From a virus, in the IMG/VR virus record IMGVR_UViG_3300000101_000017, positions 1 to 60,047 of that record: DNA of 60,047 nucleotides. One strand, given 5' to 3'. The position numbers and the translations under genes are program-made. The notes under the pieces are model-generated. The model saw only the letters and a list, made by a program, of their open reading frames with translations. It searched no databases and was not told the DNA's origin. Shown here one piece after another: positions 1-60,047 of the stretch. Every line of letters begins with the position of its first letter. Position 1 is the first letter of the stretch.

Positions 1-1
1 T

Positions 2-1234
2 ATATATGTTACAGATACCAAAAAAGTTTGGGTAGGCGATGGGTCTACAGTAGGTGGGGTTGAGTTTGCACTTAGTAGCAACTTACAAAACGTTGTTGAA
101 GATGTATCACCACAACTAGGTGGTAACTTAGATTTAAACAGTAACAATATTGTTGGTGTAGGTAATATTAATGTTACCGGCACAATCACAGCGTCTGGAA
201 ACATTAACTTAGGTGATGGTTCAGGTAGTGATCAAATTAGTGTAGGCGGTGAACTTACAGGTGGACTAGTTCCAAGTGCTAACGGAGCATATGATATTGG
301 TACAACTGCTTTACGTTGGAATACACTAAACGCAAATAGTGCAAATATTTCAGGACAGATAGATGCTGGCGCTATTAATGCAAACGTAGTTGCAGATGAC
401 TCGAGCATTATGGTAAATGTTAGTAATAATATATTCACAGGAGCATTTGCAGGTAACGTAACAGGTAGTGTTTTAGGTAACGTAACTGGATATCATACAG
501 GTGATGTTACAGGTAGTGTCTTTGCAGACAATAGTACTTTACTAGTAGATGCAGTTGCAGGAAATATTCCAAGTGCTAATATTAGTGGCACACTAACAAA
601 TAATTTAACTGGTGATGCTACTGGTAATCATTCAGGTACATTTACAGGTGAAGTAATTGGTAGCGTATTTTCAGATGATTCATCTGTTTTAGTAGATGCT
701 GTTGCAGGTAAAATTGTAGGTGCTTATGAAAACGGTGTTAGTGTTATTAGCAGTGCTAATATTACATCAGCAACTTTAAATGCTATAGGGTCTGATACGA
801 ACGGTACTGTTATAATACAAAACAATAGTAGTTCTGCACTTGCTGATCAAGCTAACTTAGGTAGAATATTATATAGAGAAAATGAAAATACACCATACTG
901 GACAGTTGGTGTTACAAAAGATTATTACACTATGTTTCCTAATCCAACTGGAACTGCTGATTACACAAAATTTGCACAAGTTTGGAAAAACGGTAAATTC
1001 CAAATAGGTGGCGAAGCTGGTGGAAGTGGATTTGTTGGTTGGGAAAGAGAACCAGCGGCAACACTAGAAGTAACAGGTAATGTTAAAGTTAATGGTGCGT
1101 TTGAACTGCTTTTAGGTAACATGACAACTACACAACGTGATGCACTAACAGCCGCAAACGGTATGATTGTGTACAACACAACTGATAATAAGTTCCAAGG
1201 CTACGAAAACGGCTCTTGGGCCAACTTAATCTAA
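2..1234 (+). CDS. Tail fibre-like virion protein, 3' part (5' end outside window)
   Basis: The frame is open from the first bases of the window to the TAA at 1232-1234, so the gene begins to the left and about 410 C-terminal residues are visible. The protein is rich in Gly, Asn, Thr, Ser and Val. It has two close copies of a fibre repeat, GSVFADNSTLLVDAVAGNI and GSVFSDDSSVLVDAVAGKI, plus a more diverged copy (VVADDSSIMVNV). It ends in a segment (MTTTQRDALTAANGMIVYNT... YENGSWANLI) of a type common at the ends of phage fibre and appendage proteins. The segment AYDIGTTALRWNTLNA resembles the GT.ALK(F/W)RNIYA segments in the minus-strand fibre genes further right, which supports a structural role. 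It is probably a distal fibre or baseplate appendage. The receptor cannot be inferred. The ATG at 410 is internal and should not be taken as the start. Confidence 0.75.
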   Translation: MYVTDTKKVWVGDGSTVGGVEFALSSNLQNVVEDVSPQLGGNLDLNSNNIVGVGNINVTGTITASGNINLGDGSGSDQISVGGELTGGLVPSANGAYDIGTTALRWNTLNANSANISGQIDAGAINANVVADDSSIMVNVSNNIFTGAFAGNVTGSVLGNVTGYHTGDVTGSVFADNSTLLVDAVAGNIPSANISGTLTNNLTGDATGNHSGTFTGEVIGSVFSDDSSVLVDAVAGKIVGAYENGVSVISSANITSATLNAIGSDTNGTVIIQNNSSSALADQANLGRILYRENENTPYWTVGVTKDYYTMFPNPTGTADYTKFAQVWKNGKFQIGGEAGGSGFVGWEREPAATLEVTGNVKVNGAFELLLGNMTTTQRDALTAANGMIVYNTTDNKFQGYENGSWANLI

Positions 1235-1250
1235 ATCTTAGATAAATTCC

Positions 1251-1258
1251 AATAAATA
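1251..1258 (+). promoter_or_regulatory. T4-late-like promoter box AATAAATA before the desaturase
   Basis: AATAAATA followed by CATTT lies 18 nt before the desaturase ATG, in a 41-nt gap. It resembles the T4 late -10 box TATAAATA and the boxes before the minus-strand structural genes (30673, 32223, 36876, 55417). A Shine-Dalgarno GTAGGAG at 1264-1270 sits between box and start. There is no -35 element, as expected for a T4-type late promoter. Confidence 0.5.
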
Positions 1259-1275
1259 CATTTGTAGGAGTACAA

Positions 1276-1911
1276 ATGGAAATTTTAATAGCAATTCTAA
1301 TTGGTATATTATGGAGCCAAGTGATCAGTCATTGGGGCGCAAGTATATTATTACACAGATACTATTGTCATAAACAATTTAATATACCGGTATGGTTTGA
1401 GACTATTGGATTGGCAATGCTAATGATAGCATGTATTCGTACACCTATTGGTTGGATTGCAAGTCACAGAATGCATCATGCACACAGTGATACTGAACAT
1501 GATCCACATGCGGCCAAGCATGTAGGCTACTGGAAAGTGCTTCTAACTACGTGGGACATTCCTAAGATACCAATGAAGTATGCTAGAGACTTATATGATA
1601 ATCCAAGATTAGTATTTTGTCATAAGCATTGGTTAAAAATATTAGTAATAGTAAATGTAGTGAGCTTTTTAATTAGTCCTTTGTTTTGGACTGCATTTTG
1701 TGCAGTACCATTTGTATTTGCTAAAATAGGATTTGGACTACTTAATACAGTAGGACACAAAGTTGAAGGTGGAGCAGATGTTCCTTGGCTTAACTTTTTT
1801 ATTGCAGGTGAAGGCTATCATAGACAACACCATAACAACTTCCGTAAAGTAAGATTGCACAAATATGATACTGCTGGATGGATTGCTGAAAAGCTATTTG
1901 TTAAAAATTAA
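1276..1911 (+). CDS. Acyl-lipid/acyl-CoA desaturase (delta-9 type), membrane di-iron
   Basis: A 211-residue membrane desaturase. The histidine boxes of the stearoyl-CoA desaturase family are present in order: HRYYCH (residues 27-32), HRMHH (64-68), the NTVGH variant of the Asn/His motif (157-161) and HRQHH (182-186). Together they would bind two irons and introduce a double bond into a membrane acyl chain. Hydrophobic segments lie at about 2-18, 44-60 and 122-155. It is shorter than typical bacterial enzymes (about 270-320 residues) because loops and termini are trimmed, but no box is missing. The start has a good Shine-Dalgarno (GTAGGAG). It shares the plus strand with the fibre gene, and its last 18 bases overlap the convergent gene at 1894-2454. 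Lipid desaturases are known in cyanophages, where they are thought to remodel host membranes. Whether this one acts on free acyl-CoA, ACP or lipid-bound chains is not visible. Confidence 0.88.
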   Translation: MEILIAILIGILWSQVISHWGASILLHRYYCHKQFNIPVWFETIGLAMLMIACIRTPIGWIASHRMHHAHSDTEHDPHAAKHVGYWKVLLTTWDIPKIPMKYARDLYDNPRLVFCHKHWLKILVIVNVVSFLISPLFWTAFCAVPFVFAKIGFGLLNTVGHKVEGGADVPWLNFFIAGEGYHRQHHNNFRKVRLHKYDTAGWIAEKLFVKN

Positions 1912-2454
1912 TTCTTCAATATAATTTATATCACCTGTATAGATAATACCTTGTATATTATCTTTCCATAGTATTTCGACAGGTTTATCATGCACTGTCC
2001 ACGAGTCAAATACATCGCTACGTGCTTGTTTAATACGTCTAAAGAAGCCTGTTCCTTTGTCTCTACTCCAAAAGAATAACTTAAATTTGTCTTTTAGTTC
2101 GTTTAACATATACATGTCTGTATCAAAGTTATCTATTTTTGCATACAAATTGTCAGTATGTTTTGTACGATAATCATTAAACAAATAGTATCTACTAAAC
2201 AGTCTACAACAGTTTTTGCTCATATTTTGAGCTCCGCTTGCCATTACAGGACGGTTTACTTTGTTATCCCAAACAACACAGTACATTGCCATAGTTTCTA
2301 GTTTAAGCCATTTATCATAATTTTCTGCAAGCCTATCAGACTTACTTTCTTCTTTCATATATTTTATAGATTGTCTAGCATTAATAAAATCTAAACTAGG
2401 TAGATTTTTGTTCTCTTGCCCATCGATAATATACGGAATAATTTTTAAGTCCAT
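1894..2454 (-). CDS. Unknown protein, possible GNAT-like acyltransferase
   Basis: A 186-residue soluble protein, last gene of the minus-strand island. The central segment (about residues 60-105), VNRPVMASGAQNMSKNCCRL followed by FSRYYLFNDYR, has the layout of the strand and post-strand region of small GNAT-like proteins in marine phages (substrate contact, then 'R.YY..pe.R'). No clear acetyl-CoA P-loop (Q/R-x-x-G-x-G/A) is seen, so acyltransferase activity is only a suggestion. Its start overlaps the end of the upstream flavodoxin/methyltransferase gene by 10 bases, and its 3' end overlaps the convergent desaturase by 18 bases. The gene is clearly coding by its packing; its function is unproven. 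Confidence 0.6.
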   Translation of the reverse strand: MDLKIIPYIIDGQENKNLPSLDFINARQSIKYMKEESKSDRLAENYDKWLKLETMAMYCVVWDNKVNRPVMASGAQNMSKNCCRLFSRYYLFNDYRTKHTDNLYAKIDNFDTDMYMLNELKDKFKLFFWSRDKGTGFFRRIKQARSDVFDSWTVHDKPVEILWKDNIQGIIYTGDINYIEELIFNK

Positions 2455-3728
2455 ATGTGTGCTATCTTTCGTCTACCTGAAAATACATTTGCTTCTACTA
2501 CCCAATCTTTGTAATTGTAAGCGTCAGCATACATATGAAGGTCTTGTTCTATTGTATTCAGTTGCATATTAGGTAACCATTTATCAGTATCTTGTATCAA
2601 ACAAGGTTCTTGTATAATTGCATGACTAGCATTATATTCTTTAAATGTAACATTATTAAATAGTGTCATATGATTTTGGGGATCATATAAAAGAACTCCG
2701 CTCCATATTACACAGTCAACATCAAAGTCTACAGGATTTGAATCGTACATACTTGCACATCTGTATTCTATATTATTGTAACCTGCCCATATTTCTTTTG
2801 CATATTTTATAGGTTGCGGACTTGTGTCGTACCCCATATAGTTATAGTCTGTGTAGCCACGTTCTTGTAAGATATTATTTACTATACCTATTCTACAGCC
2901 TACGTCAACAATACCTTTAATATTATTGTCAATAATGATATCTGCTTGTTTTTCAAAAATACAACGTGCCTCTGGAGTATCTAAATAGTCCATGCTACGT
3001 AATTTGTAATCTTCTTTTAGTGGAACTTCGACTATATCTTTTGCATTATTATCAATACGAGGCCAAGGCATTCCGTTTACTCTGTATATAGGCTTCATTT
3101 CATAGCGCCAGGCTATATCCCATTCATTATACGATTTAAGCCACGTTAGACTGCTATATTCTTCGTTACAGCGTGTCTTTGTACTACTTGGCACATAAGT
3201 ACCCAGAAAACTCTCAACCGCACTGTAGACGCTTTTAACAGCGTTAATACCACCCGGAATAACCGTTTTCCAAGAATCATTGATTAAATGGCATTCTTTT
3301 ACCTTTGATCCTAATTTTTCTAAGAGTTGTGTAGTCATATCAAAGTGTCTGCCGCCGTTTGGAGCATACTTAGTTGGAGTAAATGTAACTACAAATATAG
3401 GCTTATCTGTAATAGCATAGTCTGTACCTAGATTTGCATTGAACTTTGCTTTAACTACTAACCAATCCATTGCATTTTTAAAACCGGCACAATAATGACT
3501 AGTTGCTTCACTTATAGCAAATATCAATACATCTGCATCATTTAACTTTTTAACAAACTGTTCTACACTATTAGGTACATTTCCATCGCTTTTATTACTA
3601 TTACAAATAGGCATATTAAAATCTAACATACCAAAGACTTCCATATCTAATTTCTCTTGTAATAATTTTAAGCCACGTGTCTGTAAACTATTGTCTGCAT
3701 AACTAAAACTTATTCCTACTACTTTCAT
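2445..3728 (-). CDS. Fusion: FMN-reductase-like flavodoxin fold + SAM-dependent methyltransferase
   Basis: A 427-residue, two-domain protein. Residues 1 to about 180 look like an NADPH-dependent FMN reductase: a first strand with phosphate-loop region (VVGISFSYADNSLQTRG, 3-19), a strand before the flavin loop (ADVLIFAISEATSHYCAGFK, 65-84) and the family-typical FKNAMDWL helix (83-90). Residues about 255-427 form a Rossmann methyltransferase: motif I VDVGCRIG (274-281), an acidic residue after strand 2 (D301), and a motif IV-like strand DCVIWSGVLLYDP (338-350). This pairing in one chain is unusual. Flavin reduction and methyl transfer could act successively on an island product. The ATG overlaps the stop of a 42-codon ORF upstream (ATGA), consistent with coupled translation. 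The substrate is unknown. Confidence 0.78.
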   Translation of the reverse strand: MKVVGISFSYADNSLQTRGLKLLQEKLDMEVFGMLDFNMPICNSNKSDGNVPNSVEQFVKKLNDADVLIFAISEATSHYCAGFKNAMDWLVVKAKFNANLGTDYAITDKPIFVVTFTPTKYAPNGGRHFDMTTQLLEKLGSKVKECHLINDSWKTVIPGGINAVKSVYSAVESFLGTYVPSSTKTRCNEEYSSLTWLKSYNEWDIAWRYEMKPIYRVNGMPWPRIDNNAKDIVEVPLKEDYKLRSMDYLDTPEARCIFEKQADIIIDNNIKGIVDVGCRIGIVNNILQERGYTDYNYMGYDTSPQPIKYAKEIWAGYNNIEYRCASMYDSNPVDFDVDCVIWSGVLLYDPQNHMTLFNNVTFKEYNASHAIIQEPCLIQDTDKWLPNMQLNTIEQDLHMYADAYNYKDWVVEANVFSGRRKIAHIWT

Positions 3729-3853
3729 ACTATATAACTCTCTAAATCTGGAGCCGATATTCCTTGTTTGTTTAATTGAAGCTTCCTAGCCCAAACACTA
3801 ACAGTATCTAAATTATAGTTTAGATCAAGTGCTTTACCCCATTTCAGTTGCAT
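3725..3853 (-). CDS. Small translationally coupled ORF, 42 aa, unknown
   Basis: This ORF fills what would otherwise be the only gap between two island genes. Its ATG (3851-3853) lies inside the last codons of the TauD-like gene at 3844, and its TGA (3725-3727) overlaps the ATG of the flavodoxin/methyltransferase gene. The same overlapping start-stop pattern joins most island genes. The product begins MQLKWGKALDLNYNLDTVSV and continues with a basic helical segment (WARKLQLNKQ). It contains no cysteine and shows no signal peptide. I recognise no family. It could be a small partner protein or the tail of a decayed gene. The Shine-Dalgarno is weak, so coupling would have to carry initiation. Confidence 0.5.
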   Translation of the reverse strand: MQLKWGKALDLNYNLDTVSVWARKLQLNKQGISAPDLESYIV

Positions 3854-4644
3854 ACTCTTTTGTAGTCGCAAGCTACTCTCCATAACAGCCTATCGCCCAT
3901 AACAGGGGTGCGTCTATGTAAAGTAGTAAACTGATCCATCAATAACAAATCGCCTTCTTGAAAAACATGATGTGTCTGATAACAGCTTTTAAATATAATA
4001 GGCTTTAGTCGTTCAATAATTTCTTTATGGTCTACTTGTTTTTTTCCTTCCCATGCTTTTATAATAAAGTGGTAAGGAAAGTAGAAATAGTCTTTGCCTG
4101 TATGCGGATGCTGTCCTACTAACGATCTAATACTACCTTTGTTCTTGCTCATAAATTCAAGCTCAGGATCATCTTCATCTAAATGGTACATTGTATCGTT
4201 TTGAAACTTTAATCTGATTGTAATACTACGCCAATAGTCTTGTTCGTCTTTAGACAAATCGTAAAAAGGATCACTTGTATTACAAATGCTTAATGTAGTA
4301 TTAGGATCACCTTTAATACAATATAATGCAATAAGTATTTTATCTATAAGGTGCCTACTATTTCCGTTTGAGTGCCAACCAAGTTCGCCTCCGCCAAACA
4401 TTCCTAGTTTATTCCCTTGCTCGTCCTTGCGATCAGAAACTAAAAATAGTTCCGGATGTTCCTTAGGATTCATAAACAATCCTGGTGCTTCACATTCACC
4501 TATACGTTTGAAAAATTCTACAATTTGTGCTTCAGTAAACTGTTGTTCGTGATGTATTGAAAGACCTTGTGTTTGTATTTTGTTTACAAGATCTCTTAGT
4601 TGTTCATCATTATAATCATAAACTTGAAATATCATCTGTACCAT
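3844..4644 (-). CDS. TauD/TfdA-like 2-oxoglutarate/Fe(II) dioxygenase with HxN in place of HxD
   Basis: A 266-residue protein with the double-stranded beta-helix layout of the TauD family: a proximal metal motif after a Gly-rich loop (GELGWHSNG, His91-Ser-Asn93), a product-side strand GDLLLMDQFTTLHRR with the distal His243, and Arg256 (LLWRVACDY) placed to bind 2-oxoglutarate. The usual carboxylate of HxD/E is replaced by Asn93. The related gene at 5348-6214 has the same change (HAN), so it is not a sequencing slip. Typical members hydroxylate small substrates such as taurine or amino acids. With HxN, altered metal geometry, halogenase-like chemistry or loss of activity are all possible. It overlaps the upstream oxygenase by 29 bases. 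Confidence 0.8.
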   Translation of the reverse strand: MVQMIFQVYDYNDEQLRDLVNKIQTQGLSIHHEQQFTEAQIVEFFKRIGECEAPGLFMNPKEHPELFLVSDRKDEQGNKLGMFGGGELGWHSNGNSRHLIDKILIALYCIKGDPNTTLSICNTSDPFYDLSKDEQDYWRSITIRLKFQNDTMYHLDEDDPELEFMSKNKGSIRSLVGQHPHTGKDYFYFPYHFIIKAWEGKKQVDHKEIIERLKPIIFKSCYQTHHVFQEGDLLLMDQFTTLHRRTPVMGDRLLWRVACDYKRVCN

Positions 4645-5227
4645 CCAAACTAAACATTAATGCAATTCTAGGTTTGTCACTCATATTAACAACTGCATGG
4701 GCATATCCTATATTAAGGAAATTTGCTGTTCCATCTGTTAAATTATATGCTTCTAACTTACCATCTCTTTTAAATAAGTTCACTACATTACTACCACCAT
4801 ACACAGGTACAATACATCTTACAGCATATGAAACATCATAATCAACGTGAAACGGTATTGTTTTTCCTGGTGCTAGTTTTGTAATTCTAATCCGACTTGC
4901 TGGTGATTTTAATTGTGTAACTATTTCCTCAAAGTAACTGCCAAGATAGTCTTCTGTAGGAACATTATAAAGGTGCTCTTCTCGGCGTCTTAGACGCTCC
5001 TTAATGCTGGCTGTATGCGGTAATACTTCACTAGGCGTAGTTAGGTTTATCTGTTCAAAGTTATCGTATACATCCTTAACTAAGTCTTCGTGGTTCATAC
5101 ACAGCCCAGGGTTTGCTGTACGTACATCAACAAATTTTCCTGCAAGTGTATCTGTAGCCTGTCTTAATTTTTGCAGATCTATATTCAACCCCAAATTAGC
5201 AATAGTTGGTAAGTTTTTCTTATTCAT
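4616..5227 (-). CDS. Aspartyl/asparaginyl beta-hydroxylase-like 2OG-Fe(II) oxygenase
   Basis: A 203-residue cupin-fold oxygenase. Metal and cosubstrate residues are in the expected order: HxD at His127-Val-Asp129 (IPFHVDYD), distal His177 in NIGYAHAVVN, and Arg187 (KPRIALMFSL) for 2-oxoglutarate. The Arg ten residues after the distal His is typical of the aspartyl/asparaginyl hydroxylase branch. It starts behind a strong TAGGAGATATTATG signal, and the same 13 bases (AGGAGATATTATG) occur again just upstream within a decayed oxygenase fragment. It is one of six oxygenase-like genes in the island. Substrate unknown. Confidence 0.78.
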   Translation of the reverse strand: MNKKNLPTIANLGLNIDLQKLRQATDTLAGKFVDVRTANPGLCMNHEDLVKDVYDNFEQINLTTPSEVLPHTASIKERLRRREEHLYNVPTEDYLGSYFEEIVTQLKSPASRIRITKLAPGKTIPFHVDYDVSYAVRCIVPVYGGSNVVNLFKRDGKLEAYNLTDGTANFLNIGYAHAVVNMSDKPRIALMFSLDGTDDISSL

Positions 5228-5235
5228 AATATCTC

Positions 5236-5337
5236 CTACAACACATAATCAATTAGCATAATATCTCCTGGCTTCCAAATATGCTTATATGTATACTTAT
5301 CGGAGCATACCCAATCGTTCCATATAGTCTGATAAAA
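5236..5337 (-). pseudogene. Remnant of a TauD-like oxygenase C-terminal region
   Basis: Between stops at 5338-5340 and 5236-5238 lies an open stretch of 33 codons with no usable start. It reads FYQTIWNDWVCSDKYTY followed by KHIWKPGDIMLIDYVL. This aligns with the strand before the distal histidine in the neighbouring TauD-like protein (YQTHHVFQEGDLLLMDQFTT). The pattern H-(V/I)-(F/W)-x-(E/P)-G-D-(L/I)-(L/M)-L-(M/I)-D is shared, and then the frame stops just before the His would come. I read this as the decayed end of a third oxygenase gene in tandem. The gap between 5228 and 5347 holds nothing else that I can support apart from the next gene's ribosome binding site. Confidence 0.55.
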
Positions 5338-5347
5338 TTATTGTGTC

Positions 5348-6214
5348 TCATTGAAAAATTACTGGCGTATAATTAGAAACTGCTTTTGAATAATCAAAAG
5401 CTGTTCGCCATAATTGCCTTTCTTTGTTTTTAATTGCTGATCGTCTATGACTAGTTGTCAACTGATCCATAAAAAGTAAATCACCTTTTCTAAAAACATG
5501 GTGGAACATATACTTAGAACGTGTAATTACTTTATATAAATTATCTTTGAATTCGTTAAAGTTCTCTATTTCTTTGCCATCTTTGTAATATGCTTTATAC
5601 AAATATATAAACATAGGATAAAAATATTCTCTACCACTTACAGGATGTAGTGCAACTAAAGGACGTCTATCTATTGTTTCATTATAGTGTTCTTGTCCTG
5701 TTCTAAATTTTTCTTCACCAGCTGTTTGATATGCTTTACTATAAACACCGTCATCTCTCCAAATTGGTTCTGCAACTCCTTTTGAATTATTTAGGTTAAT
5801 ATCTATACCACGGTAGTATTCTTTTTCTTGTTCTGACAATTCTTCAAATGCGTTGCATTGGTCAACTATAGATAAAACTGTATCAATACATTCTGTTTCA
5901 CAATATAATCCTACACATATTTCGTCAAAGTTATAACGCCCTGTGCCGTTAGCATGCCATTCTAATTCTGTAGGGCCAAACATACCTATTGCTTTTCCGT
6001 CTACTATTGCTCCGGATACAATACTAATTTGAGGACTGTCTTCGGGATTCATAAAATAATCTAATTCTTCTACTTTTCCCATTCTAGCACAGGCTTGGGC
6101 TAGTTCTTGTCTAGTTAATTTTTGATCGTGTAATACTGCTGATCCATTATTAACAATTTTATTAACTAACTGTTGTATTTCTTCCTCAGTATAATCTAAA
6201 ATATTCTTATCCAT
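5348..6214 (-). CDS. TauD/TfdA-like dioxygenase paralogue, HxN variant
   Basis: A paralogue of the protein at 3844-4644. I place the start at the ATG at 6212-6214 (288 residues) rather than the upstream ATG at 6250. It has GAGGA nearby, forms a TAATG overlap with the aminotransferase stop, and begins like its paralogue (MDKNILDYTEEE versus MIFQVYDYNDEQ). In this numbering the metal motif is His87-Ala-Asn89 (ELEWHANGTGRY), the distal His is 256 (TTSHRR) and the 2OG Arg is 270 (LWRTAFDY). Compared with the paralogue it carries an insertion of about 20 residues before the second half. Both proteins share a conserved FMNP(K/E)(E/D) segment and an LHP/QHP..GR/K(E/D)YF(Y) segment. Substrate unknown. 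Confidence 0.78.
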   Translation of the reverse strand: MDKNILDYTEEEIQQLVNKIVNNGSAVLHDQKLTRQELAQACARMGKVEELDYFMNPEDSPQISIVSGAIVDGKAIGMFGPTELEWHANGTGRYNFDEICVGLYCETECIDTVLSIVDQCNAFEELSEQEKEYYRGIDINLNNSKGVAEPIWRDDGVYSKAYQTAGEEKFRTGQEHYNETIDRRPLVALHPVSGREYFYPMFIYLYKAYYKDGKEIENFNEFKDNLYKVITRSKYMFHHVFRKGDLLFMDQLTTSHRRSAIKNKERQLWRTAFDYSKAVSNYTPVIFQ

Positions 6215-7116
6215 TAAATTGCTTCCTCTTGTATCAGGGGAGTAATACATATTCTTGCGTTATTATTCCATTTCATTCTTCGTCTTCTTGTATAGTAAGG
6301 ATCTTTAGTTGTAGCTAAGAAAAAACAATCTGACGCCACAAAATTGTATTGTTTACAAATTTTTAATTGTTGCTGTCTGTATCTATTCCACATATCATCG
6401 ACAGCAAATTTATCCATAATTAACGATAGTGTCTTAACACTATTGTAGTTCCAATTTTCAAACTCTTTTAATCTATGTAAAGTTGCATGTGGTTCTTTAG
6501 TATAAACTAATCCTAGTCGTTGTCCTACTAATCCAAAACCTTTTGAAAAACTAAAAAATACTTGTTCAGTATTTACAGGCACATTTATTCTTTGTATTTT
6601 TGTTGAGCTTACATATGTACAATCTAGTATTACTGGTGCTTGTATATTTCCTACATCAAAATAATTTCCATCAGCGGCACTAGGTACACTTACAAATAAA
6701 GGTTTGTTAGGATCAATATTTCCTTTTAGTGCTGACCGACCTGTTTGTTCATCCATGTGCTGTCCTGGTACATCACAAGTAACTTGTCCTGTTGTTCCTA
6801 TAATATCTGCATATTCGTATTCGCCGTAGCATAACTTTTGCCAAGGTCTTTTTTCCGTAAGTACCCAATGATGTATTGCATCCGTTGCTCCATTTACAAA
6901 ATAACAATGTTTAAAATCTTTAAGGTCAATTATATCTTTGACCCATTCTCTATGGAGTGCTTCTGCATGGTTTAAATCATTAGTAGCTTGTCCATTTCCT
7001 CTTTCATAATAGGTATCTGCTACTTTTAGATTAGTCAATAGATCTAACACGTCATTATGACATGGTACATCAATCCAAGGATTTTTTCGTAATTTATTTT
7101 TAATCACACTATCCAT
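6214..7116 (-). CDS. PLP-dependent aminotransferase, class I-like fold
   Basis: A 300-residue fold-type I PLP enzyme. Visible marks are an N-terminal phosphate-cup segment (FVNGATDAIHHW, 73-84), the Asp that contacts the pyridine nitrogen in VILDCTYV (Asp165), and the internal-aldimine lysine in SFSKGFGLVGQRLG (Lys192, with Arg200), which matches the class I aminotransferase signature S-x-S-K-x-x-G-x-x-G-x-R-x-G. It is about 80-100 residues shorter than usual, mainly at the C-terminal small domain, so either the small domain is minimal or the enzyme is a specialised subfamily. It is joined to its neighbours by 8-base (upstream) and TAATG (downstream) overlaps. A role in making or moving an amino group on the island's product is plausible; the amino donor is not visible. 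Confidence 0.75.
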   Translation of the reverse strand: MDSVIKNKLRKNPWIDVPCHNDVLDLLTNLKVADTYYERGNGQATNDLNHAEALHREWVKDIIDLKDFKHCYFVNGATDAIHHWVLTEKRPWQKLCYGEYEYADIIGTTGQVTCDVPGQHMDEQTGRSALKGNIDPNKPLFVSVPSAADGNYFDVGNIQAPVILDCTYVSSTKIQRINVPVNTEQVFFSFSKGFGLVGQRLGLVYTKEPHATLHRLKEFENWNYNSVKTLSLIMDKFAVDDMWNRYRQQQLKICKQYNFVASDCFFLATTKDPYYTRRRRMKWNNNARICITPLIQEEAI

Positions 7117-7768
7117 TCAATATTGTCTCTATTCTGTTTTTGAATTCATGAAAATCTATTTCTTTTGGTATATTATTCCAGCGTGTTACCCAAGCACACC
7201 TTGGTGCTTCTGTAACTACTACTCTATGCATAGTGTTGGTATCTATCAGTAAAGGTTTGTCTACAATAATATGTCCAATCTTTCTATTGCTTAAAAATGT
7301 TTCAAACTCTGGGGTTCCTTGACCCATTTCTTTTTGTGCATGAAATTCATGATAATAAGCATAACCGTGTGCATTTAGTTCTGGCAAGTATACTTCATCT
7401 TCTCGAGTTTCAAAATAATCTATTCTTGACGCACCAAACACAGGTATTACTAAATTATAATAATTAGGATGTTCTGTATCTAAATCTATATCAGTATGTG
7501 CAAAAACATCTTTCTCTGTACTGTCTGCTGTGTTAAATCCTGTAGACCTAAATTGATAATTAGGGTGAACTTTTCTATGTTCTGCAAGTATAGAATCAAA
7601 CTCTTGTTCATATCCTGTTGGCTTGCCTTCGCGATCTTCAAGTGAGTAACTTCTAAATGGTGTTTTGCCAAAAGTATTTGATGGTGCGTCACTTACTTTT
7701 TTGCATAAAGCTTCAAGTAAATTTACTCTATCACTTATGTTTACGTATTCAGCAATACCTTTGATCAT
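7109..7768 (-). CDS. 2OG-Fe(II) oxygenase-like protein
   Basis: A 219-residue cupin-like protein with the complete non-haem iron set: His91-Thr-Asp93 (FAHTDIDLD), distal His181 (LLIDTNTMHRVV) and a basic residue nine positions on (Arg190, EAPRCAWVTRW) for 2-oxoglutarate. The strand LVIPVFGASRIDYF between them fits the jelly-roll core. It starts one base into the stop of the peroxiredoxin gene (TAATG), so translation is probably coupled. It is not close in sequence to the TauD-like pair, so the island holds several distinct oxygenase types. Substrate unknown. Confidence 0.72.
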   Translation of the reverse strand: MIKGIAEYVNISDRVNLLEALCKKVSDAPSNTFGKTPFRSYSLEDREGKPTGYEQEFDSILAEHRKVHPNYQFRSTGFNTADSTEKDVFAHTDIDLDTEHPNYYNLVIPVFGASRIDYFETREDEVYLPELNAHGYAYYHEFHAQKEMGQGTPEFETFLSNRKIGHIIVDKPLLIDTNTMHRVVVTEAPRCAWVTRWNNIPKEIDFHEFKNRIETILNG

Positions 7769-8172
7769 TATAAAACGCCTTCTATAAAAGGATCGTCATA
7801 AAACTTAACAAATTTTCCGTCTTGTAACAACATAGCAAAACGCTGACATCTTACTCCCATAGTATTGCCAAAGTCTTTGTCTTTGCCTATGCTTTTACTA
7901 AAAACTGCTAACGGGTCTGCAACTGCATCTATATCTTTATGTCCGTGTAGTGTGTTCCATTCGTGCATGACGCTGGGATCATTTACGCCTATAAATACAA
8001 CCTTACAATCTAGTTTGTCTAAACTATTTGCAAAACCAGGTAGATGTCTTTTTGTGCAACCTGGTGTAAACGCTCCGGGTACACCACACATAATAACTTT
8101 ACCCATAGGTATTTCATAAGGTAGATAGTCGCCTTCTTTTAGTATGTATAAGCCTTTATTGTTAATTTCCAT
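7768..8172 (-). CDS. Peroxiredoxin (Prx5-like, AhpC/TSA superfamily)
   Basis: A 134-residue thioredoxin-fold protein. The segment GVPGAFTPGCTKRHLPGF matches the Prx5 active-site loop, with peroxidatic Cys39 and the conserved Thr36 three residues before it. Downstream core strands CKVVFIGVNDPSVMHEW and a DP..VF.K..G segment follow the family order. Other cysteines (Cys56 and one in GVRCQRF) could act in disulfide recycling, but the usual Prx5 resolving position is not evident. Length is slightly below the family norm (about 155). In an island full of iron enzymes, radical SAM proteins and flavoenzymes, it may remove peroxide made by uncoupled turnover. Confidence 0.85.
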   Translation of the reverse strand: MEINNKGLYILKEGDYLPYEIPMGKVIMCGVPGAFTPGCTKRHLPGFANSLDKLDCKVVFIGVNDPSVMHEWNTLHGHKDIDAVADPLAVFSKSIGKDKDFGNTMGVRCQRFAMLLQDGKFVKFYDDPFIEGVL

Positions 8173-8173
8173 G

Positions 8174-8860
8174 TTAATCCTTAGTTGTAAATATACTTAA
8201 TCCAATCTTACGCTCTATTCCTTTACTTTTGAAATTAGAACTACAATGTAATGCTAAACTATCAAAGCATAGTGCATCTCCAATTCGCCAATCTAGTATT
8301 TTATTAATACTCAATCCGTTAAGCCAATTAGACTGTAAGTGAGTTAGATAGCTAAGTTCAATATCATTTAATCCTGCTATTGACTGTTCTTCTACATCGT
8401 TATAGTTAGTTAAGAACTTATTATAATGTACAGGATAATCTGTCATATCACTGCCGTTAACAAACTTTACAGGGCCACCATAGTAATATTGATCAAAAAT
8501 AATTAACTTTACATCGTCACTATCTCCGTATATACGCAAAGGAATTGTAAATGCTTTATAACAATTAGGATAATCAAATTCGTCGTCATTGTGTATAATA
8601 TGTGGGTCTGTAACATCAAAGTAATGTATGTATCTAATATCAAACTCGCCCACTTGTTGCTTTAAAGAAGTAATTAAAGGTTCAAATACTTTTTCATTAG
8701 GATCTACTTTTAGTACTTTGGGTCCTGTATTTTTCTGTATTGCTTGTTCTTCATTAATTACATAGTATTTGTATAGACTATTAACGTCTACTATATCTCT
8801 TATTGAATAAGGATCGCTTTGTCCTTGTTTTATTTTTTGTATTTGTTCTAGTGTACGCAT
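8174..8860 (-). CDS. 2OG-Fe(II) oxygenase-like protein
   Basis: I choose the ATG at 8858-8860 (228 residues), which forms a TAATG overlap with the upstream stop. A longer reading to 8905 would need a TTG start inside the neighbouring gene. Metal ligands in this numbering are His90-Asn-Asp92 (PHIIHNDDEF) and distal His205 (GDALCFDSLALHCSS), with Arg217 (IERKIGLSIF) for 2-oxoglutarate. The strand pair AFTIPLRIYG and VKLIIFDQYYYGG makes up the jelly-roll core. It retains the normal HxD, unlike the TauD-like pair. One base separates it from the peroxiredoxin start. Its substrate is unknown. Confidence 0.72.
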   Translation of the reverse strand: MRTLEQIQKIKQGQSDPYSIRDIVDVNSLYKYYVINEEQAIQKNTGPKVLKVDPNEKVFEPLITSLKQQVGEFDIRYIHYFDVTDPHIIHNDDEFDYPNCYKAFTIPLRIYGDSDDVKLIIFDQYYYGGPVKFVNGSDMTDYPVHYNKFLTNYNDVEEQSIAGLNDIELSYLTHLQSNWLNGLSINKILDWRIGDALCFDSLALHCSSNFKSKGIERKIGLSIFTTKD

Positions 8861-9609
8861 TAATAGTTTCTCAAACAGCTCATTAACTTCATTACGTTTT
8901 CCCAAGTCTTAGGCACGTTTAAAATTAGGTGTAAACTATTATCTTCCCAACTATGTGTTCTATGTACTTTTCTTGTATCAACAAAATATGTTTTATTTGC
9001 AGTAATTGTTTGCCTAACATCATTTAACCACCATTCATAACTGTCCATTCCAGACTGTGATCCTAAGAATGTAATTACTCTAAAACAATCTCTTGTTAAA
9101 TGCGGGCTATCACGATGAGGAGGAAACCAGCCACCTTGATTACTTCTAATAATCATTGTGCGTCCAAGTGTACCCCAATAATTTAAAAGAGGTTGAATAC
9201 TAGTTAATTCGTTGTAGGCTTGCGTAGGATATTTGAAATCCTTTTCATATAGCATACGCCCTGCACGTTTAATTGCTTCTGGTCTGCTTAAACTATCGCT
9301 CGGTTTGTCGCCTTCTAATCCAACTAACAACAATCCCTCTCTGTCATTACTTACACCTTCTCGTCTAAGATATGGAACAAAGTTTTGTTGTTCAATTTGT
9401 TGGTGGAAAAGATTGTGATCATAGTAAATTTCTAGTTGTTCAAAATCTCCTAGTGCTTGTAGTTGTAGTTCGCACTTGATATCTTCTGCTGTAGGTTCTA
9501 AACTTGCAGGATCATTTTCCCAATAACTATAATAGTCTGATTGCGAACGATTAGCTTTTGGTGTTAAGTTTAAAGGTTTTCCGTCTTTATCTGTTTTCTT
9601 TAAATCCAT
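8860..9609 (-). CDS. 2OG-Fe(II) oxygenase-like protein
   Basis: A 249-residue protein. Its C-terminal half carries the cupin core: TMIIRSNQGGWFPPHRDSPH with HxD at His165-Arg-Asp167, and YFVDTRKVHRTHSWEDNSLH with the distal His at 216 or 219. The N-terminal 80 residues are charged and unlike the other oxygenases here. No obvious Arg/Lys follows the distal His at the usual spacing, so 2OG binding is less certain than in its neighbours. The start has AGGAG eight bases upstream and overlaps the nitroreductase gene by 10 bases. Substrate unknown. Confidence 0.68.
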   Translation of the reverse strand: MDLKKTDKDGKPLNLTPKANRSQSDYYSYWENDPASLEPTAEDIKCELQLQALGDFEQLEIYYDHNLFHQQIEQQNFVPYLRREGVSNDREGLLLVGLEGDKPSDSLSRPEAIKRAGRMLYEKDFKYPTQAYNELTSIQPLLNYWGTLGRTMIIRSNQGGWFPPHRDSPHLTRDCFRVITFLGSQSGMDSYEWWLNDVRQTITANKTYFVDTRKVHRTHSWEDNSLHLILNVPKTWENVMKLMSCLRNY

Positions 9610-10310
9610 TTAACAATCTCCTTGTATTCTGGCTTAGGATAAGCAAGATCTACCTTAGTAGGCTCGAAAGGTATCGGCTTTATTTTGTTTACTCTTGGAT
9701 CTAAATAATCATGTCGAATGTTTGGATCTTTTCCATATCCTATTCCCATTATAAATCTAAAGTCTAATGCTTTTTCATCCTCAGCTAGTTTAAATATTTG
9801 TGTCATCATTGCATAATTATTGCATACATTCTGACACATGCCACTTTGTATTCCGCGATTGGCTAGTGCCAACATAATATATGCAGAGAACAACCCTATT
9901 TCAATATTTTCTGTTTGTGCTTGATGACCACTAGGATCGTTAGTTCGTAAATTACCTTTGCCAAATCCATCTACTTTTCCTCTTTCACTATTTTTTTCAT
10001 AGCGTACTTCTGTATCTGCACACCATCTAGCATTAAATCCTAATAACCAAGGTGCAAGGACTTGAGGATTACCTGGATCATCTTCAGCTTGTAAATCTGC
10101 ATTCCTATGACATATAGTAAATATTTCTTTGCGTATTTCAGGATTATTATTTCTTAACATTCTTACTTGATAAGGAAACTGTTGATTCTTACTAGGAATG
10201 TTTGTAAGCACTTCTTTAATTGCTTCTTCAATTGTATCCTTGGTAGGAACAAGTTCTTCATCCCAAGCAAACGTAGTATGCCTAGCTTCTATTAAATTTA
10301 ACCATTCCAC
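9600..10310 (-). CDS. Nitroreductase-family FMN oxidoreductase
   Basis: A 236-residue protein starting at GTG (10308-10310), overlapping the TAG of the radical SAM gene upstream (TAGTG) behind AAGGAAG. Family marks are the N-terminal ARHTTFAWD segment at the place of the FMN-phosphate RRS/RHS motif (Arg10-His11-Thr12), the dimer-core helix ENIEIGLFSAYIMLALANRG and the strand FRFIMGIGYG near the C-terminus, typical of the closing part of the nitroreductase fold. Such enzymes pass hydride from NAD(P)H through FMN; some act as dehydrogenases in natural-product pathways. Here it lies between an oxygenase and a radical SAM gene. Confidence 0.72.
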   Translation of the reverse strand: MEWLNLIEARHTTFAWDEELVPTKDTIEEAIKEVLTNIPSKNQQFPYQVRMLRNNNPEIRKEIFTICHRNADLQAEDDPGNPQVLAPWLLGFNARWCADTEVRYEKNSERGKVDGFGKGNLRTNDPSGHQAQTENIEIGLFSAYIMLALANRGIQSGMCQNVCNNYAMMTQIFKLAEDEKALDFRFIMGIGYGKDPNIRHDYLDPRVNKIKPIPFEPTKVDLAYPKPEYKEIVKWI

Positions 10311-11422
10311 TATATCTTCCTTTTTGGTATCTTGCTATCAGCAGAACTTACACAACTTTTTGTAATACATGTCTTAGGTGTCTTAAACAGTTCAAACCCT
10401 GTTTCTATGTTACCAAGGGGTGCATCATGGCAAGAATAACTTCTTTTTATGCTACCGTCTGGCTCGCGTATTATAAGTCCGCTGTAACCGGCATTGCACC
10501 GCCATCCTTCAAAATTGTTAAAATTAAAGGCATTAAAGCGTTCTGCTTGATCCATATAGTACTTATCGCCCTTTGAATCTTCTAATTCAACTTGCATATG
10601 CCACGGAATACTTGTATCTAGTTTTCCATTTACTCCTGTAGGTATTTGGAATGAAGGCTTGGGCCTTTCTGCCCACTTACGTTTGCTTTCTGTATATGCT
10701 CGTTGTGGCATTCCGTTGTAGAGCTTTTTAAGGTCTTCTTCTTTGTAGCCTTCAACCACCCGGCTCGCAGTAGGATCGGATTGCGGTTTAAGGGTAACGT
10801 TGATTCCTTGTTCGTGAAAGAAGAGAGCATTTTCCCAATCCCTTTCAAACCAGTCTGGTACCATAACTTGATTAATTGTAACTTGTACATCGTGCTCCTG
10901 ACAGAAGATCAACTTGTCTGCAAAGTCTTGCATCTTCTCTTTGTTGTTTACGTGTTCTGTATGCAGACTTGCTGTAATACTTGCTCTATGAAATGGCTTT
11001 GCATACTCTACATAAGTTTCAAACCACTTCATTGGTCGACTACAATTAGACGTCATGTGTACACTTGTATAATTTGTATTCTCTACATCATCTGCTAAGT
11101 GCTTTAGTATATCTAAGTATCCAGGATGAAAAGTAGGCTCTCCTCCCGACAAGGAAAAGTGGAAACTGTTAAAACCGTTATCACGTGCCTGCCTCTTTAT
11201 CTCATCGATTGTAAGAAGACATAGCTCTGTTGGCCGGTGATCTTTACGATCTGATCTAGCGTATGGCCAACAATAACTACAACGATAGTTGCAAAAGCGA
11301 CCAAGGAGCCAACTAACAGTAAAAATATCTCTGTATAAGAGTGTTCTTTGACCCACCGAAACAATGTCGTCAAACGGGATCTTAGTAAAGTCATAATTGC
11401 TCCATTTTAAGTCTTCATTCAT
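10310..11422 (-). CDS. Radical SAM protein with C-terminal Cys cluster (paired with PP-loop ATPase)
   Basis: A 370-residue radical SAM enzyme. The [4Fe-4S] motif CxxxCxxC is at Cys44, Cys48 and Cys51 (GRFCNYRCSYCW), followed by the SAM-binding LSGGEPTFHP. The C-terminal part (WRCNAGYSGLIIREPDG, YSCHD, and CITKSC) has the spacing of a SPASM/twitch-like auxiliary cluster domain and the '(L)..dG.......C' pattern of that domain. It is immediately downstream of a PP-loop ATPase gene (11453), the same pairing as 12891/14050. A sigma-70-like promoter lies directly before its ATG. The reaction is unknown; members with such clusters often modify peptides or sugars. Confidence 0.85.
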   Translation of the reverse strand: MNEDLKWSNYDFTKIPFDDIVSVGQRTLLYRDIFTVSWLLGRFCNYRCSYCWPYARSDRKDHRPTELCLLTIDEIKRQARDNGFNSFHFSLSGGEPTFHPGYLDILKHLADDVENTNYTSVHMTSNCSRPMKWFETYVEYAKPFHRASITASLHTEHVNNKEKMQDFADKLIFCQEHDVQVTINQVMVPDWFERDWENALFFHEQGINVTLKPQSDPTASRVVEGYKEEDLKKLYNGMPQRAYTESKRKWAERPKPSFQIPTGVNGKLDTSIPWHMQVELEDSKGDKYYMDQAERFNAFNFNNFEGWRCNAGYSGLIIREPDGSIKRSYSCHDAPLGNIETGFELFKTPKTCITKSCVSSADSKIPKRKI

Positions 11423-11427
11423 AATTT

Positions 11428-11456
11428 AGTATAGCACCTTTTGTCTTATATGTCAA
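11428..11456 (-). promoter_or_regulatory. Internal sigma-70-like promoter (TTGACA-17-TATACT)
   Basis: On the minus strand TTGACA (11451-11456) and TATACT (11428-11433) are separated by exactly 17 bases. The -35 overlaps the end of the PP-loop gene. Transcription would begin at about the ATG of the radical SAM gene at 11422, giving a leaderless or nearly leaderless message. Like the promoter at 29659-29687 it has the context ACTTGACA. It could raise expression of the distal half of the island. Confidence 0.5.
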
Positions 11457-12112
11457 GTATATCTATTAAATCCCCAGTGTCTTTCCATACACCACCAACA
11501 TTTACCACAATGCTTGTCAATATTGTATTCTAATGTGTTTTCAAACGCTTCACAACTACGTGTTAACGGAAATAGAGTATCTATAACTCCTAGTGTTTCG
11601 TACAATTCTGCAACACCTTTTTTGTCAATGTTAGAAAGATGTCTCCAAGAATTATTTACACGTACAGGAAAATTTTTTCCGTTCCTATCATCAGCAGGCC
11701 CATTGTGCAAATGCTGATCTGTAATTTCTTTAGGAGGGTTAGCTGTTATACCTGAATAGTTTCTATCAATGTTTTCATTAACACATGCTTCTTTCCAGAG
11801 ACGTTCTTGTGCAGTAATATAATCTGATGATCCATTACATATGTTTACATAATGCTTACCAAAAACATTACCAAATTTATTTGTAAGCCAATTTATAATA
11901 CGTTTAGAATACATTTCTTGAAATGGCTTCTCACTATGAATAGTTGTTATAGGTATTATTTTTATATCAGGACGTTCTTTTGTAATATATTCACATAACA
12001 TATATGCTATAATAGCACTATCTGCTCCGCCAGATATTTTTAAAGATACAGTTTTGACATCTATATCTTCCTCTAATATTATATTTTGTTGGCTGTTAGC
12101 GAAGATCATCAA
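11453..12112 (-). CDS. QueC-like PP-loop ATPase with Cys4 zinc-type site
   Basis: A 219-residue adenine nucleotide alpha-hydrolase. The PP-loop SGGADS (residues 27-32) follows a buried strand (TVSLKI). The C-terminus has RSCEAF and CGKCWWCMER (Cys202, 205, 208), which with the earlier Cys gives the four-Cys zinc-site pattern of QueC, the enzyme that makes 7-cyano-7-deazaguanine from a carboxylate. Such enzymes adenylate a substrate and add ammonia or sulfur. The island lacks other recognisable queuosine genes, so a different carboxylate substrate is likely. A paralogue lies at 14050-15012. Its start overlaps the SGNH gene stop by four bases. Confidence 0.75.
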   Translation of the reverse strand: MMIFANSQQNIILEEDIDVKTVSLKISGGADSAIIAYMLCEYITKERPDIKIIPITTIHSEKPFQEMYSKRIINWLTNKFGNVFGKHYVNICNGSSDYITAQERLWKEACVNENIDRNYSGITANPPKEITDQHLHNGPADDRNGKNFPVRVNNSWRHLSNIDKKGVAELYETLGVIDTLFPLTRSCEAFENTLEYNIDKHCGKCWWCMERHWGFNRYT

Positions 12113-12891
12113 TCAATATCCGTAATTTCCGTTTTTAAATAGTATTTCCAATGATGATATGGTTCGCACCAGTCATCTTCTGTTAGAGTAAATTCACCAG
12201 TGTTTGTCCAACCTAATATCTTGTCATACATCATTTGATTATTTTCTATTGAGAGATGACATACTCTAGTGTCATAGTGTCCTAGTCTTTTATTTAATTT
12301 CTTTTTTGAGATTTTTTGATTTTTAACCCAAAAGTCTTCTTCCATAAATTGTAAGTCAGCAAGGGCTATTTCATTATTAAAAAGATCAGGCCTAGTATAT
12401 TTACACGAGTCGTGTTTTTTGATATATGGTCCAAAACAAGTTAAAATAAGCATATCTGGTTTTTTACGTTTAGCATCTTCTATCATTAAACTTGCTGTTG
12501 TATATTCTTTCTTTTGATCTAATACATAATAATAAGAATCTAAACATTCATAAACTAGCATATTCGAAGGTGGTATCTTTTCACCTTTTTGCATAAGCTG
12601 GTTTATGAATTGTTTATCACAGTACATTGGACTAAAATGTGATAGTGTAGGTATATCTGTTTTTGTGTTAGGTATGTATCCTCTCATTGGATCTGATACT
12701 GCCCAAATAATTAAATCGTAATCTTTTTCGTAGTGTTCTAGAAATTTTTGGTAACTCCAATATACTCCAGAACCACTAACACCTAAATTAGTAACAAGAA
12801 AATGTTCTTTAAGTTTGTCAACCCAGGAGTGTTCTTTATTAGGTCCGTAAGCTACTACAAAACTATCGCCTATTATTAGCAACTTCTTCAT
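12109..12891 (-). CDS. SGNH/GDSL-like hydrolase
   Basis: A 260-residue protein. It begins KKLLIIGDSFV with the block I GDS motif (Ser10 as nucleophile), followed by a block II-like LGVSGSG (36-42) and a strand YDLIIWAVSDP. Near the C-terminus, YDTRVCHLSIENN (Asp207, His212) is the likely catalytic Asp/His region, with the His-x-Ser-x-E-N pattern often seen in SGNH proteins. No signal peptide is present, so it acts in the cytoplasm, perhaps as an esterase, deacetylase or acyltransferase on a glycan or lipid. It overlaps both neighbours by one to four bases and sits between the two radical SAM/PP-loop modules. Confidence 0.68.
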   Translation of the reverse strand: MKKLLIIGDSFVVAYGPNKEHSWVDKLKEHFLVTNLGVSGSGVYWSYQKFLEHYEKDYDLIIWAVSDPMRGYIPNTKTDIPTLSHFSPMYCDKQFINQLMQKGEKIPPSNMLVYECLDSYYYVLDQKKEYTTASLMIEDAKRKKPDMLILTCFGPYIKKHDSCKYTRPDLFNNEIALADLQFMEEDFWVKNQKISKKKLNKRLGHYDTRVCHLSIENNQMMYDKILGWTNTGEFTLTEDDWCEPYHHWKYYLKTEITDID

Positions 12892-14060
12892 TATAATTCC
12901 TTTAAAATAGATACGTCTATATGATTTTTTACTACATCAAGATAATTTTCTTTGTACTTACTTTTTGGGGCGCATAGGCCACAACCGCATGTATGTCTAG
13001 GACAAGTAATAGTGGGCATTGTTTTTGCCTTTAATTGTTTTCTTAAATTTTTTATAATTTTCTTACCTTCGCTTATTTTTCCAATTGGTCCTCTAGTACC
13101 GTCAAAACGTGCTTGACATGTTTGATGATGAAATACACTATCTGTTTGTTGTTCTAAATGTAAGAAAAACCAATTTACACTACATTGCCAGCCTTTAAAT
13201 TCACGCAAGTCGACAAACGTAGCATTGCGACTAACTCCTTTGTTAGACAAACACATCTCTCTACTACCACAACAAGGACGCCCAACAGTCATGCCTAATT
13301 TTTTCTTTTCAGTAGTTTTTTCTCCGGCGGCACTTAACACTTTTGCTGCTTCTACATCATCATTAAGTTTTGCGTTTTTATTCTTCCAAAAGTTTTTCAT
13401 GTAGTCTAATTGTTCATCGTTGTACTTGTGAGCGAAAGTAGGTTTACTGTCTCGTTCTTCACCAATAATTCTAGGAACATATTTTATTTTATGTTCATCT
13501 AAAAATTCACATAACGATTTACATTCGTCAAACAATTCTGCATGGAACATAACATTGACACTCAATGTTAATCCGTAGTCTGGTCCTTGAGTATGGAATT
13601 GTAATAACCTATCTCTAACTTGTTTTTTAAGTTTTTCGTTACTTTCAGCATGATAACTTACTGTTATATGCCTCATATTTTCCATAACCTTTGTTGCCAT
13701 TTTTTCACCCATGGCTCCGTTACTTGTAAGAGCAAAATTAGCCTTCCAGCTATTAGAATATTTTGCTTCGTATTCTTTTTTAAGGTATTGTATAAAAGGA
13801 ATGAAATTAGGATTAACTGTAGGCTCACCTCCAGTAAAACTTATACTTGCAAATTTAAAATCTCTGTACTTCATATGCAGATCTATATACTCGTATAGAA
13901 AATCAGTGTTTGCTTTTAGTTCATCTAATGTAGCATGTTTACTAAAATTATCATGTCGTGTTACAGGACAATAACTACAGTCATAGTTACACCTGCGCCC
14001 TGTGTCCCAAGTCACTTGAAATACATTACCTGTTAAAAGATCAATAGTATCAAAACTCAA
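12891..14060 (-). CDS. Radical SAM protein, Cys-rich C-terminus (second PP-loop-paired copy)
   Basis: A 389-residue radical SAM enzyme with CxxxCxxC at Cys24, 28 and 31 (GRRCNYDCSYC) and FTGGEPTVNP for SAM binding. Its C-terminal third is unusually rich in cysteine: GRPCCGSREMC, GWQCSVNWFF, QTCQARFDGT and TCPRHTCGCGLC. These could hold one or two auxiliary iron-sulfur clusters. The 'GWQC' segment matches 'GWRC' in the radical SAM protein at 10310, so the two are paralogues, each paired with a PP-loop ATPase. It overlaps the end of the PP-loop gene by 11 bases. Reaction unknown. Confidence 0.83.
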   Translation of the reverse strand: MSFDTIDLLTGNVFQVTWDTGRRCNYDCSYCPVTRHDNFSKHATLDELKANTDFLYEYIDLHMKYRDFKFASISFTGGEPTVNPNFIPFIQYLKKEYEAKYSNSWKANFALTSNGAMGEKMATKVMENMRHITVSYHAESNEKLKKQVRDRLLQFHTQGPDYGLTLSVNVMFHAELFDECKSLCEFLDEHKIKYVPRIIGEERDSKPTFAHKYNDEQLDYMKNFWKNKNAKLNDDVEAAKVLSAAGEKTTEKKKLGMTVGRPCCGSREMCLSNKGVSRNATFVDLREFKGWQCSVNWFFLHLEQQTDSVFHHQTCQARFDGTRGPIGKISEGKKIIKNLRKQLKAKTMPTITCPRHTCGCGLCAPKSKYKENYLDVVKNHIDVSILKEL

Positions 14061-15012
14061 GTTTATTCTCCTTCATAGCCCATTGTCTTTCTACACACCA
14101 AAAGCATTGACCACACTCTGGTATGTGACTACCTTGATTATGTTTGTACCAATATAGATCTAGTCCAGACAATTTATCAACTCCGTTACCATCACCTTCG
14201 CAGCTACGTGTAGTTTTAAATAGGTCTAACTTATCATGGTCCATATATTGTTTCACTACCCAATCTTTTTCTATCATTTTTAGCGGCATGATTCTCCAAA
14301 AATCTGCCTTGTTCTTTGCTAAATCATCCATGCGAACTTTTTTAAGATTAATATCTCTGTTTCTCATCCTATCTTTTGTAGGAACATCCATGCTAGGATT
14401 TTTTGTAGTAGCATTATAGATTGCATCATAATCATTTTCATATTGAATATATGTGTTAAAACTATCAACAGTAATTTGGTCAGCACTACGTTTGCCAACA
14501 ATATTTCCAATAGCACCGTGTTCTAATTCAGGAGGAATAAAGTTACTGTAGCGTTCGCCAATTATTGTTGGATATAATTGTTTTAACTTTTGATATACTT
14601 TTTTACTTACTGGTCCTGCCCAGGGCCTTGCATTATAAACTCTTGTATGTGTAATAATATCTATTTTACAATTATAATTATTTTTTAAAATAATATCTGA
14701 TAAAAGGAAAGTAAGGCATGCACTATCTGCGCCGCCACTTAAATTTATAGCTACCTTTGTCCAATTAGGATTGAAAGGAAGATATACACCGTCAATAAGA
14801 TGAGCTTGTATTCCTTTTAAATTTAACGCTTCCTCTTTTTTGATAATTCTTTGCCTTTGTGTTTTTTTAGATTCTGAGCGTATGTGCTGTAGGTCATCTG
14901 ATCTGCGTATTTGTTTTATTCTACTATTACAGTCATTATCTATTTCTTTTAACACAGTATCAACATCAAAGTCAATGTTATACTTACAGTCTTTATAATA
15001 ATTAATTGACAT
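14050..15012 (-). CDS. QueC-like PP-loop ATPase, larger paralogue
   Basis: A 320-residue paralogue of the protein at 11453-12112. The PP-loop SGGADS is at 92-97 (KVAINLSGGADSACLTFLL), and the C-terminal zinc-type site is TTRSCEGDG plus CGQCFWCVERQW (Cys300, 303, 306). A shared WRxxPLxxI-type region (FWRIMPLKMIEKD) and the identical 'C..C.WC.ER.W' ending show common descent. The extra N-terminal 70 residues are basic and have no counterpart in the shorter copy. It lies directly upstream of the radical SAM gene at 12891 and overlaps it by 11 bases, repeating the order PP-loop then radical SAM seen at 11453/10310. Confidence 0.75.
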   Translation of the reverse strand: MSINYYKDCKYNIDFDVDTVLKEIDNDCNSRIKQIRRSDDLQHIRSESKKTQRQRIIKKEEALNLKGIQAHLIDGVYLPFNPNWTKVAINLSGGADSACLTFLLSDIILKNNYNCKIDIITHTRVYNARPWAGPVSKKVYQKLKQLYPTIIGERYSNFIPPELEHGAIGNIVGKRSADQITVDSFNTYIQYENDYDAIYNATTKNPSMDVPTKDRMRNRDINLKKVRMDDLAKNKADFWRIMPLKMIEKDWVVKQYMDHDKLDLFKTTRSCEGDGNGVDKLSGLDLYWYKHNQGSHIPECGQCFWCVERQWAMKENKLEF

Positions 15013-16342
15013 TTTCTATTTCCCTTATAGCTCTATATACCTGGTTATTGTTATCTATTTTATAATTGTTTATTGAAGAATTAAAATCTTTCTTCCAAAG
15101 TGCATCAATTTTTCTGCGATATACTAAAAATGCTTCCCAGTGTTTATAATCTGGTTTGTGTGATAAAACGTATTGTTCTATTCTATCAATACTACGTAGA
15201 CTAGATTCAATATCTTTCCAATACTGTTTTCCTTTTAGATATCCACGTCTATTTGCATAGTCACTTCTATTTTTTTCGCGGTGTTTTTTCTCTGTCTCGA
15301 CAATTTGTCTTGCTTTTTGTAAATCACCTAAAACTTCATCTGAAAAATGAAACATCATAATAGCTGGATTTAAGTATGGCGGTGTATAAACAATTGAAGA
15401 GTCAATATCTTCTACATCTAATTCTAAGAAACTTTGAAATATATCTGGTAAATCCATAATTTGATATATGCTAGTTGTAAGTACAACTTCTAATCTTGTG
15501 AAGTTGTTTATTTCATTAAACTTACGTACATTCTCTTTTAAGACATCCCAGTCACCGTCCCTAAAATAAGCATATAAATTTTTACCTGCATCTAAACTCA
15601 TCTTAACACTAGACTTGCCAAATGGTTCTAATAGTTCACTTAGTCTTACAGGATCAAAACGTGCATTAAAGTTTGTATGGAATGTCAAACTTATATTTTC
15701 TATATTTGGATGTTTTGCTAGTCTTTCTAAACAAGGAAAAAATTGTTTCTGATGCAAAACTTCTCCACCTGCAAAGTCTATCTTTTCAATATTAGGAAAA
15801 TTATTATTTAGATCATCGACTATTCTTTCCATTTCACTCATTGGTAAATCTATACTAAGATCGTCATCACTTGTTGATCTATGCATAGCACCTGTAAGTT
15901 GATCTAACTTGAGTGTATGGTCTTCAAGTGTAGGTTCATATCTTTTTAATTTACTTACCCAGCCACTAGAATAAACCTGACTACAATGCAAACACGCCAT
16001 ATTACAACTATTACTAAAACGTAACTCTACATGATGCAATCCTTTAAAATCAACAGCACCTGTTTCTTCATTATAAAATGTTTCGTCTGCTGGATAGTCA
16101 TGGCGCATACTCTCAATACTGTCTGCCTCTTCTGCTTCGGCACATAGATGGCAACCTTTGCACCACTTGCCTGACATAAGTTCTTTTCTGTGTGTTCTAA
16201 AGCCTTTGTTATTCCAAAACTCACTAGGTAACTGGTTATCTAATATGTGTAGTTGATCACTTTGTTGTGGACAGCTAGTGGCAAATCCATTCTTAAAATT
16301 CAATCCACCTAATGCATAGTAGCAAGGAATCTTTTTAGACAT
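15002..16342 (-). CDS. Radical SAM protein with N-terminal twitch-like Cys domain
   Basis: A 446-residue protein. The radical SAM motif is not at the N-terminus but at Cys113, 117 and 120 (FSNSCNMACLHC), followed by DFAGGEVLHQ. It is preceded by a roughly 100-residue domain with Cys7, Cys24 and WCKGCHLC (Cys61, 64, 67), consistent with an N-terminal twitch/SPASM-type cluster domain. The same arrangement occurs at 16335 and 20294. The C-terminal 120 residues are long, charged and helical. The start overlaps the upstream radical SAM gene by eight bases. Substrate unknown. Confidence 0.82.
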   Translation of the reverse strand: MSKKIPCYYALGGLNFKNGFATSCPQQSDQLHILDNQLPSEFWNNKGFRTHRKELMSGKWCKGCHLCAEAEEADSIESMRHDYPADETFYNEETGAVDFKGLHHVELRFSNSCNMACLHCSQVYSSGWVSKLKRYEPTLEDHTLKLDQLTGAMHRSTSDDDLSIDLPMSEMERIVDDLNNNFPNIEKIDFAGGEVLHQKQFFPCLERLAKHPNIENISLTFHTNFNARFDPVRLSELLEPFGKSSVKMSLDAGKNLYAYFRDGDWDVLKENVRKFNEINNFTRLEVVLTTSIYQIMDLPDIFQSFLELDVEDIDSSIVYTPPYLNPAIMMFHFSDEVLGDLQKARQIVETEKKHREKNRSDYANRRGYLKGKQYWKDIESSLRSIDRIEQYVLSHKPDYKHWEAFLVYRRKIDALWKKDFNSSINNYKIDNNNQVYRAIREIENVN

Positions 16343-17753
16343 CTTTAAAAATATCCTTCATGTCAGGAAACACTGCACTGAAACTATTATTACGTTGTCG
16401 ATCACACAACCCTAAAAATTCTTTCATTTCCGGTAGTCGTTGACTCCAGTCTTCGCTTTCCATAAAACTAAGAATACCATCTAATCGTTTAATTCCATAT
16501 TCAGCACTACGCCATGTATCATACTCGACTTTACCTTTGTGCCAACTCGGAATACCTAACTCCCAATTTTCTTCCCACCAGGGATACCATGCTTCGTACT
16601 TTTCTCTTGTTTTTTGTTTAAACCATGTAGGTAAACTTTTAACATTTAAGTGTGCTGGCCAGTATACAAAGTGCTGACTAATTCCGCCAGCTCCAAATGG
16701 CCACATGTTAACTTTATTAAAGTTCTGTTCTAATTTCCATTGAATAAGATCTGGTAAGTAATAAACATTGAGCGCCTGTACTGCACAAGCAATCGTTACT
16801 TCTACATTATCTGTAGTTTCTTTATCTAATCTATGGAACGTGTTTACTTGATTTTCCCACTCACTAGGATAACGAATATAATCATTCATTTCTTTTATAC
16901 TGTCAATACTATAGTGAAAACGTACTAATTTAAAATGACTCCATAATTCAAATAAATCTTCACGCCATTCTACACCATTACTATTGTAACGTAGTTCGAG
17001 ATCTTTTGCATACCCCATTTTAATTGCATGTTCAAGTATTTCATAATGTTCTTCAATAATAAGACTTTCGCCACCAGCAAAATAAATTTGTTGCATACTA
17101 GGCATTTGTTCATAGAACTGATCCCAAAACACAGGATTTTGTTTATGCCAATTATAACTACTGCCGTTAGTACTACCTTTGTCTTTCCACTGCATAATCT
17201 CTTTTAATGATTCATTTTTTACAGCTGGAAATATTTTCTTATAATCCTTTATCCATCCTGATGAATCATGTGGTGAACACATAACACAAGCAAGTTGGCA
17301 CTTAGTTCCAAAACGTAAATCAATATATGCTAGATTAGGCGGTACTTCTCCGTCCTCCTTTGTATCTGCTAATATTTTTTCTAAGTCTACACGCTGACTC
17401 CAGTAATGTGTTTCCCACATACGCTTACTACGATGGCCTGCGGCTTCTTCTTTGTAACACTTTAAACAACTAGGAGGTTTTTCACCTGCAAGCATTTGTT
17501 TACGTACATTCTTCATGTAGTCACTGTTCCATGCTGTTTGAAAATCACTAACATTTAAATTATTAGGACGTCCTTGGCTATCTTTAAGTATACCTACTTG
17601 GCCGCCGTGTTCTTTATCGTTAGTAGGACCTACTGAACTAGCGTTTGCTGTACAACATACTCGCATACTACCGTCTGGTCGTGTACTTAGGTGTACCCAA
17701 GGTAGTAAACAAAAGGTTTCTGATGGATATTTTGTTTTAGTTTTATCTTTCAT
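16335..17753 (-). CDS. Twitch domain-containing radical SAM protein
   Basis: A 472-residue enzyme. The N-terminal segment FCLLPWVHLSTRPDGSMRVC (Cys15, 33, 34) with PPSCLKCY (Cys96, 99) is typical of the twitch domain that precedes the barrel in this radical SAM subfamily. The [4Fe-4S] motif is Cys152, 156 and 159 (GTKCQLACVMC), followed by YFAGGESLII. The aromatic-rich C-terminus (WYPWWEENWELGIPSWHKG) is shared in style, not closely in sequence, with 15002. A 17-base element repeated before the gene at 22434 lies directly at this start codon, and no good Shine-Dalgarno is seen at normal distance. Confidence 0.84.
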   Translation of the reverse strand: MKDKTKTKYPSETFCLLPWVHLSTRPDGSMRVCCTANASSVGPTNDKEHGGQVGILKDSQGRPNNLNVSDFQTAWNSDYMKNVRKQMLAGEKPPSCLKCYKEEAAGHRSKRMWETHYWSQRVDLEKILADTKEDGEVPPNLAYIDLRFGTKCQLACVMCSPHDSSGWIKDYKKIFPAVKNESLKEIMQWKDKGSTNGSSYNWHKQNPVFWDQFYEQMPSMQQIYFAGGESLIIEEHYEILEHAIKMGYAKDLELRYNSNGVEWREDLFELWSHFKLVRFHYSIDSIKEMNDYIRYPSEWENQVNTFHRLDKETTDNVEVTIACAVQALNVYYLPDLIQWKLEQNFNKVNMWPFGAGGISQHFVYWPAHLNVKSLPTWFKQKTREKYEAWYPWWEENWELGIPSWHKGKVEYDTWRSAEYGIKRLDGILSFMESEDWSQRLPEMKEFLGLCDRQRNNSFSAVFPDMKDIFKDV

Positions 17754-17768
17754 TATATACGTACTTAT
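17751..17768 (-). repeat. Repeated element ATAAGTACGTATATAATG at a start codon
   Basis: Read on the minus strand, this 18-base string ends in the ATG of the gene at 16335-17753. It occurs again at 22432-22449, also ending in a start codon, and 17 of its bases recur with one change on the plus strand at 55433-55449. It occupies one of the few real gaps inside the island. The ATAAGTAC part resembles the late box ATAAATAC, but the spacing to the ATG is too short for a normal leader. Confidence 0.5.
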
Positions 17769-18799
17769 TCCTTATTATGGTGTAATTCATTATTAATGGT
17801 ACTTATTACATTTTCTTTACAGTGTCTAGTGCAAGGTCTCCACGTTTCTTTTAGAATCATAGCATGTAAATCGTTATACCATGGACTATCTAAAATTTCT
17901 TGGAAACTATTTTTACCACTCAATACATTATCTAAAATATTATATTTGTATCCGTGTTTGTCATATAAATTTTGCATTTCTGTTTCAGTGCCTACCCAAC
18001 AGCACGGCAAAACTGTTCCTCTATTTGTAACATACAATCCTGTATCTAAACCAAAATAGTTAGGTCTACTTAGTGCTTTACATTGAATTTCAGTTGCAGG
18101 CTTTTCATTTTCTAATTGGAACTTAGGTGTTGATGCTTGTTTTACTTTTTCTATAGCATCACGCCCTTTGGTGCCTCGCCATTTGATGCCTTCAAATCCT
18201 TCGTCTATACTACGCTGTCTTGCTTCTTGATCTTGATGTTCATTATGACTGAAATATATAAACTGCCATATAGCACGGCCTCCATGTTTAATAAATGTTC
18301 TAAAGTTTTCTTGCAACTTATCCCATTTAACATTTACTCTGTAAATATGGTTGGTATCTTCAAGTCCATCAATACCCCAATTTACTTGTATCCTTTTAGT
18401 ACCTCCAGGTGAAATGTTAGCACTGCTAATCTCAGCAAGCTCTTTCCAAAACTCTTTGTTTCTTGTTCCGCCATTTGTAGAAATGTTTACTTTGAGATAG
18501 TTATTAAATCCTTTGTAACTCATTATCCATTTTACAATTTTTATTAGGTCTGGATTAGTTGTAGGTTCATCATAACTTCCACAAAAGTCTAACAACAATA
18601 AATTCTCCCAGTTATCTTTGTCAAACCAACTCTTAAATTGTTCAAGTGTTATAAAGTTATCATTTATACCTATATGTTTAGGTTGTACTTTACCGTCAAA
18701 TATTAATTCTCTTGCACACTGTGGACAACGTGCATTACAATAATTTGAGATTTCCATTTGTATCTTTTTAACATTTTTTGCTTCTACTGGCCAACCCAT
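17765..18799 (-). CDS. Radical SAM/SPASM protein
   Basis: A 344-residue enzyme: CxxxCxxC at Cys21, 25 and 28 (SNYCNARCPQC), then a barrel in which the GGE motif is replaced by DFCGSYDEPTTNP (71-83), and a C-terminal SPASM region with Cys240, VLPCCW (Cys266, 267) and PCTRHC (Cys323, 327). The 'CG.x.(D)P' variant is shared with 19341, 21406 and 22452, which also share NHIYRV or a similar segment and FxxHNEHQ. These four form one subfamily. SPASM enzymes commonly act on ribosomal peptides or aminoglycoside-like sugars; which applies here is unknown. Confidence 0.85.
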   Translation of the reverse strand: MGWPVEAKNVKKIQMEISNYCNARCPQCARELIFDGKVQPKHIGINDNFITLEQFKSWFDKDNWENLLLLDFCGSYDEPTTNPDLIKIVKWIMSYKGFNNYLKVNISTNGGTRNKEFWKELAEISSANISPGGTKRIQVNWGIDGLEDTNHIYRVNVKWDKLQENFRTFIKHGGRAIWQFIYFSHNEHQDQEARQRSIDEGFEGIKWRGTKGRDAIEKVKQASTPKFQLENEKPATEIQCKALSRPNYFGLDTGLYVTNRGTVLPCCWVGTETEMQNLYDKHGYKYNILDNVLSGKNSFQEILDSPWYNDLHAMILKETWRPCTRHCKENVISTINNELHHNKE

Positions 18800-19344
18800 T
18801 ATACTACGCTCACATTTTCATATATTTGTGTAGCCGGACAATATTCATTCATTCTATATAGTCCAAATTTTATAAAAGGAGATATTGTATCATATTGTCT
18901 TGAGGAAGACAAGTAAATATTATCAATATAATAATCTACATTTATAAAATTTTCAATAATTGATATTTCTGCAAGTAAACTAAATTTATCGGTTGCAGTA
19001 ACAAAGGTATTTCCAAGTCCTACATGCCAAAATTTCTTACATACTGATAACAAACTAGGAGGCTGGCCTCCTACAACACCGTTGTGTAATTGAAATACGC
19101 TATACCATTCAGCCTGTGGAAATTCTTCTGCTTGTATATTAACATCGGCTTTAAATTTATATGTGCCTTCTGGTAGCAAAGTGCTTTTTACTTCGTTACG
19201 CTCTTTGTAATCCCACATCTTATTTCCATAGACGTTATATTCTGGATCAGAATCACCGTTGCACTTGCCTCTAGCATTTTTAAAAGTATAAGTGTTGTCT
19301 TTTACAGTATATGTACTATTACAACTAGGAATAAATTTTATCAT
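18799..19344 (-). CDS. Jelly-roll protein resembling PL7-type alginate/polysaccharide lyase
   Basis: A 181-residue, mostly beta protein. Three motifs of the alginate lyase 2/heparinase-type jelly roll appear in order with plausible spacing: R-x-E-x-K (Arg49-Asn-Glu51-Val-Lys53, family R-[TS]-E-L-R), Q-L-H (Gln85-Leu-His87, family Q-I-H), and F-I-K-F-G-L-Y-R (Lys159 to Tyr163, family Y-F-K-A-G-x-Y). In the family the Gln, His, Tyr and Arg are catalytic. There is no signal peptide and the protein is about 40 residues shorter than usual, so it may be a glycan-binding or cytoplasmic lyase form. It lies between two radical SAM/SPASM genes with ATGA and TAATG overlaps. This call rests on motifs only. 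Confidence 0.5.
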   Translation of the reverse strand: MIKFIPSCNSTYTVKDNTYTFKNARGKCNGDSDPEYNVYGNKMWDYKERNEVKSTLLPEGTYKFKADVNIQAEEFPQAEWYSVFQLHNGVVGGQPPSLLSVCKKFWHVGLGNTFVTATDKFSLLAEISIIENFINVDYYIDNIYLSSSRQYDTISPFIKFGLYRMNEYCPATQIYENVSVV

Positions 19345-20297
19345 AATTCTTCCTTAATAAATTTATCTCTAATTTTTTCTGCACATGTACTTTCACATTT
19401 AGGTATACGTACATCATCAGTCCAACTATCTTTAATGCCATTCCACACTTTGCTATTCATTGCTTGATCTAAACTAACATTTTTTAAGTTAATGTCATTT
19501 AGATAATCGTGTTCAACTAGCAAGTCCTCAAACTTATCTTTTATTTTGTGACTTACAGGAAATTCTAACATTTTACTATTCAAATGACAACAAGGAATTA
19601 CATTACCCATATGGTTAACAAATATACGTTTTTGGTTTGCATACTTACAGCTAATACAAGGTTGTGGTTTAGGATTTCGATCTACTTTTGCTCTTTTATG
19701 CTTAACATCTTTTGTATCTTTTCTGTGACTAATAATAGTTTTAAAATCACGGAAGCCTTCATCTTTGGCCATTTGCTTTGCAGTTTCTAATTGGTGCTCG
19801 TTGTGTTCAAAACTAATAAACTGCCAGACACTTTGTCCACCAGCTGCTATAAAAGCTCTAAAGTTCTTTTGCACTTTTTGAAAACTAGATCCTTGTCTGT
19901 ATACTTCTGACAATTCGTCACTGCCGTCAATACCCCAAGTTACTCTATGACTGCATGTTAATTCTTTTGCTAGTTTTTCCCACCATTGTATTGTACGTAA
20001 ACTTCCATTAGTAGCAATATTAATATGACATCCCCAAGCAGCAAAGTGTTTGATAATGTCATGGAACTGAGGATGACTACATGGCTCGTCAACACTACCA
20101 CAAAAATTTATTATTTTTATGTTAGGAAACATGTCTTTTTGAAACTTTTCTTTTATAGTATCTAAGTCAAGATATGTTTTATTAAGTATGTCATCTTTGT
20201 AGTCTGATAGCACACGAAAACATCCTTTGCATTTAATATTACAAAAACTAGTTAGTTCAATATCTATCCATTCTAATGTTTCGCTAGACCATGTCAT
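19341..20297 (-). CDS. Radical SAM/SPASM protein
   Basis: A 318-residue member of the CG-variant subfamily. It has CxxxCxxC at Cys19, 23 and 26 (TSFCNIKCKGC), NFCGSVDEPCSHPQF in place of GGEP, and the barrel segments VTWGIDGSDELSEVYRQG and QFISFEHNEHQ shared with 17765. The C-terminal SPASM region has CISCKYANQKRIFVNHMGNV followed by IPCCH, and ends in KCESTC. The start overlaps the upstream radical SAM gene by four bases (ATGA). Reaction unknown. Confidence 0.84.
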   Translation of the reverse strand: MTWSSETLEWIDIELTSFCNIKCKGCFRVLSDYKDDILNKTYLDLDTIKEKFQKDMFPNIKIINFCGSVDEPCSHPQFHDIIKHFAAWGCHINIATNGSLRTIQWWEKLAKELTCSHRVTWGIDGSDELSEVYRQGSSFQKVQKNFRAFIAAGGQSVWQFISFEHNEHQLETAKQMAKDEGFRDFKTIISHRKDTKDVKHKRAKVDRNPKPQPCISCKYANQKRIFVNHMGNVIPCCHLNSKMLEFPVSHKIKDKFEDLLVEHDYLNDINLKNVSLDQAMNSKVWNGIKDSWTDDVRIPKCESTCAEKIRDKFIKEEL

Positions 20298-21409
20298 TCA
20301 AAGCACCATCCTATTATTCTTTTACTGTCTGTTCCTCTTTTAGCATCTAAATCTAAAAGATAATTTTGCATTACACCATTTAGTACACTGTTGTATTCAT
20401 ATTGATTACAATATTGCTTTACTTCCTCTATACTTGTGTTAGTCATTACATTATCAACTACATGAGGTTTGAGTGCATTAATTTGAAGATAATTGGGCCA
20501 AACTAAATTATGCATAGCAATTGAAAAAATACAAGCATTACTCCATCTATCTTTAAGATTGTTAACTAACGTATCTATATTAGGTAAGTTCATTGCTTGA
20601 ACTGTTATAGAAAAACCAAAACTATCTCTTGTGCCGCAAAGAGAATTTATTTCATCAGTCATAGTTATAAATGTATTGTGATTGGTTGGAAATCTAATAA
20701 GTTCGTTTACTTCTCCCCAGCCATCAACACTTATAGTAAAGTTACGTTTTTTAAATTTTGCTAATACATTCATTAACTTTGGTGTATTACTAACTCCATT
20801 TGTTTGAATTTTTATAAGTGTATTTTTACAGTTCCATTCATTTTTTGATAATTCAAATAAAAATTTATAAACATTTTTCATGTAAAATGGTTCGCCGCCG
20901 GCAAAATAAATAGACTCTGCTTTGTCTATAACTTGACTGTAAATCCAATCCCAATCAAGATCTTCTCTAGTTGTTTTTTGAATAATGTTGCTGGTGTATT
21001 TTTCTTCAATATCTTTATCTTCAAGCCATTTGCTACTGTTGCCGTAATTACACATAGCACATTTTAAATTGCAAGTGTTACTAGGACGTAGGTCCCAATT
21101 AACTATGTGCCCGTTATATCCAGATTGTAAACTACGCTTACGTTTAGTAGGCAAATCTAGTTTTTCCTTTTGTATACAGATTCGGCATTCAGATTGTTTA
21201 CGCCAGTTTCCTTTAAACTTTTCTCTTATATTATTAATAACAGGATTATCTAACAACTCCTGTATAGTGTCAACTGTATGTTTATCATGGTCGTTTTGGT
21301 ACAAGCAACAAGGTTTAATATTGTAGCCGTCATTGCCTAATTCTACATACATACTGTTTATAGATTCTAAGCAATGATGTCTTTCATATTTTCTTTTAAG
21401 TTTTTTCAT
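20294..21409 (-). CDS. Twitch domain-containing radical SAM protein
   Basis: A 371-residue protein of the same build as 15002 and 16335. The N-terminal cluster region has Cys13, Cys34-35 (IKPCCLYQND) and ECRIC (Cys75, 78). The radical SAM motif is Cys113, 117 and 120 (SNTCNLKCAMC), followed by YFAGGEPFYM. The NGVSNTP and FTISVDGWGEVNELIRFP segments match the barrel strands of 16335 (YNSNGVEW and YSIDSIKEMNDYIRYP). It is flanked by four-base overlaps on both sides. Reaction unknown. Confidence 0.84.
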   Translation of the reverse strand: MKKLKRKYERHHCLESINSMYVELGNDGYNIKPCCLYQNDHDKHTVDTIQELLDNPVINNIREKFKGNWRKQSECRICIQKEKLDLPTKRKRSLQSGYNGHIVNWDLRPSNTCNLKCAMCNYGNSSKWLEDKDIEEKYTSNIIQKTTREDLDWDWIYSQVIDKAESIYFAGGEPFYMKNVYKFLFELSKNEWNCKNTLIKIQTNGVSNTPKLMNVLAKFKKRNFTISVDGWGEVNELIRFPTNHNTFITMTDEINSLCGTRDSFGFSITVQAMNLPNIDTLVNNLKDRWSNACIFSIAMHNLVWPNYLQINALKPHVVDNVMTNTSIEEVKQYCNQYEYNSVLNGVMQNYLLDLDAKRGTDSKRIIGWCFE

Positions 21410-22434
21410 TCAACGTTAATTTCATTTTGATATGCTTTGTTATATGCACATGTTCTAATACAACGTGTAAGATGCTTGTTGTGTGCTGGATCCCAACTGT
21501 CGCCTAGTACTTTATCAAACCACGGATGTACAAGTACTTCTTCAATGCTGTTTGTTTTCAAACTATTCCAACCTGTTTGATATTCACTTAATTTATCTAA
21601 TATGTTTTCTTTATTTTTAAAAGCACTGTCCCATAGGAAACAACAAGGCCATAGTTCTTGTTTAGCACTTATAAAAATTTCGCCTTCATGTATCAATTTA
21701 CATTTTACAGTTTGAATAATTTTCTTATCGACTTTGTTTGCTTTAATAATTTTATCTAACTTTTGGATCTGTGCTTTTTTACTGTGTTCTTTTTTACCTG
21801 TGGTTGTAATAACTTTCTTTTCTTGTTGATTTTTCTTTCCAATTAATGCAACCCAGTCATGATAACTATTACGCATTCCTGTGCGAGTTGCAAATTCAAA
21901 TCCTAAACGTTTTGCATGTTCTCTTGCGGCATCTAATTCATGTTCATTATGGTCAAAGACAATAAAGATCCAAGTTGCTTTGCCGCCTGCATCGCTGTAG
22001 GCTTGCATATTTCTTTCAAGTACATTCCACTTTGTACCAACCCTGTAAATATGATTAGTTTCTTTATGCCCGTCAACACAAAAGTTTACATCAACTAGTT
22101 GTGTATCTTTACTAATTTGTCCTAATTTAGTCCACCAGTCTGCGGTTTGGTATGCGCCGTTTGTACTCCACTGACAATAGCCACCTGACTCTGTAAGATA
22201 TTCTGTCATTAGCACACCGTCTTTGTTTAATGCAGGGTCTCCTAAAACACCGCAAAATTTAAATTGCTTGTTAGCAATATATCTTTCGTTAGGAAACAAT
22301 CTCTTTATATCATCTAAGTAAAAACTTTCAACATCAAACAAGTCTATATTTTGTGTTCTTGCACAACCAGGACATGCCGCATTACAATTACTTGTAATTT
22401 CTAGTTCTATTTTTTTAATATTATCTATATTCAT
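21406..22434 (-). CDS. Radical SAM/SPASM protein
   Basis: A 342-residue member of the CG-variant subfamily. It has CxxxCxxC at Cys17, 21 and 24 (TSNCNAACPGC), KFCGVLGDPALNKDG in place of GGEP, then VNFCVDGHKETNHIYRVGTK and IFIVFDHNEHELD, and a SPASM region with IFISAKQELWPCCFLW plus RCIRTC. A Lys-rich insert (about residues 200-240) separates barrel and SPASM domain. It starts at the repeated 18-base element, with no clear Shine-Dalgarno. Reaction unknown. Confidence 0.84.
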   Translation of the reverse strand: MNIDNIKKIELEITSNCNAACPGCARTQNIDLFDVESFYLDDIKRLFPNERYIANKQFKFCGVLGDPALNKDGVLMTEYLTESGGYCQWSTNGAYQTADWWTKLGQISKDTQLVDVNFCVDGHKETNHIYRVGTKWNVLERNMQAYSDAGGKATWIFIVFDHNEHELDAAREHAKRLGFEFATRTGMRNSYHDWVALIGKKNQQEKKVITTTGKKEHSKKAQIQKLDKIIKANKVDKKIIQTVKCKLIHEGEIFISAKQELWPCCFLWDSAFKNKENILDKLSEYQTGWNSLKTNSIEEVLVHPWFDKVLGDSWDPAHNKHLTRCIRTCAYNKAYQNEINVE

Positions 22435-22450
22435 TATATACGTACTTATC
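22432..22450 (-). repeat. Second copy of the start-codon element GATAAGTACGTATATAATG
   Basis: This is identical over 18 bases to the element at 17751-17768, with one more upstream G, and again ends in a start codon. The copy on the plus strand at 55431-55449 (AGATAAGTGCGTATATAAT) differs in one base. The TACGTA core also occurs in the hairpin at 29645-29669 and at 30661-30670. Confidence 0.5.
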
Positions 22451-22451
22451 T

Positions 22452-23528
22452 CTACTTAAACTGCTCAGCAAACGGATCAAATTCTGCACCGCATTTCATT
22501 GCACATACTTTTAATTTGCCATCTCCGCAACTAGGTTTATTCCAACTTTCTTGTATATCATCGAATATACCTGTTTTAAAAACTTTATCTAATCCGTTAC
22601 GTGCATCTAGTGCATTCTTATCTGGAATAAAATCCCATATCTGTTCTACTTTAGGATCTTTATGCCACCATTTGTACATACGTCCAGCAGTCCAACAACA
22701 AGGTAATGCAAGCCCTTCTGCTGAAATATATAAACTGTTGTCTTTTTTAACTTTGCATATTACAGGTGCGGCATCATAATAAGCATCCATACTACCGTAC
22801 TTGTTTATGATTACTTCTTGCTTGCTAAGAGCTTTGTTTAAATATTTTTTATCTGGTTTTTTAAGCTCTGCTGAATCTTTACCTTTTCTATCTTTGGCTT
22901 GATGACTTTCTTTAGGTTTTGTTTTTGTGTCTATGAATCTTCCTGTTTTCTTTTTCATAAACTTTTCACATCCCCATTCGTTAGCAAGTGCTTCTGCTTC
23001 TTCCACTTGATGTTGGTTATGTTCAAAGATTAAAAAGTCCCAACGAGCTCTACCACCAGCTGAAATAAATGCTTTCATATTACGTTCTACGTTGTTCCAA
23101 ACAACACCTTGACGATATATATGGTTAGTATCCCGTAAACCATCAACGCTAAAAATAACAGCACCCATCCTACCAAGAGTTGTCGCCAAGTCGCGCCACC
23201 ATATTTCATTCTTTGCTCCTGCGTTTGTATTCATACTCAACCACATGTTAGGATTATGCTCTCTAAAGTATTTGAATATTTCTAATGTGTCTTTAGCAAC
23301 AATAGGATCTCCTAAGTTTCCGCACATGTACATTGTCTTTAACTGTTTAATAAAGTCTGGTGTAAAGATTTGTTTACAATCATCTAATTTAAGTTCGTCT
23401 AAGTTAATATGCGGATTGATACCTTCGCCATTCATGTTTCTATCACACATTGGGCAACTTGCCTGACAATTTTGTGTAACTTCTAAATGTATAGATCTTA
23501 TATCTTCATATCTATACATCTTTTGCAT
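22452..23528 (-). CDS. Radical SAM/SPASM protein
   Basis: A 358-residue protein, first of the nine radical SAM genes in transcription order. It has CxxxCxxC at Cys21, 25 and 28 (TQNCQASCPMC), YMCGNLGDPIVAKDT as the GGE substitute, VIFSVDGLRDTNHIYRQGVV, FLIFEHNQHQ, and a SPASM region with SLYISAEGLALPCCWTAGRM and VCAMKC. A basic insert (about 195-235) parallels that of 21406. The start could be Met1 (23528) or Met4 (23519), which overlaps the stop of the kinase-like gene and has GGA upstream. Reaction unknown. Confidence 0.84.
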   Translation of the reverse strand: MQKMYRYEDIRSIHLEVTQNCQASCPMCDRNMNGEGINPHINLDELKLDDCKQIFTPDFIKQLKTMYMCGNLGDPIVAKDTLEIFKYFREHNPNMWLSMNTNAGAKNEIWWRDLATTLGRMGAVIFSVDGLRDTNHIYRQGVVWNNVERNMKAFISAGGRARWDFLIFEHNQHQVEEAEALANEWGCEKFMKKKTGRFIDTKTKPKESHQAKDRKGKDSAELKKPDKKYLNKALSKQEVIINKYGSMDAYYDAAPVICKVKKDNSLYISAEGLALPCCWTAGRMYKWWHKDPKVEQIWDFIPDKNALDARNGLDKVFKTGIFDDIQESWNKPSCGDGKLKVCAMKCGAEFDPFAEQFK

Positions 23529-24027
23529 CCTGTATTTTTTTATTTACCAACATAAATATTTCAGTAAAAAACCCAGGTGTGCGCCAATGAACATAATCGT
23601 GACTTAAAGTAAAACTGTCTAGGTCTATTAATTTAATTTGATATTCATTTGTTATAACAAAATTCTTAAAGCGAGCATCTGTATATGTTAAATACGTACC
23701 TTTAGGTAAATGTTTTTTTGAATATTCTAGTGTGTCGGTATATACAGATATTCCTATATTTACTAGATCTAAACAAACATCTAAAGGAATATTCATAGAT
23801 GGGTCATTAATACAGTCTTGGGCTGTGTTGAGAACATCTAGTCTTTCCATAGAGTAACTAGTATTAGAATGCCAATCTAATAATTGGGTATAATAGGGCT
23901 TTCCGTTTGATAAGTTTTTTACATGATCATATACGTTTTTACTAAACTGTGAATTTATTAGCTGTTTCCTAACTGAATTTTTATTGTAAAAAATCGTTGA
24001 AGTATGATTTTTTTTAACTTTTTTCAT
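23512..24027 (-). CDS. Kinase-fold (APH/protein kinase-like) fragment or minimal phosphotransferase
   Basis: A 171-residue protein with the catalytic half of a kinase-like fold. YTDARFKNFVI (Asp117, Asn122) corresponds to the H-x-D-x-x-x-x-N catalytic loop, and KLIDLDSF (Asp135) to the metal-binding D-F-G/D-x-D strand. SMERLDVLN (59-67) could be the hinge. The usual N-lobe (glycine loop and Lys) is missing or reduced to about 50 residues, so it may be a minimal kinase, a pseudokinase or a partner subunit. It overlaps the 73-residue ORF upstream by four bases. Sugar or small-molecule kinases of this fold occur in glycan pathways, which would suit the neighbouring glycosyltransferases. Confidence 0.55.
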   Translation of the reverse strand: MKKVKKNHTSTIFYNKNSVRKQLINSQFSKNVYDHVKNLSNGKPYYTQLLDWHSNTSYSMERLDVLNTAQDCINDPSMNIPLDVCLDLVNIGISVYTDTLEYSKKHLPKGTYLTYTDARFKNFVITNEYQIKLIDLDSFTLSHDYVHWRTPGFFTEIFMLVNKKIQDAKDV

Positions 24028-24245
24028 TCTTCGCTATCCATAACTAATTTAATATCTTTTGCAGGTCCAACTTTGCTCGGTAAATCACCATACTGTTCTA
24101 CGTACCAATCTATTACTGCTTGATACCAATTTTGACTATTGTGATGTGCTTTTTTATTGAATTGGTATATGTTATCGTTGGTGGCTTGCATTGTTGATAA
24201 TGCTCTAGCACTTTCTTTTTGCATTTCTCTTAAACTAAGTTCCAT
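24024..24245 (-). CDS. Small unknown protein, 73 aa
   Basis: A 73-residue, mostly helical and polar protein. It starts in a TAATG overlap with the 975-residue gene and ends in a four-base overlap with the kinase-like gene, so it is very likely translated. It contains the segment NWYQAVIDWYVEQYGDLPSK. There is no cysteine or Gly-rich core peptide, so it is not an obvious RiPP precursor, although its small size next to nine radical SAM genes makes that worth testing. No family recognised. Confidence 0.6.
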   Translation of the reverse strand: MELSLREMQKESARALSTMQATNDNIYQFNKKAHHNSQNWYQAVIDWYVEQYGDLPSKVGPAKDIKLVMDSEE

Positions 24246-27172
24246 TATTTGTATCCAATCCGCATATACCTTGTATATTTGTCTAACGGCAATTCACCTT
24301 CATATAATACATTAGACATAGGTGTCATTTCAGCAAACTCCTGTGTGTTACTTACACAATTAACATGTTCTTCAATTTCAAAATAATTGTTGGTTTGTAA
24401 AATTAATAATTTTCCATCTGGAATTTTAGCATACCATTCTGCAAAGTTAGGTATGTGTTCACAACTTGTGTTAATAATAGTGTCGGGAGTATCTTTTAAA
24501 ACTTCAACATCACCTGTGCCTTTAACTGTTTCGTATGTTGTTTCTACATAATCAATATCCATTATGTCTTTTGTTTGTGCTTTAAATTTCCAACTATCTA
24601 GCAGTAATTCTTTGTTGAATGTTTCTGCAATTTTCCAAACATCTGGATCAATATCGAAACTTCTTACTTTTGTAAATTTAATACCATTCTCTACAAACAT
24701 AGGAACAATAGTCGCATACCAACCTGCACACAAATACACTGTGCCTATGTGTCTAATGTGTTTGTGTAATTCGGTTACTAGCCACTTCTTACTAAGCAGT
24801 TGTCCTCTACTAAAGCAGTCTATATCAAATTGTATTTGATTGTTGTAAAAACTTTTTAATGGTTTAGTAAATGCACTGTTTGTATATTTTTCAAGTAGTC
24901 TCCACAATGCAAAACGATCATTGTTTAGTAATTTAAATTCATCTGTTAGTCCTTGTTTCTCTAACAATCTTTTTGTACTATAGTAATTGCCTTCAATAAC
25001 TGCTTTACGTACATCATCATCAGTATCTAATATTCTAAATATACTATGCAAATTCTTTTCTACCATTGCTTTACGCAATTCTTCATGATCAGATCCTAGT
25101 AATCTAAAAAGTCCGTATAGGTTTTTATCAAGCATTGCCGAACGTAAATCTTCGTGTTCGTCACCTAACAATCTAAATAGACTATGTACGTTATCTTCAG
25201 TAACTACTTTTCTAACATCTTCATCTGCATCTATAATACGAAATAAACTGTGTAAGTTTTTCTCTAGTATTGCTTTACGCACATCTTCGTCAACATCGAC
25301 TATCCTAAATATACTGTGCAAGTTCTTTTCTAGTATTGCTTTGCGTAAATCTTCGTTCTTTGATAGTTTAAAAATACTGTGAATGTCTTGATTATTATAA
25401 AAGCGTCTTAGATTTTCTACATCGCCACCATATAAGGTTTCATATCTATCTAAAAGATCGACTATAAAATTATCAGGGTTTGCTTTGTCAGGTACATTAA
25501 AACTATTTGCTACTTGTTTTTGAATATCTCCAACTGAGCCTATAGTGTCTGTTTCAGTTTCTAGTTCAACTTCTTCAGTAAGACTAAACTGCTCGTACAA
25601 CCAATCAAAATCATTTATTAGCCGAAGATCAGAGCTGCTAGAAAGCCCATACTCCCTGCCAGCGATAGCACCTTTAATACAGTATTCGCCGAACTGTTTG
25701 TCTTTTCCCACTGTTGTCCAAATTCTAAGTCTTTCATTTGTTTCATCCTCTTTTTGTCTGTCAATAACTTTAGAACTTAATTTAGCACATTCTCTAAATG
25801 CACTTTTCCAAGTTTCAAAAGGTCCTGTATTAAATGCTGTAATATTACTTACAACTTTAATTGGTTTAAAATGCCTGCTTATGCTTGTAGTCATGTCAGG
25901 ACGTGATGTATCCATATCAAGTGTTGCTTGTCTTGGAAATAATTTGATGCCGCCATATCCATATTCTAAATTATTTATTGGGTTACGACTGCGCCATACT
26001 TTTACAAAGTTCATTTCTGATTCAGGTGCAACATAATCAAAATTAAAATCATCTACTATTGTAGCATCACCGTCTACAATCCATATAAGATCAGTTTTAC
26101 AGAGTTTTGCGGCTTCAATATGTGCTTGGTGTATTCCTTTAACTTTGTCTACACGCTTTGCTCTAGGGAATTTCTTTTTTAATTTATCATAATTTTGTTC
26201 AGCATTTGGTTCATTATATGTAATCATCACAATATCATAATTAGATTTTGTACTGTCCTTAAAGTACGAATGAGGTACCCTGTCTGGATTAGTATACATG
26301 TTTTTAAAGAACTTGCTTGCTTCTTTTTCTAACGGAGCATCTGTAATACCAAGACCAAGTTCGTTGTTAAGTTCATTGCCTAATTTTGTAATCTCATTAT
26401 GTAGATCGTCTTCATTAATTTTGCTGTATTTGTCTTTCCATAATTTGTTCAGATATTCAAAATCACGTACATTAACAAAGTCCCAGTCAGTACAATTAGT
26501 TTGATAACATCCTTCACGAGCGCCATATATTGCCCATAAGCCGTTTTCACTATCAGCGCCTGCACTACACCATATCTTTAATCTGTCTAAATTCTTTTTG
26601 TGGACACGATTTCTAAACTCTGTGTTAGTTAGTTTGTTTCCTTCAAACAAACTCATCTTTACACCTTCTCGAAATCCTGCTCTCCAGGCTTGCCAAGGAG
26701 TAGCATTATTATAAACGTAGCTGTAGACTTTGCTAATTTGTAAATAGGTTAGGCCCCAACAAAAGTCTATACCTGCTGCAATATTGTTTGGATCTGCGTT
26801 TTCATGCGTTTTCATACTTTTAACAAGTTCAGTTGGCCAGCACTTTATTCCGCCATTTCCGTATGTTAATCCGTTTACAACATTATAACCACTCCAGCTA
26901 ACAACGCATTTTTCTAAATCTATGTCGTCTCTAAAATTGATAGTTTCATTAATAAACTCTGGATCAACAATGTTGTCTCCATCTACAGTAATAAAACGTT
27001 CTGTTTCTGCTATGTTTGCACACGCTTTATGAGAAGCATCTGATCCTTCTACTCCGTGTATACGTTTTGCCCAGGGTATTTTTGTAAGTATGTCAGCGTA
27101 ATTTTTATCGGCATTAGGCTCGTCATAACTCAAATAAACTATGTCACAGTCACTTACTTTAAATAATGCCAT
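24245..27172 (-). CDS. Multidomain protein: two GT-A-like domains, 22-residue repeats, methyltransferase-like domain
   Basis: A 975-residue protein. Residues about 8-240 and 311-530 are two copies of a glycosyltransferase-A-like domain. Each begins DIVYLSYDEPNA or DIVMITYNEPNA, has a D-G-D motif (64-66 and 367-369) where the DxD metal site is expected, and shares a GNGGIK/GYGGIK segment. Residues 588-740 are seven tandem 22-23-residue repeats (pattern LRKAILEKNLHSIFRIVDVD). Residues about 795-975 resemble a SAM methyltransferase (TVYLCAGWYATI, then FDIDPDV, then NTSCEHI). The start has GGAGA upstream and overlaps the upstream stop (TAATG). Together the parts suggest a sugar-transfer and methyl-transfer machine with a repeat spacer. 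The acceptor is unknown. Confidence 0.7.
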   Translation of the reverse strand: MALFKVSDCDIVYLSYDEPNADKNYADILTKIPWAKRIHGVEGSDASHKACANIAETERFITVDGDNIVDPEFINETINFRDDIDLEKCVVSWSGYNVVNGLTYGNGGIKCWPTELVKSMKTHENADPNNIAAGIDFCWGLTYLQISKVYSYVYNNATPWQAWRAGFREGVKMSLFEGNKLTNTEFRNRVHKKNLDRLKIWCSAGADSENGLWAIYGAREGCYQTNCTDWDFVNVRDFEYLNKLWKDKYSKINEDDLHNEITKLGNELNNELGLGITDAPLEKEASKFFKNMYTNPDRVPHSYFKDSTKSNYDIVMITYNEPNAEQNYDKLKKKFPRAKRVDKVKGIHQAHIEAAKLCKTDLIWIVDGDATIVDDFNFDYVAPESEMNFVKVWRSRNPINNLEYGYGGIKLFPRQATLDMDTSRPDMTTSISRHFKPIKVVSNITAFNTGPFETWKSAFRECAKLSSKVIDRQKEDETNERLRIWTTVGKDKQFGEYCIKGAIAGREYGLSSSSDLRLINDFDWLYEQFSLTEEVELETETDTIGSVGDIQKQVANSFNVPDKANPDNFIVDLLDRYETLYGGDVENLRRFYNNQDIHSIFKLSKNEDLRKAILEKNLHSIFRIVDVDEDVRKAILEKNLHSLFRIIDADEDVRKVVTEDNVHSLFRLLGDEHEDLRSAMLDKNLYGLFRLLGSDHEELRKAMVEKNLHSIFRILDTDDDVRKAVIEGNYYSTKRLLEKQGLTDEFKLLNNDRFALWRLLEKYTNSAFTKPLKSFYNNQIQFDIDCFSRGQLLSKKWLVTELHKHIRHIGTVYLCAGWYATIVPMFVENGIKFTKVRSFDIDPDVWKIAETFNKELLLDSWKFKAQTKDIMDIDYVETTYETVKGTGDVEVLKDTPDTIINTSCEHIPNFAEWYAKIPDGKLLILQTNNYFEIEEHVNCVSNTQEFAEMTPMSNVLYEGELPLDKYTRYMRIGYK
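24947..25411 (-). repeat. Seven tandem coding repeats of about 66-69 bp
   Basis: These lie in the 975-residue protein. Successive units begin at residues 588, 609, 631, 653, 676, 699 and 721, with the core (L/V)RKA(I/V)(L)EKNLHS(I/L)FR(I/L)(L/V)D. Units 2, 3 and 6 are nearly identical in protein and close in DNA, while outer units are degraded, which points to recent internal duplication within an older array. The pattern predicts two short helices per unit, like a small alpha-solenoid. Confidence 0.75.
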
Positions 27173-27702
27173 TAAAAGTTCTCCACATGTATATATTTGT
27201 CGTCAGCCCTTGCACATAGTATACTAACGTTTCCTTTAGTTTCTAAGTTTGCTTCTATTACTCCAGATTCGTTTAATACAGATAAGTCTAACTTAAATGA
27301 GTCTAACAAATAATTTGTATCTCTGTCTTTAGTAACAAATATAGTTTTAAGTCGTGGTTGAGTTTGAATGTAATAAATTAATTCGTCATTGTTCACATCA
27401 ATCTCTAACGCCCACTTATCTTTATATTGTATAATATTTACTTTATCTTTGGCTCGTTGACCCTTAGGTATGGCATAAGAACTTAGTACTGTATCTAATT
27501 TTATTTCGTCTTCATGCTTAATGAGATATTGTTTTGATCCTAGTGCATTTATATAATAGTCTAGCAAGTTTTTTTGATGTGTGTTGAATGCCTTAAAATC
27601 TTCTTGGGATATTTCAATATAAGGATTTGTGTTTTTAGGATTTATTTCATTTGTACAAGATAAACAATTTCCTGTTTCTTTTTCATATATCATATAGTAC
27701 AT
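27172..27702 (-). CDS. Unknown protein, 176 aa
   Basis: A 176-residue soluble protein with no motif I recognise. It begins MYYMIYEKETGNCLSCTNEI, a CxxC near residue 13 followed by mixed helix and strand, and ends in a beta-rich segment (GNVSILCARADDKYIHVENF). Met4 (27693) is an alternative start. It overlaps the glycosyltransferase gene by 13 bases and the 975-residue gene by one base, so it belongs to the same translated unit. Confidence 0.6.
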   Translation of the reverse strand: MYYMIYEKETGNCLSCTNEINPKNTNPYIEISQEDFKAFNTHQKNLLDYYINALGSKQYLIKHEDEIKLDTVLSSYAIPKGQRAKDKVNIIQYKDKWALEIDVNNDELIYYIQTQPRLKTIFVTKDRDTNYLLDSFKLDLSVLNESGVIEANLETKGNVSILCARADDKYIHVENF

Positions 27703-28499
27703 TGTTCTAGCCTCTCTATAATTGTACTTGTTAAAAAGTTTTTCTCAGTATAATGAAATACATCTTTTTGTAAAAAATTATCAAGGTATAATCTACAATC
27801 ATTTGTAAATTCTATGTCTAATGCTGTTGTCCATCTTGTGTGATGATTGTTCCAATTTTGTATACGAGGTTTCATATGTGTAAATGTAATAGGGATATTG
27901 CTTATACTAACATCTAAAATTTTACATGCAAATGCTGTGCATATATCATAACTTACCCATTTTTGTTTAGTAGTACCACAGAGCATATTGTTATATTCAT
28001 CAAAGTTTTTCATTATATCTTCTACAAGCATAAAAAACTTTTTTACAAAGTTATTCTTCTTAAAATAATAAACACCACTGTATATGTTAGGTAGATTGTT
28101 TTCAATAAATGTTTTCCTGTAATATTGATCGTTGATTTTTTCGTTACGATATGTTTTTACATCTGTAACAAAAAATAAATCTTCTGTTGATAACATTCCC
28201 CACCAATGATTAATATCATTTAGAACTAACATATCTACGTCCATAACAATAGTTTCGTCATAGGGTGTATGTTCAAATACTTTATATCTGTTTTGTATTT
28301 TCCAATCTTTATCTTTTGCTAAGTCGTCTTTTAATATAACAGTATGATCATAGCAATTTTTAAAGTCATCTGTATCTGTAATAAGACATACGTTTGTATC
28401 TTTGCTTTGCAACTTTATACTCAAAGCAAGTGCATATGCTTGATCTAGATAATTTGACTCTTTGTTGTTTTGTGCAACTAATACTATACCTCTAGACAT
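27690..28499 (-). CDS. GT-A-fold glycosyltransferase-like protein
   Basis: A 269-residue protein. It has an N-terminal nucleotide-sugar-binding strand GIVLVAQNN, helices with an (A)LALSIKLQ segment, then YDETIVMDVDMLVL with the D-x-D metal motif at Asp87 and Asp89, and a later YSGVYYFKK segment as in GT8-like enzymes (strand after the DxD with 'N.Gv..f'). It is paralogous to the gene at 28492-29310 and overlaps it by eight bases. It probably transfers a sugar from a nucleotide donor; donor and acceptor are unknown. No membrane segment. Confidence 0.7.
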   Translation of the reverse strand: MSRGIVLVAQNNKESNYLDQAYALALSIKLQSKDTNVCLITDTDDFKNCYDHTVILKDDLAKDKDWKIQNRYKVFEHTPYDETIVMDVDMLVLNDINHWWGMLSTEDLFFVTDVKTYRNEKINDQYYRKTFIENNLPNIYSGVYYFKKNNFVKKFFMLVEDIMKNFDEYNNMLCGTTKQKWVSYDICTAFACKILDVSISNIPITFTHMKPRIQNWNNHHTRWTTALDIEFTNDCRLYLDNFLQKDVFHYTEKNFLTSTIIERLEQCTI

Positions 28500-29310
28500 T
28501 TGTGCACCTTCCTAAACTATATTTGTTCATTATATGTACGTCGGTATCTTTTATTCTTGCAGGATAATATTCGCTGTCTTTTTCTAATAAGAATAACAGT
28601 CCTGTGTCTTTCATATCTATTAATATATCTTTATCTAACGTTTGCCATAAATTACCTGGTATAGAAATATCTTCTAATGGACTAAACCCATTCATTATAT
28701 GTAAAGCAATGCTAAATGCATAATCATTTCTAAATTTTGTTTCTACAATTTTATATTTCAATCTATAAAAATCATAGTTTTCTTGAATGTGTAAAATTAA
28801 ATCAAATAATATTTTGTTTTGTGTAGATTTAGTAAAGTAAAATACTGTTGCCCAATACATAGCAACACCTGTATCAGTTATTCTTTTCATACTTGTAACT
28901 CTATTATGCTTAACGTCAACCCAGTCTTTGTTAATTAATAAATTTTTTCCAGAATCAAAACATTTAAGCAAATTATTACTGTTAATAATAAAGTCTGTAT
29001 CTATAACAATAGTTTGCTCATATGGTGATAAGTCATAACACATTGCCCTACCAGCGTTATTCCAAGGTAGTTTCTTTTGTGCATACAAGCCATCTCTAAA
29101 TGTTTTATTATTATTACTTTTTGGCATTTCAACTTCAATAATATTATCTATTTCATCTTTGATAATACTTTTTGCATAGTCAACAGAGCTTGTTACAAGA
29201 CTAACTTGTAAGCCCAAAAATTGTTTTATTCTTGAAGCACAAAAAACTGCTTGTTTGATGTAGTCAATATCTGAATTGTTATGTGCAAAAAGTAGTATAC
29301 CTTTGCTCAT
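28492..29310 (-). CDS. GT-A-fold glycosyltransferase-like protein, paralogue
   Basis: A 272-residue paralogue of 27690-28499. It has the same N-terminal layout (GILLFAHNNSDIDYIKQAV), the same DxD strand (YEQTIVIDTDFIINSN, Asp104 and Asp106) and a similar middle (MYWATVFYFTKS). It begins in an ATGA overlap with the first island gene. The tandem pair may add two sugars in succession or act on one acceptor with different donors. Confidence in the fold is fair; the specificity is not visible. Confidence 0.7.
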   Translation of the reverse strand: MSKGILLFAHNNSDIDYIKQAVFCASRIKQFLGLQVSLVTSSVDYAKSIIKDEIDNIIEVEMPKSNNNKTFRDGLYAQKKLPWNNAGRAMCYDLSPYEQTIVIDTDFIINSNNLLKCFDSGKNLLINKDWVDVKHNRVTSMKRITDTGVAMYWATVFYFTKSTQNKILFDLILHIQENYDFYRLKYKIVETKFRNDYAFSIALHIMNGFSPLEDISIPGNLWQTLDKDILIDMKDTGLLFLLEKDSEYYPARIKDTDVHIMNKYSLGRCTNV

Positions 29311-29633
29311 ACACTAACAAACCCTTCAACTGTTCTATTTTTTGCTAATTTTTTATATTCTGTATTATACTTGTTAATTGCTTCGTTATAGACTGCAAGA
29401 ATTTTTTCGTAAAATGTATCATCTACTTCAATTGGAGTACAGTTATCATCATCTATAACATTTGGGTTTGAAACTTTTACAAATGCTATTAGTTCTTTAG
29501 TTACTGTAAATTTGCCGCCATTACAGTAAAATATTCTGTCAGAATGAAACTTTTGCATTAATATATTTTTTTGGTTATTTAGGGTGACCATTAGATTGCT
29601 GTGTTCTAATGCACGTTCTAGTCTTTTATCCAT
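29307..29633 (-). CDS. Small unknown protein, first gene after the island promoter
   Basis: A 108-residue protein with charged helices at both ends (MDKRLERALEHSN and NKYNTEYKKLAKNR) around a beta segment FYCNGGKFTVTKELIAFVKV. The general layout is familiar from small conserved proteins of marine T4-like phages, but I know no function. It is the first gene behind the sigma-70-like promoter at 29659-29687, with TGAGGAAA as Shine-Dalgarno. It shares no homology with the enzymes downstream and may be a regulator or an unrelated early gene. Confidence 0.65.
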   Translation of the reverse strand: MDKRLERALEHSNLMVTLNNQKNILMQKFHSDRIFYCNGGKFTVTKELIAFVKVSNPNVIDDDNCTPIEVDDTFYEKILAVYNEAINKYNTEYKKLAKNRTVEGFVSV

Positions 29634-29644
29634 ACGATATTTCC

Positions 29645-29669
29645 TCAGTTATACGTATATTATAACTGA
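29645..29669. promoter_or_regulatory. 9-bp perfect inverted repeat overlapping the island promoter -10
   Basis: TCAGTTATA at 29645-29653 and TATAACTGA at 29661-29669 form a perfect 9-bp inverted repeat around a 7-base centre. It covers the TATAAT box of the promoter below. It could be an operator, or a weak hairpin ending transcription from the structural genes. The stem is AT-rich with no U-tract on the minus strand, so an intrinsic terminator is unlikely. Confidence 0.45.
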
Positions 29670-29687
29670 TTTCTTACTGTTTGTCAA
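29659..29687 (-). promoter_or_regulatory. Consensus sigma-70 promoter heading the accessory island
   Basis: On the minus strand a perfect TTGACA (29682-29687) and a perfect TATAAT (29659-29664) are 17 bases apart. Transcription would start about 20 bases before the ATG at 29633, leaving room for TGAGGAAA as ribosome binding site. It lies in the only gap (57 bases) between the last structural gene and the island. It is the strongest host-type promoter I found in the window. Confidence 0.75.
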
Positions 29688-29690
29688 GTA

Positions 29691-30641
29691 TTAAAGTGTG
29701 CTACTATTAGCGAATGCTGGTGCTGCTACTGAAACATTAGATCCTGTTGGTCTAAACATTTGTATTGTGCTTGTGATAGTGCCTTTTACATTTTCATCTA
29801 CTACAGCACCTGCTATTGCAACTCCGTCAGTGCCGCCGCCATCTAATGCTGCTTGGTCACCAACGTCATTATCTTGGAATTCTACATTAAATGTAATTGA
29901 ATTTGTTGCAGATGTTTTTGCTTGGATTTTGTAAAGATTTTCCGAATATGGATTTGCTCCACCTTTAGAATATAAGTCTTGATAACTTGCTGTTAGATCG
30001 TAATTACCAATTGTTAATGGTGTTCCTCTTGCTACAGCATTACCTGTTCCTGAAATATTAAATGCTTCTAAATAGTTAACACCCATACTACCTGCATCTG
30101 ATAACATTGTTTGCCAGTCTAAAGTCTTTGCTTCTGAAGCTGAATATGCTAAAGCAGCAGAAAATATTATGTGTCCGCCAGCATTGAAAAATGCCTTACG
30201 TGTATTTGCGTCTGCCCAAGTAACAGTAAATTCATGATTAATTGTACCATTCCAATCAGTAGTTCTTTGACTTGTAATACCTGCTTCAGTTGAACCTTCT
30301 CCAGCATCTATACCAAATGGTGTAGATTCTGCTGTTGCTACTGTTGTTTCATATGCATTAAAAATTGTTGCTGCAATACTGTTGCCTGCGGCAACATTTG
30401 TAAGTGAAGGATCTGTACCTGTTTGATGTATAGCAATCTTTTCTATATCAGTTCTTAAGTTATCCCATTGTGTTGCTGTGATAACACTATCAGCTGCAAC
30501 TGTTGAACTGCTTAATGCTTGTCCATATCCTCTAGAATTTACTTCAGTAGTACCTGATGGCGACCCTAACAAAACGTTTACACGACTTCGTAAAGTATTG
30601 TAATCATTTTCTGTAATACTATTTCCGACTGATACTGCCAT
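29691..30641 (-). CDS. Virion structural protein
   Basis: A 316-residue, Ala/Ser/Thr/Gly-rich beta protein. Its N-terminus, MAVSVGNSITENDYNTLRSR, and the segment SVITATQWDNLRTDIEKIAI repeat an 'I(T/E)..(D/Q)(Y/W)(N/D).LR' unit found in structural proteins of marine T4-like phages. It has no cysteine and no enzymatic motif. It is preceded by a TATAAATA late-type box and AAGGA, as expected for a virion gene, and it is the last of the minus-strand structural block before the accessory island. It could be a fibre, whisker or baseplate-associated protein. Confidence 0.65.
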   Translation of the reverse strand: MAVSVGNSITENDYNTLRSRVNVLLGSPSGTTEVNSRGYGQALSSSTVAADSVITATQWDNLRTDIEKIAIHQTGTDPSLTNVAAGNSIAATIFNAYETTVATAESTPFGIDAGEGSTEAGITSQRTTDWNGTINHEFTVTWADANTRKAFFNAGGHIIFSAALAYSASEAKTLDWQTMLSDAGSMGVNYLEAFNISGTGNAVARGTPLTIGNYDLTASYQDLYSKGGANPYSENLYKIQAKTSATNSITFNVEFQDNDVGDQAALDGGGTDGVAIAGAVVDENVKGTITSTIQMFRPTGSNVSVAAPAFANSSTL

Positions 30642-30672
30642 TATTAATCCTTCTTTGTATTAAGTACGTAGT

Positions 30673-30680
30673 TATTTATA
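30673..30680 (-). promoter_or_regulatory. T4-late-type promoter box TATAAATA
   Basis: An exact T4 late -10 box on the minus strand, 31 bases before the ATG of the gene at 29691-30641, overlapping the stop of the upstream gene. AAGGA lies near the start codon. Confidence 0.6.
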
Positions 30681-32202
30681 CCTTTAACACACACTCTACT
30701 AATTTTTCTTCATCTAAATCATTTGAATCTAGTGCAACACCTACCATTGATGTTGTTTCTATTGTAGAACAAACTCCGTCTTCCCAAGCATACACTGGCT
30801 GACCCTTTGTAACTGGTCCTTTAACTCTTACAGGAACACGTCCTTTAAGTCCGATTGCTTGTCCTTCTGATTCGCTGTTCATTAAGTATGCAGGTTCTGC
30901 TGATATAACACCAATACTAACACTACTAGTCTTAGAAGCTGTTGTTTCAGCGTCTCCGCCTACACACATTGCTGTGCCTACTGGATACTCTTGGTCAGTT
31001 GTATATTTCTCTGCTAAGTCAGCATATTGAGCTTGTGTACCAACACCAACAAAGAAGTTTGCTTTTAATGATCCTGCTGTAATATTCTGTCCATTGATTG
31101 TTTCATCAACTGATGTACGTATAGCAAGTGTGCCAGCGTTAGCAGAAATTGATCCGCCTACATCACCTAGTCCAGATACAGTTAAATATTCTGCTTTTTC
31201 TGCTGTACCAAACAATTTACCTGAAGCATATATATTTCTAAATTTTAAAGCAGTTGTACCTAAGTCAACTGTTTGTGCTACTTCTGATGGAGTTCTAGCT
31301 GATAATCCTGGTAATACTTTCCCTGGACGTAATTCAATAACATCTTTGTTTGTTGCGCCATCTTTGGCTCTAAAAATTAAATTTGCACCAATGTCATTAG
31401 CAAGAACAACATCTTGGCCGTTTTCAACTTTAAATCTACCGTCTGCACTTACACCTACTGTAATACCATCGTCAGTAGCAAAGTTCGTTTGGTTTGTAAA
31501 TGATGCACTACCTGTTGTAACAAAATCTGATGCAGTTACGAATGCTCCATCAACTACTAGGCCTTCAGCACTTTTTGCTGTACCCCAGAATCTGTCAGCT
31601 GTAGATGTTACTCCATTTGATGCTTGTGAGCCTTTAAGCGTAACACCTTGTCTAATGTCAGTAAATCCTGTAATTGCACTTTCTGTACTTAAAGTAAACT
31701 CTGTTCCGCTTATTGCAAAAATAACTTCATCGTTGATAGTAGCTGTTATTATAGATCTAGAAACTGCACTTGTATCAAGTACTGTTTTACTTTGCATTTG
31801 TGTAATACCGTCGCCAGCATCTTGTGGGCCAATTAAAACAAAACCTGATGAACCTAGGGCATATAATTGTTCATTGTTTGTGTCCCACCAAAAATCGCCT
31901 AAAGCAAGTCCGGAAGGGGATGTTCCACTTACTTCTGCTCCGCCTGTTGTACGCCATTGACTGCCGTCATAAAATTTTAATTTGCTGTTTGAATTATCAA
32001 ACCAAATTTGTCCGCTTACTGCTTTTGGCGGTGGATTGCCACCGTTAAAGTTTTCTAATAAGAAAACAAAATTTTCGTTTTGTATTTCACCGTAACCCGC
32101 ATAGTTTTTACCAACTAGCTTTAAATCCGTAGTTTGGTCAATAGTACCATCCTGGATAGTTGTTAACGGTGTATTATTGTATCTATCAATATTATATGCC
32201 AT
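30676..32202 (-). CDS. Fibre/baseplate appendage protein with autochaperone-like C-terminus
   Basis: A 508-residue protein. The N-terminal domain (MAYNIDRYNNTPLTTIQDGT, then LVGKNYAGYGEIQNENFVFL, GQIWFDNSNSKLKFYDGSQW) is shared with the next two upstream genes and would anchor all three to the same baseplate site. The middle has VDLGTTALKFRNIYASGKLF. The C-terminus (YADLAEKYTTDQEYPVGTAM, then VSIGVISAEPAYLMNSE and RVPVRVKGPV) is a conserved end of many phage fibre proteins. It is preceded by its own late-type box (32223-32230) and GCAAGGGG as Shine-Dalgarno. Confidence 0.75.
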   Translation of the reverse strand: MAYNIDRYNNTPLTTIQDGTIDQTTDLKLVGKNYAGYGEIQNENFVFLLENFNGGNPPPKAVSGQIWFDNSNSKLKFYDGSQWRTTGGAEVSGTSPSGLALGDFWWDTNNEQLYALGSSGFVLIGPQDAGDGITQMQSKTVLDTSAVSRSIITATINDEVIFAISGTEFTLSTESAITGFTDIRQGVTLKGSQASNGVTSTADRFWGTAKSAEGLVVDGAFVTASDFVTTGSASFTNQTNFATDDGITVGVSADGRFKVENGQDVVLANDIGANLIFRAKDGATNKDVIELRPGKVLPGLSARTPSEVAQTVDLGTTALKFRNIYASGKLFGTAEKAEYLTVSGLGDVGGSISANAGTLAIRTSVDETINGQNITAGSLKANFFVGVGTQAQYADLAEKYTTDQEYPVGTAMCVGGDAETTASKTSSVSIGVISAEPAYLMNSESEGQAIGLKGRVPVRVKGPVTKGQPVYAWEDGVCSTIETTSMVGVALDSNDLDEEKLVECVLKV

Positions 32203-32222
32203 TTATATACCCCTTGCGTATG

Positions 32223-32230
32223 TATTTATC
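32223..32230 (-). promoter_or_regulatory. T4-late-like promoter box GATAAATA
   Basis: GATAAATAC on the minus strand, 20 bases before the ATG at 32202, in the 50-base gap between two fibre genes. It shares the GATAAATACAT string with the box at 36876-36883. Confidence 0.55.
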
Positions 32231-32252
32231 GCTATCATAAGTTTATTCCTCG

Positions 32253-34190
32253 TTACGGATAAGCAGTTGTTGAAACCCATTGCCACGCATTTGAGCCGCT
32301 TACACTTAAATTCATTATTTTTCTTGTTACACTTAAAGATACAGTCGAACCAGATATAGTATTAAAACTAATATCTTTAAGGACTGACACATTTAAAGTT
32401 CCGTTTGCATCAACATTTTCAAACGTTCTGTTTCTAGCAGTATTTAAATCTGACCCTGTAATATCCACAGTTGTAGTACCATAGTTAGTGGTTAAAACTC
32501 TAGCTACTGTACCAGGTGCTTTGCCTGCAGGGGGAGATAAAATGTTTAATATACTTATTACGTCATTATACGGTCCATCTGCACCACCTGGATTTGTTAA
32601 TCCAGTGATATCTAATGATGTAATAACCGGTGTGCTATCAATTTGTGTATCAACATAATTTTTTGTAGCAACATCTTGTGCTGAAGTAGGATCTGCTACT
32701 CCTGTAATTTTTTTACTATTTACTGTAATATCAGCACCACTAGACAATGCTATTGCACTAGAACTTGTAATAGTGCCGCCTGTGACTGTTAATGCTGTTG
32801 TGCTTAAATTTGTAATAGTTCCTATTTGTGTTAAACCTAAAGCAGTTGTTATCCCTGTACCTAACGAATTATTTGTAAGTACAGTACTATTGTTTATTTT
32901 GTAAACATGACTTTCTGTTAAATCAAAATGTTGATTGCTAGTCCAGTTACCTGTACTATTGTACCATGCTATATCTTTGCTTCCGTTTGAACTTACAACA
33001 GTAATGCCTGCTCCGTCAACACTAGTATCATTACCTTCTGTAAGACTACTATCATCGTTTGTTATATAACCTAATTCTAGGTTTTTATCTTGACTTCGAA
33101 GTGTTGTAACTTGTAAATTTGTTGTGCCTCCGTTTACAGTTAAATCTCCTGTAACTGTAAGATTTCCGCTAAATTTACCATTACCATTTACATCTAATGC
33201 TTCACTTGGAGTATTTTTAAATATTCCAACATTTCCTGCACTTGCATCAACAAAGATTGCATCAATACTATCTGAACCTTGTCTAACTTGTATTGAAAAG
33301 TCTTGGTTTAATTGTTGTAATTCAATTACTGTATTAGTTGTACCCTGGTCAACTTTAAATGTAGCATACTTTGTTGATCCTACGCCTACTGCTAAACCTG
33401 ATTCACCTTTAACAAACAATGATCCTAATGTAGATTGTTCTATGTAAGCATTTGTTAAACTGTCTCTAGCATTTGTGCTTACAAAATCAGTAGGTGCAAA
33501 CGATACTCCTGCTCCGTCAACAAGATTGTTTGCTGTAGTAGCAGTACCATTCCAAATATAGTTTAGAGGATCTACTAAATTAACCCCTACTTTAATAAGT
33601 TGTCGCTTTGGTGTTTGTGTATCATTATCATCAACTGGATAGTTTGGTATTGCAAAATCACTATTACTTGCTACTCTAAATTCTGTTCTACTGTGTACTT
33701 CAGCAAGTACTCCGTTTATGTAACCTAATAGTATTGTTTTACTTTGATTAGAAACGTCAATAGTTGTAAATGCTTCGTAAGTTGTTTTGCCTTGTGCTGC
33801 TGTGTATGAAGGACCTACTAATACTGGTGTTGTTCCATCAAAAAAGTATAACTTCTTAGTTGAGTTATTAATCCATAAATCGCCTTCGACTAAGTTTGAA
33901 GGTTGTTGTGAAGAAACAGAAGGAGTACCTGATACTTTAAATATTGAGCCATCATAAATTTTTAATTTTTGATTTGCAGTATCGTACCAAAGTTGTCCTT
34001 TTACAGGGTTTACCGGAGCTGAACTAGATGAAAAGTTTTCAAGTAAAGCAACAAAGTTTTCATTTAAGTATTCGCCAAAACCTTTATAATTTTTTCCTAC
34101 TAATGTAATATCTGTAGTGCCAGTATCAATTGCACCGTCAACTAGATCTACAAGCAATGTGCCGTCTGTTTTATTAATTCTATAACTCAT
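32253..34190 (-). CDS. Fibre/baseplate appendage protein, paralogous N-terminus
   Basis: A 645-residue structural protein. The first about 130 residues (MSYRINKTDGTLLVDLVDGA, LVGKNYKGFGEYLNENFVAL, KGQLWYDTANQKLKIYDGSI, LWINNSTKKLYFFDGTTPVL) are paralogous to the genes on either side. The rest is beta-rich, with a 'LTVTGDLTVNGGTTNLQVTT' type region common in fibres and trimeric appendages, and it ends MNLSVSGSNAWQWVSTTAYP. It follows the collar-domain gene by one base and has no separate promoter box. Confidence 0.72.
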   Translation of the reverse strand: MSYRINKTDGTLLVDLVDGAIDTGTTDITLVGKNYKGFGEYLNENFVALLENFSSSSAPVNPVKGQLWYDTANQKLKIYDGSIFKVSGTPSVSSQQPSNLVEGDLWINNSTKKLYFFDGTTPVLVGPSYTAAQGKTTYEAFTTIDVSNQSKTILLGYINGVLAEVHSRTEFRVASNSDFAIPNYPVDDNDTQTPKRQLIKVGVNLVDPLNYIWNGTATTANNLVDGAGVSFAPTDFVSTNARDSLTNAYIEQSTLGSLFVKGESGLAVGVGSTKYATFKVDQGTTNTVIELQQLNQDFSIQVRQGSDSIDAIFVDASAGNVGIFKNTPSEALDVNGNGKFSGNLTVTGDLTVNGGTTNLQVTTLRSQDKNLELGYITNDDSSLTEGNDTSVDGAGITVVSSNGSKDIAWYNSTGNWTSNQHFDLTESHVYKINNSTVLTNNSLGTGITTALGLTQIGTITNLSTTALTVTGGTITSSSAIALSSGADITVNSKKITGVADPTSAQDVATKNYVDTQIDSTPVITSLDITGLTNPGGADGPYNDVISILNILSPPAGKAPGTVARVLTTNYGTTTVDITGSDLNTARNRTFENVDANGTLNVSVLKDISFNTISGSTVSLSVTRKIMNLSVSGSNAWQWVSTTAYP

Positions 34191-34191
34191 A

Positions 34192-36240
34192 TTAATCTGT
34201 TCCTGCGTAAATTATGAAGTTCATTGTCATAAACGGATTTACAACATTTAGTGCATCTCCAGTATCGCCAACAACTCCTCCACTGCTTGGTAATTTCTGC
34301 GAAGCAAACGATCCTACGCTTAATGTAGAACGTTGTACTCCAGCTGGCAATGTGTCACCTGTATCTTGCTCTCTAACAGCAAAGAATTGGTTGTTATCAC
34401 CGTCCTTCATATCGTGACTGTGTTCTGGTAGGTTATTAACTCCAATTGTAACTGTTTGATCACCGTCAACAGCACCTAAATTATTAATTCCTGTGCCTGT
34501 AGTAATTCTATTAGCACCTGTTGCTGTTCCTAACAGTCCTGCTAAGAATCTACCACGTAAATCAGGTAGTCCAAATTTACCAGCACCCGGACTACTATTA
34601 TATGTATTTCCAATTACTGCTTCAAGTTTACTATAAACTGCCGTATCTACTTCTGTTCCGTCACATAATAAAAATCCTGGCGGAATAGCAGCACCTGCAA
34701 AAGGTAATACAGTTCCAACTGGCATAAGTCCTTGGATAGATGAAAATAATGTGTTTCTTGACATCTTCTTTAATCCAGTATCACCTGTTACTCTGTTAAT
34801 TAAAACTTCGTCATCTGAGTTACTAGAAGATGTATTACTCTTATTACTAATAATTGTATTTTTAATTTGTAAATTAAATTGTTTTGTACCAGCACCAAAG
34901 TCGCCTTCAAACTGTGTTTGTCCGTCAAAACGTTGTGTGACGTCTTCTACGTCTCCTGTAATCTTAAATAGTGTTGCAGAGGTTAGTTTATCAGCTGTTC
35001 CTGCACTACCTGAAACACTTCCGCTAACATTACCTTCTAAATTTCCTTTAAACGTTGTTGCATAAATGTTTCTCCATTTAAGTGTAGAGGTACCTATGTT
35101 TCTTGTGTTATTACTATCTGGTAATACAAGGTCGCTTTGTGCAGTATCAACTAGTAAGTTTGTATTACCTAAAGTAATTTTTTTACTTACTGCAATATTT
35201 TCTCCAACAAACAAATTTTTAGCAATACCAACGCCACCTTTAATTATAGCACTACCGTCGCTTATGTTTGTAGAATCTGTAACATCTTGAATTTTTAAAA
35301 TTCCACTTGCTTTTATATTTCCTGTTACGTCTAATGCTTCTTCTGGTGCAAGGTTTGCAATACCAACTTTTAAATCACTATCAATTCTAATTGCAGTTTG
35401 ACTTGAGCCATCTTTTTTAACTCTAACATCAATACTAGAACCTTCAACTTGGTGTTGAATTAAACCTGCTTGGCCTTCAACTCCTATTGATAGTTCATTG
35501 TTTATTCCGTAACTAATACCTTCATTGTTTTGTACACGAATTGGAAAAGTAGTAGTGCTTTCTACATCACCTCTTAAAAAGTTTGCTGCTAATACTGTTG
35601 TTGTACCAACAATTAAACTTTCTGCTTTTTCTGCTGTACCGTAAAATTTTGTTGTGTTTGATAAGTTTATACCTGGACGTATTGTTCGTTCTTGGAAACC
35701 TATAATTGTTGCTTTAGGAGTAAATGTATCCTTTGATATAATTGCAACAATTTCGCTGTTAACTTGAATTTGTAAAGTTGTATATGTTATGTCATCTTGA
35801 CCAACAATTTCTACAGGTTGTGGACCTGTACTTAATCCTTCACTAAAACTAGGACCTACTAATACCCAATTACTACCACTAAACAAATATAACTGCTGAT
35901 TATCAGTGTCAACCCAAAGGTCTCCTAATATTGCTGTGCCTGTATCAGGAGCTGATGTTGCACGTTTTAGTCCGCCTGATGCTACCCAATTAGTACCATT
36001 GTATACTTTTAAAACATTTTCATTACTATCATACCACAGTTGCCCTTCTATAGGACGAGATGGTTCTGTTCCACTGTTAAAGTTTTCTAACAGGTGTAAA
36101 AAGTTTTCCGATATAGCACTACCGTACCCGGTTGCGTTTCTACCAGGAAGACTTAAATCTGTTTCGCTGTTGATTATCCCGTCTTCAATAGTAATGCTAC
36201 CATTGTTTGCTTGATCTGTAAAATTGATAGTATATGCCAT
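34192..36240 (-). CDS. Fibre protein with phage tail-collar domain
   Basis: A 682-residue protein with the shared N-terminal anchor domain (ATGYGSAISENFLHLLENFN, EGQLWYDSNENVLKVYNGTN) and a C-terminal tail collar domain from about residue 505: MPVGTVLPFAGAAIPPGFLL, CDGTEVDTAVYSKL, and FGLPDLRGRFLAG, followed by NNLPEHSHDM at about 605. Tail collar domains are found in T4 gp12-type short fibres and other fibre tips. The NIGTSTLKWRNIYATTF segment parallels the other fibre genes. It is the likely distal or short tail fibre candidate of this group. Confidence 0.82.
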   Translation of the reverse strand: MAYTINFTDQANNGSITIEDGIINSETDLSLPGRNATGYGSAISENFLHLLENFNSGTEPSRPIEGQLWYDSNENVLKVYNGTNWVASGGLKRATSAPDTGTAILGDLWVDTDNQQLYLFSGSNWVLVGPSFSEGLSTGPQPVEIVGQDDITYTTLQIQVNSEIVAIISKDTFTPKATIIGFQERTIRPGINLSNTTKFYGTAEKAESLIVGTTTVLAANFLRGDVESTTTFPIRVQNNEGISYGINNELSIGVEGQAGLIQHQVEGSSIDVRVKKDGSSQTAIRIDSDLKVGIANLAPEEALDVTGNIKASGILKIQDVTDSTNISDGSAIIKGGVGIAKNLFVGENIAVSKKITLGNTNLLVDTAQSDLVLPDSNNTRNIGTSTLKWRNIYATTFKGNLEGNVSGSVSGSAGTADKLTSATLFKITGDVEDVTQRFDGQTQFEGDFGAGTKQFNLQIKNTIISNKSNTSSSNSDDEVLINRVTGDTGLKKMSRNTLFSSIQGLMPVGTVLPFAGAAIPPGFLLCDGTEVDTAVYSKLEAVIGNTYNSSPGAGKFGLPDLRGRFLAGLLGTATGANRITTGTGINNLGAVDGDQTVTIGVNNLPEHSHDMKDGDNNQFFAVREQDTGDTLPAGVQRSTLSVGSFASQKLPSSGGVVGDTGDALNVVNPFMTMNFIIYAGTD

Positions 36241-36243
36241 CTA

Positions 36244-36858
36244 TTATTCCTCGTTAAAGCCAGTTAAACTTTGTACTCTTACAGTATAATCAATTTGTAT
36301 TAATCTGTTTAAACTCTTTTGTACTGGATGGAAGACTACGTGTGTAAGTAATTTTCCTGTGCCTGTTGGTGAATAGCTTTTAAGTCCAAGTTCATCAAAC
36401 ACATATAAACTTGCATTATCTGTTGCAGTATCAAATGCATCCTGACCACTTGGTTCACCGTAATCTAATAAGCATGTTACTAATACATCTGTATAGTTTG
36501 TTCCGCTTACGTGTCTTGTTTCAATTTTGTTTCTTGCTGGATCAACGTTGTTTATGCTTTTATCATCTACAACTTTAGTAAATGTTTGATTGTATAAACT
36601 AGCATTTGTTCCTGTGCTGTTAGGAGTAAGATATGTAATAATTCCAGTAGGATCTACTGAAGTACCTCCATTACCTAGTGATAATTCATATATCCAACCC
36701 TGGCCTGCATTACCTACACTTTCAGCTAAAGCAATACTCATGTTTTCGTAGTGAATAGCATTACGCTTATCTACGTGTACTTCGCCCGATTTTGGATCAA
36801 ATATCTTGATATGTCCTTGGATTAGTACACCACTTTTTTCATTTATTTTGTCTGTCAT
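36244..36858 (-). CDS. Virion/baseplate protein, unknown role
   Basis: A 204-residue, beta-rich protein. It includes GVLIQGHIKIFDPKSGEVHV, a central ELSLGNGGTSVDPTGIITYL segment and FDELGLKSY, as in small structural proteins of T4-like marine phages located between the baseplate and fibre genes. It has no cysteine motif and no enzyme signature. It has its own GATAAATA late-type box and TAGGAAAG before the ATG. It follows the giant gene and precedes the collar-domain fibre, so it may join fibres to the baseplate. Confidence 0.62.
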   Translation of the reverse strand: MTDKINEKSGVLIQGHIKIFDPKSGEVHVDKRNAIHYENMSIALAESVGNAGQGWIYELSLGNGGTSVDPTGIITYLTPNSTGTNASLYNQTFTKVVDDKSINNVDPARNKIETRHVSGTNYTDVLVTCLLDYGEPSGQDAFDTATDNASLYVFDELGLKSYSPTGTGKLLTHVVFHPVQKSLNRLIQIDYTVRVQSLTGFNEE

Positions 36859-36875
36859 ATTTACTTTCCTAAATG

Positions 36876-36883
36876 TATTTATC
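36876..36883 (-). promoter_or_regulatory. T4-late-like promoter box GATAAATA
   Basis: GATAAATACATTT on the minus strand, 17 bases before the ATG at 36858 and overlapping the stop of the giant gene. The string ATAAATACATTT is identical to that before the plus-strand desaturase (1252-1263). Confidence 0.55.
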
Positions 36884-39800
36884 TGGGTAGGTCAACTTGC
36901 TTTGCACGTAAGAATCTTGCTATGTCAGAATCAGCACCACTTAGTGGTGTTCCTGGGTCTGACCAAAGTTTACCTTGTCTTCTAACTATAATTATTTTCT
37001 GATTGACTCCTGGAGCATCGGTTAAGGTTAACATATTACCGCTTACTGTAAATTCAGCTGGTAATGTAATATCACCTTCCGGTGAATCTTGAGCAATCAA
37101 CGGTGTTGCTATTGTACCATCAAGATTGTATGTTTCTCTCTGGTAATGTTCAATATTGTTCTTTCTTAAACGCTTGCCTCCTACAAATACTTCAAAATCA
37201 TTAACACCAGTTGCTTCAAAATCTAGTTCATATACTGTGCTTGTTCCATCAGCTGTTAAAATAGTTGTTAATGCTTTGTCGCTATATGGTAGATTTGTAT
37301 TTGAACTCTGCGGATATACTTCAGATCCTTGGTTAATCAGTTTATTTGCACCTGTGCCTAAAGTTCCTCTTCTTATTTGCTGTAACTCGTTGCCTTCTTT
37401 AACAAAATATTCTATTCTTTCACCATTAATAAATATCACGCCAGGGTATTTTGCATCTCTACTAGGCTCACTTAGTGTACTAGCATCATTTACATATATT
37501 ACGTTGTCTGTAATGTTTAAATCTTGACTTAGAATAATATCTTGTGTACCATCTAAACGCTTATAATGGTTTCTATTAAGCATGTCTTTGAACTGTCTCC
37601 ATCCAAACTTATCAACTGTTTTATCTCCAGCAAAGTGGATTACGTCAATTACATCATTATCTGCAATACTTGCAATAATTTTTACATAATTTTTGTTATC
37701 TGTTACATAATAATCAATACTTGGGTTTAAGAAATTTCCGTTTATAGATACCCAAACATACTGTGCATCTAACGCAGGTGTATCTAATTTAATAAGTCCA
37801 TTAGCAAGATGTCTACTGTTAGTCCAAGATTCGCTACCAACTGTTAATACTGTTCTATTTACAACTTCATAATTTAGTCTTTCAATTTTTTGCTTACTGT
37901 TGTTACTAAATTGATAAACTTTTATTATTTCGTTTTCGGCAGGTGGATTTACCAATCTTAGTTCATTAGGTGTTTCAATCCAAGAATTTATACTACTATC
38001 TAAATATCCTAAACTGTATTCTCCATCTGATAGAACAAATACTTTTAGATCTTTACCATTAGTGTCTAGTTCGTTTTTTAATCTTATAATATTTGCATCT
38101 TGATTTTCTGCATCAATACTACTATCATAAACATCTGACCCAATGAATGTAAAATCTTTACTTTCTTGTAATTTTTGGTCGCCTAAGTATACATAAACTT
38201 CTGCAGAACCTACAGATGCAACTGGAATTTGCCATAGCTCTAATTTATATTCTAATACACCAGCTTGTGTTTTAAATGTTTTGCTGTAACCAGGATTTAA
38301 AATTTTGTTGTTTACTTCTACAATAATATCAAATGCACTTGGTTCCGATGTAAACGGAGTAGTTGATAAATCGTAAACAGTAGATGTACCGTCAGCAGTA
38401 ATAGTTTCTATATTTACTTCACTAAAGTTTTGTAGTATTGTACTATCTGCTAAAGTTAGTCCTCTAAATATTGCAAATCTTACTGGTGCGTCTTCTGTAG
38501 GTGCTGAACCAAAGTTAAGCAAAGCATTTCCTGGATATTCGTAAGTTTTTGGTGCTTCAGATAAATTACTTTCAACACGCTTGCCGTTTACAGTTGCATA
38601 AAATTCTAAATTAGACTCATATGGTACACTTGTTAAAAATTGTGTAGTTGACCCATCACCAGTAAATTCGTCAATATCTAAAATTTGTGCGCCGCTTACA
38701 TCAACTGTGATCAAAGTAACACGTTCTCCTAAAGTAGGAGCAGTTGTAAATATAACTTCGTCTGTCGTTAGGTCTAATGTATAAGAACTTGCATCTTGTA
38801 TAACATAACCAACTTTAACAAATACACTTGATTCTAAAACAGGTTTGTTACCTATTTTATATCTTACAGTAGTTCCATCGCCAACATAATTTGTTGCATA
38901 AATTTGACTTGCACCACCTGTTGGTCTTTCGTATACTTGAATATCAAGTGTATCTAAAATTTGTCCTGGAACAAGTTCTTCAGGTCCTTTAGATGTAAGT
39001 TGTGTAACAAATCCGTCGCCGTCAATATTAATATCAGAAGCAGCAACACCTGTTGCTGTAGAATAATTAAGTGCTCCACCTTGTATAACACTATCATAAG
39101 ATATAGGATCAGGTAGGAAAGTTCCGTCACTTGTGCTTTTTCTAAATATTATTGTATCAGTATTTGCAAACGGAACAGCTTCTTCGTCAAAAACAACTAT
39201 GTTTGTAGGAAGGGCGCCGTCGTCAGTTCTAGACCAAGCTGTTTGCCCAGATCCTGTAATACTTTGCATGATTGCATTTTTGTTTGTAACAACAGTACTA
39301 CCGTCCCATTTAGGATCATCAATTCTTACATTATTTTTGTATACATGGTATTGGACACCTGTTTCTAAGGGCTTAGTAAATGTAAACTGTGTGGTACTAT
39401 CTTCTAATTTAAATATTTCATCTTCATAGGTGTTATCGTAAGTATCGTATCCTGACTCATAGAAGTTATCTGAATCATAACCTGATGTAGTATCAAATCC
39501 AAAACTCTTTACTTCTACGCCGCCGTAATCAACACCGTCCATTAACTGTGACAGCTCTTTACCTAATTGTCCTGTAGTAGGATCGTAAAATAAATTAATT
39601 CTATCTGCTGCATCAAGTAATTCAATGCTTTTCTTGTAACTGATAATTACAATAGCATCTTTAGCTGGTTTAGTTACAAATGTAATTCTACCATAGTATC
39701 TATCGTAGCCTTTGGTAACATCTAGAACATTAGTAAAACTATATTCACTGCGTAACGCTTCAGTTCCTGAAACTTTGACTTGAACATCTTTTCTACCTAA

Positions 39801-42800
39801 TGACATAGGCCAATCTAAATTAAAGTCAAATGCACTTCCAGATGCTATAAATGTTTTTTCAGCAGGTAAAGTCTTTATTTCAAAATTACTTTTTATTCTA
39901 TCATATTTTACAATAGTTTTTGCACTTCTAATAGTATTGTTTTCTAAAATAACACTTGCTGTACATGGTGTACCTGTTTCTTCTTGGTTTACATCAAAAC
40001 TTATAATAGGAGCACTTAAATATCCTGATCCTTTATTGGTAATTTCAATTTTTGTTATTTTACCATTACCAATGTACGCTTTTGCTGTTGCACCTGTTCC
40101 ACCGCCGCCGGAAAATTTAACCTGAGGAACACTTAAGAATCCTGAACCACTGTCTGCAATTATAACTTTAGATATTTTATGAGTATGGTTATCTAACCAA
40201 TGCTTATTAGGATAAGTTGTAATATTTGCATCAGTACCTATTAGTAAATCATTCTGTACTTTAATATATTCAGGAAGTATTTCTTGATAATCACTGTTAT
40301 ATTTAGGCGGTAAATCAAAATCTGTTATACTTGTTCTACTCTGTTCTATCTTTTCATAAGCACTTAGATACTCTCTTACCTTTGTTTTAAAAGGTTTTAC
40401 TTCTTCAACATATTTTTCATAGCTATCTAAGTTGTCATTATTAAATGTAATGTCTTCTCTCAACGTTCCTACGTTATGTTTTGCTTTTATAAAGCTGGTT
40501 TTAAACAACCAATCAACATAATTTTGTTCTGACAATACATATCTTACACTACTAAAGAATAACTTATTATATTCAATTTTTAATTCATCTATTAATATGT
40601 CATATTTTAATGCTTGAAGAATTTGTTTTGTTTCTTTAATGGGCTCATTGTCAAAGTATTGTGTATCAAAACTAATAGTATCAAAACCTACAAAACTTTT
40701 AGCAGTATTATATAATTCTTCTTTAAACTGAATAGTTCCGTTTTGTCGACCAATCGTACTATAATTTACAGTATAATCTGTAGTATCTTGATTGTCTATT
40801 TTTCTAAGTAATAGCCAGCCGCCGGAACCTATGTTTTTAATTTTTACAATATCTCCCATACTGTCATCTAAAGCAGTAAGTTCATAAGAGCTATCTATAG
40901 CAAAATTAATTTCTGTAAGGTCACTATAACCAGTAGCATACCAATCTGCATAATTCCAATATTTTGTTACATCAAATGATGAACTAGATACACGTCTCCA
41001 AACCTTCTCTACTGGAAGTCTTTCGTATATCCCCCACTTGCCTTGAATTGTTTCGTCAGCATTAACAAGGACACTATAGTTCCTTACTTCTATTGTGGTT
41101 GCATCAGTATAATTAGTACCTTGCTCAACCATTGTTACATCAGTAATTTTACCAAGTGCATTAATAGCAATATTAAACTTTGCTCCAGTACCTTGGCCAT
41201 CAATAGTGTATGTAGGTGCAACACGATATCCTCTACCTGGATTATCTATTAATACTCTTGAAATTTTACCATCTTTAATTATTGGTCTTAGTTCTGCTCT
41301 TTCAGCTTTAGCAACACCTAATAAACTTAAATCTGCTAATGTATCAACACTTGTGTCATATAATCTAGTAATTGTACTAGGCGCAGGATCTTTGGCTTGC
41401 AATTTAGTTAGGATCTTGTCGTCTATAATTAAATTTGTTAGTAGAACACTATTTGTTCTATCAATAAACTGTTTAAATGCTTCAACTCTATTAATAAACC
41501 AACCTTGTCTTGGTTTAGATAAAGAACCATATTTTAATTTTTCGGGTAATGTTGAATCTGGAACAGGTCTGTTAAATTTATCATAACCTACTAAACTATC
41601 AAACCATTTGTTTTCAACATCAGTATTAGGAACACTTGTATCTAAACCTTCTGTTATAAGTTGATATTCATTATGTATATTTTGTGTTTGGTTATCTATA
41701 GTCCAATATTGTAAACTTATTGCTACATCATTGTCTTCAATTAATTTATCGCAATTATGTAAAACAAAACTATTATTGCTTAGTAAGTTAACAAATTTAT
41801 ATCCAGTAGAAGCAGGATCTTGAATATACTTTGCAACATTTTGTATACTTAAATTTCTACCTTCAACATCAGGTATTGTAACTTTATTTTTTACCCAGAA
41901 GTAATACTTGTTACTAAATGTTTGTTTTACACTATCGTATACTCTATTTTGTGCATATGATGCATTACCGTATTTTGATTGTCCGGAATAACCTTGTGCA
42001 AAGCCGTCATTAGTATCTGCTAATGTATCCCAATCTGCAGGTAATATATTAGATTCTACCCATTCGTAAATATCTACACTATTTCCTGGAAATACTCTGT
42101 TCCAATTATTCGTACTGTAAATTATACTATCTTGATACGGATTTACAAATTTACATGTTGTTAAATCCCACCATACTTGTCCAATTTGCCTTGTACCCCA
42201 TGCATCAGTTGGATCAACATTTACACCTATTCCTCCTATAGAATAGTTTGCTGGGTCGTATAAAGTTTTATATCTAATGTTTTCTTCGGCTGGTCCTGCA
42301 ATTTTACCTTGTATAGGATCAATGTAATCTATATAAGTTAGTAATTTGTTAGTTTTTGTATTGTATAAAATTGCTCTTTTAATTTTTGATACATCAACAG
42401 GATCTTTTGCAACACGATAATCGCTATAAATTGTTTCGTTAATATTTTTTCTATAATTTACTAATCTACCTTGTGTATTAGTATTTGATAAAGCAGGTAG
42501 TCCTACATATAAATGATTTCGTCTTGATAATATATTTCTTCCAAAGTAATTTACATTTGTATTATCAACATTTATTGTTTGTCCAAATAGTAGACCAGCA
42601 TTAGAATTTTCATAAAGGTAAACTACACCACTATTTTCATTTACGTTTTGGAAACTTGTAAATTGGTTGTCAAATGTAGTTGGTATCTGTTGTGTAGATG
42701 TATTATCTAAAACATAACCTGTACTAGGCCTAGTATATGTGTCAAATGTAGTTTTAATAATACTATCGCCGTTACGAGCTGTAATAGCAAGTGTATTTCC

Positions 42801-45800
42801 ATCAAACTGTAAAGCAGATCCAAACATTTCTGCTCTTTCGTTATTAGGACTGTTAAGAGTTTGTGTTAAATTAAATGTACCATTTACTTGCTTATAAATT
42901 AAAACTTTACCTTGATCTAACTTTTGATCATCATCGTATGGTGTACCTACTGCAATAGTCATACCATCATTGGAAATACTTAATGCGTGGCCAAAGCCAA
43001 TAGTATTGCTAGGGGCTTCAATTTGTTGTGCTCTATAATAAAATCCTTTGTTTTCTCTATATACAAAAATTAAATTAGGTTTATCATTTCCGTAAATTGC
43101 ACTTGTAACAAGCACTTGTCCAGTTCCACTTACATCATAATTTTTACCAAAGGATATTAAACTTCCTTGATCAGCTGTTGTGCTATCTAAAGAACTGTCA
43201 CTTATAACACTTATACCTTGATCGTTTGGAATATATCCAACGTAATCAATTAAATCGTCTGTTGATGTCCAGTCAGTAATATTAAATGTACCAGGAGCAA
43301 TATTAGTAAGTGCAGTATACAACCTGCCTTCGCCTGCATTGTCGCTTTCTAAGTAAACAATGTCTCCTGTTGCATATGTATTTGCATTTGAAAATTCCCC
43401 TTGGAACTTTTTATTACGTGCAATTTCCCAATTATACAATATATTATTTTCTGTGCCGTGTTTTGTAAAATGTATGCGTCCTGGACTATCATTGTCACTG
43501 TGTATAAATGCCCTGTACAAATCATTATGCTTAGATATTTTAATTTTGCTACCTAATTTATAACTGCTTGTAGCTTCTGGTAATGTATAAGCATTAATAA
43601 AGTTATAATTGCCTTGTGTATTACGTTCGTATACTGAATAATGTCCTTCATTTGTATAGCTACTTGCTACTCCGCTAATAGATAAAGGAATATTAAACAC
43701 TTGAGTCCAGTCATTATTTACACTAGATGGAATGTTTGAGTTTCTTGCAATACCTGATACCACTCTTTCTTGGTATACATAGTATTCAACATAACGTAAA
43801 CTACGTGATGTAACTCCTGTTATTGAAATATTACTTGAATCATCTGTTGTTAATACTAATAGTTTACCAATATCGTTTGGTGCATAACCTAAACTAGTAA
43901 ATTGTATTTGTCCTACTGTTCTATCAACAGTGTATAAAGGATTTACACTTCCTGGAATTGCTAACATTCTTAAATTACTATTAGCACCAAAATCAAAACC
44001 TTCAGACCAAGTGCCAGTTACATTTTTTAAAAATACTGTTGCAGTTAAACTGTCTCTTTCATAGTGTGCAATTATACCTTCTGCACCTGTATTAAAGTCT
44101 TGTACTGTTTGACCTACTAGAGGTTCTAAAGGATTGCCTCCATCAAATTGTGTTATATTATATGTTACATAACCGTCATATATGTCGGTAATTACATGCG
44201 ACCTATTTGTTTCTGTAGTAGATAGATTTGTAGCTTCTATATTGATAAAACTATTATCGCTATATCGAGGTAATTGGTTTACATATAATGAAACTGTATC
44301 TCCAGAGCTAACACTATCACTTAAAGTTTTAGAAACTCTTATATAGTAATTAGGACTTGTAATAGGACTAGTTACACCATAAGCGCCTGGTGCGCCTTGA
44401 TTTGTGAAAATTCCAATTTCACTACCGTATGTGTTTCTACTATTAATAACTGTTGTGTCGTTGTCTAAACTGTTGTTGTAAACTAGACCTGTATTTGCAC
44501 TATCTGTAATTGTATCAATATAAACTAATCCACGTCCTTGATCGGAAGTTTGTGTACCAACTGCTGGTGCAAGAGGATTTGTAATTGTATAATTTGGTGT
44601 TTCAATTACAAAATAACCATTCCAAGTACTTGAAACATCTATATTTTCGTTTGGTGCTACGAGCTCAAATTCGCCAATAAAATCACTATCTTGATTAAAC
44701 AATGTGTCTGTAGGTTCAAAGGTTCCTGTTTGATTGTTTACATAAACTGATACTTCGTTCCCATTACTTACAACTTGTGTTACAGTTGCTGAAGCAGTTG
44801 CAGTTGACACTACATTGCCTTCATCTGGTATTATACTAGCTGAAGAAATATATAAAATACTTTCAACTTTTCTTTGTATTGTATGTGTCGTATTTTTGAT
44901 AAAGTCTTCGTCAATAATAGACCCATAATCTCCGCCAAACGGTTGAGTAACAGTAAGTGTAGACTGATCTTGGTATGAATAAGATTTTGTATTCCAGTCT
45001 AATTCTAATTGATCGTTTTCGCCTGCACCGTCAAATATTTCTTTTGGTGCTCTTACAAGTATGTGATTAGTAGTAAATCCTCTAATAGGAAAGCCGCCTG
45101 TTAAAATTGTTTTTACAGGATTAGAATTATCTGTTGCATTAGATGTGTCTAATATAGATTTTGTTACTGAATAAAAACTATTAAATGTAACAGCACCAGT
45201 TGCTGGTAAAATAGCAGTGTTTGCTTTCCATAGTAAATTATCTTTACGTACAATATCTGCTTTTGTATATGCAGATGCACTTGTCCAATCTTGTTTATAG
45301 GTAGTTTTGTTTTCACTACTGTTAGGACTTCCTATAATCAAATATTTCCCATCTTCTGAAATATCTAATGATGCACCAAATCTTTCATCTACATTTCCAA
45401 ATTGAGTAGGTATTAATTCTTCAACAAGTTGTAAAGCAGTATTATCCGAGGGCCGCTTGTAAATGAAAACTTTACCATTACCATTATCAGGAGCTCCTAC
45501 AGCAAGTACACTATTTCTAATATCACTTGCTAATGCTATACCATAATTATGATTATTTCCTGAATCATTATTTTCTAATTCAAGAAACTTATTCCATACT
45601 TGGCTGTTTTTCTTTACGCTCCAGTTTCCATTGCCAACATCAGATATCCAAATTAGATCATCTTTGTTTACGCCTTTTTGTAAAATAGTATTTGCTTCAC
45701 TAATATTAGCTACTTTTACACTAATAAATTCTGTAATATTACCTTTACATTTTTCTAGTTCTGCAGGTGGAGTATTTGTTAAGAATGTTAATTTATCATT

Positions 45801-48800
45801 TTCAATTGTTGCAATTTTATAAAAACCTTCAAAGTTTACTTTTTGATTTTCTACATTAACACTACTATCTGCACCAGCTGTTATTGTTTCAGTAACTATA
45901 CCACCTAAGCCAATAATATCACCAACTGCAAAATTTGGAATTGTTTTACATGTTATACCAAACCCACCTGGTTCAGTTGTAATACTGTCCATAACTAGAT
46001 CAGTATCAATATGTTTTACAACGTCCCATGTTAAATTTACATTACCTATCCAAATATAATCACCATTGTCAATATCTTGGTATGTTAGATTAACAATATC
46101 ATCTTTAAATGTTACTAATTTTTTAACATCATTAGTGTTAACAAATCCACTATCTCTAGTAAATGTCTTTTTTACATTTTTTGTAATAAAAGGTTTATGA
46201 TCATAATTATCAGGTGCTACATATACCTCAGAAGGTAAAATGCGGTAAACTAAATCCTTACTATCATTTGGAATACTGTTTGTTAATTCTATTGGTTGCG
46301 GTTTTAGTCTAAATTTAGATTCATCTAATTTATATTCAACTTCGTCAAATCCATCAGCGGCGCCGTATTGTCCACTCTTTATAGCCCATTCTTCATAAAA
46401 TTCTAAACTGTCTTTATCATCACTTGCTAGTGCGTCAAATAATTTTGTTAGTGCATTTTTTGTACCCTTGTCTAATATAAACCCTTGATAAAATTTATAC
46501 TGACTTACATTATCATTAATAATATTTTCTAAATAATCACGTTTTTGATAACCAATTAAATGCTGTGCTAAACGTTGCTGTTCAACATCAAAATTATCTG
46601 AGTCTAAGTCATAGAAATCATTAAATTGATTTGTTTTATAATCAAAGTTACTAATAAGTTCATTATTAGGTTTTTCGTCTAATCTAACCCAACTAGTATC
46701 AACAAATGTTTCTGTACCTGCTATTTTTGTTAATGCACTGTAATAAAATTCTTTGTATTTTACAACACTGCCAATTTGATAATCAGTGTACTGTGTCCAT
46801 TCAGTAATTTTTACATCATCGTAAATAAAGCCAGGAATATTTAAACTACCGTCCCAATCTGTAGTTCTATATCCTGCAATCTTAATTCTTTCTTGTCTAT
46901 ATCCCGGTTCTAAATCATAAATTATATCACCAAATACAGTTTTATTATCTAATAATACAACATGTTCTTTTTGTATAAGGCCAATATTAATATTAAAAAT
47001 TCCATCTGCTGTATTTTTAGGAGCCACACTAAAGTTTTTAATTGACTCTCTGCCAATACTTGCTAATTCTTTTTCTAATTTTTTACCATCTGCTTTAAAC
47101 AGACTATATCCATAAAAATTATCGTAGATGTCATCAACTGTAGCATATTGTGTTTCAAACTGCAAATCTGTTGCACCAGGGCTTAAAGTAATTACACTGC
47201 CTTCGCCCCAATTTTGTGTAGTCCAAAATAAGAATTCTTTTGCACTGTGTACAAAATCAAGTACAGTCTTTTGTTCGCCATTATATGCTTCAAAAGAAAA
47301 ACCTTTTAATTTTAAAAATTCACCATATCCTAATAAAAAGTCAACAACATCTTGTATTGTTCTTAATAGTGTTCCATAAGGTAATTCACTAACTTGTGTA
47401 TTATTAAATGTTTTTTTAATTACTGCATCTCTGCCGCCTATTAGTGGTAAACTAGGTAATTTTGCTAAGTTTGTATTGTCAAAATCTGTACCTGATTGGA
47501 ATTGTGATTTTACTCTGTAATAGGTTCCTTGGTATTGAACATTAGTTCCAGGAACATATGTTTGTCCACTAGCCCAATCTATGTAATTTTCCGATACGCC
47601 ACCAATATTAATAATAGGATCGTTTGCTAATTTAATTGCTGGCAAATATTTAAATGCACTTGATACTTCACTATACCCTTTAATTATAAAACCGTTTGTA
47701 GCTTTTTCAATAATAACACCACTATAATTTAATATTTCAATAGGTACACTTTTGTTTAAGAAAACTTTATAATTTTCTTCTGGAACAAAAACATTACCTT
47801 TATTTAAAGGTGTTCTGCTATCTAAAATTAACTTAAATTTATTCTGTTCAGTAAATCCGCCTAACTTAAATCCAAGTTGATTGGATATTAATTTTAAATT
47901 ACTTTTGTATTGACTATAATTAGACAATACATTAGACGCCATATAATTTGAAATATAATTTATAAGACCACTTGTATAAACTTGTGCTGTATCTTCTACT
48001 GTATTTGGAAATACAATATCTTGTAGTCTAATTTGTTTTTGTGTTTCTGAATAAACAATATTTCCTGCATTATTTTTTACTTGTCTAATTCTATCAAAAC
48101 CTTTTGAAAATATTTCACTAGGTTTGTTTAATATCCAAGCTGTAATTAAACTAAATGCATATTCGCTACTACGGCGCCAGGCTGTTTCAACAGGAGATCC
48201 GTCGCCGAATACCCAGTTACTATCTAATCCGGTACCATCAAACTGACTTACATAATTTGAATCACTAGGTGAAAGCAATTTTCCGTTACCGTTTACAGGA
48301 ATATGATTTGTTAAATTAGGACGTTTGTATTTCTTAATTGCATAATATTTTTTTCCTGGCTCTCTAACAATGCCCTTTTCCATATCCTGCCATAAGTTTA
48401 AATTATCAGATGTATATGGTGCTGGTCCGTATTGTGTTTCCCACCAAGAAGGTTTAATAAAAAATCCAACCATTTCCCAAGGATGTGTATGAGGACGGTC
48501 TGTGTCATAAGCATGTTTATAAACTTGTCTCCAAAATCCCGGTAATTTGTTTCCTGATTTATCTGATTGTATATATAAGTTAAATGTAAAACTTTGATCT
48601 CTATTATAAGTGTCATTGTCAGTGTAGTCAGTATCAATTAATTTTGACCATTGTACAAAGTCTTGTAACATTGCTTTATTAATATTTGCAGATACTACAT
48701 TAGTTTGTCTTGCTTCGCCGCCAACAAAATCATGTATGTTAAGCATTGAAGTATCATATGCTACTTTTATATTATTAAAAATTCTTTTTTCTAATTCTAA

Positions 48801-51800
48801 AAGTAGATTATCTCTAAAATCGTCATATGCAACTACAATAGAACCGTCATGACCTTGTATAACCTTTGTAGGAGTTTGATAAGTGTTGTCTTCATATATT
48901 GAAGGCTCATATACAGGATACAATCCTAATTTAGACGGAGTTGGTGGTACATAACTTCCGTTGGTGTTTTCGTATTCGTAAATACCTAATTTATCACCTG
49001 GTTGTTTTGTTGCAGTACAATTAACAAACCCTTCTGTTGTAAATGTGTAATCTTTGTTTAATACTAGTTGTACGCCGTTAAGATATACTCCTACAGCTTT
49101 CCTACTAGGAGTAGAAGCCGAGTATATTTCATTTAACGCAAAGTATTTTTCATCTTTATCAATAACATCATGTTCAGTAAATTTAGTAGCACCAGTAGGA
49201 ACCATATCGGAAAAATAGAACGGCATTTTACTAGTTTTATCAATATTAAGTTCTGCCATTATTTTATCAAAATGGCCTTTTACTGGTCCTTCATATCCTA
49301 AATTTTCTGCAACTTGTAAGAACAGTCTTTTAAATTTTCCGTATTCACGTCTAGCATATCTAATTGACTTTATAATATTAGCGTCTTTATCTAATAAATG
49401 ATATAAAGATAAATTTAACGGAGCACTGTGTTTTACAATTTTCTTGCCTTTTGATACAAGGTCACCAAAATCTCTTAAATTACTTTGTCCAGGATATATT
49501 CCAGTAAAGTTGTCAAGTGATTCTATTATAGTTGCTACATGATCATTAACTTCACCTAAAGTAAATTCTGTAAGATCATTGTTTAACGGATTCTTTTCTA
49601 AGTTTGGTGCTATCTCATAATATCCGTTGGCATTTTTTGTTGCCATTGTTTGTGTTTTAATAATAATGTTATCATTAATACTAGGAGTTTTTACAAAAGT
49701 TACGACTGTATTATTAAGTGCATTTATTGATAGTGTGTAGTCTGAAGTATTTTGTAAGACATTATTTTTATAGATAACAATTTTTAAATCAGTTAATAAT
49801 CCACTATTTTCATAAACATCAATTTCAAAATCATTAGTAGAATTATCATAAATTATTTGTTGTATAACAGGCTGTGTACTTTTTTCTTTTGCTTTTTTCC
49901 ATCCAGTGAACGACTCGTATGTTGTTAAATCAGTATACTTTCTTAAAAAACCAATATCTGATCTTTTAGTAATAACAGCGTTGTCTTGTGTATATGTAGA
50001 TGTACCAGTAAGTAGATTAAAGTTAAAAACAATATCTCCTACATTATCGATACTTCTATAACTAATAGGAAATCCTAATTCGCTATCGTTGCTACCAGAA
50101 CCTTGCTTATAAGTAAAAATAGTATTACCTATAAATGTAGTTGAAGAGTATGTTGTTGAGTTACCAAAACTTTTACCATTAGCATCGTACAAGTCAAAAC
50201 GTGGAGCTTGATTTGTTGCTGTTTTATCTTGTGCTAACACCCATGCAGTGCCGTTATAAAAATATGTTTTACCTTTGTTAACAGTACCTTGTGTTACTAG
50301 CACAACTTCGTTTGTAATAGGATTAGTATCTGAAACTTCTTTAAGAGTAATTTGGTTATTATTATTAAATTTAATTACATCAACTTCAAAAATTTTATTT
50401 TTAACTAGTACATCAGTATCTGCTGCAAATAGTACTCGCATTCCTTTAGTAACATTAACACCGTCTATGTTATATCCAATGCTTCCTTCTATTATAGAAA
50501 ATGCATCCTTAGTAAATGTATCAATTAAATCAATTGCTTTTTTGTTTTTTGTACCATAATTAAAAAGTTTTAGTCCTGCATCAAATTCGATAATAGGACG
50601 TATTGCTCTTTGGCTTTGGTCTATTTCAACTGGTTGATTATTAATACTAGCTGATTCAATAATAACATCTCTGTGGAACCATCTGTTATATCTACTCCAC
50701 AAGTTACCATCGCTACTTGCTCTATTAATTAATATATAATCTTTGTTAGTTGGATAGCCTATTGCTTTACTAAAAGGCAATCTATCAAAACCGTTGCCAT
50801 CAAATTCTACATCAAAATCTTCTGTATACGAAGAGGGAATATCTAAGTCTGTTTCAGAAATAAGTTTTATTTGTGATCCTACACCCTCTATATAGTACGA
50901 CCCTTCAGCATAAGATGTTGGAGTAACTTCGCCACCAAACTTAACTTTCATGCCGTTTGTTAGATTAAATCCTGTTGAGCTTTTATAAGATATTTTACCT
51001 AATATTTCTGCTTCAATATCAATAGCACTTGCTTCTTCTATATTAGCAACTTTTATCATACCCGAAGCGTTGATGTCGTTATCAGCAACGTAGTATATTA
51101 CATCTGGTGTTTCAGCAGTAAGTGTTAGTGTAAGTTCACCTACTTCTGTACCTTGGCTTGAAATTCCTGTTGCTGTGCTGTCTTGGTTAAGCAAGAACTG
51201 GTCGTCTAAAGTTTTTTTCGTTCTAAAAGTAATAGGTAAATTAGGTGTATTTAAAATAAATTTGTATGTTACACCTCTATATAATTTTAACGTTGGGTTT
51301 TGTGTTTTACCATCAGGTGAAAAAATGTAAGCATTGTTGTCGTCGTTGTCTGCTAACGTTACAGTATATGTACTTTCAACATCTTTAGTTTGTCCAAAAA
51401 CAGTTATAGTTTGTGGACCTTGAGGTAACCAATAATACTCACGGAAGTTAGTAAACTTATCAAAGTCAATACTAGGGTTCCATGCATAATATTCTTGGCT
51501 GTTAAGCACAGAATCATTTAAGTTTCCGCTGTTAAAGTTCTTTATTTGATTTACATAATCGTTATAGTCATTATAAAATTCAATTTCGCCTATGTTGTTT
51601 TTTATTACACTTGCAGGTTCTAATTGATAGTTTTGTCTATTTGTAGTTACGTCACCAAGGTAGTTGTCATTGACATTATATGCTTTAGCTGCTTTCCTGC
51701 CTATGTATCCATTTATTTTTTCTACTTGTCCCGGTTGTGTCAGCTGATCAACTGTAGAAGACAAAAACTTTTTATTAGATTGTGTTCTAAAAAACCTTGG

Positions 51801-51878
51801 TAGCAAATCACTTGTAGATCGTTTTTGCTCTCCATTGACAGGTAAAGTTGGTTCGTTTTGATCTTTATCATATGCCAT
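36879..51878 (-). CDS. Giant 4999-residue baseplate-associated structural protein (gp7/gp8 position)
   Basis: One uninterrupted 15 kb frame, directly after gp6 (shared base at 51878), where T4 has the baseplate wedge genes 7 and 8. The N-terminus has wedge-like segments (YLGDVTTNRQNYQLEPASVI; YYAWNPSIDFDKFTNFREYY). About residues 2105-3145 hold seven FG-GAP-like beta-propeller blades (for example IGFGHALSISNDGMTIAVGT) split by an insert of about 570 residues after blade 2. At about 3540-3600 and 3905-3960 are two 'GxGYxxaPxxxxxGGGGxGAtA' beta units. Residues about 4300-4999 hold at least four copies of a fibre beta-sandwich module (ADGTSTVYDL..., VEVNNKILNPGYS). It is probably an extended wedge or arm of the baseplate. 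Which parts correspond to gp7 or gp8 is not clear by eye. Confidence 0.75.
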   Translation of the reverse strand: MAYDKDQNEPTLPVNGEQKRSTSDLLPRFFRTQSNKKFLSSTVDQLTQPGQVEKINGYIGRKAAKAYNVNDNYLGDVTTNRQNYQLEPASVIKNNIGEIEFYNDYNDYVNQIKNFNSGNLNDSVLNSQEYYAWNPSIDFDKFTNFREYYWLPQGPQTITVFGQTKDVESTYTVTLADNDDNNAYIFSPDGKTQNPTLKLYRGVTYKFILNTPNLPITFRTKKTLDDQFLLNQDSTATGISSQGTEVGELTLTLTAETPDVIYYVADNDINASGMIKVANIEEASAIDIEAEILGKISYKSSTGFNLTNGMKVKFGGEVTPTSYAEGSYYIEGVGSQIKLISETDLDIPSSYTEDFDVEFDGNGFDRLPFSKAIGYPTNKDYILINRASSDGNLWSRYNRWFHRDVIIESASINNQPVEIDQSQRAIRPIIEFDAGLKLFNYGTKNKKAIDLIDTFTKDAFSIIEGSIGYNIDGVNVTKGMRVLFAADTDVLVKNKIFEVDVIKFNNNNQITLKEVSDTNPITNEVVLVTQGTVNKGKTYFYNGTAWVLAQDKTATNQAPRFDLYDANGKSFGNSTTYSSTTFIGNTIFTYKQGSGSNDSELGFPISYRSIDNVGDIVFNFNLLTGTSTYTQDNAVITKRSDIGFLRKYTDLTTYESFTGWKKAKEKSTQPVIQQIIYDNSTNDFEIDVYENSGLLTDLKIVIYKNNVLQNTSDYTLSINALNNTVVTFVKTPSINDNIIIKTQTMATKNANGYYEIAPNLEKNPLNNDLTEFTLGEVNDHVATIIESLDNFTGIYPGQSNLRDFGDLVSKGKKIVKHSAPLNLSLYHLLDKDANIIKSIRYARREYGKFKRLFLQVAENLGYEGPVKGHFDKIMAELNIDKTSKMPFYFSDMVPTGATKFTEHDVIDKDEKYFALNEIYSASTPSRKAVGVYLNGVQLVLNKDYTFTTEGFVNCTATKQPGDKLGIYEYENTNGSYVPPTPSKLGLYPVYEPSIYEDNTYQTPTKVIQGHDGSIVVAYDDFRDNLLLELEKRIFNNIKVAYDTSMLNIHDFVGGEARQTNVVSANINKAMLQDFVQWSKLIDTDYTDNDTYNRDQSFTFNLYIQSDKSGNKLPGFWRQVYKHAYDTDRPHTHPWEMVGFFIKPSWWETQYGPAPYTSDNLNLWQDMEKGIVREPGKKYYAIKKYKRPNLTNHIPVNGNGKLLSPSDSNYVSQFDGTGLDSNWVFGDGSPVETAWRRSSEYAFSLITAWILNKPSEIFSKGFDRIRQVKNNAGNIVYSETQKQIRLQDIVFPNTVEDTAQVYTSGLINYISNYMASNVLSNYSQYKSNLKLISNQLGFKLGGFTEQNKFKLILDSRTPLNKGNVFVPEENYKVFLNKSVPIEILNYSGVIIEKATNGFIIKGYSEVSSAFKYLPAIKLANDPIINIGGVSENYIDWASGQTYVPGTNVQYQGTYYRVKSQFQSGTDFDNTNLAKLPSLPLIGGRDAVIKKTFNNTQVSELPYGTLLRTIQDVVDFLLGYGEFLKLKGFSFEAYNGEQKTVLDFVHSAKEFLFWTTQNWGEGSVITLSPGATDLQFETQYATVDDIYDNFYGYSLFKADGKKLEKELASIGRESIKNFSVAPKNTADGIFNINIGLIQKEHVVLLDNKTVFGDIIYDLEPGYRQERIKIAGYRTTDWDGSLNIPGFIYDDVKITEWTQYTDYQIGSVVKYKEFYYSALTKIAGTETFVDTSWVRLDEKPNNELISNFDYKTNQFNDFYDLDSDNFDVEQQRLAQHLIGYQKRDYLENIINDNVSQYKFYQGFILDKGTKNALTKLFDALASDDKDSLEFYEEWAIKSGQYGAADGFDEVEYKLDESKFRLKPQPIELTNSIPNDSKDLVYRILPSEVYVAPDNYDHKPFITKNVKKTFTRDSGFVNTNDVKKLVTFKDDIVNLTYQDIDNGDYIWIGNVNLTWDVVKHIDTDLVMDSITTEPGGFGITCKTIPNFAVGDIIGLGGIVTETITAGADSSVNVENQKVNFEGFYKIATIENDKLTFLTNTPPAELEKCKGNITEFISVKVANISEANTILQKGVNKDDLIWISDVGNGNWSVKKNSQVWNKFLELENNDSGNNHNYGIALASDIRNSVLAVGAPDNGNGKVFIYKRPSDNTALQLVEELIPTQFGNVDERFGASLDISEDGKYLIIGSPNSSENKTTYKQDWTSASAYTKADIVRKDNLLWKANTAILPATGAVTFNSFYSVTKSILDTSNATDNSNPVKTILTGGFPIRGFTTNHILVRAPKEIFDGAGENDQLELDWNTKSYSYQDQSTLTVTQPFGGDYGSIIDEDFIKNTTHTIQRKVESILYISSASIIPDEGNVVSTATASATVTQVVSNGNEVSVYVNNQTGTFEPTDTLFNQDSDFIGEFELVAPNENIDVSSTWNGYFVIETPNYTITNPLAPAVGTQTSDQGRGLVYIDTITDSANTGLVYNNSLDNDTTVINSRNTYGSEIGIFTNQGAPGAYGVTSPITSPNYYIRVSKTLSDSVSSGDTVSLYVNQLPRYSDNSFINIEATNLSTTETNRSHVITDIYDGYVTYNITQFDGGNPLEPLVGQTVQDFNTGAEGIIAHYERDSLTATVFLKNVTGTWSEGFDFGANSNLRMLAIPGSVNPLYTVDRTVGQIQFTSLGYAPNDIGKLLVLTTDDSSNISITGVTSRSLRYVEYYVYQERVVSGIARNSNIPSSVNNDWTQVFNIPLSISGVASSYTNEGHYSVYERNTQGNYNFINAYTLPEATSSYKLGSKIKISKHNDLYRAFIHSDNDSPGRIHFTKHGTENNILYNWEIARNKKFQGEFSNANTYATGDIVYLESDNAGEGRLYTALTNIAPGTFNITDWTSTDDLIDYVGYIPNDQGISVISDSSLDSTTADQGSLISFGKNYDVSGTGQVLVTSAIYGNDKPNLIFVYRENKGFYYRAQQIEAPSNTIGFGHALSISNDGMTIAVGTPYDDDQKLDQGKVLIYKQVNGTFNLTQTLNSPNNERAEMFGSALQFDGNTLAITARNGDSIIKTTFDTYTRPSTGYVLDNTSTQQIPTTFDNQFTSFQNVNENSGVVYLYENSNAGLLFGQTINVDNTNVNYFGRNILSRRNHLYVGLPALSNTNTQGRLVNYRKNINETIYSDYRVAKDPVDVSKIKRAILYNTKTNKLLTYIDYIDPIQGKIAGPAEENIRYKTLYDPANYSIGGIGVNVDPTDAWGTRQIGQVWWDLTTCKFVNPYQDSIIYSTNNWNRVFPGNSVDIYEWVESNILPADWDTLADTNDGFAQGYSGQSKYGNASYAQNRVYDSVKQTFSNKYYFWVKNKVTIPDVEGRNLSIQNVAKYIQDPASTGYKFVNLLSNNSFVLHNCDKLIEDNDVAISLQYWTIDNQTQNIHNEYQLITEGLDTSVPNTDVENKWFDSLVGYDKFNRPVPDSTLPEKLKYGSLSKPRQGWFINRVEAFKQFIDRTNSVLLTNLIIDDKILTKLQAKDPAPSTITRLYDTSVDTLADLSLLGVAKAERAELRPIIKDGKISRVLIDNPGRGYRVAPTYTIDGQGTGAKFNIAINALGKITDVTMVEQGTNYTDATTIEVRNYSVLVNADETIQGKWGIYERLPVEKVWRRVSSSSFDVTKYWNYADWYATGYSDLTEINFAIDSSYELTALDDSMGDIVKIKNIGSGGWLLLRKIDNQDTTDYTVNYSTIGRQNGTIQFKEELYNTAKSFVGFDTISFDTQYFDNEPIKETKQILQALKYDILIDELKIEYNKLFFSSVRYVLSEQNYVDWLFKTSFIKAKHNVGTLREDITFNNDNLDSYEKYVEEVKPFKTKVREYLSAYEKIEQSRTSITDFDLPPKYNSDYQEILPEYIKVQNDLLIGTDANITTYPNKHWLDNHTHKISKVIIADSGSGFLSVPQVKFSGGGGTGATAKAYIGNGKITKIEITNKGSGYLSAPIISFDVNQEETGTPCTASVILENNTIRSAKTIVKYDRIKSNFEIKTLPAEKTFIASGSAFDFNLDWPMSLGRKDVQVKVSGTEALRSEYSFTNVLDVTKGYDRYYGRITFVTKPAKDAIVIISYKKSIELLDAADRINLFYDPTTGQLGKELSQLMDGVDYGGVEVKSFGFDTTSGYDSDNFYESGYDTYDNTYEDEIFKLEDSTTQFTFTKPLETGVQYHVYKNNVRIDDPKWDGSTVVTNKNAIMQSITGSGQTAWSRTDDGALPTNIVVFDEEAVPFANTDTIIFRKSTSDGTFLPDPISYDSVIQGGALNYSTATGVAASDINIDGDGFVTQLTSKGPEELVPGQILDTLDIQVYERPTGGASQIYATNYVGDGTTVRYKIGNKPVLESSVFVKVGYVIQDASSYTLDLTTDEVIFTTAPTLGERVTLITVDVSGAQILDIDEFTGDGSTTQFLTSVPYESNLEFYATVNGKRVESNLSEAPKTYEYPGNALLNFGSAPTEDAPVRFAIFRGLTLADSTILQNFSEVNIETITADGTSTVYDLSTTPFTSEPSAFDIIVEVNNKILNPGYSKTFKTQAGVLEYKLELWQIPVASVGSAEVYVYLGDQKLQESKDFTFIGSDVYDSSIDAENQDANIIRLKNELDTNGKDLKVFVLSDGEYSLGYLDSSINSWIETPNELRLVNPPAENEIIKVYQFSNNSKQKIERLNYEVVNRTVLTVGSESWTNSRHLANGLIKLDTPALDAQYVWVSINGNFLNPSIDYYVTDNKNYVKIIASIADNDVIDVIHFAGDKTVDKFGWRQFKDMLNRNHYKRLDGTQDIILSQDLNITDNVIYVNDASTLSEPSRDAKYPGVIFINGERIEYFVKEGNELQQIRRGTLGTGANKLINQGSEVYPQSSNTNLPYSDKALTTILTADGTSTVYELDFEATGVNDFEVFVGGKRLRKNNIEHYQRETYNLDGTIATPLIAQDSPEGDITLPAEFTVSGNMLTLTDAPGVNQKIIIVRRQGKLWSDPGTPLSGADSDIARFLRAKQVDLPR

Positions 51879-54800
51879 TAATATGCACTGCCTCCGCTAC
51901 TGCTACTAGAACTGCTACTAGAACTGCTACTAGAACTGCTAGATGTGCTACTAGCTGTTGTACTACTAGAACTTTGTATTCCAGTATTTGATGTAGTAGA
52001 TGATGTTAATACATTACCTTGTGCTTTAAGTCTTGATGCTGTAATTGCATCTACAATTTCTATATCATCAACTGTTGCACCACTAATGAATATTTCATCT
52101 GATTCTGATTTAATTTCAAGTAATGAACCAAATGACTGAGCAGATTGATCTGGTACTAAAACAAACATAACTAAATCTGGTGCAAGTTGTTGCATTACAT
52201 ATGCACTCAATTCAGTAAAATAAAATGTTTCGCCAAATTCCCAATTTTCTAAAGCAAAGAATTCGTTAATTGAACTAATTACTCTTGACTTTAAATCATT
52301 GTCGTTAATTGTAAGATCTGCATTTTTAACAATTTTAAAAGTTGCTTGTAAATCATCCTTTGCTTTGTTTCCAAATAATACTTTATATTTTACAGGGTGA
52401 TAAATTATTTCATCTGTTAAACTTTTTATTTTGTTTAATTCTGTACCATAACTTTGGTATAACTGATCTTGACTTGGTGGTAAAGGTTTAGCAGAAATAG
52501 TTCCTTCTAAATATTGTCTATATGTATTATCATATGAACGTGTTAAAAGATATGTGTCAATAATATTAGAAACACTAGGATCTATTCTTGAACTTGCGTC
52601 TGCAGCATGAACATATAAGAATTTTAATTTATCTCTACCTAATCTTGCTCTAAAGTCATTAGTAAGTGTTAAATTTCCAGTTAGTTTATCTATCTCGTAA
52701 AATATATTTTCATCTACAAAATAAAGAACTTGTTTGTCTTCATAAACTGTTGTTGTTCCTAAAGATGCTAAATTTTGTAAAGTTATAATAGGTTGTGTTC
52801 TTGCTGTATTATTAACATAATTATAATCTTCACTTCCGTCGTTAGTAGATTCTTTTTGTAAGAAAACAAATTTATTTAAAGGTGTAACTTTAGGTGCAAC
52901 TATATCTTCAAATATTTGAGGATTATCTACAACACCGTCTTCGTCTTCATCAAAGAAACTTACTTGTATTTTTTTACTATTAACATAGCCATCTGTATCT
53001 CTAAACTCTTCAACAATTTCCCAATCAAAGTCAATTGTAAATGGAGATGTTACATCAGGTTGTGTATTAATATTTAAAATACTTATTTTATCTTTAACAG
53101 TTTTTCCTGTCAAATTGTTATAAATTTTATCGCCTGAATCATAATAGAATTTAATTTCTTTATCACTCTCAAATACGTACCTACTTGCTCTATATGTAAT
53201 TGTGTAAGTTTCGCCATCAGTTTCAAAAAGTAATAACCAACTTGCATCTAACTGTTGATTAGTACTATCACCAGTTTTACCTATACTGAAAGCGCCTCCA
53301 ATATTTAAATCGTTTTCTGTAATTAAACGCCATTGTCTAAGATCTCTATCAAATCTTAATCCAAATGTTTTATATGCAAATGCTTGATCTACAATTTGTG
53401 TTTTTACATCATTTTCTAATGCAGTTGCTATGCGAGGCATAATTTCAACTAGCTTGGCTCCTGTTGGAATAGGGTCAGCTAAAATAACTCCGCCGCTTCC
53501 GTCTGCATTTGTAACTGTTCCATCGCCTGTTACACTTACAACTTTAGTCCATTTGTAAGATATAGCATTTGGATGATCTGGTAATCCATCCATCAATCCG
53601 TGTTCGTTATTTGCCATAAAGTGTTGACCAGTTGGTGGAACAAATTTTATTAATGTTCCCGGAACTATTAATTTTAATAGACTTCCTGTAAATGATCCTA
53701 TTTGACTTCTAACACCTGTAGTATTTTTTAAATATCCTGTATTTAGATTTGTATCATTAGACAGTGATGTCCATGTATTATTCAAATCTTCTGTAAGTAG
53801 TTTAGGATATTCGCTCATGTAAAAGTTTTTTACTTTGCGGTCTGTTAAAATAGGCTCGATTGTATTTTCAATCGCTCCTTCAATATCTGTTTGAGTAGCA
53901 AACGTAAATGTATTTTGTAATTCAAGTTTTTCTTTTGTAATAATACCGTCAATACCAAACAAGTTTGTTTTACTATATTTTCCTGTAGCATCAGTTAGAT
54001 CAAAATATCTTGATATACCACTTGCAATCCTGTTAATAGATTTTGCTTTTACAATTTCTTGGTTAACTGTAAGCGGACCAATTTGATAATCTTCAGCAGT
54101 AACCATTCTATTTTGAGTATAATAGTTTGCTGGTGCTGAATTTTTTATGCTACCATTTGTTTCGCTTGTTGTTGCATTATCAACAGTGTATCCTAATTCA
54201 AAAACAAGACTTAAAGTTTCACTTCTTCCTTTACGTGAAACATAAGGAATTTTAATACTAACACCACGCATGTCTGCTGGGTCAATAATTTGTCTTTGAT
54301 TTTTACTAGTTCTATAATATACTCTAAAATTACCTTTTGGTAGGTTTCCAAAAACGCCATCACTAAAAATTAAACTTATTCTATCATTAATTCTTGTTAA
54401 TACAGAATAAATGTTTCTTACTTTTTTACTTAAACTATTATAAATTACATTATTGCCTTCAACAGCATCAACCTTAGACCATTGTTCGTCTTCCAACCCA
54501 AAGCCGTCTAATTTGTAAAGCCATACATCGTTGTTGTTTATATTAACAGCATCAATAGCAACTACTTGATTAGTGCTAGGTGTTGAAATATTAAATGTAC
54601 CTTGATCTAAAGTACCTTGCCTAAAGTGACAAAAGAAACCATTATTAGTACTTGCTGGCCCGCGGCCGTCATCTCTATACAAGAATGCAAAGTTATTACC
54701 TGGGAACGGTGATTCTTCTTCAATACTTCCTTTGGTTACATCTGTACTTACTATTTCAAATCTTGTACTTGTACCATTAACTACTTTAGAAAAACCAAAT

Positions 54801-55393
54801 ACAGGAACTTCTTTATTTGTACTGTTAAATCTATACTGTTCAGTAGGAATGCCAGCTACAGTTTCTTTTTTAACAGGACGTCCGTATGTGCCGTTAATAG
54901 GTAACGATGCATTAAGTACTTTTGTAAATTGTTCGTTCCAATCAGGGTTACTTGGATCATTCCATATAATTGTTTGATTTTCTAAATTTATATTATTAGC
55001 ATCAAACAATTCTTCTGTAGTTTGTACACTAGTAATTTTAAGTAATCCGTTTGCAGGTTGATTTCGCTTTGGGTTATATGAAAGCAAACGTGCTAGACGT
55101 AATACGCTTTCTCTACGTTCTGCTAATTCTAGAAAATTTTCTCTAGCATTAAGATCGATTCTGTATGATATATTTTGTCCTAAAAATGCTATCAAATCTA
55201 TCAATGCAAGGTACTCTGAGCTTTCAATATAATCATTGAAATCCTCAGGGTAATTTTCCCTAATATAATTAATCATTACACGGCGAAGATTGTCAAAGTC
55301 GTAACTTTGGAAATCCGCATTTCTATAACTTTGATAGATGCGTTTCCAATCTTCTGCAACTAGTAATCTATTTTGTCTATCTGTTGACGACAT
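51878..55393 (-). CDS. Baseplate wedge protein gp6-like
   Basis: A 1171-residue protein immediately after gp25, as in T4. The N-terminus, with YRNADFQSYDFDNLRRVMIN, YPEDFNDYIESSEYLALIDL, IAFLGQNISYRIDLNARENF and ESVLRLARLLSYNPKRNQPA, is the characteristic gp6 region of marine T4-like phages. GIDGIITKEKL and ALENWEFGETFYFTELSAYV lie in the baseplate-J-like part. It is nearly twice T4 gp6 (660 residues) through internal beta-rich inserts. The C-terminus is a run of serines ending SGGSAY, encoded by a 12-bp tandem repeat. It shares one base with the giant gene and has a late-type box upstream. Confidence 0.85.
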   Translation of the reverse strand: MSSTDRQNRLLVAEDWKRIYQSYRNADFQSYDFDNLRRVMINYIRENYPEDFNDYIESSEYLALIDLIAFLGQNISYRIDLNARENFLELAERRESVLRLARLLSYNPKRNQPANGLLKITSVQTTEELFDANNINLENQTIIWNDPSNPDWNEQFTKVLNASLPINGTYGRPVKKETVAGIPTEQYRFNSTNKEVPVFGFSKVVNGTSTRFEIVSTDVTKGSIEEESPFPGNNFAFLYRDDGRGPASTNNGFFCHFRQGTLDQGTFNISTPSTNQVVAIDAVNINNNDVWLYKLDGFGLEDEQWSKVDAVEGNNVIYNSLSKKVRNIYSVLTRINDRISLIFSDGVFGNLPKGNFRVYYRTSKNQRQIIDPADMRGVSIKIPYVSRKGRSETLSLVFELGYTVDNATTSETNGSIKNSAPANYYTQNRMVTAEDYQIGPLTVNQEIVKAKSINRIASGISRYFDLTDATGKYSKTNLFGIDGIITKEKLELQNTFTFATQTDIEGAIENTIEPILTDRKVKNFYMSEYPKLLTEDLNNTWTSLSNDTNLNTGYLKNTTGVRSQIGSFTGSLLKLIVPGTLIKFVPPTGQHFMANNEHGLMDGLPDHPNAISYKWTKVVSVTGDGTVTNADGSGGVILADPIPTGAKLVEIMPRIATALENDVKTQIVDQAFAYKTFGLRFDRDLRQWRLITENDLNIGGAFSIGKTGDSTNQQLDASWLLLFETDGETYTITYRASRYVFESDKEIKFYYDSGDKIYNNLTGKTVKDKISILNINTQPDVTSPFTIDFDWEIVEEFRDTDGYVNSKKIQVSFFDEDEDGVVDNPQIFEDIVAPKVTPLNKFVFLQKESTNDGSEDYNYVNNTARTQPIITLQNLASLGTTTVYEDKQVLYFVDENIFYEIDKLTGNLTLTNDFRARLGRDKLKFLYVHAADASSRIDPSVSNIIDTYLLTRSYDNTYRQYLEGTISAKPLPPSQDQLYQSYGTELNKIKSLTDEIIYHPVKYKVLFGNKAKDDLQATFKIVKNADLTINDNDLKSRVISSINEFFALENWEFGETFYFTELSAYVMQQLAPDLVMFVLVPDQSAQSFGSLLEIKSESDEIFISGATVDDIEIVDAITASRLKAQGNVLTSSTTSNTGIQSSSSTTASSTSSSSSSSSSSSSSSSSGGSAY
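51901..51936 (-). repeat. 12-bp tandem repeat encoding the gp6 serine tail
   Basis: Three perfect copies of TGCTACTAGAAC on the plus strand, with partial copies on both sides. On the coding strand these read AGT/TCT/AGC serine codons. The mixed serine codons mean the repeat is at DNA level and could slip to change tail length in 4-residue steps without a frameshift. Confidence 0.85.
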
Positions 55394-55416
55394 GGCTATT
55401 CCTCTTTTTACTAGTG

Positions 55417-55424
55417 TATTTATT
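55417..55424 (-). promoter_or_regulatory. T4-late-like promoter box AATAAATA before gp6
   Basis: AATAAATACAC on the minus strand, 23 bases before the gp6 ATG, with AGAGGAATA as Shine-Dalgarno between them. Confidence 0.5.
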
Positions 55425-55433
55425 TAAATGAGA

Positions 55434-55460
55434 TAAGTGCGTATATAATTTATGCACTTA
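55434..55460. other. Inverted repeat at the gp25/gp6 junction containing the repeated TAAGTRCGTA element
   Basis: TAAGTGC (55434-55440) and GCACTTA (55454-55460) form a perfect 7-bp stem with a 13-base loop. It spans the last codons and stop of gp25. Its left arm and loop carry, on the plus strand, the element found at two start codons in the island. It may be an RNA hairpin that protects or attenuates the message between gp25 and gp6. There is no U-tract. Confidence 0.4.
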
Positions 55461-55896
55461 GTAAACCTGCTTTTTCATCGAACTGAAATCGCAGCTGTTC
55501 ACTAATATTGTAGGGTAAAAACAATAAACTTACTTCTACTTGAATACCACTTTCGTACTGATCAACAACGATATTATTGACTTGTACTCTTGGATCTAAA
55601 TTTACAATATTTGATACATTTGCTACTATTGCATCTTTTAATGGTTCTGTTAACGGCTCGAATAAAATGTCCCAAATAATTGTACCAAATTCTGGATCGC
55701 TAATTTTTTCACCTTGGCGAATATGAAAATGGTTGATAATATCCTGTTTAATAAGTTCTATATCATATAAAACAAATTTACCAGTGTTGTTTACTGTACT
55801 AAAGCCTCTATACGCCTTAGTACCAACACCAAAGTCGGTTTTTTGATTAGATTTTACTTCTACTTGTTTATATAATTGTTTTTCTAATGAGCTCAT
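55450..55896 (-). CDS. Baseplate wedge protein gp25-like (GPW/gp25 family)
   Basis: A 148-residue protein with the order of the gp25/GpW family: a variable N-terminus, a helix LIKQDIINHFHIRQGEKISD, then the conserved PEFGTIIWDILFEPLTEPLK segment (family 'p.fG..l...lfe..t......i'), and a C-terminal beta pair ending in LRFQF. It is a lysozyme-like-fold sheath initiator component in contractile tails, without catalytic activity here. It sits between gp5-like and gp6-like genes as in T4-like marine phages. Confidence 0.88.
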   Translation of the reverse strand: MSSLEKQLYKQVEVKSNQKTDFGVGTKAYRGFSTVNNTGKFVLYDIELIKQDIINHFHIRQGEKISDPEFGTIIWDILFEPLTEPLKDAIVANVSNIVNLDPRVQVNNIVVDQYESGIQVEVSLLFLPYNISEQLRFQFDEKAGLLSA

Positions 55897-55908
55897 ACTG
55901 TATTTACC

Positions 55909-57318
55909 TTAGGTTGGTTTGCTAAAAGTATCCAGCACAGGTGTGTATTTGCCTAATGCTGTAGCACCATTTAGACCTAAAATGTTTGCTGGATTTGTAG
56001 CATCTGTTTTAAGTGGTGTATGTTCTGCAGGATTTAAATTTTCATGGCCAGTCCACGGTTCGTGCTGAGGCTGTCTTAATGGCGATTTAGCATCACTAGC
56101 TTGTTGAGCTACAGGTCCGTTTAAGTGCAACGGATCAGAAGTCAAATACATACCTGAAGAGCTTACATCATGTCTGCCTTCACAAGTAATTTTGCCATTT
56201 GCGCCTACTTTAACTTCCCAGTTCTCTCCAGTCTGTGTAAACATGCCTTGTCCAGATATCATGTTTATATTATTTCCAGCTTCAATATTGATATCTCTAT
56301 CTGCTTTGAAATTAAAATCATTTTCTGAATGAATACTAACACTATCTTTTGCGTAGATATCAATTTTGCCGTTTGATGTTAATTCAATCCAAGCAGTACC
56401 TTTGCCGTTTGCAATATAAATTAGTTCTTCAGAATTATGCATTAATATCTGATGACCTGTTCTTGTCTTTAATCTTATTAAATCATTATGAGGTAACGTT
56501 ACATCTCCTGATTCACCTTTTTCAATACTAGCATATTCTGGTGGACCTTCAGAAGCAGAAGTTTTCCTTAACAAACTTGCATCTCCGTCATCCATTACAA
56601 AACTAGATCCACTTAATCTGTTAAATGCAACATCACTTTGTGCAAATTGTTCTCCGTACTTTACTTTAGGAGATCCTGGTCTCCTATCAGCTGGGCCCGG
56701 AGTGCTAAATCCAAATACCATACTAGGTGTTTCACGTCTAGCACTACTTGTTGTTGTGCCTCTAGTATGATCTGTAGTTAAGCCTGCGTTTTCTAAAATA
56801 CCTTGTCTATTTACATCTGTTGGTTTTACAAATTTTGTTGCATCTTTGCCAGCGCCTTTTTCAACTTTTTTATTATATTCGCCAACAGGTAATGGTTTGC
56901 TTTTATCTGAATTATTAAATGAAGTACTTGCATACCCTGGTAACATAAAATTCATGTATTCTTCTTGTACACAACCTATCCAATACCCTTGTCCAAAATT
57001 ACCTTCAGCAAATATTACTAATACCTTTGTACCAATGTCTGGTGGTACTGCCCACATTCCATAACTTTTTTGAGTATAGGCATAACCTTCATTATTACTA
57101 ACACCTTTGTAGGGAGTAACACCGTAAAAAGGATTTAAATATTTTACAGGAACCATTTGTCCTGTTTTTTCAGTACTGTTTCCTGCATCTGTTACTTTTA
57201 ATAGTTCAACTTCTAAACTACCCATATTTTTGCTGTCAAGATGATTTACAACTGTTGCAAGAAATGGGCCAGGATTTCCGCTTAGGTCGGTTTTTGCTGA
57301 ACGTTGATTCTCTGCCAT
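55909..57318 (-). CDS. Baseplate central spike gp5-like (OB fold and C-terminal beta-helix), no lysozyme domain seen
   Basis: A 469-residue protein. Residues about 15-130 look like the gp5/VgrG OB fold (FLATVVNHLDSKNMGSLEVE, then GMWAVPPDIGTKVLVIFAEG and YWIGCVQEEY). The C-terminal part, from GTAWIELTSNGKIDIYAKDS through FNFKADRDINIEAGNNINMI, has the short VxGxxxxx-like strands of the gp5 C-terminal beta-helix needle. T4 gp5 has a lysozyme domain between these parts. Here the region about 150-290 is polar and lacks a recognisable muramidase motif. It overlaps the upstream structural gene by one base. Confidence 0.78.
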   Translation of the reverse strand: MAENQRSAKTDLSGNPGPFLATVVNHLDSKNMGSLEVELLKVTDAGNSTEKTGQMVPVKYLNPFYGVTPYKGVSNNEGYAYTQKSYGMWAVPPDIGTKVLVIFAEGNFGQGYWIGCVQEEYMNFMLPGYASTSFNNSDKSKPLPVGEYNKKVEKGAGKDATKFVKPTDVNRQGILENAGLTTDHTRGTTTSSARRETPSMVFGFSTPGPADRRPGSPKVKYGEQFAQSDVAFNRLSGSSFVMDDGDASLLRKTSASEGPPEYASIEKGESGDVTLPHNDLIRLKTRTGHQILMHNSEELIYIANGKGTAWIELTSNGKIDIYAKDSVSIHSENDFNFKADRDINIEAGNNINMISGQGMFTQTGENWEVKVGANGKITCEGRHDVSSSGMYLTSDPLHLNGPVAQQASDAKSPLRQPQHEPWTGHENLNPAEHTPLKTDATNPANILGLNGATALGKYTPVLDTFSKPT

Positions 57319-59885
57319 TATTGTGCCTGTCCTAATTTACCCCATTGCGTGTCTGGTTTTGTTGGATCAAAATCTCCTGTGCTTTTAGAAGATTGGCCGC
57401 CTGTGCCGTCTTTGCTACCTGATGTTTCTGTACCTGTTACTGCTCCGTTACCGCTAGGTGATATTGCATTTTCGCCAGTACCTTCTTTCATAACTGCTGA
57501 TGTTGAAGCTACTTCATCAGCTTGTACATCTTGGTTACGTCTTCTAATACAACTTAATTCTTGTGTAAACTGTCCTTCACTAAATCTATTTGCACATGTT
57601 AAGACTGTATACAATCCACTAAATGCACCAACTGGTTGTGTGCCCCCGCCTGGAAAATCCATTCCGCCGTTATTATTATAGTCTAAAGGTGTTCTAAAAT
57701 TCATTAATATATCTACTTCACTTGATTGTTGATTCATTGCACCATCTGAATTAACATTTAGTAGACCTTCTACAGGACTAGCATTATAGTTTCCTACTCC
57801 GCTATCTGCAATGTAATAAGGGTCGCCCATTATTTTAAAATCAATTGATACAAGGTCTGTTGGACTATTTACTATTGCTTCATTAAAATTACGTGCTACC
57901 TGGCTTTCAGCACTAATTGCTGCTCCACCTACTGCTCTTGCAGAACTTACTGATCCGTCTGCTCGTGTAGATGATTGTCCTTCAGCAGGTATAACTTCTG
58001 TATTACCGTCGTTAATTGCAGGCGATGCATCTGATGTACCTGAAGCCATTCTACTTGCATCACCAGTTTTTTGATCTGAATTTAACTGACCAAGATCTGG
58101 TTGTAAAGCATTAAAGAATGCTGCATCAAAATTAATTTCAAAATCTAGTATATCTTTATTTTGTCCTGTGTAGATATAATTGTATTCTTTAACTGCTTGA
58201 CGTTTTAATTTTTCAATACCAGGTGAAGGTTGAGTTGAACCTGTTAATTTACTAATTTGTACTTTGTAAGGAACAATTCTATAGACATATACTCTAGGTG
58301 GTTTTCCTGTTTGTGTTACTTGTTCAGTGCTTGTAACATCAAAAACTTGTGATTCTACTTTATACCATTTAATCATACCAAATCCGTCTGGCTCTTGGAA
58401 AGCTAAATTTCTGCCATAATCACTTAATAGTATAACTTCCTCAACAACATCTTGTATTCTTGTACCTTTAGGAAAAGTAATTCTACGACCTTCGTCACTT
58501 ACTTGTACCTTGCCTCTAGAAAACACACCTGGTTTGTCATCAACTTCGGAAAATGCTGGCTTACCAAATGGTGTTTCGCCTCCGTCTAAGAAACTTTTTA
58601 CAATTTTGCCTGAGCCTATAGAATTTATATTATCATCGTTTTCGGAAAACTCTCTAATTGTTTCTCCAAAATCACTACGTTTAATTACAATTCCAAGTAT
58701 CTTTTGTAATTCAGCATCAAAATCTGCAGGTGCTTGACCGTTTTGTATTCCTGAAATAGTTTCAAATAACTTTTCTTTTTGCTCTGCTGTAAGTTCTCGT
58801 GTAGCTTCTGATGAAGGATCTGAATCAGATTGTGTTGTTGCTCCTCCAGCATCTTGTATTGCACCTAGCAAATTTTCTGAAGCACTGCTATCAGCTGTTG
58901 GAAACATAATTATATATTGATCTGCATTTTTTAGTTGTTTTGCGTTTAACAACTCTAATTGTCTATCGTTCATTGCAACTGATAAACTTTGTCCACCCGA
59001 TTGTAACATTTCTGATACAGTTGATCCAGTTATTGTAATATCTGTTTGTGTAGCTTGTACGCTATCACTAAATGCTTCTTCGTTGTAGGGAAATCCTGAA
59101 ACCCTATATGTACTACCGCCTTCGTTAACATTAAAAGTTACGTCTGCAAGTTTGAAGGGAAACATGCGTCTTGCACGTGGTACAGTAAATGTCCTGCCGG
59201 TATCGTCGTGTCCTTTAAAATCTATTGTTATAATAAACGGAGCTTCTAAATAATTTTTATGACCTGCTCGTAACGAAGCAACTTGTAGTGTTTGTAAAAA
59301 TAATCCCATACTATATGGTTCAGTTACTTCAAATTCTACAGAAGTAGCATTTGTCTGTCTAGTTTTTTGGTTAGGTATAATTAATGATTCTACTTGCAAG
59401 TTGTCTATAAAATACTCAACCCTACCGTTAGTTTCAAATAATGTTGTTGCTTTGTTTGCGCCAGCGCCGCCTCCTGTACTTGCAATAATTACACTAGGTT
59501 CACGTTTTCTATAAGTTGCATCTGGAAAGTTTAATTCTAATGACGTTAAACATCCAAAAGTTAATACGTAATTAAAAGAAGCGAACGCTTCTAAAGAATT
59601 TTTAGCAGGTAGTCCACCACCAAACATTCCGCTTACTGCACTACCAACTACTCCGCCTAGTAAGCCACGGACCTCTGCATCAATAGTTTTATAATCACCG
59701 CTAAGTGGAAAAATTTCTTTGACTGCTAAATCAATTTCTTCAATCGTTCCTTCTATAGAGTTAGCAATACCATTTATATCTATGTTAGCTGAGGTTGGTA
59801 CAATTACTGAATTTTTTACATTCTCTTGTATTGTCTTACCTGCGGCTTGTGCCCTAGCAAGTGCGTTTTGGATCGACATTGACAT
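57318..59885 (-). CDS. Large baseplate/tail structural protein, hub region
   Basis: An 855-residue protein. The N-terminal third has a helical Ala-rich start (MSMSIQNALARAQAAGKTIQ) and a beta core (FNYVLTFGCLTSLELNFPDA; VEYFIDNLQVESLIIPNQKT; FEVTEPYSMGLFLQTLQVAS) typical of a large structural protein found beside gp5 in marine T4-like phages. The C-terminal 250 residues are Gly/Ser/Thr-rich and low in complexity. It is probably part of the baseplate hub or the tail-tube base. It does not resemble T4 gp27 closely enough by eye to call it that. It starts two bases before the stop of the gp53-like gene. Confidence 0.65.
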   Translation of the reverse strand: MSMSIQNALARAQAAGKTIQENVKNSVIVPTSANIDINGIANSIEGTIEEIDLAVKEIFPLSGDYKTIDAEVRGLLGGVVGSAVSGMFGGGLPAKNSLEAFASFNYVLTFGCLTSLELNFPDATYRKREPSVIIASTGGGAGANKATTLFETNGRVEYFIDNLQVESLIIPNQKTRQTNATSVEFEVTEPYSMGLFLQTLQVASLRAGHKNYLEAPFIITIDFKGHDDTGRTFTVPRARRMFPFKLADVTFNVNEGGSTYRVSGFPYNEEAFSDSVQATQTDITITGSTVSEMLQSGGQSLSVAMNDRQLELLNAKQLKNADQYIIMFPTADSSASENLLGAIQDAGGATTQSDSDPSSEATRELTAEQKEKLFETISGIQNGQAPADFDAELQKILGIVIKRSDFGETIREFSENDDNINSIGSGKIVKSFLDGGETPFGKPAFSEVDDKPGVFSRGKVQVSDEGRRITFPKGTRIQDVVEEVILLSDYGRNLAFQEPDGFGMIKWYKVESQVFDVTSTEQVTQTGKPPRVYVYRIVPYKVQISKLTGSTQPSPGIEKLKRQAVKEYNYIYTGQNKDILDFEINFDAAFFNALQPDLGQLNSDQKTGDASRMASGTSDASPAINDGNTEVIPAEGQSSTRADGSVSSARAVGGAAISAESQVARNFNEAIVNSPTDLVSIDFKIMGDPYYIADSGVGNYNASPVEGLLNVNSDGAMNQQSSEVDILMNFRTPLDYNNNGGMDFPGGGTQPVGAFSGLYTVLTCANRFSEGQFTQELSCIRRRNQDVQADEVASTSAVMKEGTGENAISPSGNGAVTGTETSGSKDGTGGQSSKSTGDFDPTKPDTQWGKLGQAQ

Positions 59886-59886
59886 T

Positions 59887-60047
59887 TTAGATTCCTAATA
59901 ATCGTTGTAACTTGTCACCTTGTGGTAGATAAATCTGTAAACCTGCTTCAAGATCATAAACAGGATCTTTTAAAATATCCATATTTCTCTGCGAAAATAC
60001 CCACCATAACTTCCTGTCACCATATAGATCGTGTGCTAATAAATCTG
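59887..60047 (-). CDS. gp53-like baseplate wedge protein, C-terminal part (5' end outside window)
   Basis: The last 53 codons of a gene entering from the right, stop at 59887-59889. The visible protein reads DLLAHDLYGDRKLWWVFSQR, NMDILKDPVYDLEAGLQIYL and PQGDKLQRLLGI. 'DLYGD.kLWWVF...N.i..P...l..G..i.lP' is the pattern of T4-like gp53, a LysM-like wedge protein. Its location next to the hub gene agrees with that order. Confidence 0.65.
   Translation of the reverse strand, partial: DLLAHDLYGDRKLWWVFSQRNMDILKDPVYDLEAGLQIYLPQGDKLQRLLGI

Follow-up and report, generated by a model that had tools for sequence, protein, structure and literature searches.

Hypervariable islands of enzyme and fibre genes have been published as 'host recognition' islands (HRC) for pelagimyophages, where they lie in the structural region between VrlC and the neck gene gp14, and the authors read this position as O-chain modification against coinfection (PMC7029224). 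In the Campylobacter phages CP220 and CPt10, 11-12 radical SAM proteins were reported, with 11 in CP220 (PMC2853527). For the jumbo cyanophage S-SSM6a, a sugar/amino-acid cluster was proposed to serve capsule decoration or to make a metabolite (PMC7824862).

The island analysed here occupies positions 1894-29633 of the window, which is the whole 60,047-nt stretch of viral DNA (IMG/VR record IMGVR_UViG_3300000101_000017). It is composite, with a module A (g02-g11) and a module B (g12-g27). Like the pelagimyophage HRC, represented in culture by Mosig EXVC030M, it adjoins fibre and baseplate genes and contains glycosyltransferases and radical SAM cassettes, but the baseplate of the window phage is jumbo-like. 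Most module A genes are 41-75% identical to those of the SAR11 phage Mosig (g06, 32%), and the module B core of g12, g18, g24 and g27 was not detected there beyond weak similarity. CP220 and CPt10 share with the island the many radical SAM genes and an interchangeable module near nucleotide-diphospho-sugar transferase-like genes (PMC2853527), whereas single genes are only 22-26% identical and an amidinotransferase takes the place of the 2OG set. S-SSM6a resembles the window phage as a jumbo phage with 2OG enzymes, a methylase and carbamoyltransferases, but radical SAM enzymes are not mentioned in the review text (PMC7824862). No relatives of g03 and g07 were found in cyanophage records.

The preliminary description of a nearly gapless run of about 30 minus-strand genes was borne out: 31 closely packed ORFs, all on the minus strand, were found; neighbouring genes overlap or abut at 24 of 30 junctions, and gaps of more than 50 nt occur just twice (115 and 120). 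Around the island lie genes for fibres, the baseplate and large virion proteins, and the neck gene gp14 does not lie within the 60-kb window. Its borders are as follows.

1276-1911, plus strand: fatty-acid desaturase, convergent with the island (PF00487, 37.6 bits)
1894-2454, minus strand: g01, last gene of the island
29307-29633, minus strand: g31, small protein, first gene of the island (homologues in 23 loci)
29659-29687, minus strand: sigma-70-type promoter TTGACA-17-TATAAT heading the island, the sole perfect (12/12) match, against 0.2 expected in the window
30673-30680, minus strand: T4-type late box TATAAATA upstream of g32, the last fibre gene; it marks the border to the late virion genes

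A promoter matching at 11-12 of 12 positions directly precedes g31 in 15 of 23 related loci, compared with 29 hits in 2000 random windows; with identical g31 starts collapsed, the count is 10 of 17. The proposal of a single operon is thus upheld by the gene overlaps together with a perfect sigma-70 promoter whose position is kept in relatives. The late box TATAAATA is exact in 9/23 g32 homologues and in 0/22 g31 homologues (background 0.28%), and T4-type late boxes are not enriched across the window. These promoter data set the island apart from the late genes. The island is under its own sigma-70 promoter, so it is probably transcribed before the virion genes, an early timing suggested by the consensus site.

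Module A contains oxygenases, an aminotransferase, an FMN reductase and a peroxiredoxin.

2445-3728, minus strand: g02, FMN reductase fused to a methyltransferase (FMN_red and methyltransferase profiles)
3844-4644, minus strand: g03, TauD-like with HxN (60.3 bits; 67% to Mosig)
4616-5227, minus strand: g04, Asp/Asn hydroxylase-like (Asp_Arg_Hydrox, 25.2 bits, cut-off 22.6; 75% to Mosig)
5348-6250, minus strand: g05, TauD-like with HxN (78.1 bits)
6214-7116, minus strand: g06, short class I aminotransferase-like (PF00155, 14.8 bits, cut-off 19.7)
7109-7768, minus strand: g07, 2OG-oxygenase-like (HTD, H181 and R190 conserved; 72% to Mosig)
7768-8172, minus strand: g08, peroxiredoxin-like (PF08534, 48.3 bits)
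8174-9609, minus strand: g10 and g09, 2OG-oxygenase-like (HxD and distal His conserved)
9600-10310, minus strand: g11, probable nitroreductase (PF00881, 12.8 bits, cut-off 23.5)

Profile scans agreed with the flavodoxin-fold/methyltransferase fusion (g02) and the peroxiredoxin (g08, Redoxin) described before. In Mosig and other relatives (loci L090 and L216-L226), each half of g02 is a gene of its own. Of the six 2OG oxygenases proposed, g03 and g05 (TauD) and g04 (Asp_Arg_Hydrox) were recovered by profile, while g07, g09 and g10 had no Pfam match and rely on conserved residues. The 2OG/Fe(II) facial triad (HxD/E plus distal His) is present in g04, g07, g09 and g10; g03 and g05 lack it and carry HxN instead, as do all their aligned homologues. 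The aminotransferase and nitroreductase assignments stay below the cut-offs; g11 is 22% identical to a Mosig protein annotated as a nitroreductase. In the Mosig annotation, a desaturase is placed within module A.

The nine radical SAM proteins claimed before correspond to nine places matched by PF04055 in a profile search of the genome, and each protein has the CxxxCxxC motif. The Pfam cut-off is passed by seven of them when the genome is searched and by eight when the proteins are scanned, with g24 slightly below.

10310-11422, minus strand: g12, radical SAM, most constant core member
12891-14060, minus strand: g15, radical SAM with extra C-terminal Cys clusters
15002-16342, minus strand: g17, N-terminal-twitch radical SAM (NF033640, 201.7 bits)
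16335-17753, minus strand: g18, N-terminal-twitch radical SAM, core (NF033640, 421.8 bits, cut-off 170)
17765-18799, minus strand: g19, radical SAM/SPASM (profile matches)
19341-20297, minus strand: g21, radical SAM/SPASM (profile matches)
20294-21409, minus strand: g22, N-terminal-twitch radical SAM (NF033640, 189.3 bits, cut-off 170)
21406-22434, minus strand: g23, radical SAM (PF04055 search)
22452-23528, minus strand: g24, radical SAM with C-terminal Cys motifs, core (PF04055 just under cut-off)

Thus g17, g18 and g22 exceed the 170-bit cut-off of the N_Twi_rSAM family NF033640, a sequence subfamily whose name carries no function. None of the island's radical SAM proteins reached an equivalog cut-off, including those of the sugar-acting DesII and BlsE. 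A viperin-type antiviral enzyme (NF038283, cut-off 180) was also considered and rejected, with only 38.9 bits for g12 and 41.1 bits for g15.

The remaining genes with assignments, or for which assignments had been proposed, are listed below.

11453-12112, minus strand: g13, PP-loop ATPase, QueC-like (PF06508, 24.4 bits, cut-off 22)
12109-12891, minus strand: g14, weakly GDSL/SGNH-like (14.4 bits, cut-off 23.6)
14050-15012, minus strand: g16, PP-loop ATPase, QueC-like (PHROG match, motifs)
18799-19344, minus strand: g20, no Pfam match, homologue in one locus
23512-24027, minus strand: g25, no Pfam match
24024-24245, minus strand: g26, 73-aa helical protein (66 loci, phages only)
24245-27172, minus strand: g27, two GT-A-like domains, helical repeat and class I methyltransferase (AlphaFold2 model, Foldseek)
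27690-29310, minus strand: g30 and g29, paired proteins, putative glycosyltransferases (homologues in 24-27 loci)

Both QueC-like ATPases were retained, g13 by its profile and g16 by the PHROG match, backed by a Cys motif at the C-terminus and by SGGADS, which is invariant; a viral scan with g16 as the single protein gave no match. As a bona fide QueC, g13 was rejected (TIGR00364, 17.1 bits against a cut-off of 150.3). The SGNH hydrolase reading of g14 is weak, and no profile backs an alginate-lyase-like fold for g20 or a kinase fold for g25. Of three glycosyltransferase-like proteins, g27 has two GT-A-like domains, while g29 and g30 had no family match in Pfam or any other profile.

In Foldseek, the tandem GT-A half of the g27 model (pLDDT 77.8, pTM 0.43) comes close to K4CP, a chondroitin polymerase with two domains (E 1.4e-5), at 11% identity, and the C-terminus to methyltransferases. 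VIA-align listed the methyltransferase part only (residues 779-975, Z about 16). DxD-type motifs occur in 121/132 GT ORFs. The island yielded no sugar-activating nucleotidyltransferase. For g26, mean column identity over 66 loci is 77% and the predicted model has a pLDDT of 89.5, with no significant match of its fold in the PDB.

The enzyme richness, first taken as exceptional for a phage, is shared: all 24 related virus records searched have 4-20 radical SAM matches, and Mosig and CP220 are rich as well. At least 514 IMG/VR stretches carry g12. Cultured phages gave no match at the DNA level, and none or weak matches to g26 and the core. The label 'T4-like marine phage' is imprecise, as the baseplate wedge protein has its nearest matches, of about 36% identity, in jumbo phages (best 15 of 63 matching records). 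Mean identity is 71% for core genes and 40% for the fibre-region genes g31-g33, and g18 and g12 are about 66-86% identical where the wedge is 35-41%; the excess indicates strong constraint and spread between phages. The genes are not decayed, with dN/dS mostly of 0.04-0.24. Relatives also carry UDP-sugar dehydrogenase-, SDR- and carbamoyltransferase-like families.

The module B core, i.e., g12, g18, g24 and a g27-type GT-A/helical-repeat/methyltransferase protein, also occurs on Bdellovibrionota chromosomes. There, g12 was found in 17 of 291 sampled genomes, and the 15 genomes with g18 all have g12. Chromosomal homologues are 56-68% (g12) and 57-63% (g18) identical; cellular homologues of g24 and g15 are 44-47% and 38-44% identical. 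The clusters have the same core but lack g26, the core genes are often on mixed strands, and they are often flanked by GT2-like genes and some by a membrane-protein pair. GT2-like genes are the commonest unassigned neighbours (7 and 6 of 17 loci), one locus also has a UDP-glucose dehydrogenase and a PMT-type transferase, and family f53, related to g06, lies near the cellular core too. No g12 turned up among 398 genomes from the phylum to which an alphaproteobacterial MAG belongs, which shows only rarity. Trees of g12 and of g18, with midpoint rooting only, separate phage and bacterial sequences cleanly. A literature search on radical SAM enzymes with Bdellovibrio and phage found nothing relevant, and the Bdellovibrionota link and the module structure appear to be undescribed so far.

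The island is a real biosynthetic one in gene content, and it combines two or more gene modules that are transferable. One pathway across them is not supported: module A is mostly found where the radical SAM core is absent, and the core mostly lacks a full module A beside it, so that the two need not share a pathway. The claim is tenable inside module B, where g12, g18 and g24 are linked, also on chromosomes.

The best explanation, held tentatively at slightly less than even confidence, is an early-expressed glycan-building and glycan-tailoring pathway that remodels the surface of the infected cell, its glycan substrate, reactions and role in superinfection exclusion being presumed. A glycan is favoured because, apart from radical SAM enzymes, the core that bacteria share contains only the GT-A/methyltransferase protein, because GT2-like genes adjoin the chromosomal core and relatives carry UDP-sugar dehydrogenase-like families, and because g27 lies near K4CP and DxD-type motifs prevail in the GT ORFs. 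Surface remodelling is suggested because the same position was read as O-chain modification in pelagimyophages (PMC7029224). Points against the glycan reading are the lack of a sugar-activating nucleotidyltransferase in the island, radical SAM scores below every equivalog cut-off, the low identity and pTM behind the GT-A resemblance, the missing family matches of g29 and g30, and the frequent action of 2OG and SPASM/twitch enzymes on proteins. The island would be a collection of enzyme cassettes in a jumbo myophage, placed next to fibre and baseplate genes at the hypervariable 'host recognition' site and read as one unit. Sugars would be transferred by the two GT-A domains of g27, possibly aided by g29 and g30, and capped or methylated by its methyltransferase. 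Together, the radical SAM enzymes g12, g18 and g24, their additional partners g15, g17, g19 and g21-g23 and the QueC-like ATPases would act on unactivated carbons and introduce amide- or amidine-type groups. Module A may supply or decorate a building block. Displayed by the infected cell on its surface, the product would block rival phages or change adsorption. We consider it possible, though rather doubtful, that an as yet undescribed pathway of radical SAM enzymes and a glycosyltransferase, made up of g12, g18, g24 and g27, performs new chemistry, passed a single time between large aquatic phages and a Bdellovibrionota-like lineage, and serves both in altering the Gram-negative surface that they or their hosts present.

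Enzymes of the 2OG and SPASM/twitch radical SAM classes often act on proteins or peptides. Modification of a protein of the virion (the fibres or the structural protein of 4999 aa), or of a phage peptide such as g26 in the manner of a proteusin-like RiPP, would also fit the best PDB matches of g18 (sactipeptide maturase SkfB, E 0.0015) and g15 (ChlB, 4e-5), the adjoining fibre genes and the highly conserved g26 beside the core. This is unlikely: among 104 small-ORF candidates near the core on 17 bacterial contigs, none is shared, and the lack of a conserved precursor peptide argues against a RiPP-type product; g26 is missing from every cellular locus and several phage loci and has no variable core region, and no fibre genes were recognised next to the bacterial cassettes. 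Of the three products proposed earlier, the glycan is best backed and the RiPP-type peptide least. A diffusible secondary metabolite against competitors, as proposed for S-SSM6a, would account for the many tailoring enzymes of module A, and the aminotransferase, oxygenases, methyltransferase and relatives' carbamoyltransferase-like genes resemble that proposal (PMC7824862). It is nevertheless quite unlikely, since none of the 31 genes was recognised as encoding an exporter, a synthetase or a resistance function, and glycosyltransferases are the common bacterial neighbours.

There may be no joint pathway, only a hypervariable bank of independent auxiliary genes with single cassettes being exchanged, as the separate occurrence of the modules, radical SAM contents from 4 to 20 and the recent exchange of g19 (dS 0.07 to locus L009, neighbouring genes >1) would suggest. 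We judge this improbable, given that g12, g18 and g24 are kept close together from jumbo phages to chromosomes (g12/g18 association, p about 3e-23, without kinship correction) and the two trees divide cleanly. Known phage DNA-modification systems include QueC-like proteins, radical SAM enzymes and glycosyltransferases, and hypermodification of phage DNA or a nucleotide by these and the methyltransferases was weighed as well. It is very improbable, as QueD, QueE, FolE and a base-hydroxymethylating enzyme were not recognised among the 31 island genes of this 60-kb piece of genome, g13 falls far below the QueC cut-off, and the core adjoins glycosyltransferases on bacterial chromosomes.

Phages with at least ten radical SAM genes have been on record since CP220 with no function attached, and the cassette described here is present on hundreds of virus contigs. 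The Bdellovibrionota counterpart narrows nine puzzling enzymes to a core of three radical SAM enzymes and one GT-A/methyltransferase protein, small enough for expression and assay, and points to glycan chemistry. If the surface-glycan reading is true, a new route to surface sugars by way of radical enzymes would come to light, along with a strategy widespread among phages.

The island in the 60,047-base virus record comprises 31 ORFs, all on the minus strand, numbered g01 to g31 by coordinate and read from g31 to g01, with 24 of 30 gene junctions abutting or overlapping. Fibre/baseplate genes form one flank, while the other is bordered by a convergent gene:

1276-1911, plus strand, desaturase gene

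Nine radical SAM proteins are encoded (g12, g15, g17, g18, g19, g21, g22, g23 and g24), all with the CxxxCxxC motif. Three of them (g17, g18 and g22) are members of the NCBIfam family N_Twi_rSAM, and none of the nine met the cut-off of the other curated NCBIfam models listed. The preliminary description had also assigned a lyase (g20), a kinase (g25) and glycosyltransferases (g29 and g30), labels that found no support in profile searches. In the TauD-like g03 (3844-4644) and g05 (5348-6250), the motif WHxNG places HxN in lieu of the iron ligand HxD/E; HxN is kept in all homologues aligned. The metal site or the chemistry of these proteins may be altered. The helical g26 (24024-24245, 73 aa) is phage-only, with a mean column identity of 77% and no match to a known fold. 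Elsewhere, 36879-51878 is a single ORF of 4999 codons for a virion protein (phrog_10938).

A perfect sigma-70 site occurs just once in the window: TTGACA-17-TATAAT, on the minus strand at 29659-29687, ending 25 nt ahead of g31. A site matching at 11 or 12 of 12 positions sits directly upstream of this gene in 15 of 23 loci, or in 10 of 17 once identical g31 starts are collapsed, versus 1.5% of random windows. The adjacent fibre gene g32 is instead preceded by TATAAATA, a T4-type late box, exact in 9 of 23 g32 homologues and found upstream of none of 22 g31 homologues. These consensus sites suggest that the island is probably transcribed separately from the virion genes, and earlier.

The baseplate wedge protein (1171 aa) shares about 36% identity with its counterparts in the jumbo phages Atu_ph07, SCTP-2, Phosso and PA5oct. 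Lengths of up to 342 kb and 382 kb occur among related records, and a gp23-type capsid protein is encoded in 8 of 24. These features make it probable that the window is a piece of a jumbo myophage genome within the wider T4 supergroup.

Searching IMG/VR with g23 gave 152 relatives, 80 of which were kept, and the g12 family query gave at least 514 stretches. The order g27-g26-g24-g23-(g22, g21, g19)-g18-g17-g16-g15-g12 recurs with losses and insertions. All 24 records examined contain 4 to 20 radical SAM matches; the related large phage contigs L053, L054 and L088 have 19-20 apiece. Over 21 loci, mean identity to the window was 71% for the core proteins vs 40% for fibre-region g31-g33. The wedge protein, a fairer yardstick, shows 55-69% in the main clade and 35-41% in L013, L053, L054, L065 and L088, five loci where g18 and g12 retain about 66-86% (per locus; g12 was not seen in all five). 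This indicates a core both under strong constraint and passed between phages. Since dN/dS was mostly 0.04-0.24 where measurable, the island genes are not decaying. For g19 (17765-18799), 96% identity with the related locus L009 at a dS of 0.07, beside neighbours with dS >1, points to recent exchange of a single gene.

Two separate cassettes are joined in the window: module A, which spans g02-g11, and module B, which spans g12-g27. The g07 query returned 14 contigs with the conserved block g06-g05-FMN reductase-g08-g07-g03-methyltransferase-g04; g12 was present only in L214, a relative almost identical to the window, and other radical SAM families in two more. Conversely, at least three module A families lie within 10 kb of g12 in only 6 of 80 g12 loci, some flanks being truncated. 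The module A block is also found in the cultured SAR11 phage Mosig EXVC030M (g04 75%, g07 72%, g03 67% and g08 55% identity), whose annotation names a desaturase and a nitroreductase. There, two genes (41% and 47% identity) correspond to g02, which is a fusion of parts that are separate genes in relatives.

When genomes of bacteria and archaea were scanned with the g15 family, full-length homologues turned up in Bdellovibrionota MAGs, including L097, within a 936-kb contig, and L094, within a 350-kb contig and adjoining what read as ribosomal-protein genes. Around these matches lie g12 (56-68%), g18 (57-63%), g24, g23 and g27-like glycosyltransferase and methyltransferase genes. Among 291 sampled Bdellovibrionota genomes, g12 occurs in 17 and g18 in 15, all 15 also carrying g12 (Fisher p ~3e-23, kinship not corrected for); most have g24 and glycosyltransferase or methyltransferase homologues alongside, and GT2-like genes are the commonest further neighbours. 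A search of 398 genomes from another phylum gave no g12 homologue. Phage and bacterial sequences fall on opposite sides of a supported branch in the g12 tree (100/100) and likewise in a quick g18 tree (support 98), the pattern that one ancient exchange, in either direction, would leave. Another g15 homologue, on the 'Methylophilaceae' MAG contig L095, has virus-like neighbours; L095 probably derives from a phage and was binned together with the bacterium. Membrane-protein pairs (about 160 and 320 aa) adjoin radical SAM genes in the Bdellovibrionota clusters:

L097:7244-8693, membrane-protein pair
L094:2397-3831, membrane-protein pair
L092:11155-12488, membrane-protein pair

The L097 pair had no Pfam match; our impression is that these pairs recall HTTM/vitamin K carboxylase-like proteins.

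The core common to phages and bacteria consists of three radical SAM enzymes (g12, g18 and g24) plus the g27 functions. The predicted g27 model combines a class I methyltransferase with a helical repeat and tandem GT-A-like domains, the latter matched by Foldseek to chondroitin polymerase K4CP (E 1.4e-5). Taken with the GT2, UDP-sugar dehydrogenase, SDR and carbamoyltransferase-like companion genes, these domains make a glycan the substrate with the best support. The main rival is that the enzymes modify proteins; the simplest version of this idea, a RiPP pathway with a precursor peptide, did not hold up when tested. Between its glycosyltransferase and methyltransferase parts, g27 (24245-27172) has about six near-identical helical repeats of ~22 aa (NLHSIFRI), whose number may vary among relatives.

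Phage islands rich in radical SAM genes are already known (PMC2853527, PMC7029224), and related proposals have been published for jumbo cyanophages (PMC7824862). No report of the conserved core, the Bdellovibrionota counterpart or the two-module structure was found in the open-access literature searched. The island, which is real and functional-looking, belongs with these known radical SAM-rich islands as a new variant, and its role, if it parallels the one proposed for the corresponding region of pelagimyophages, would be superinfection exclusion.
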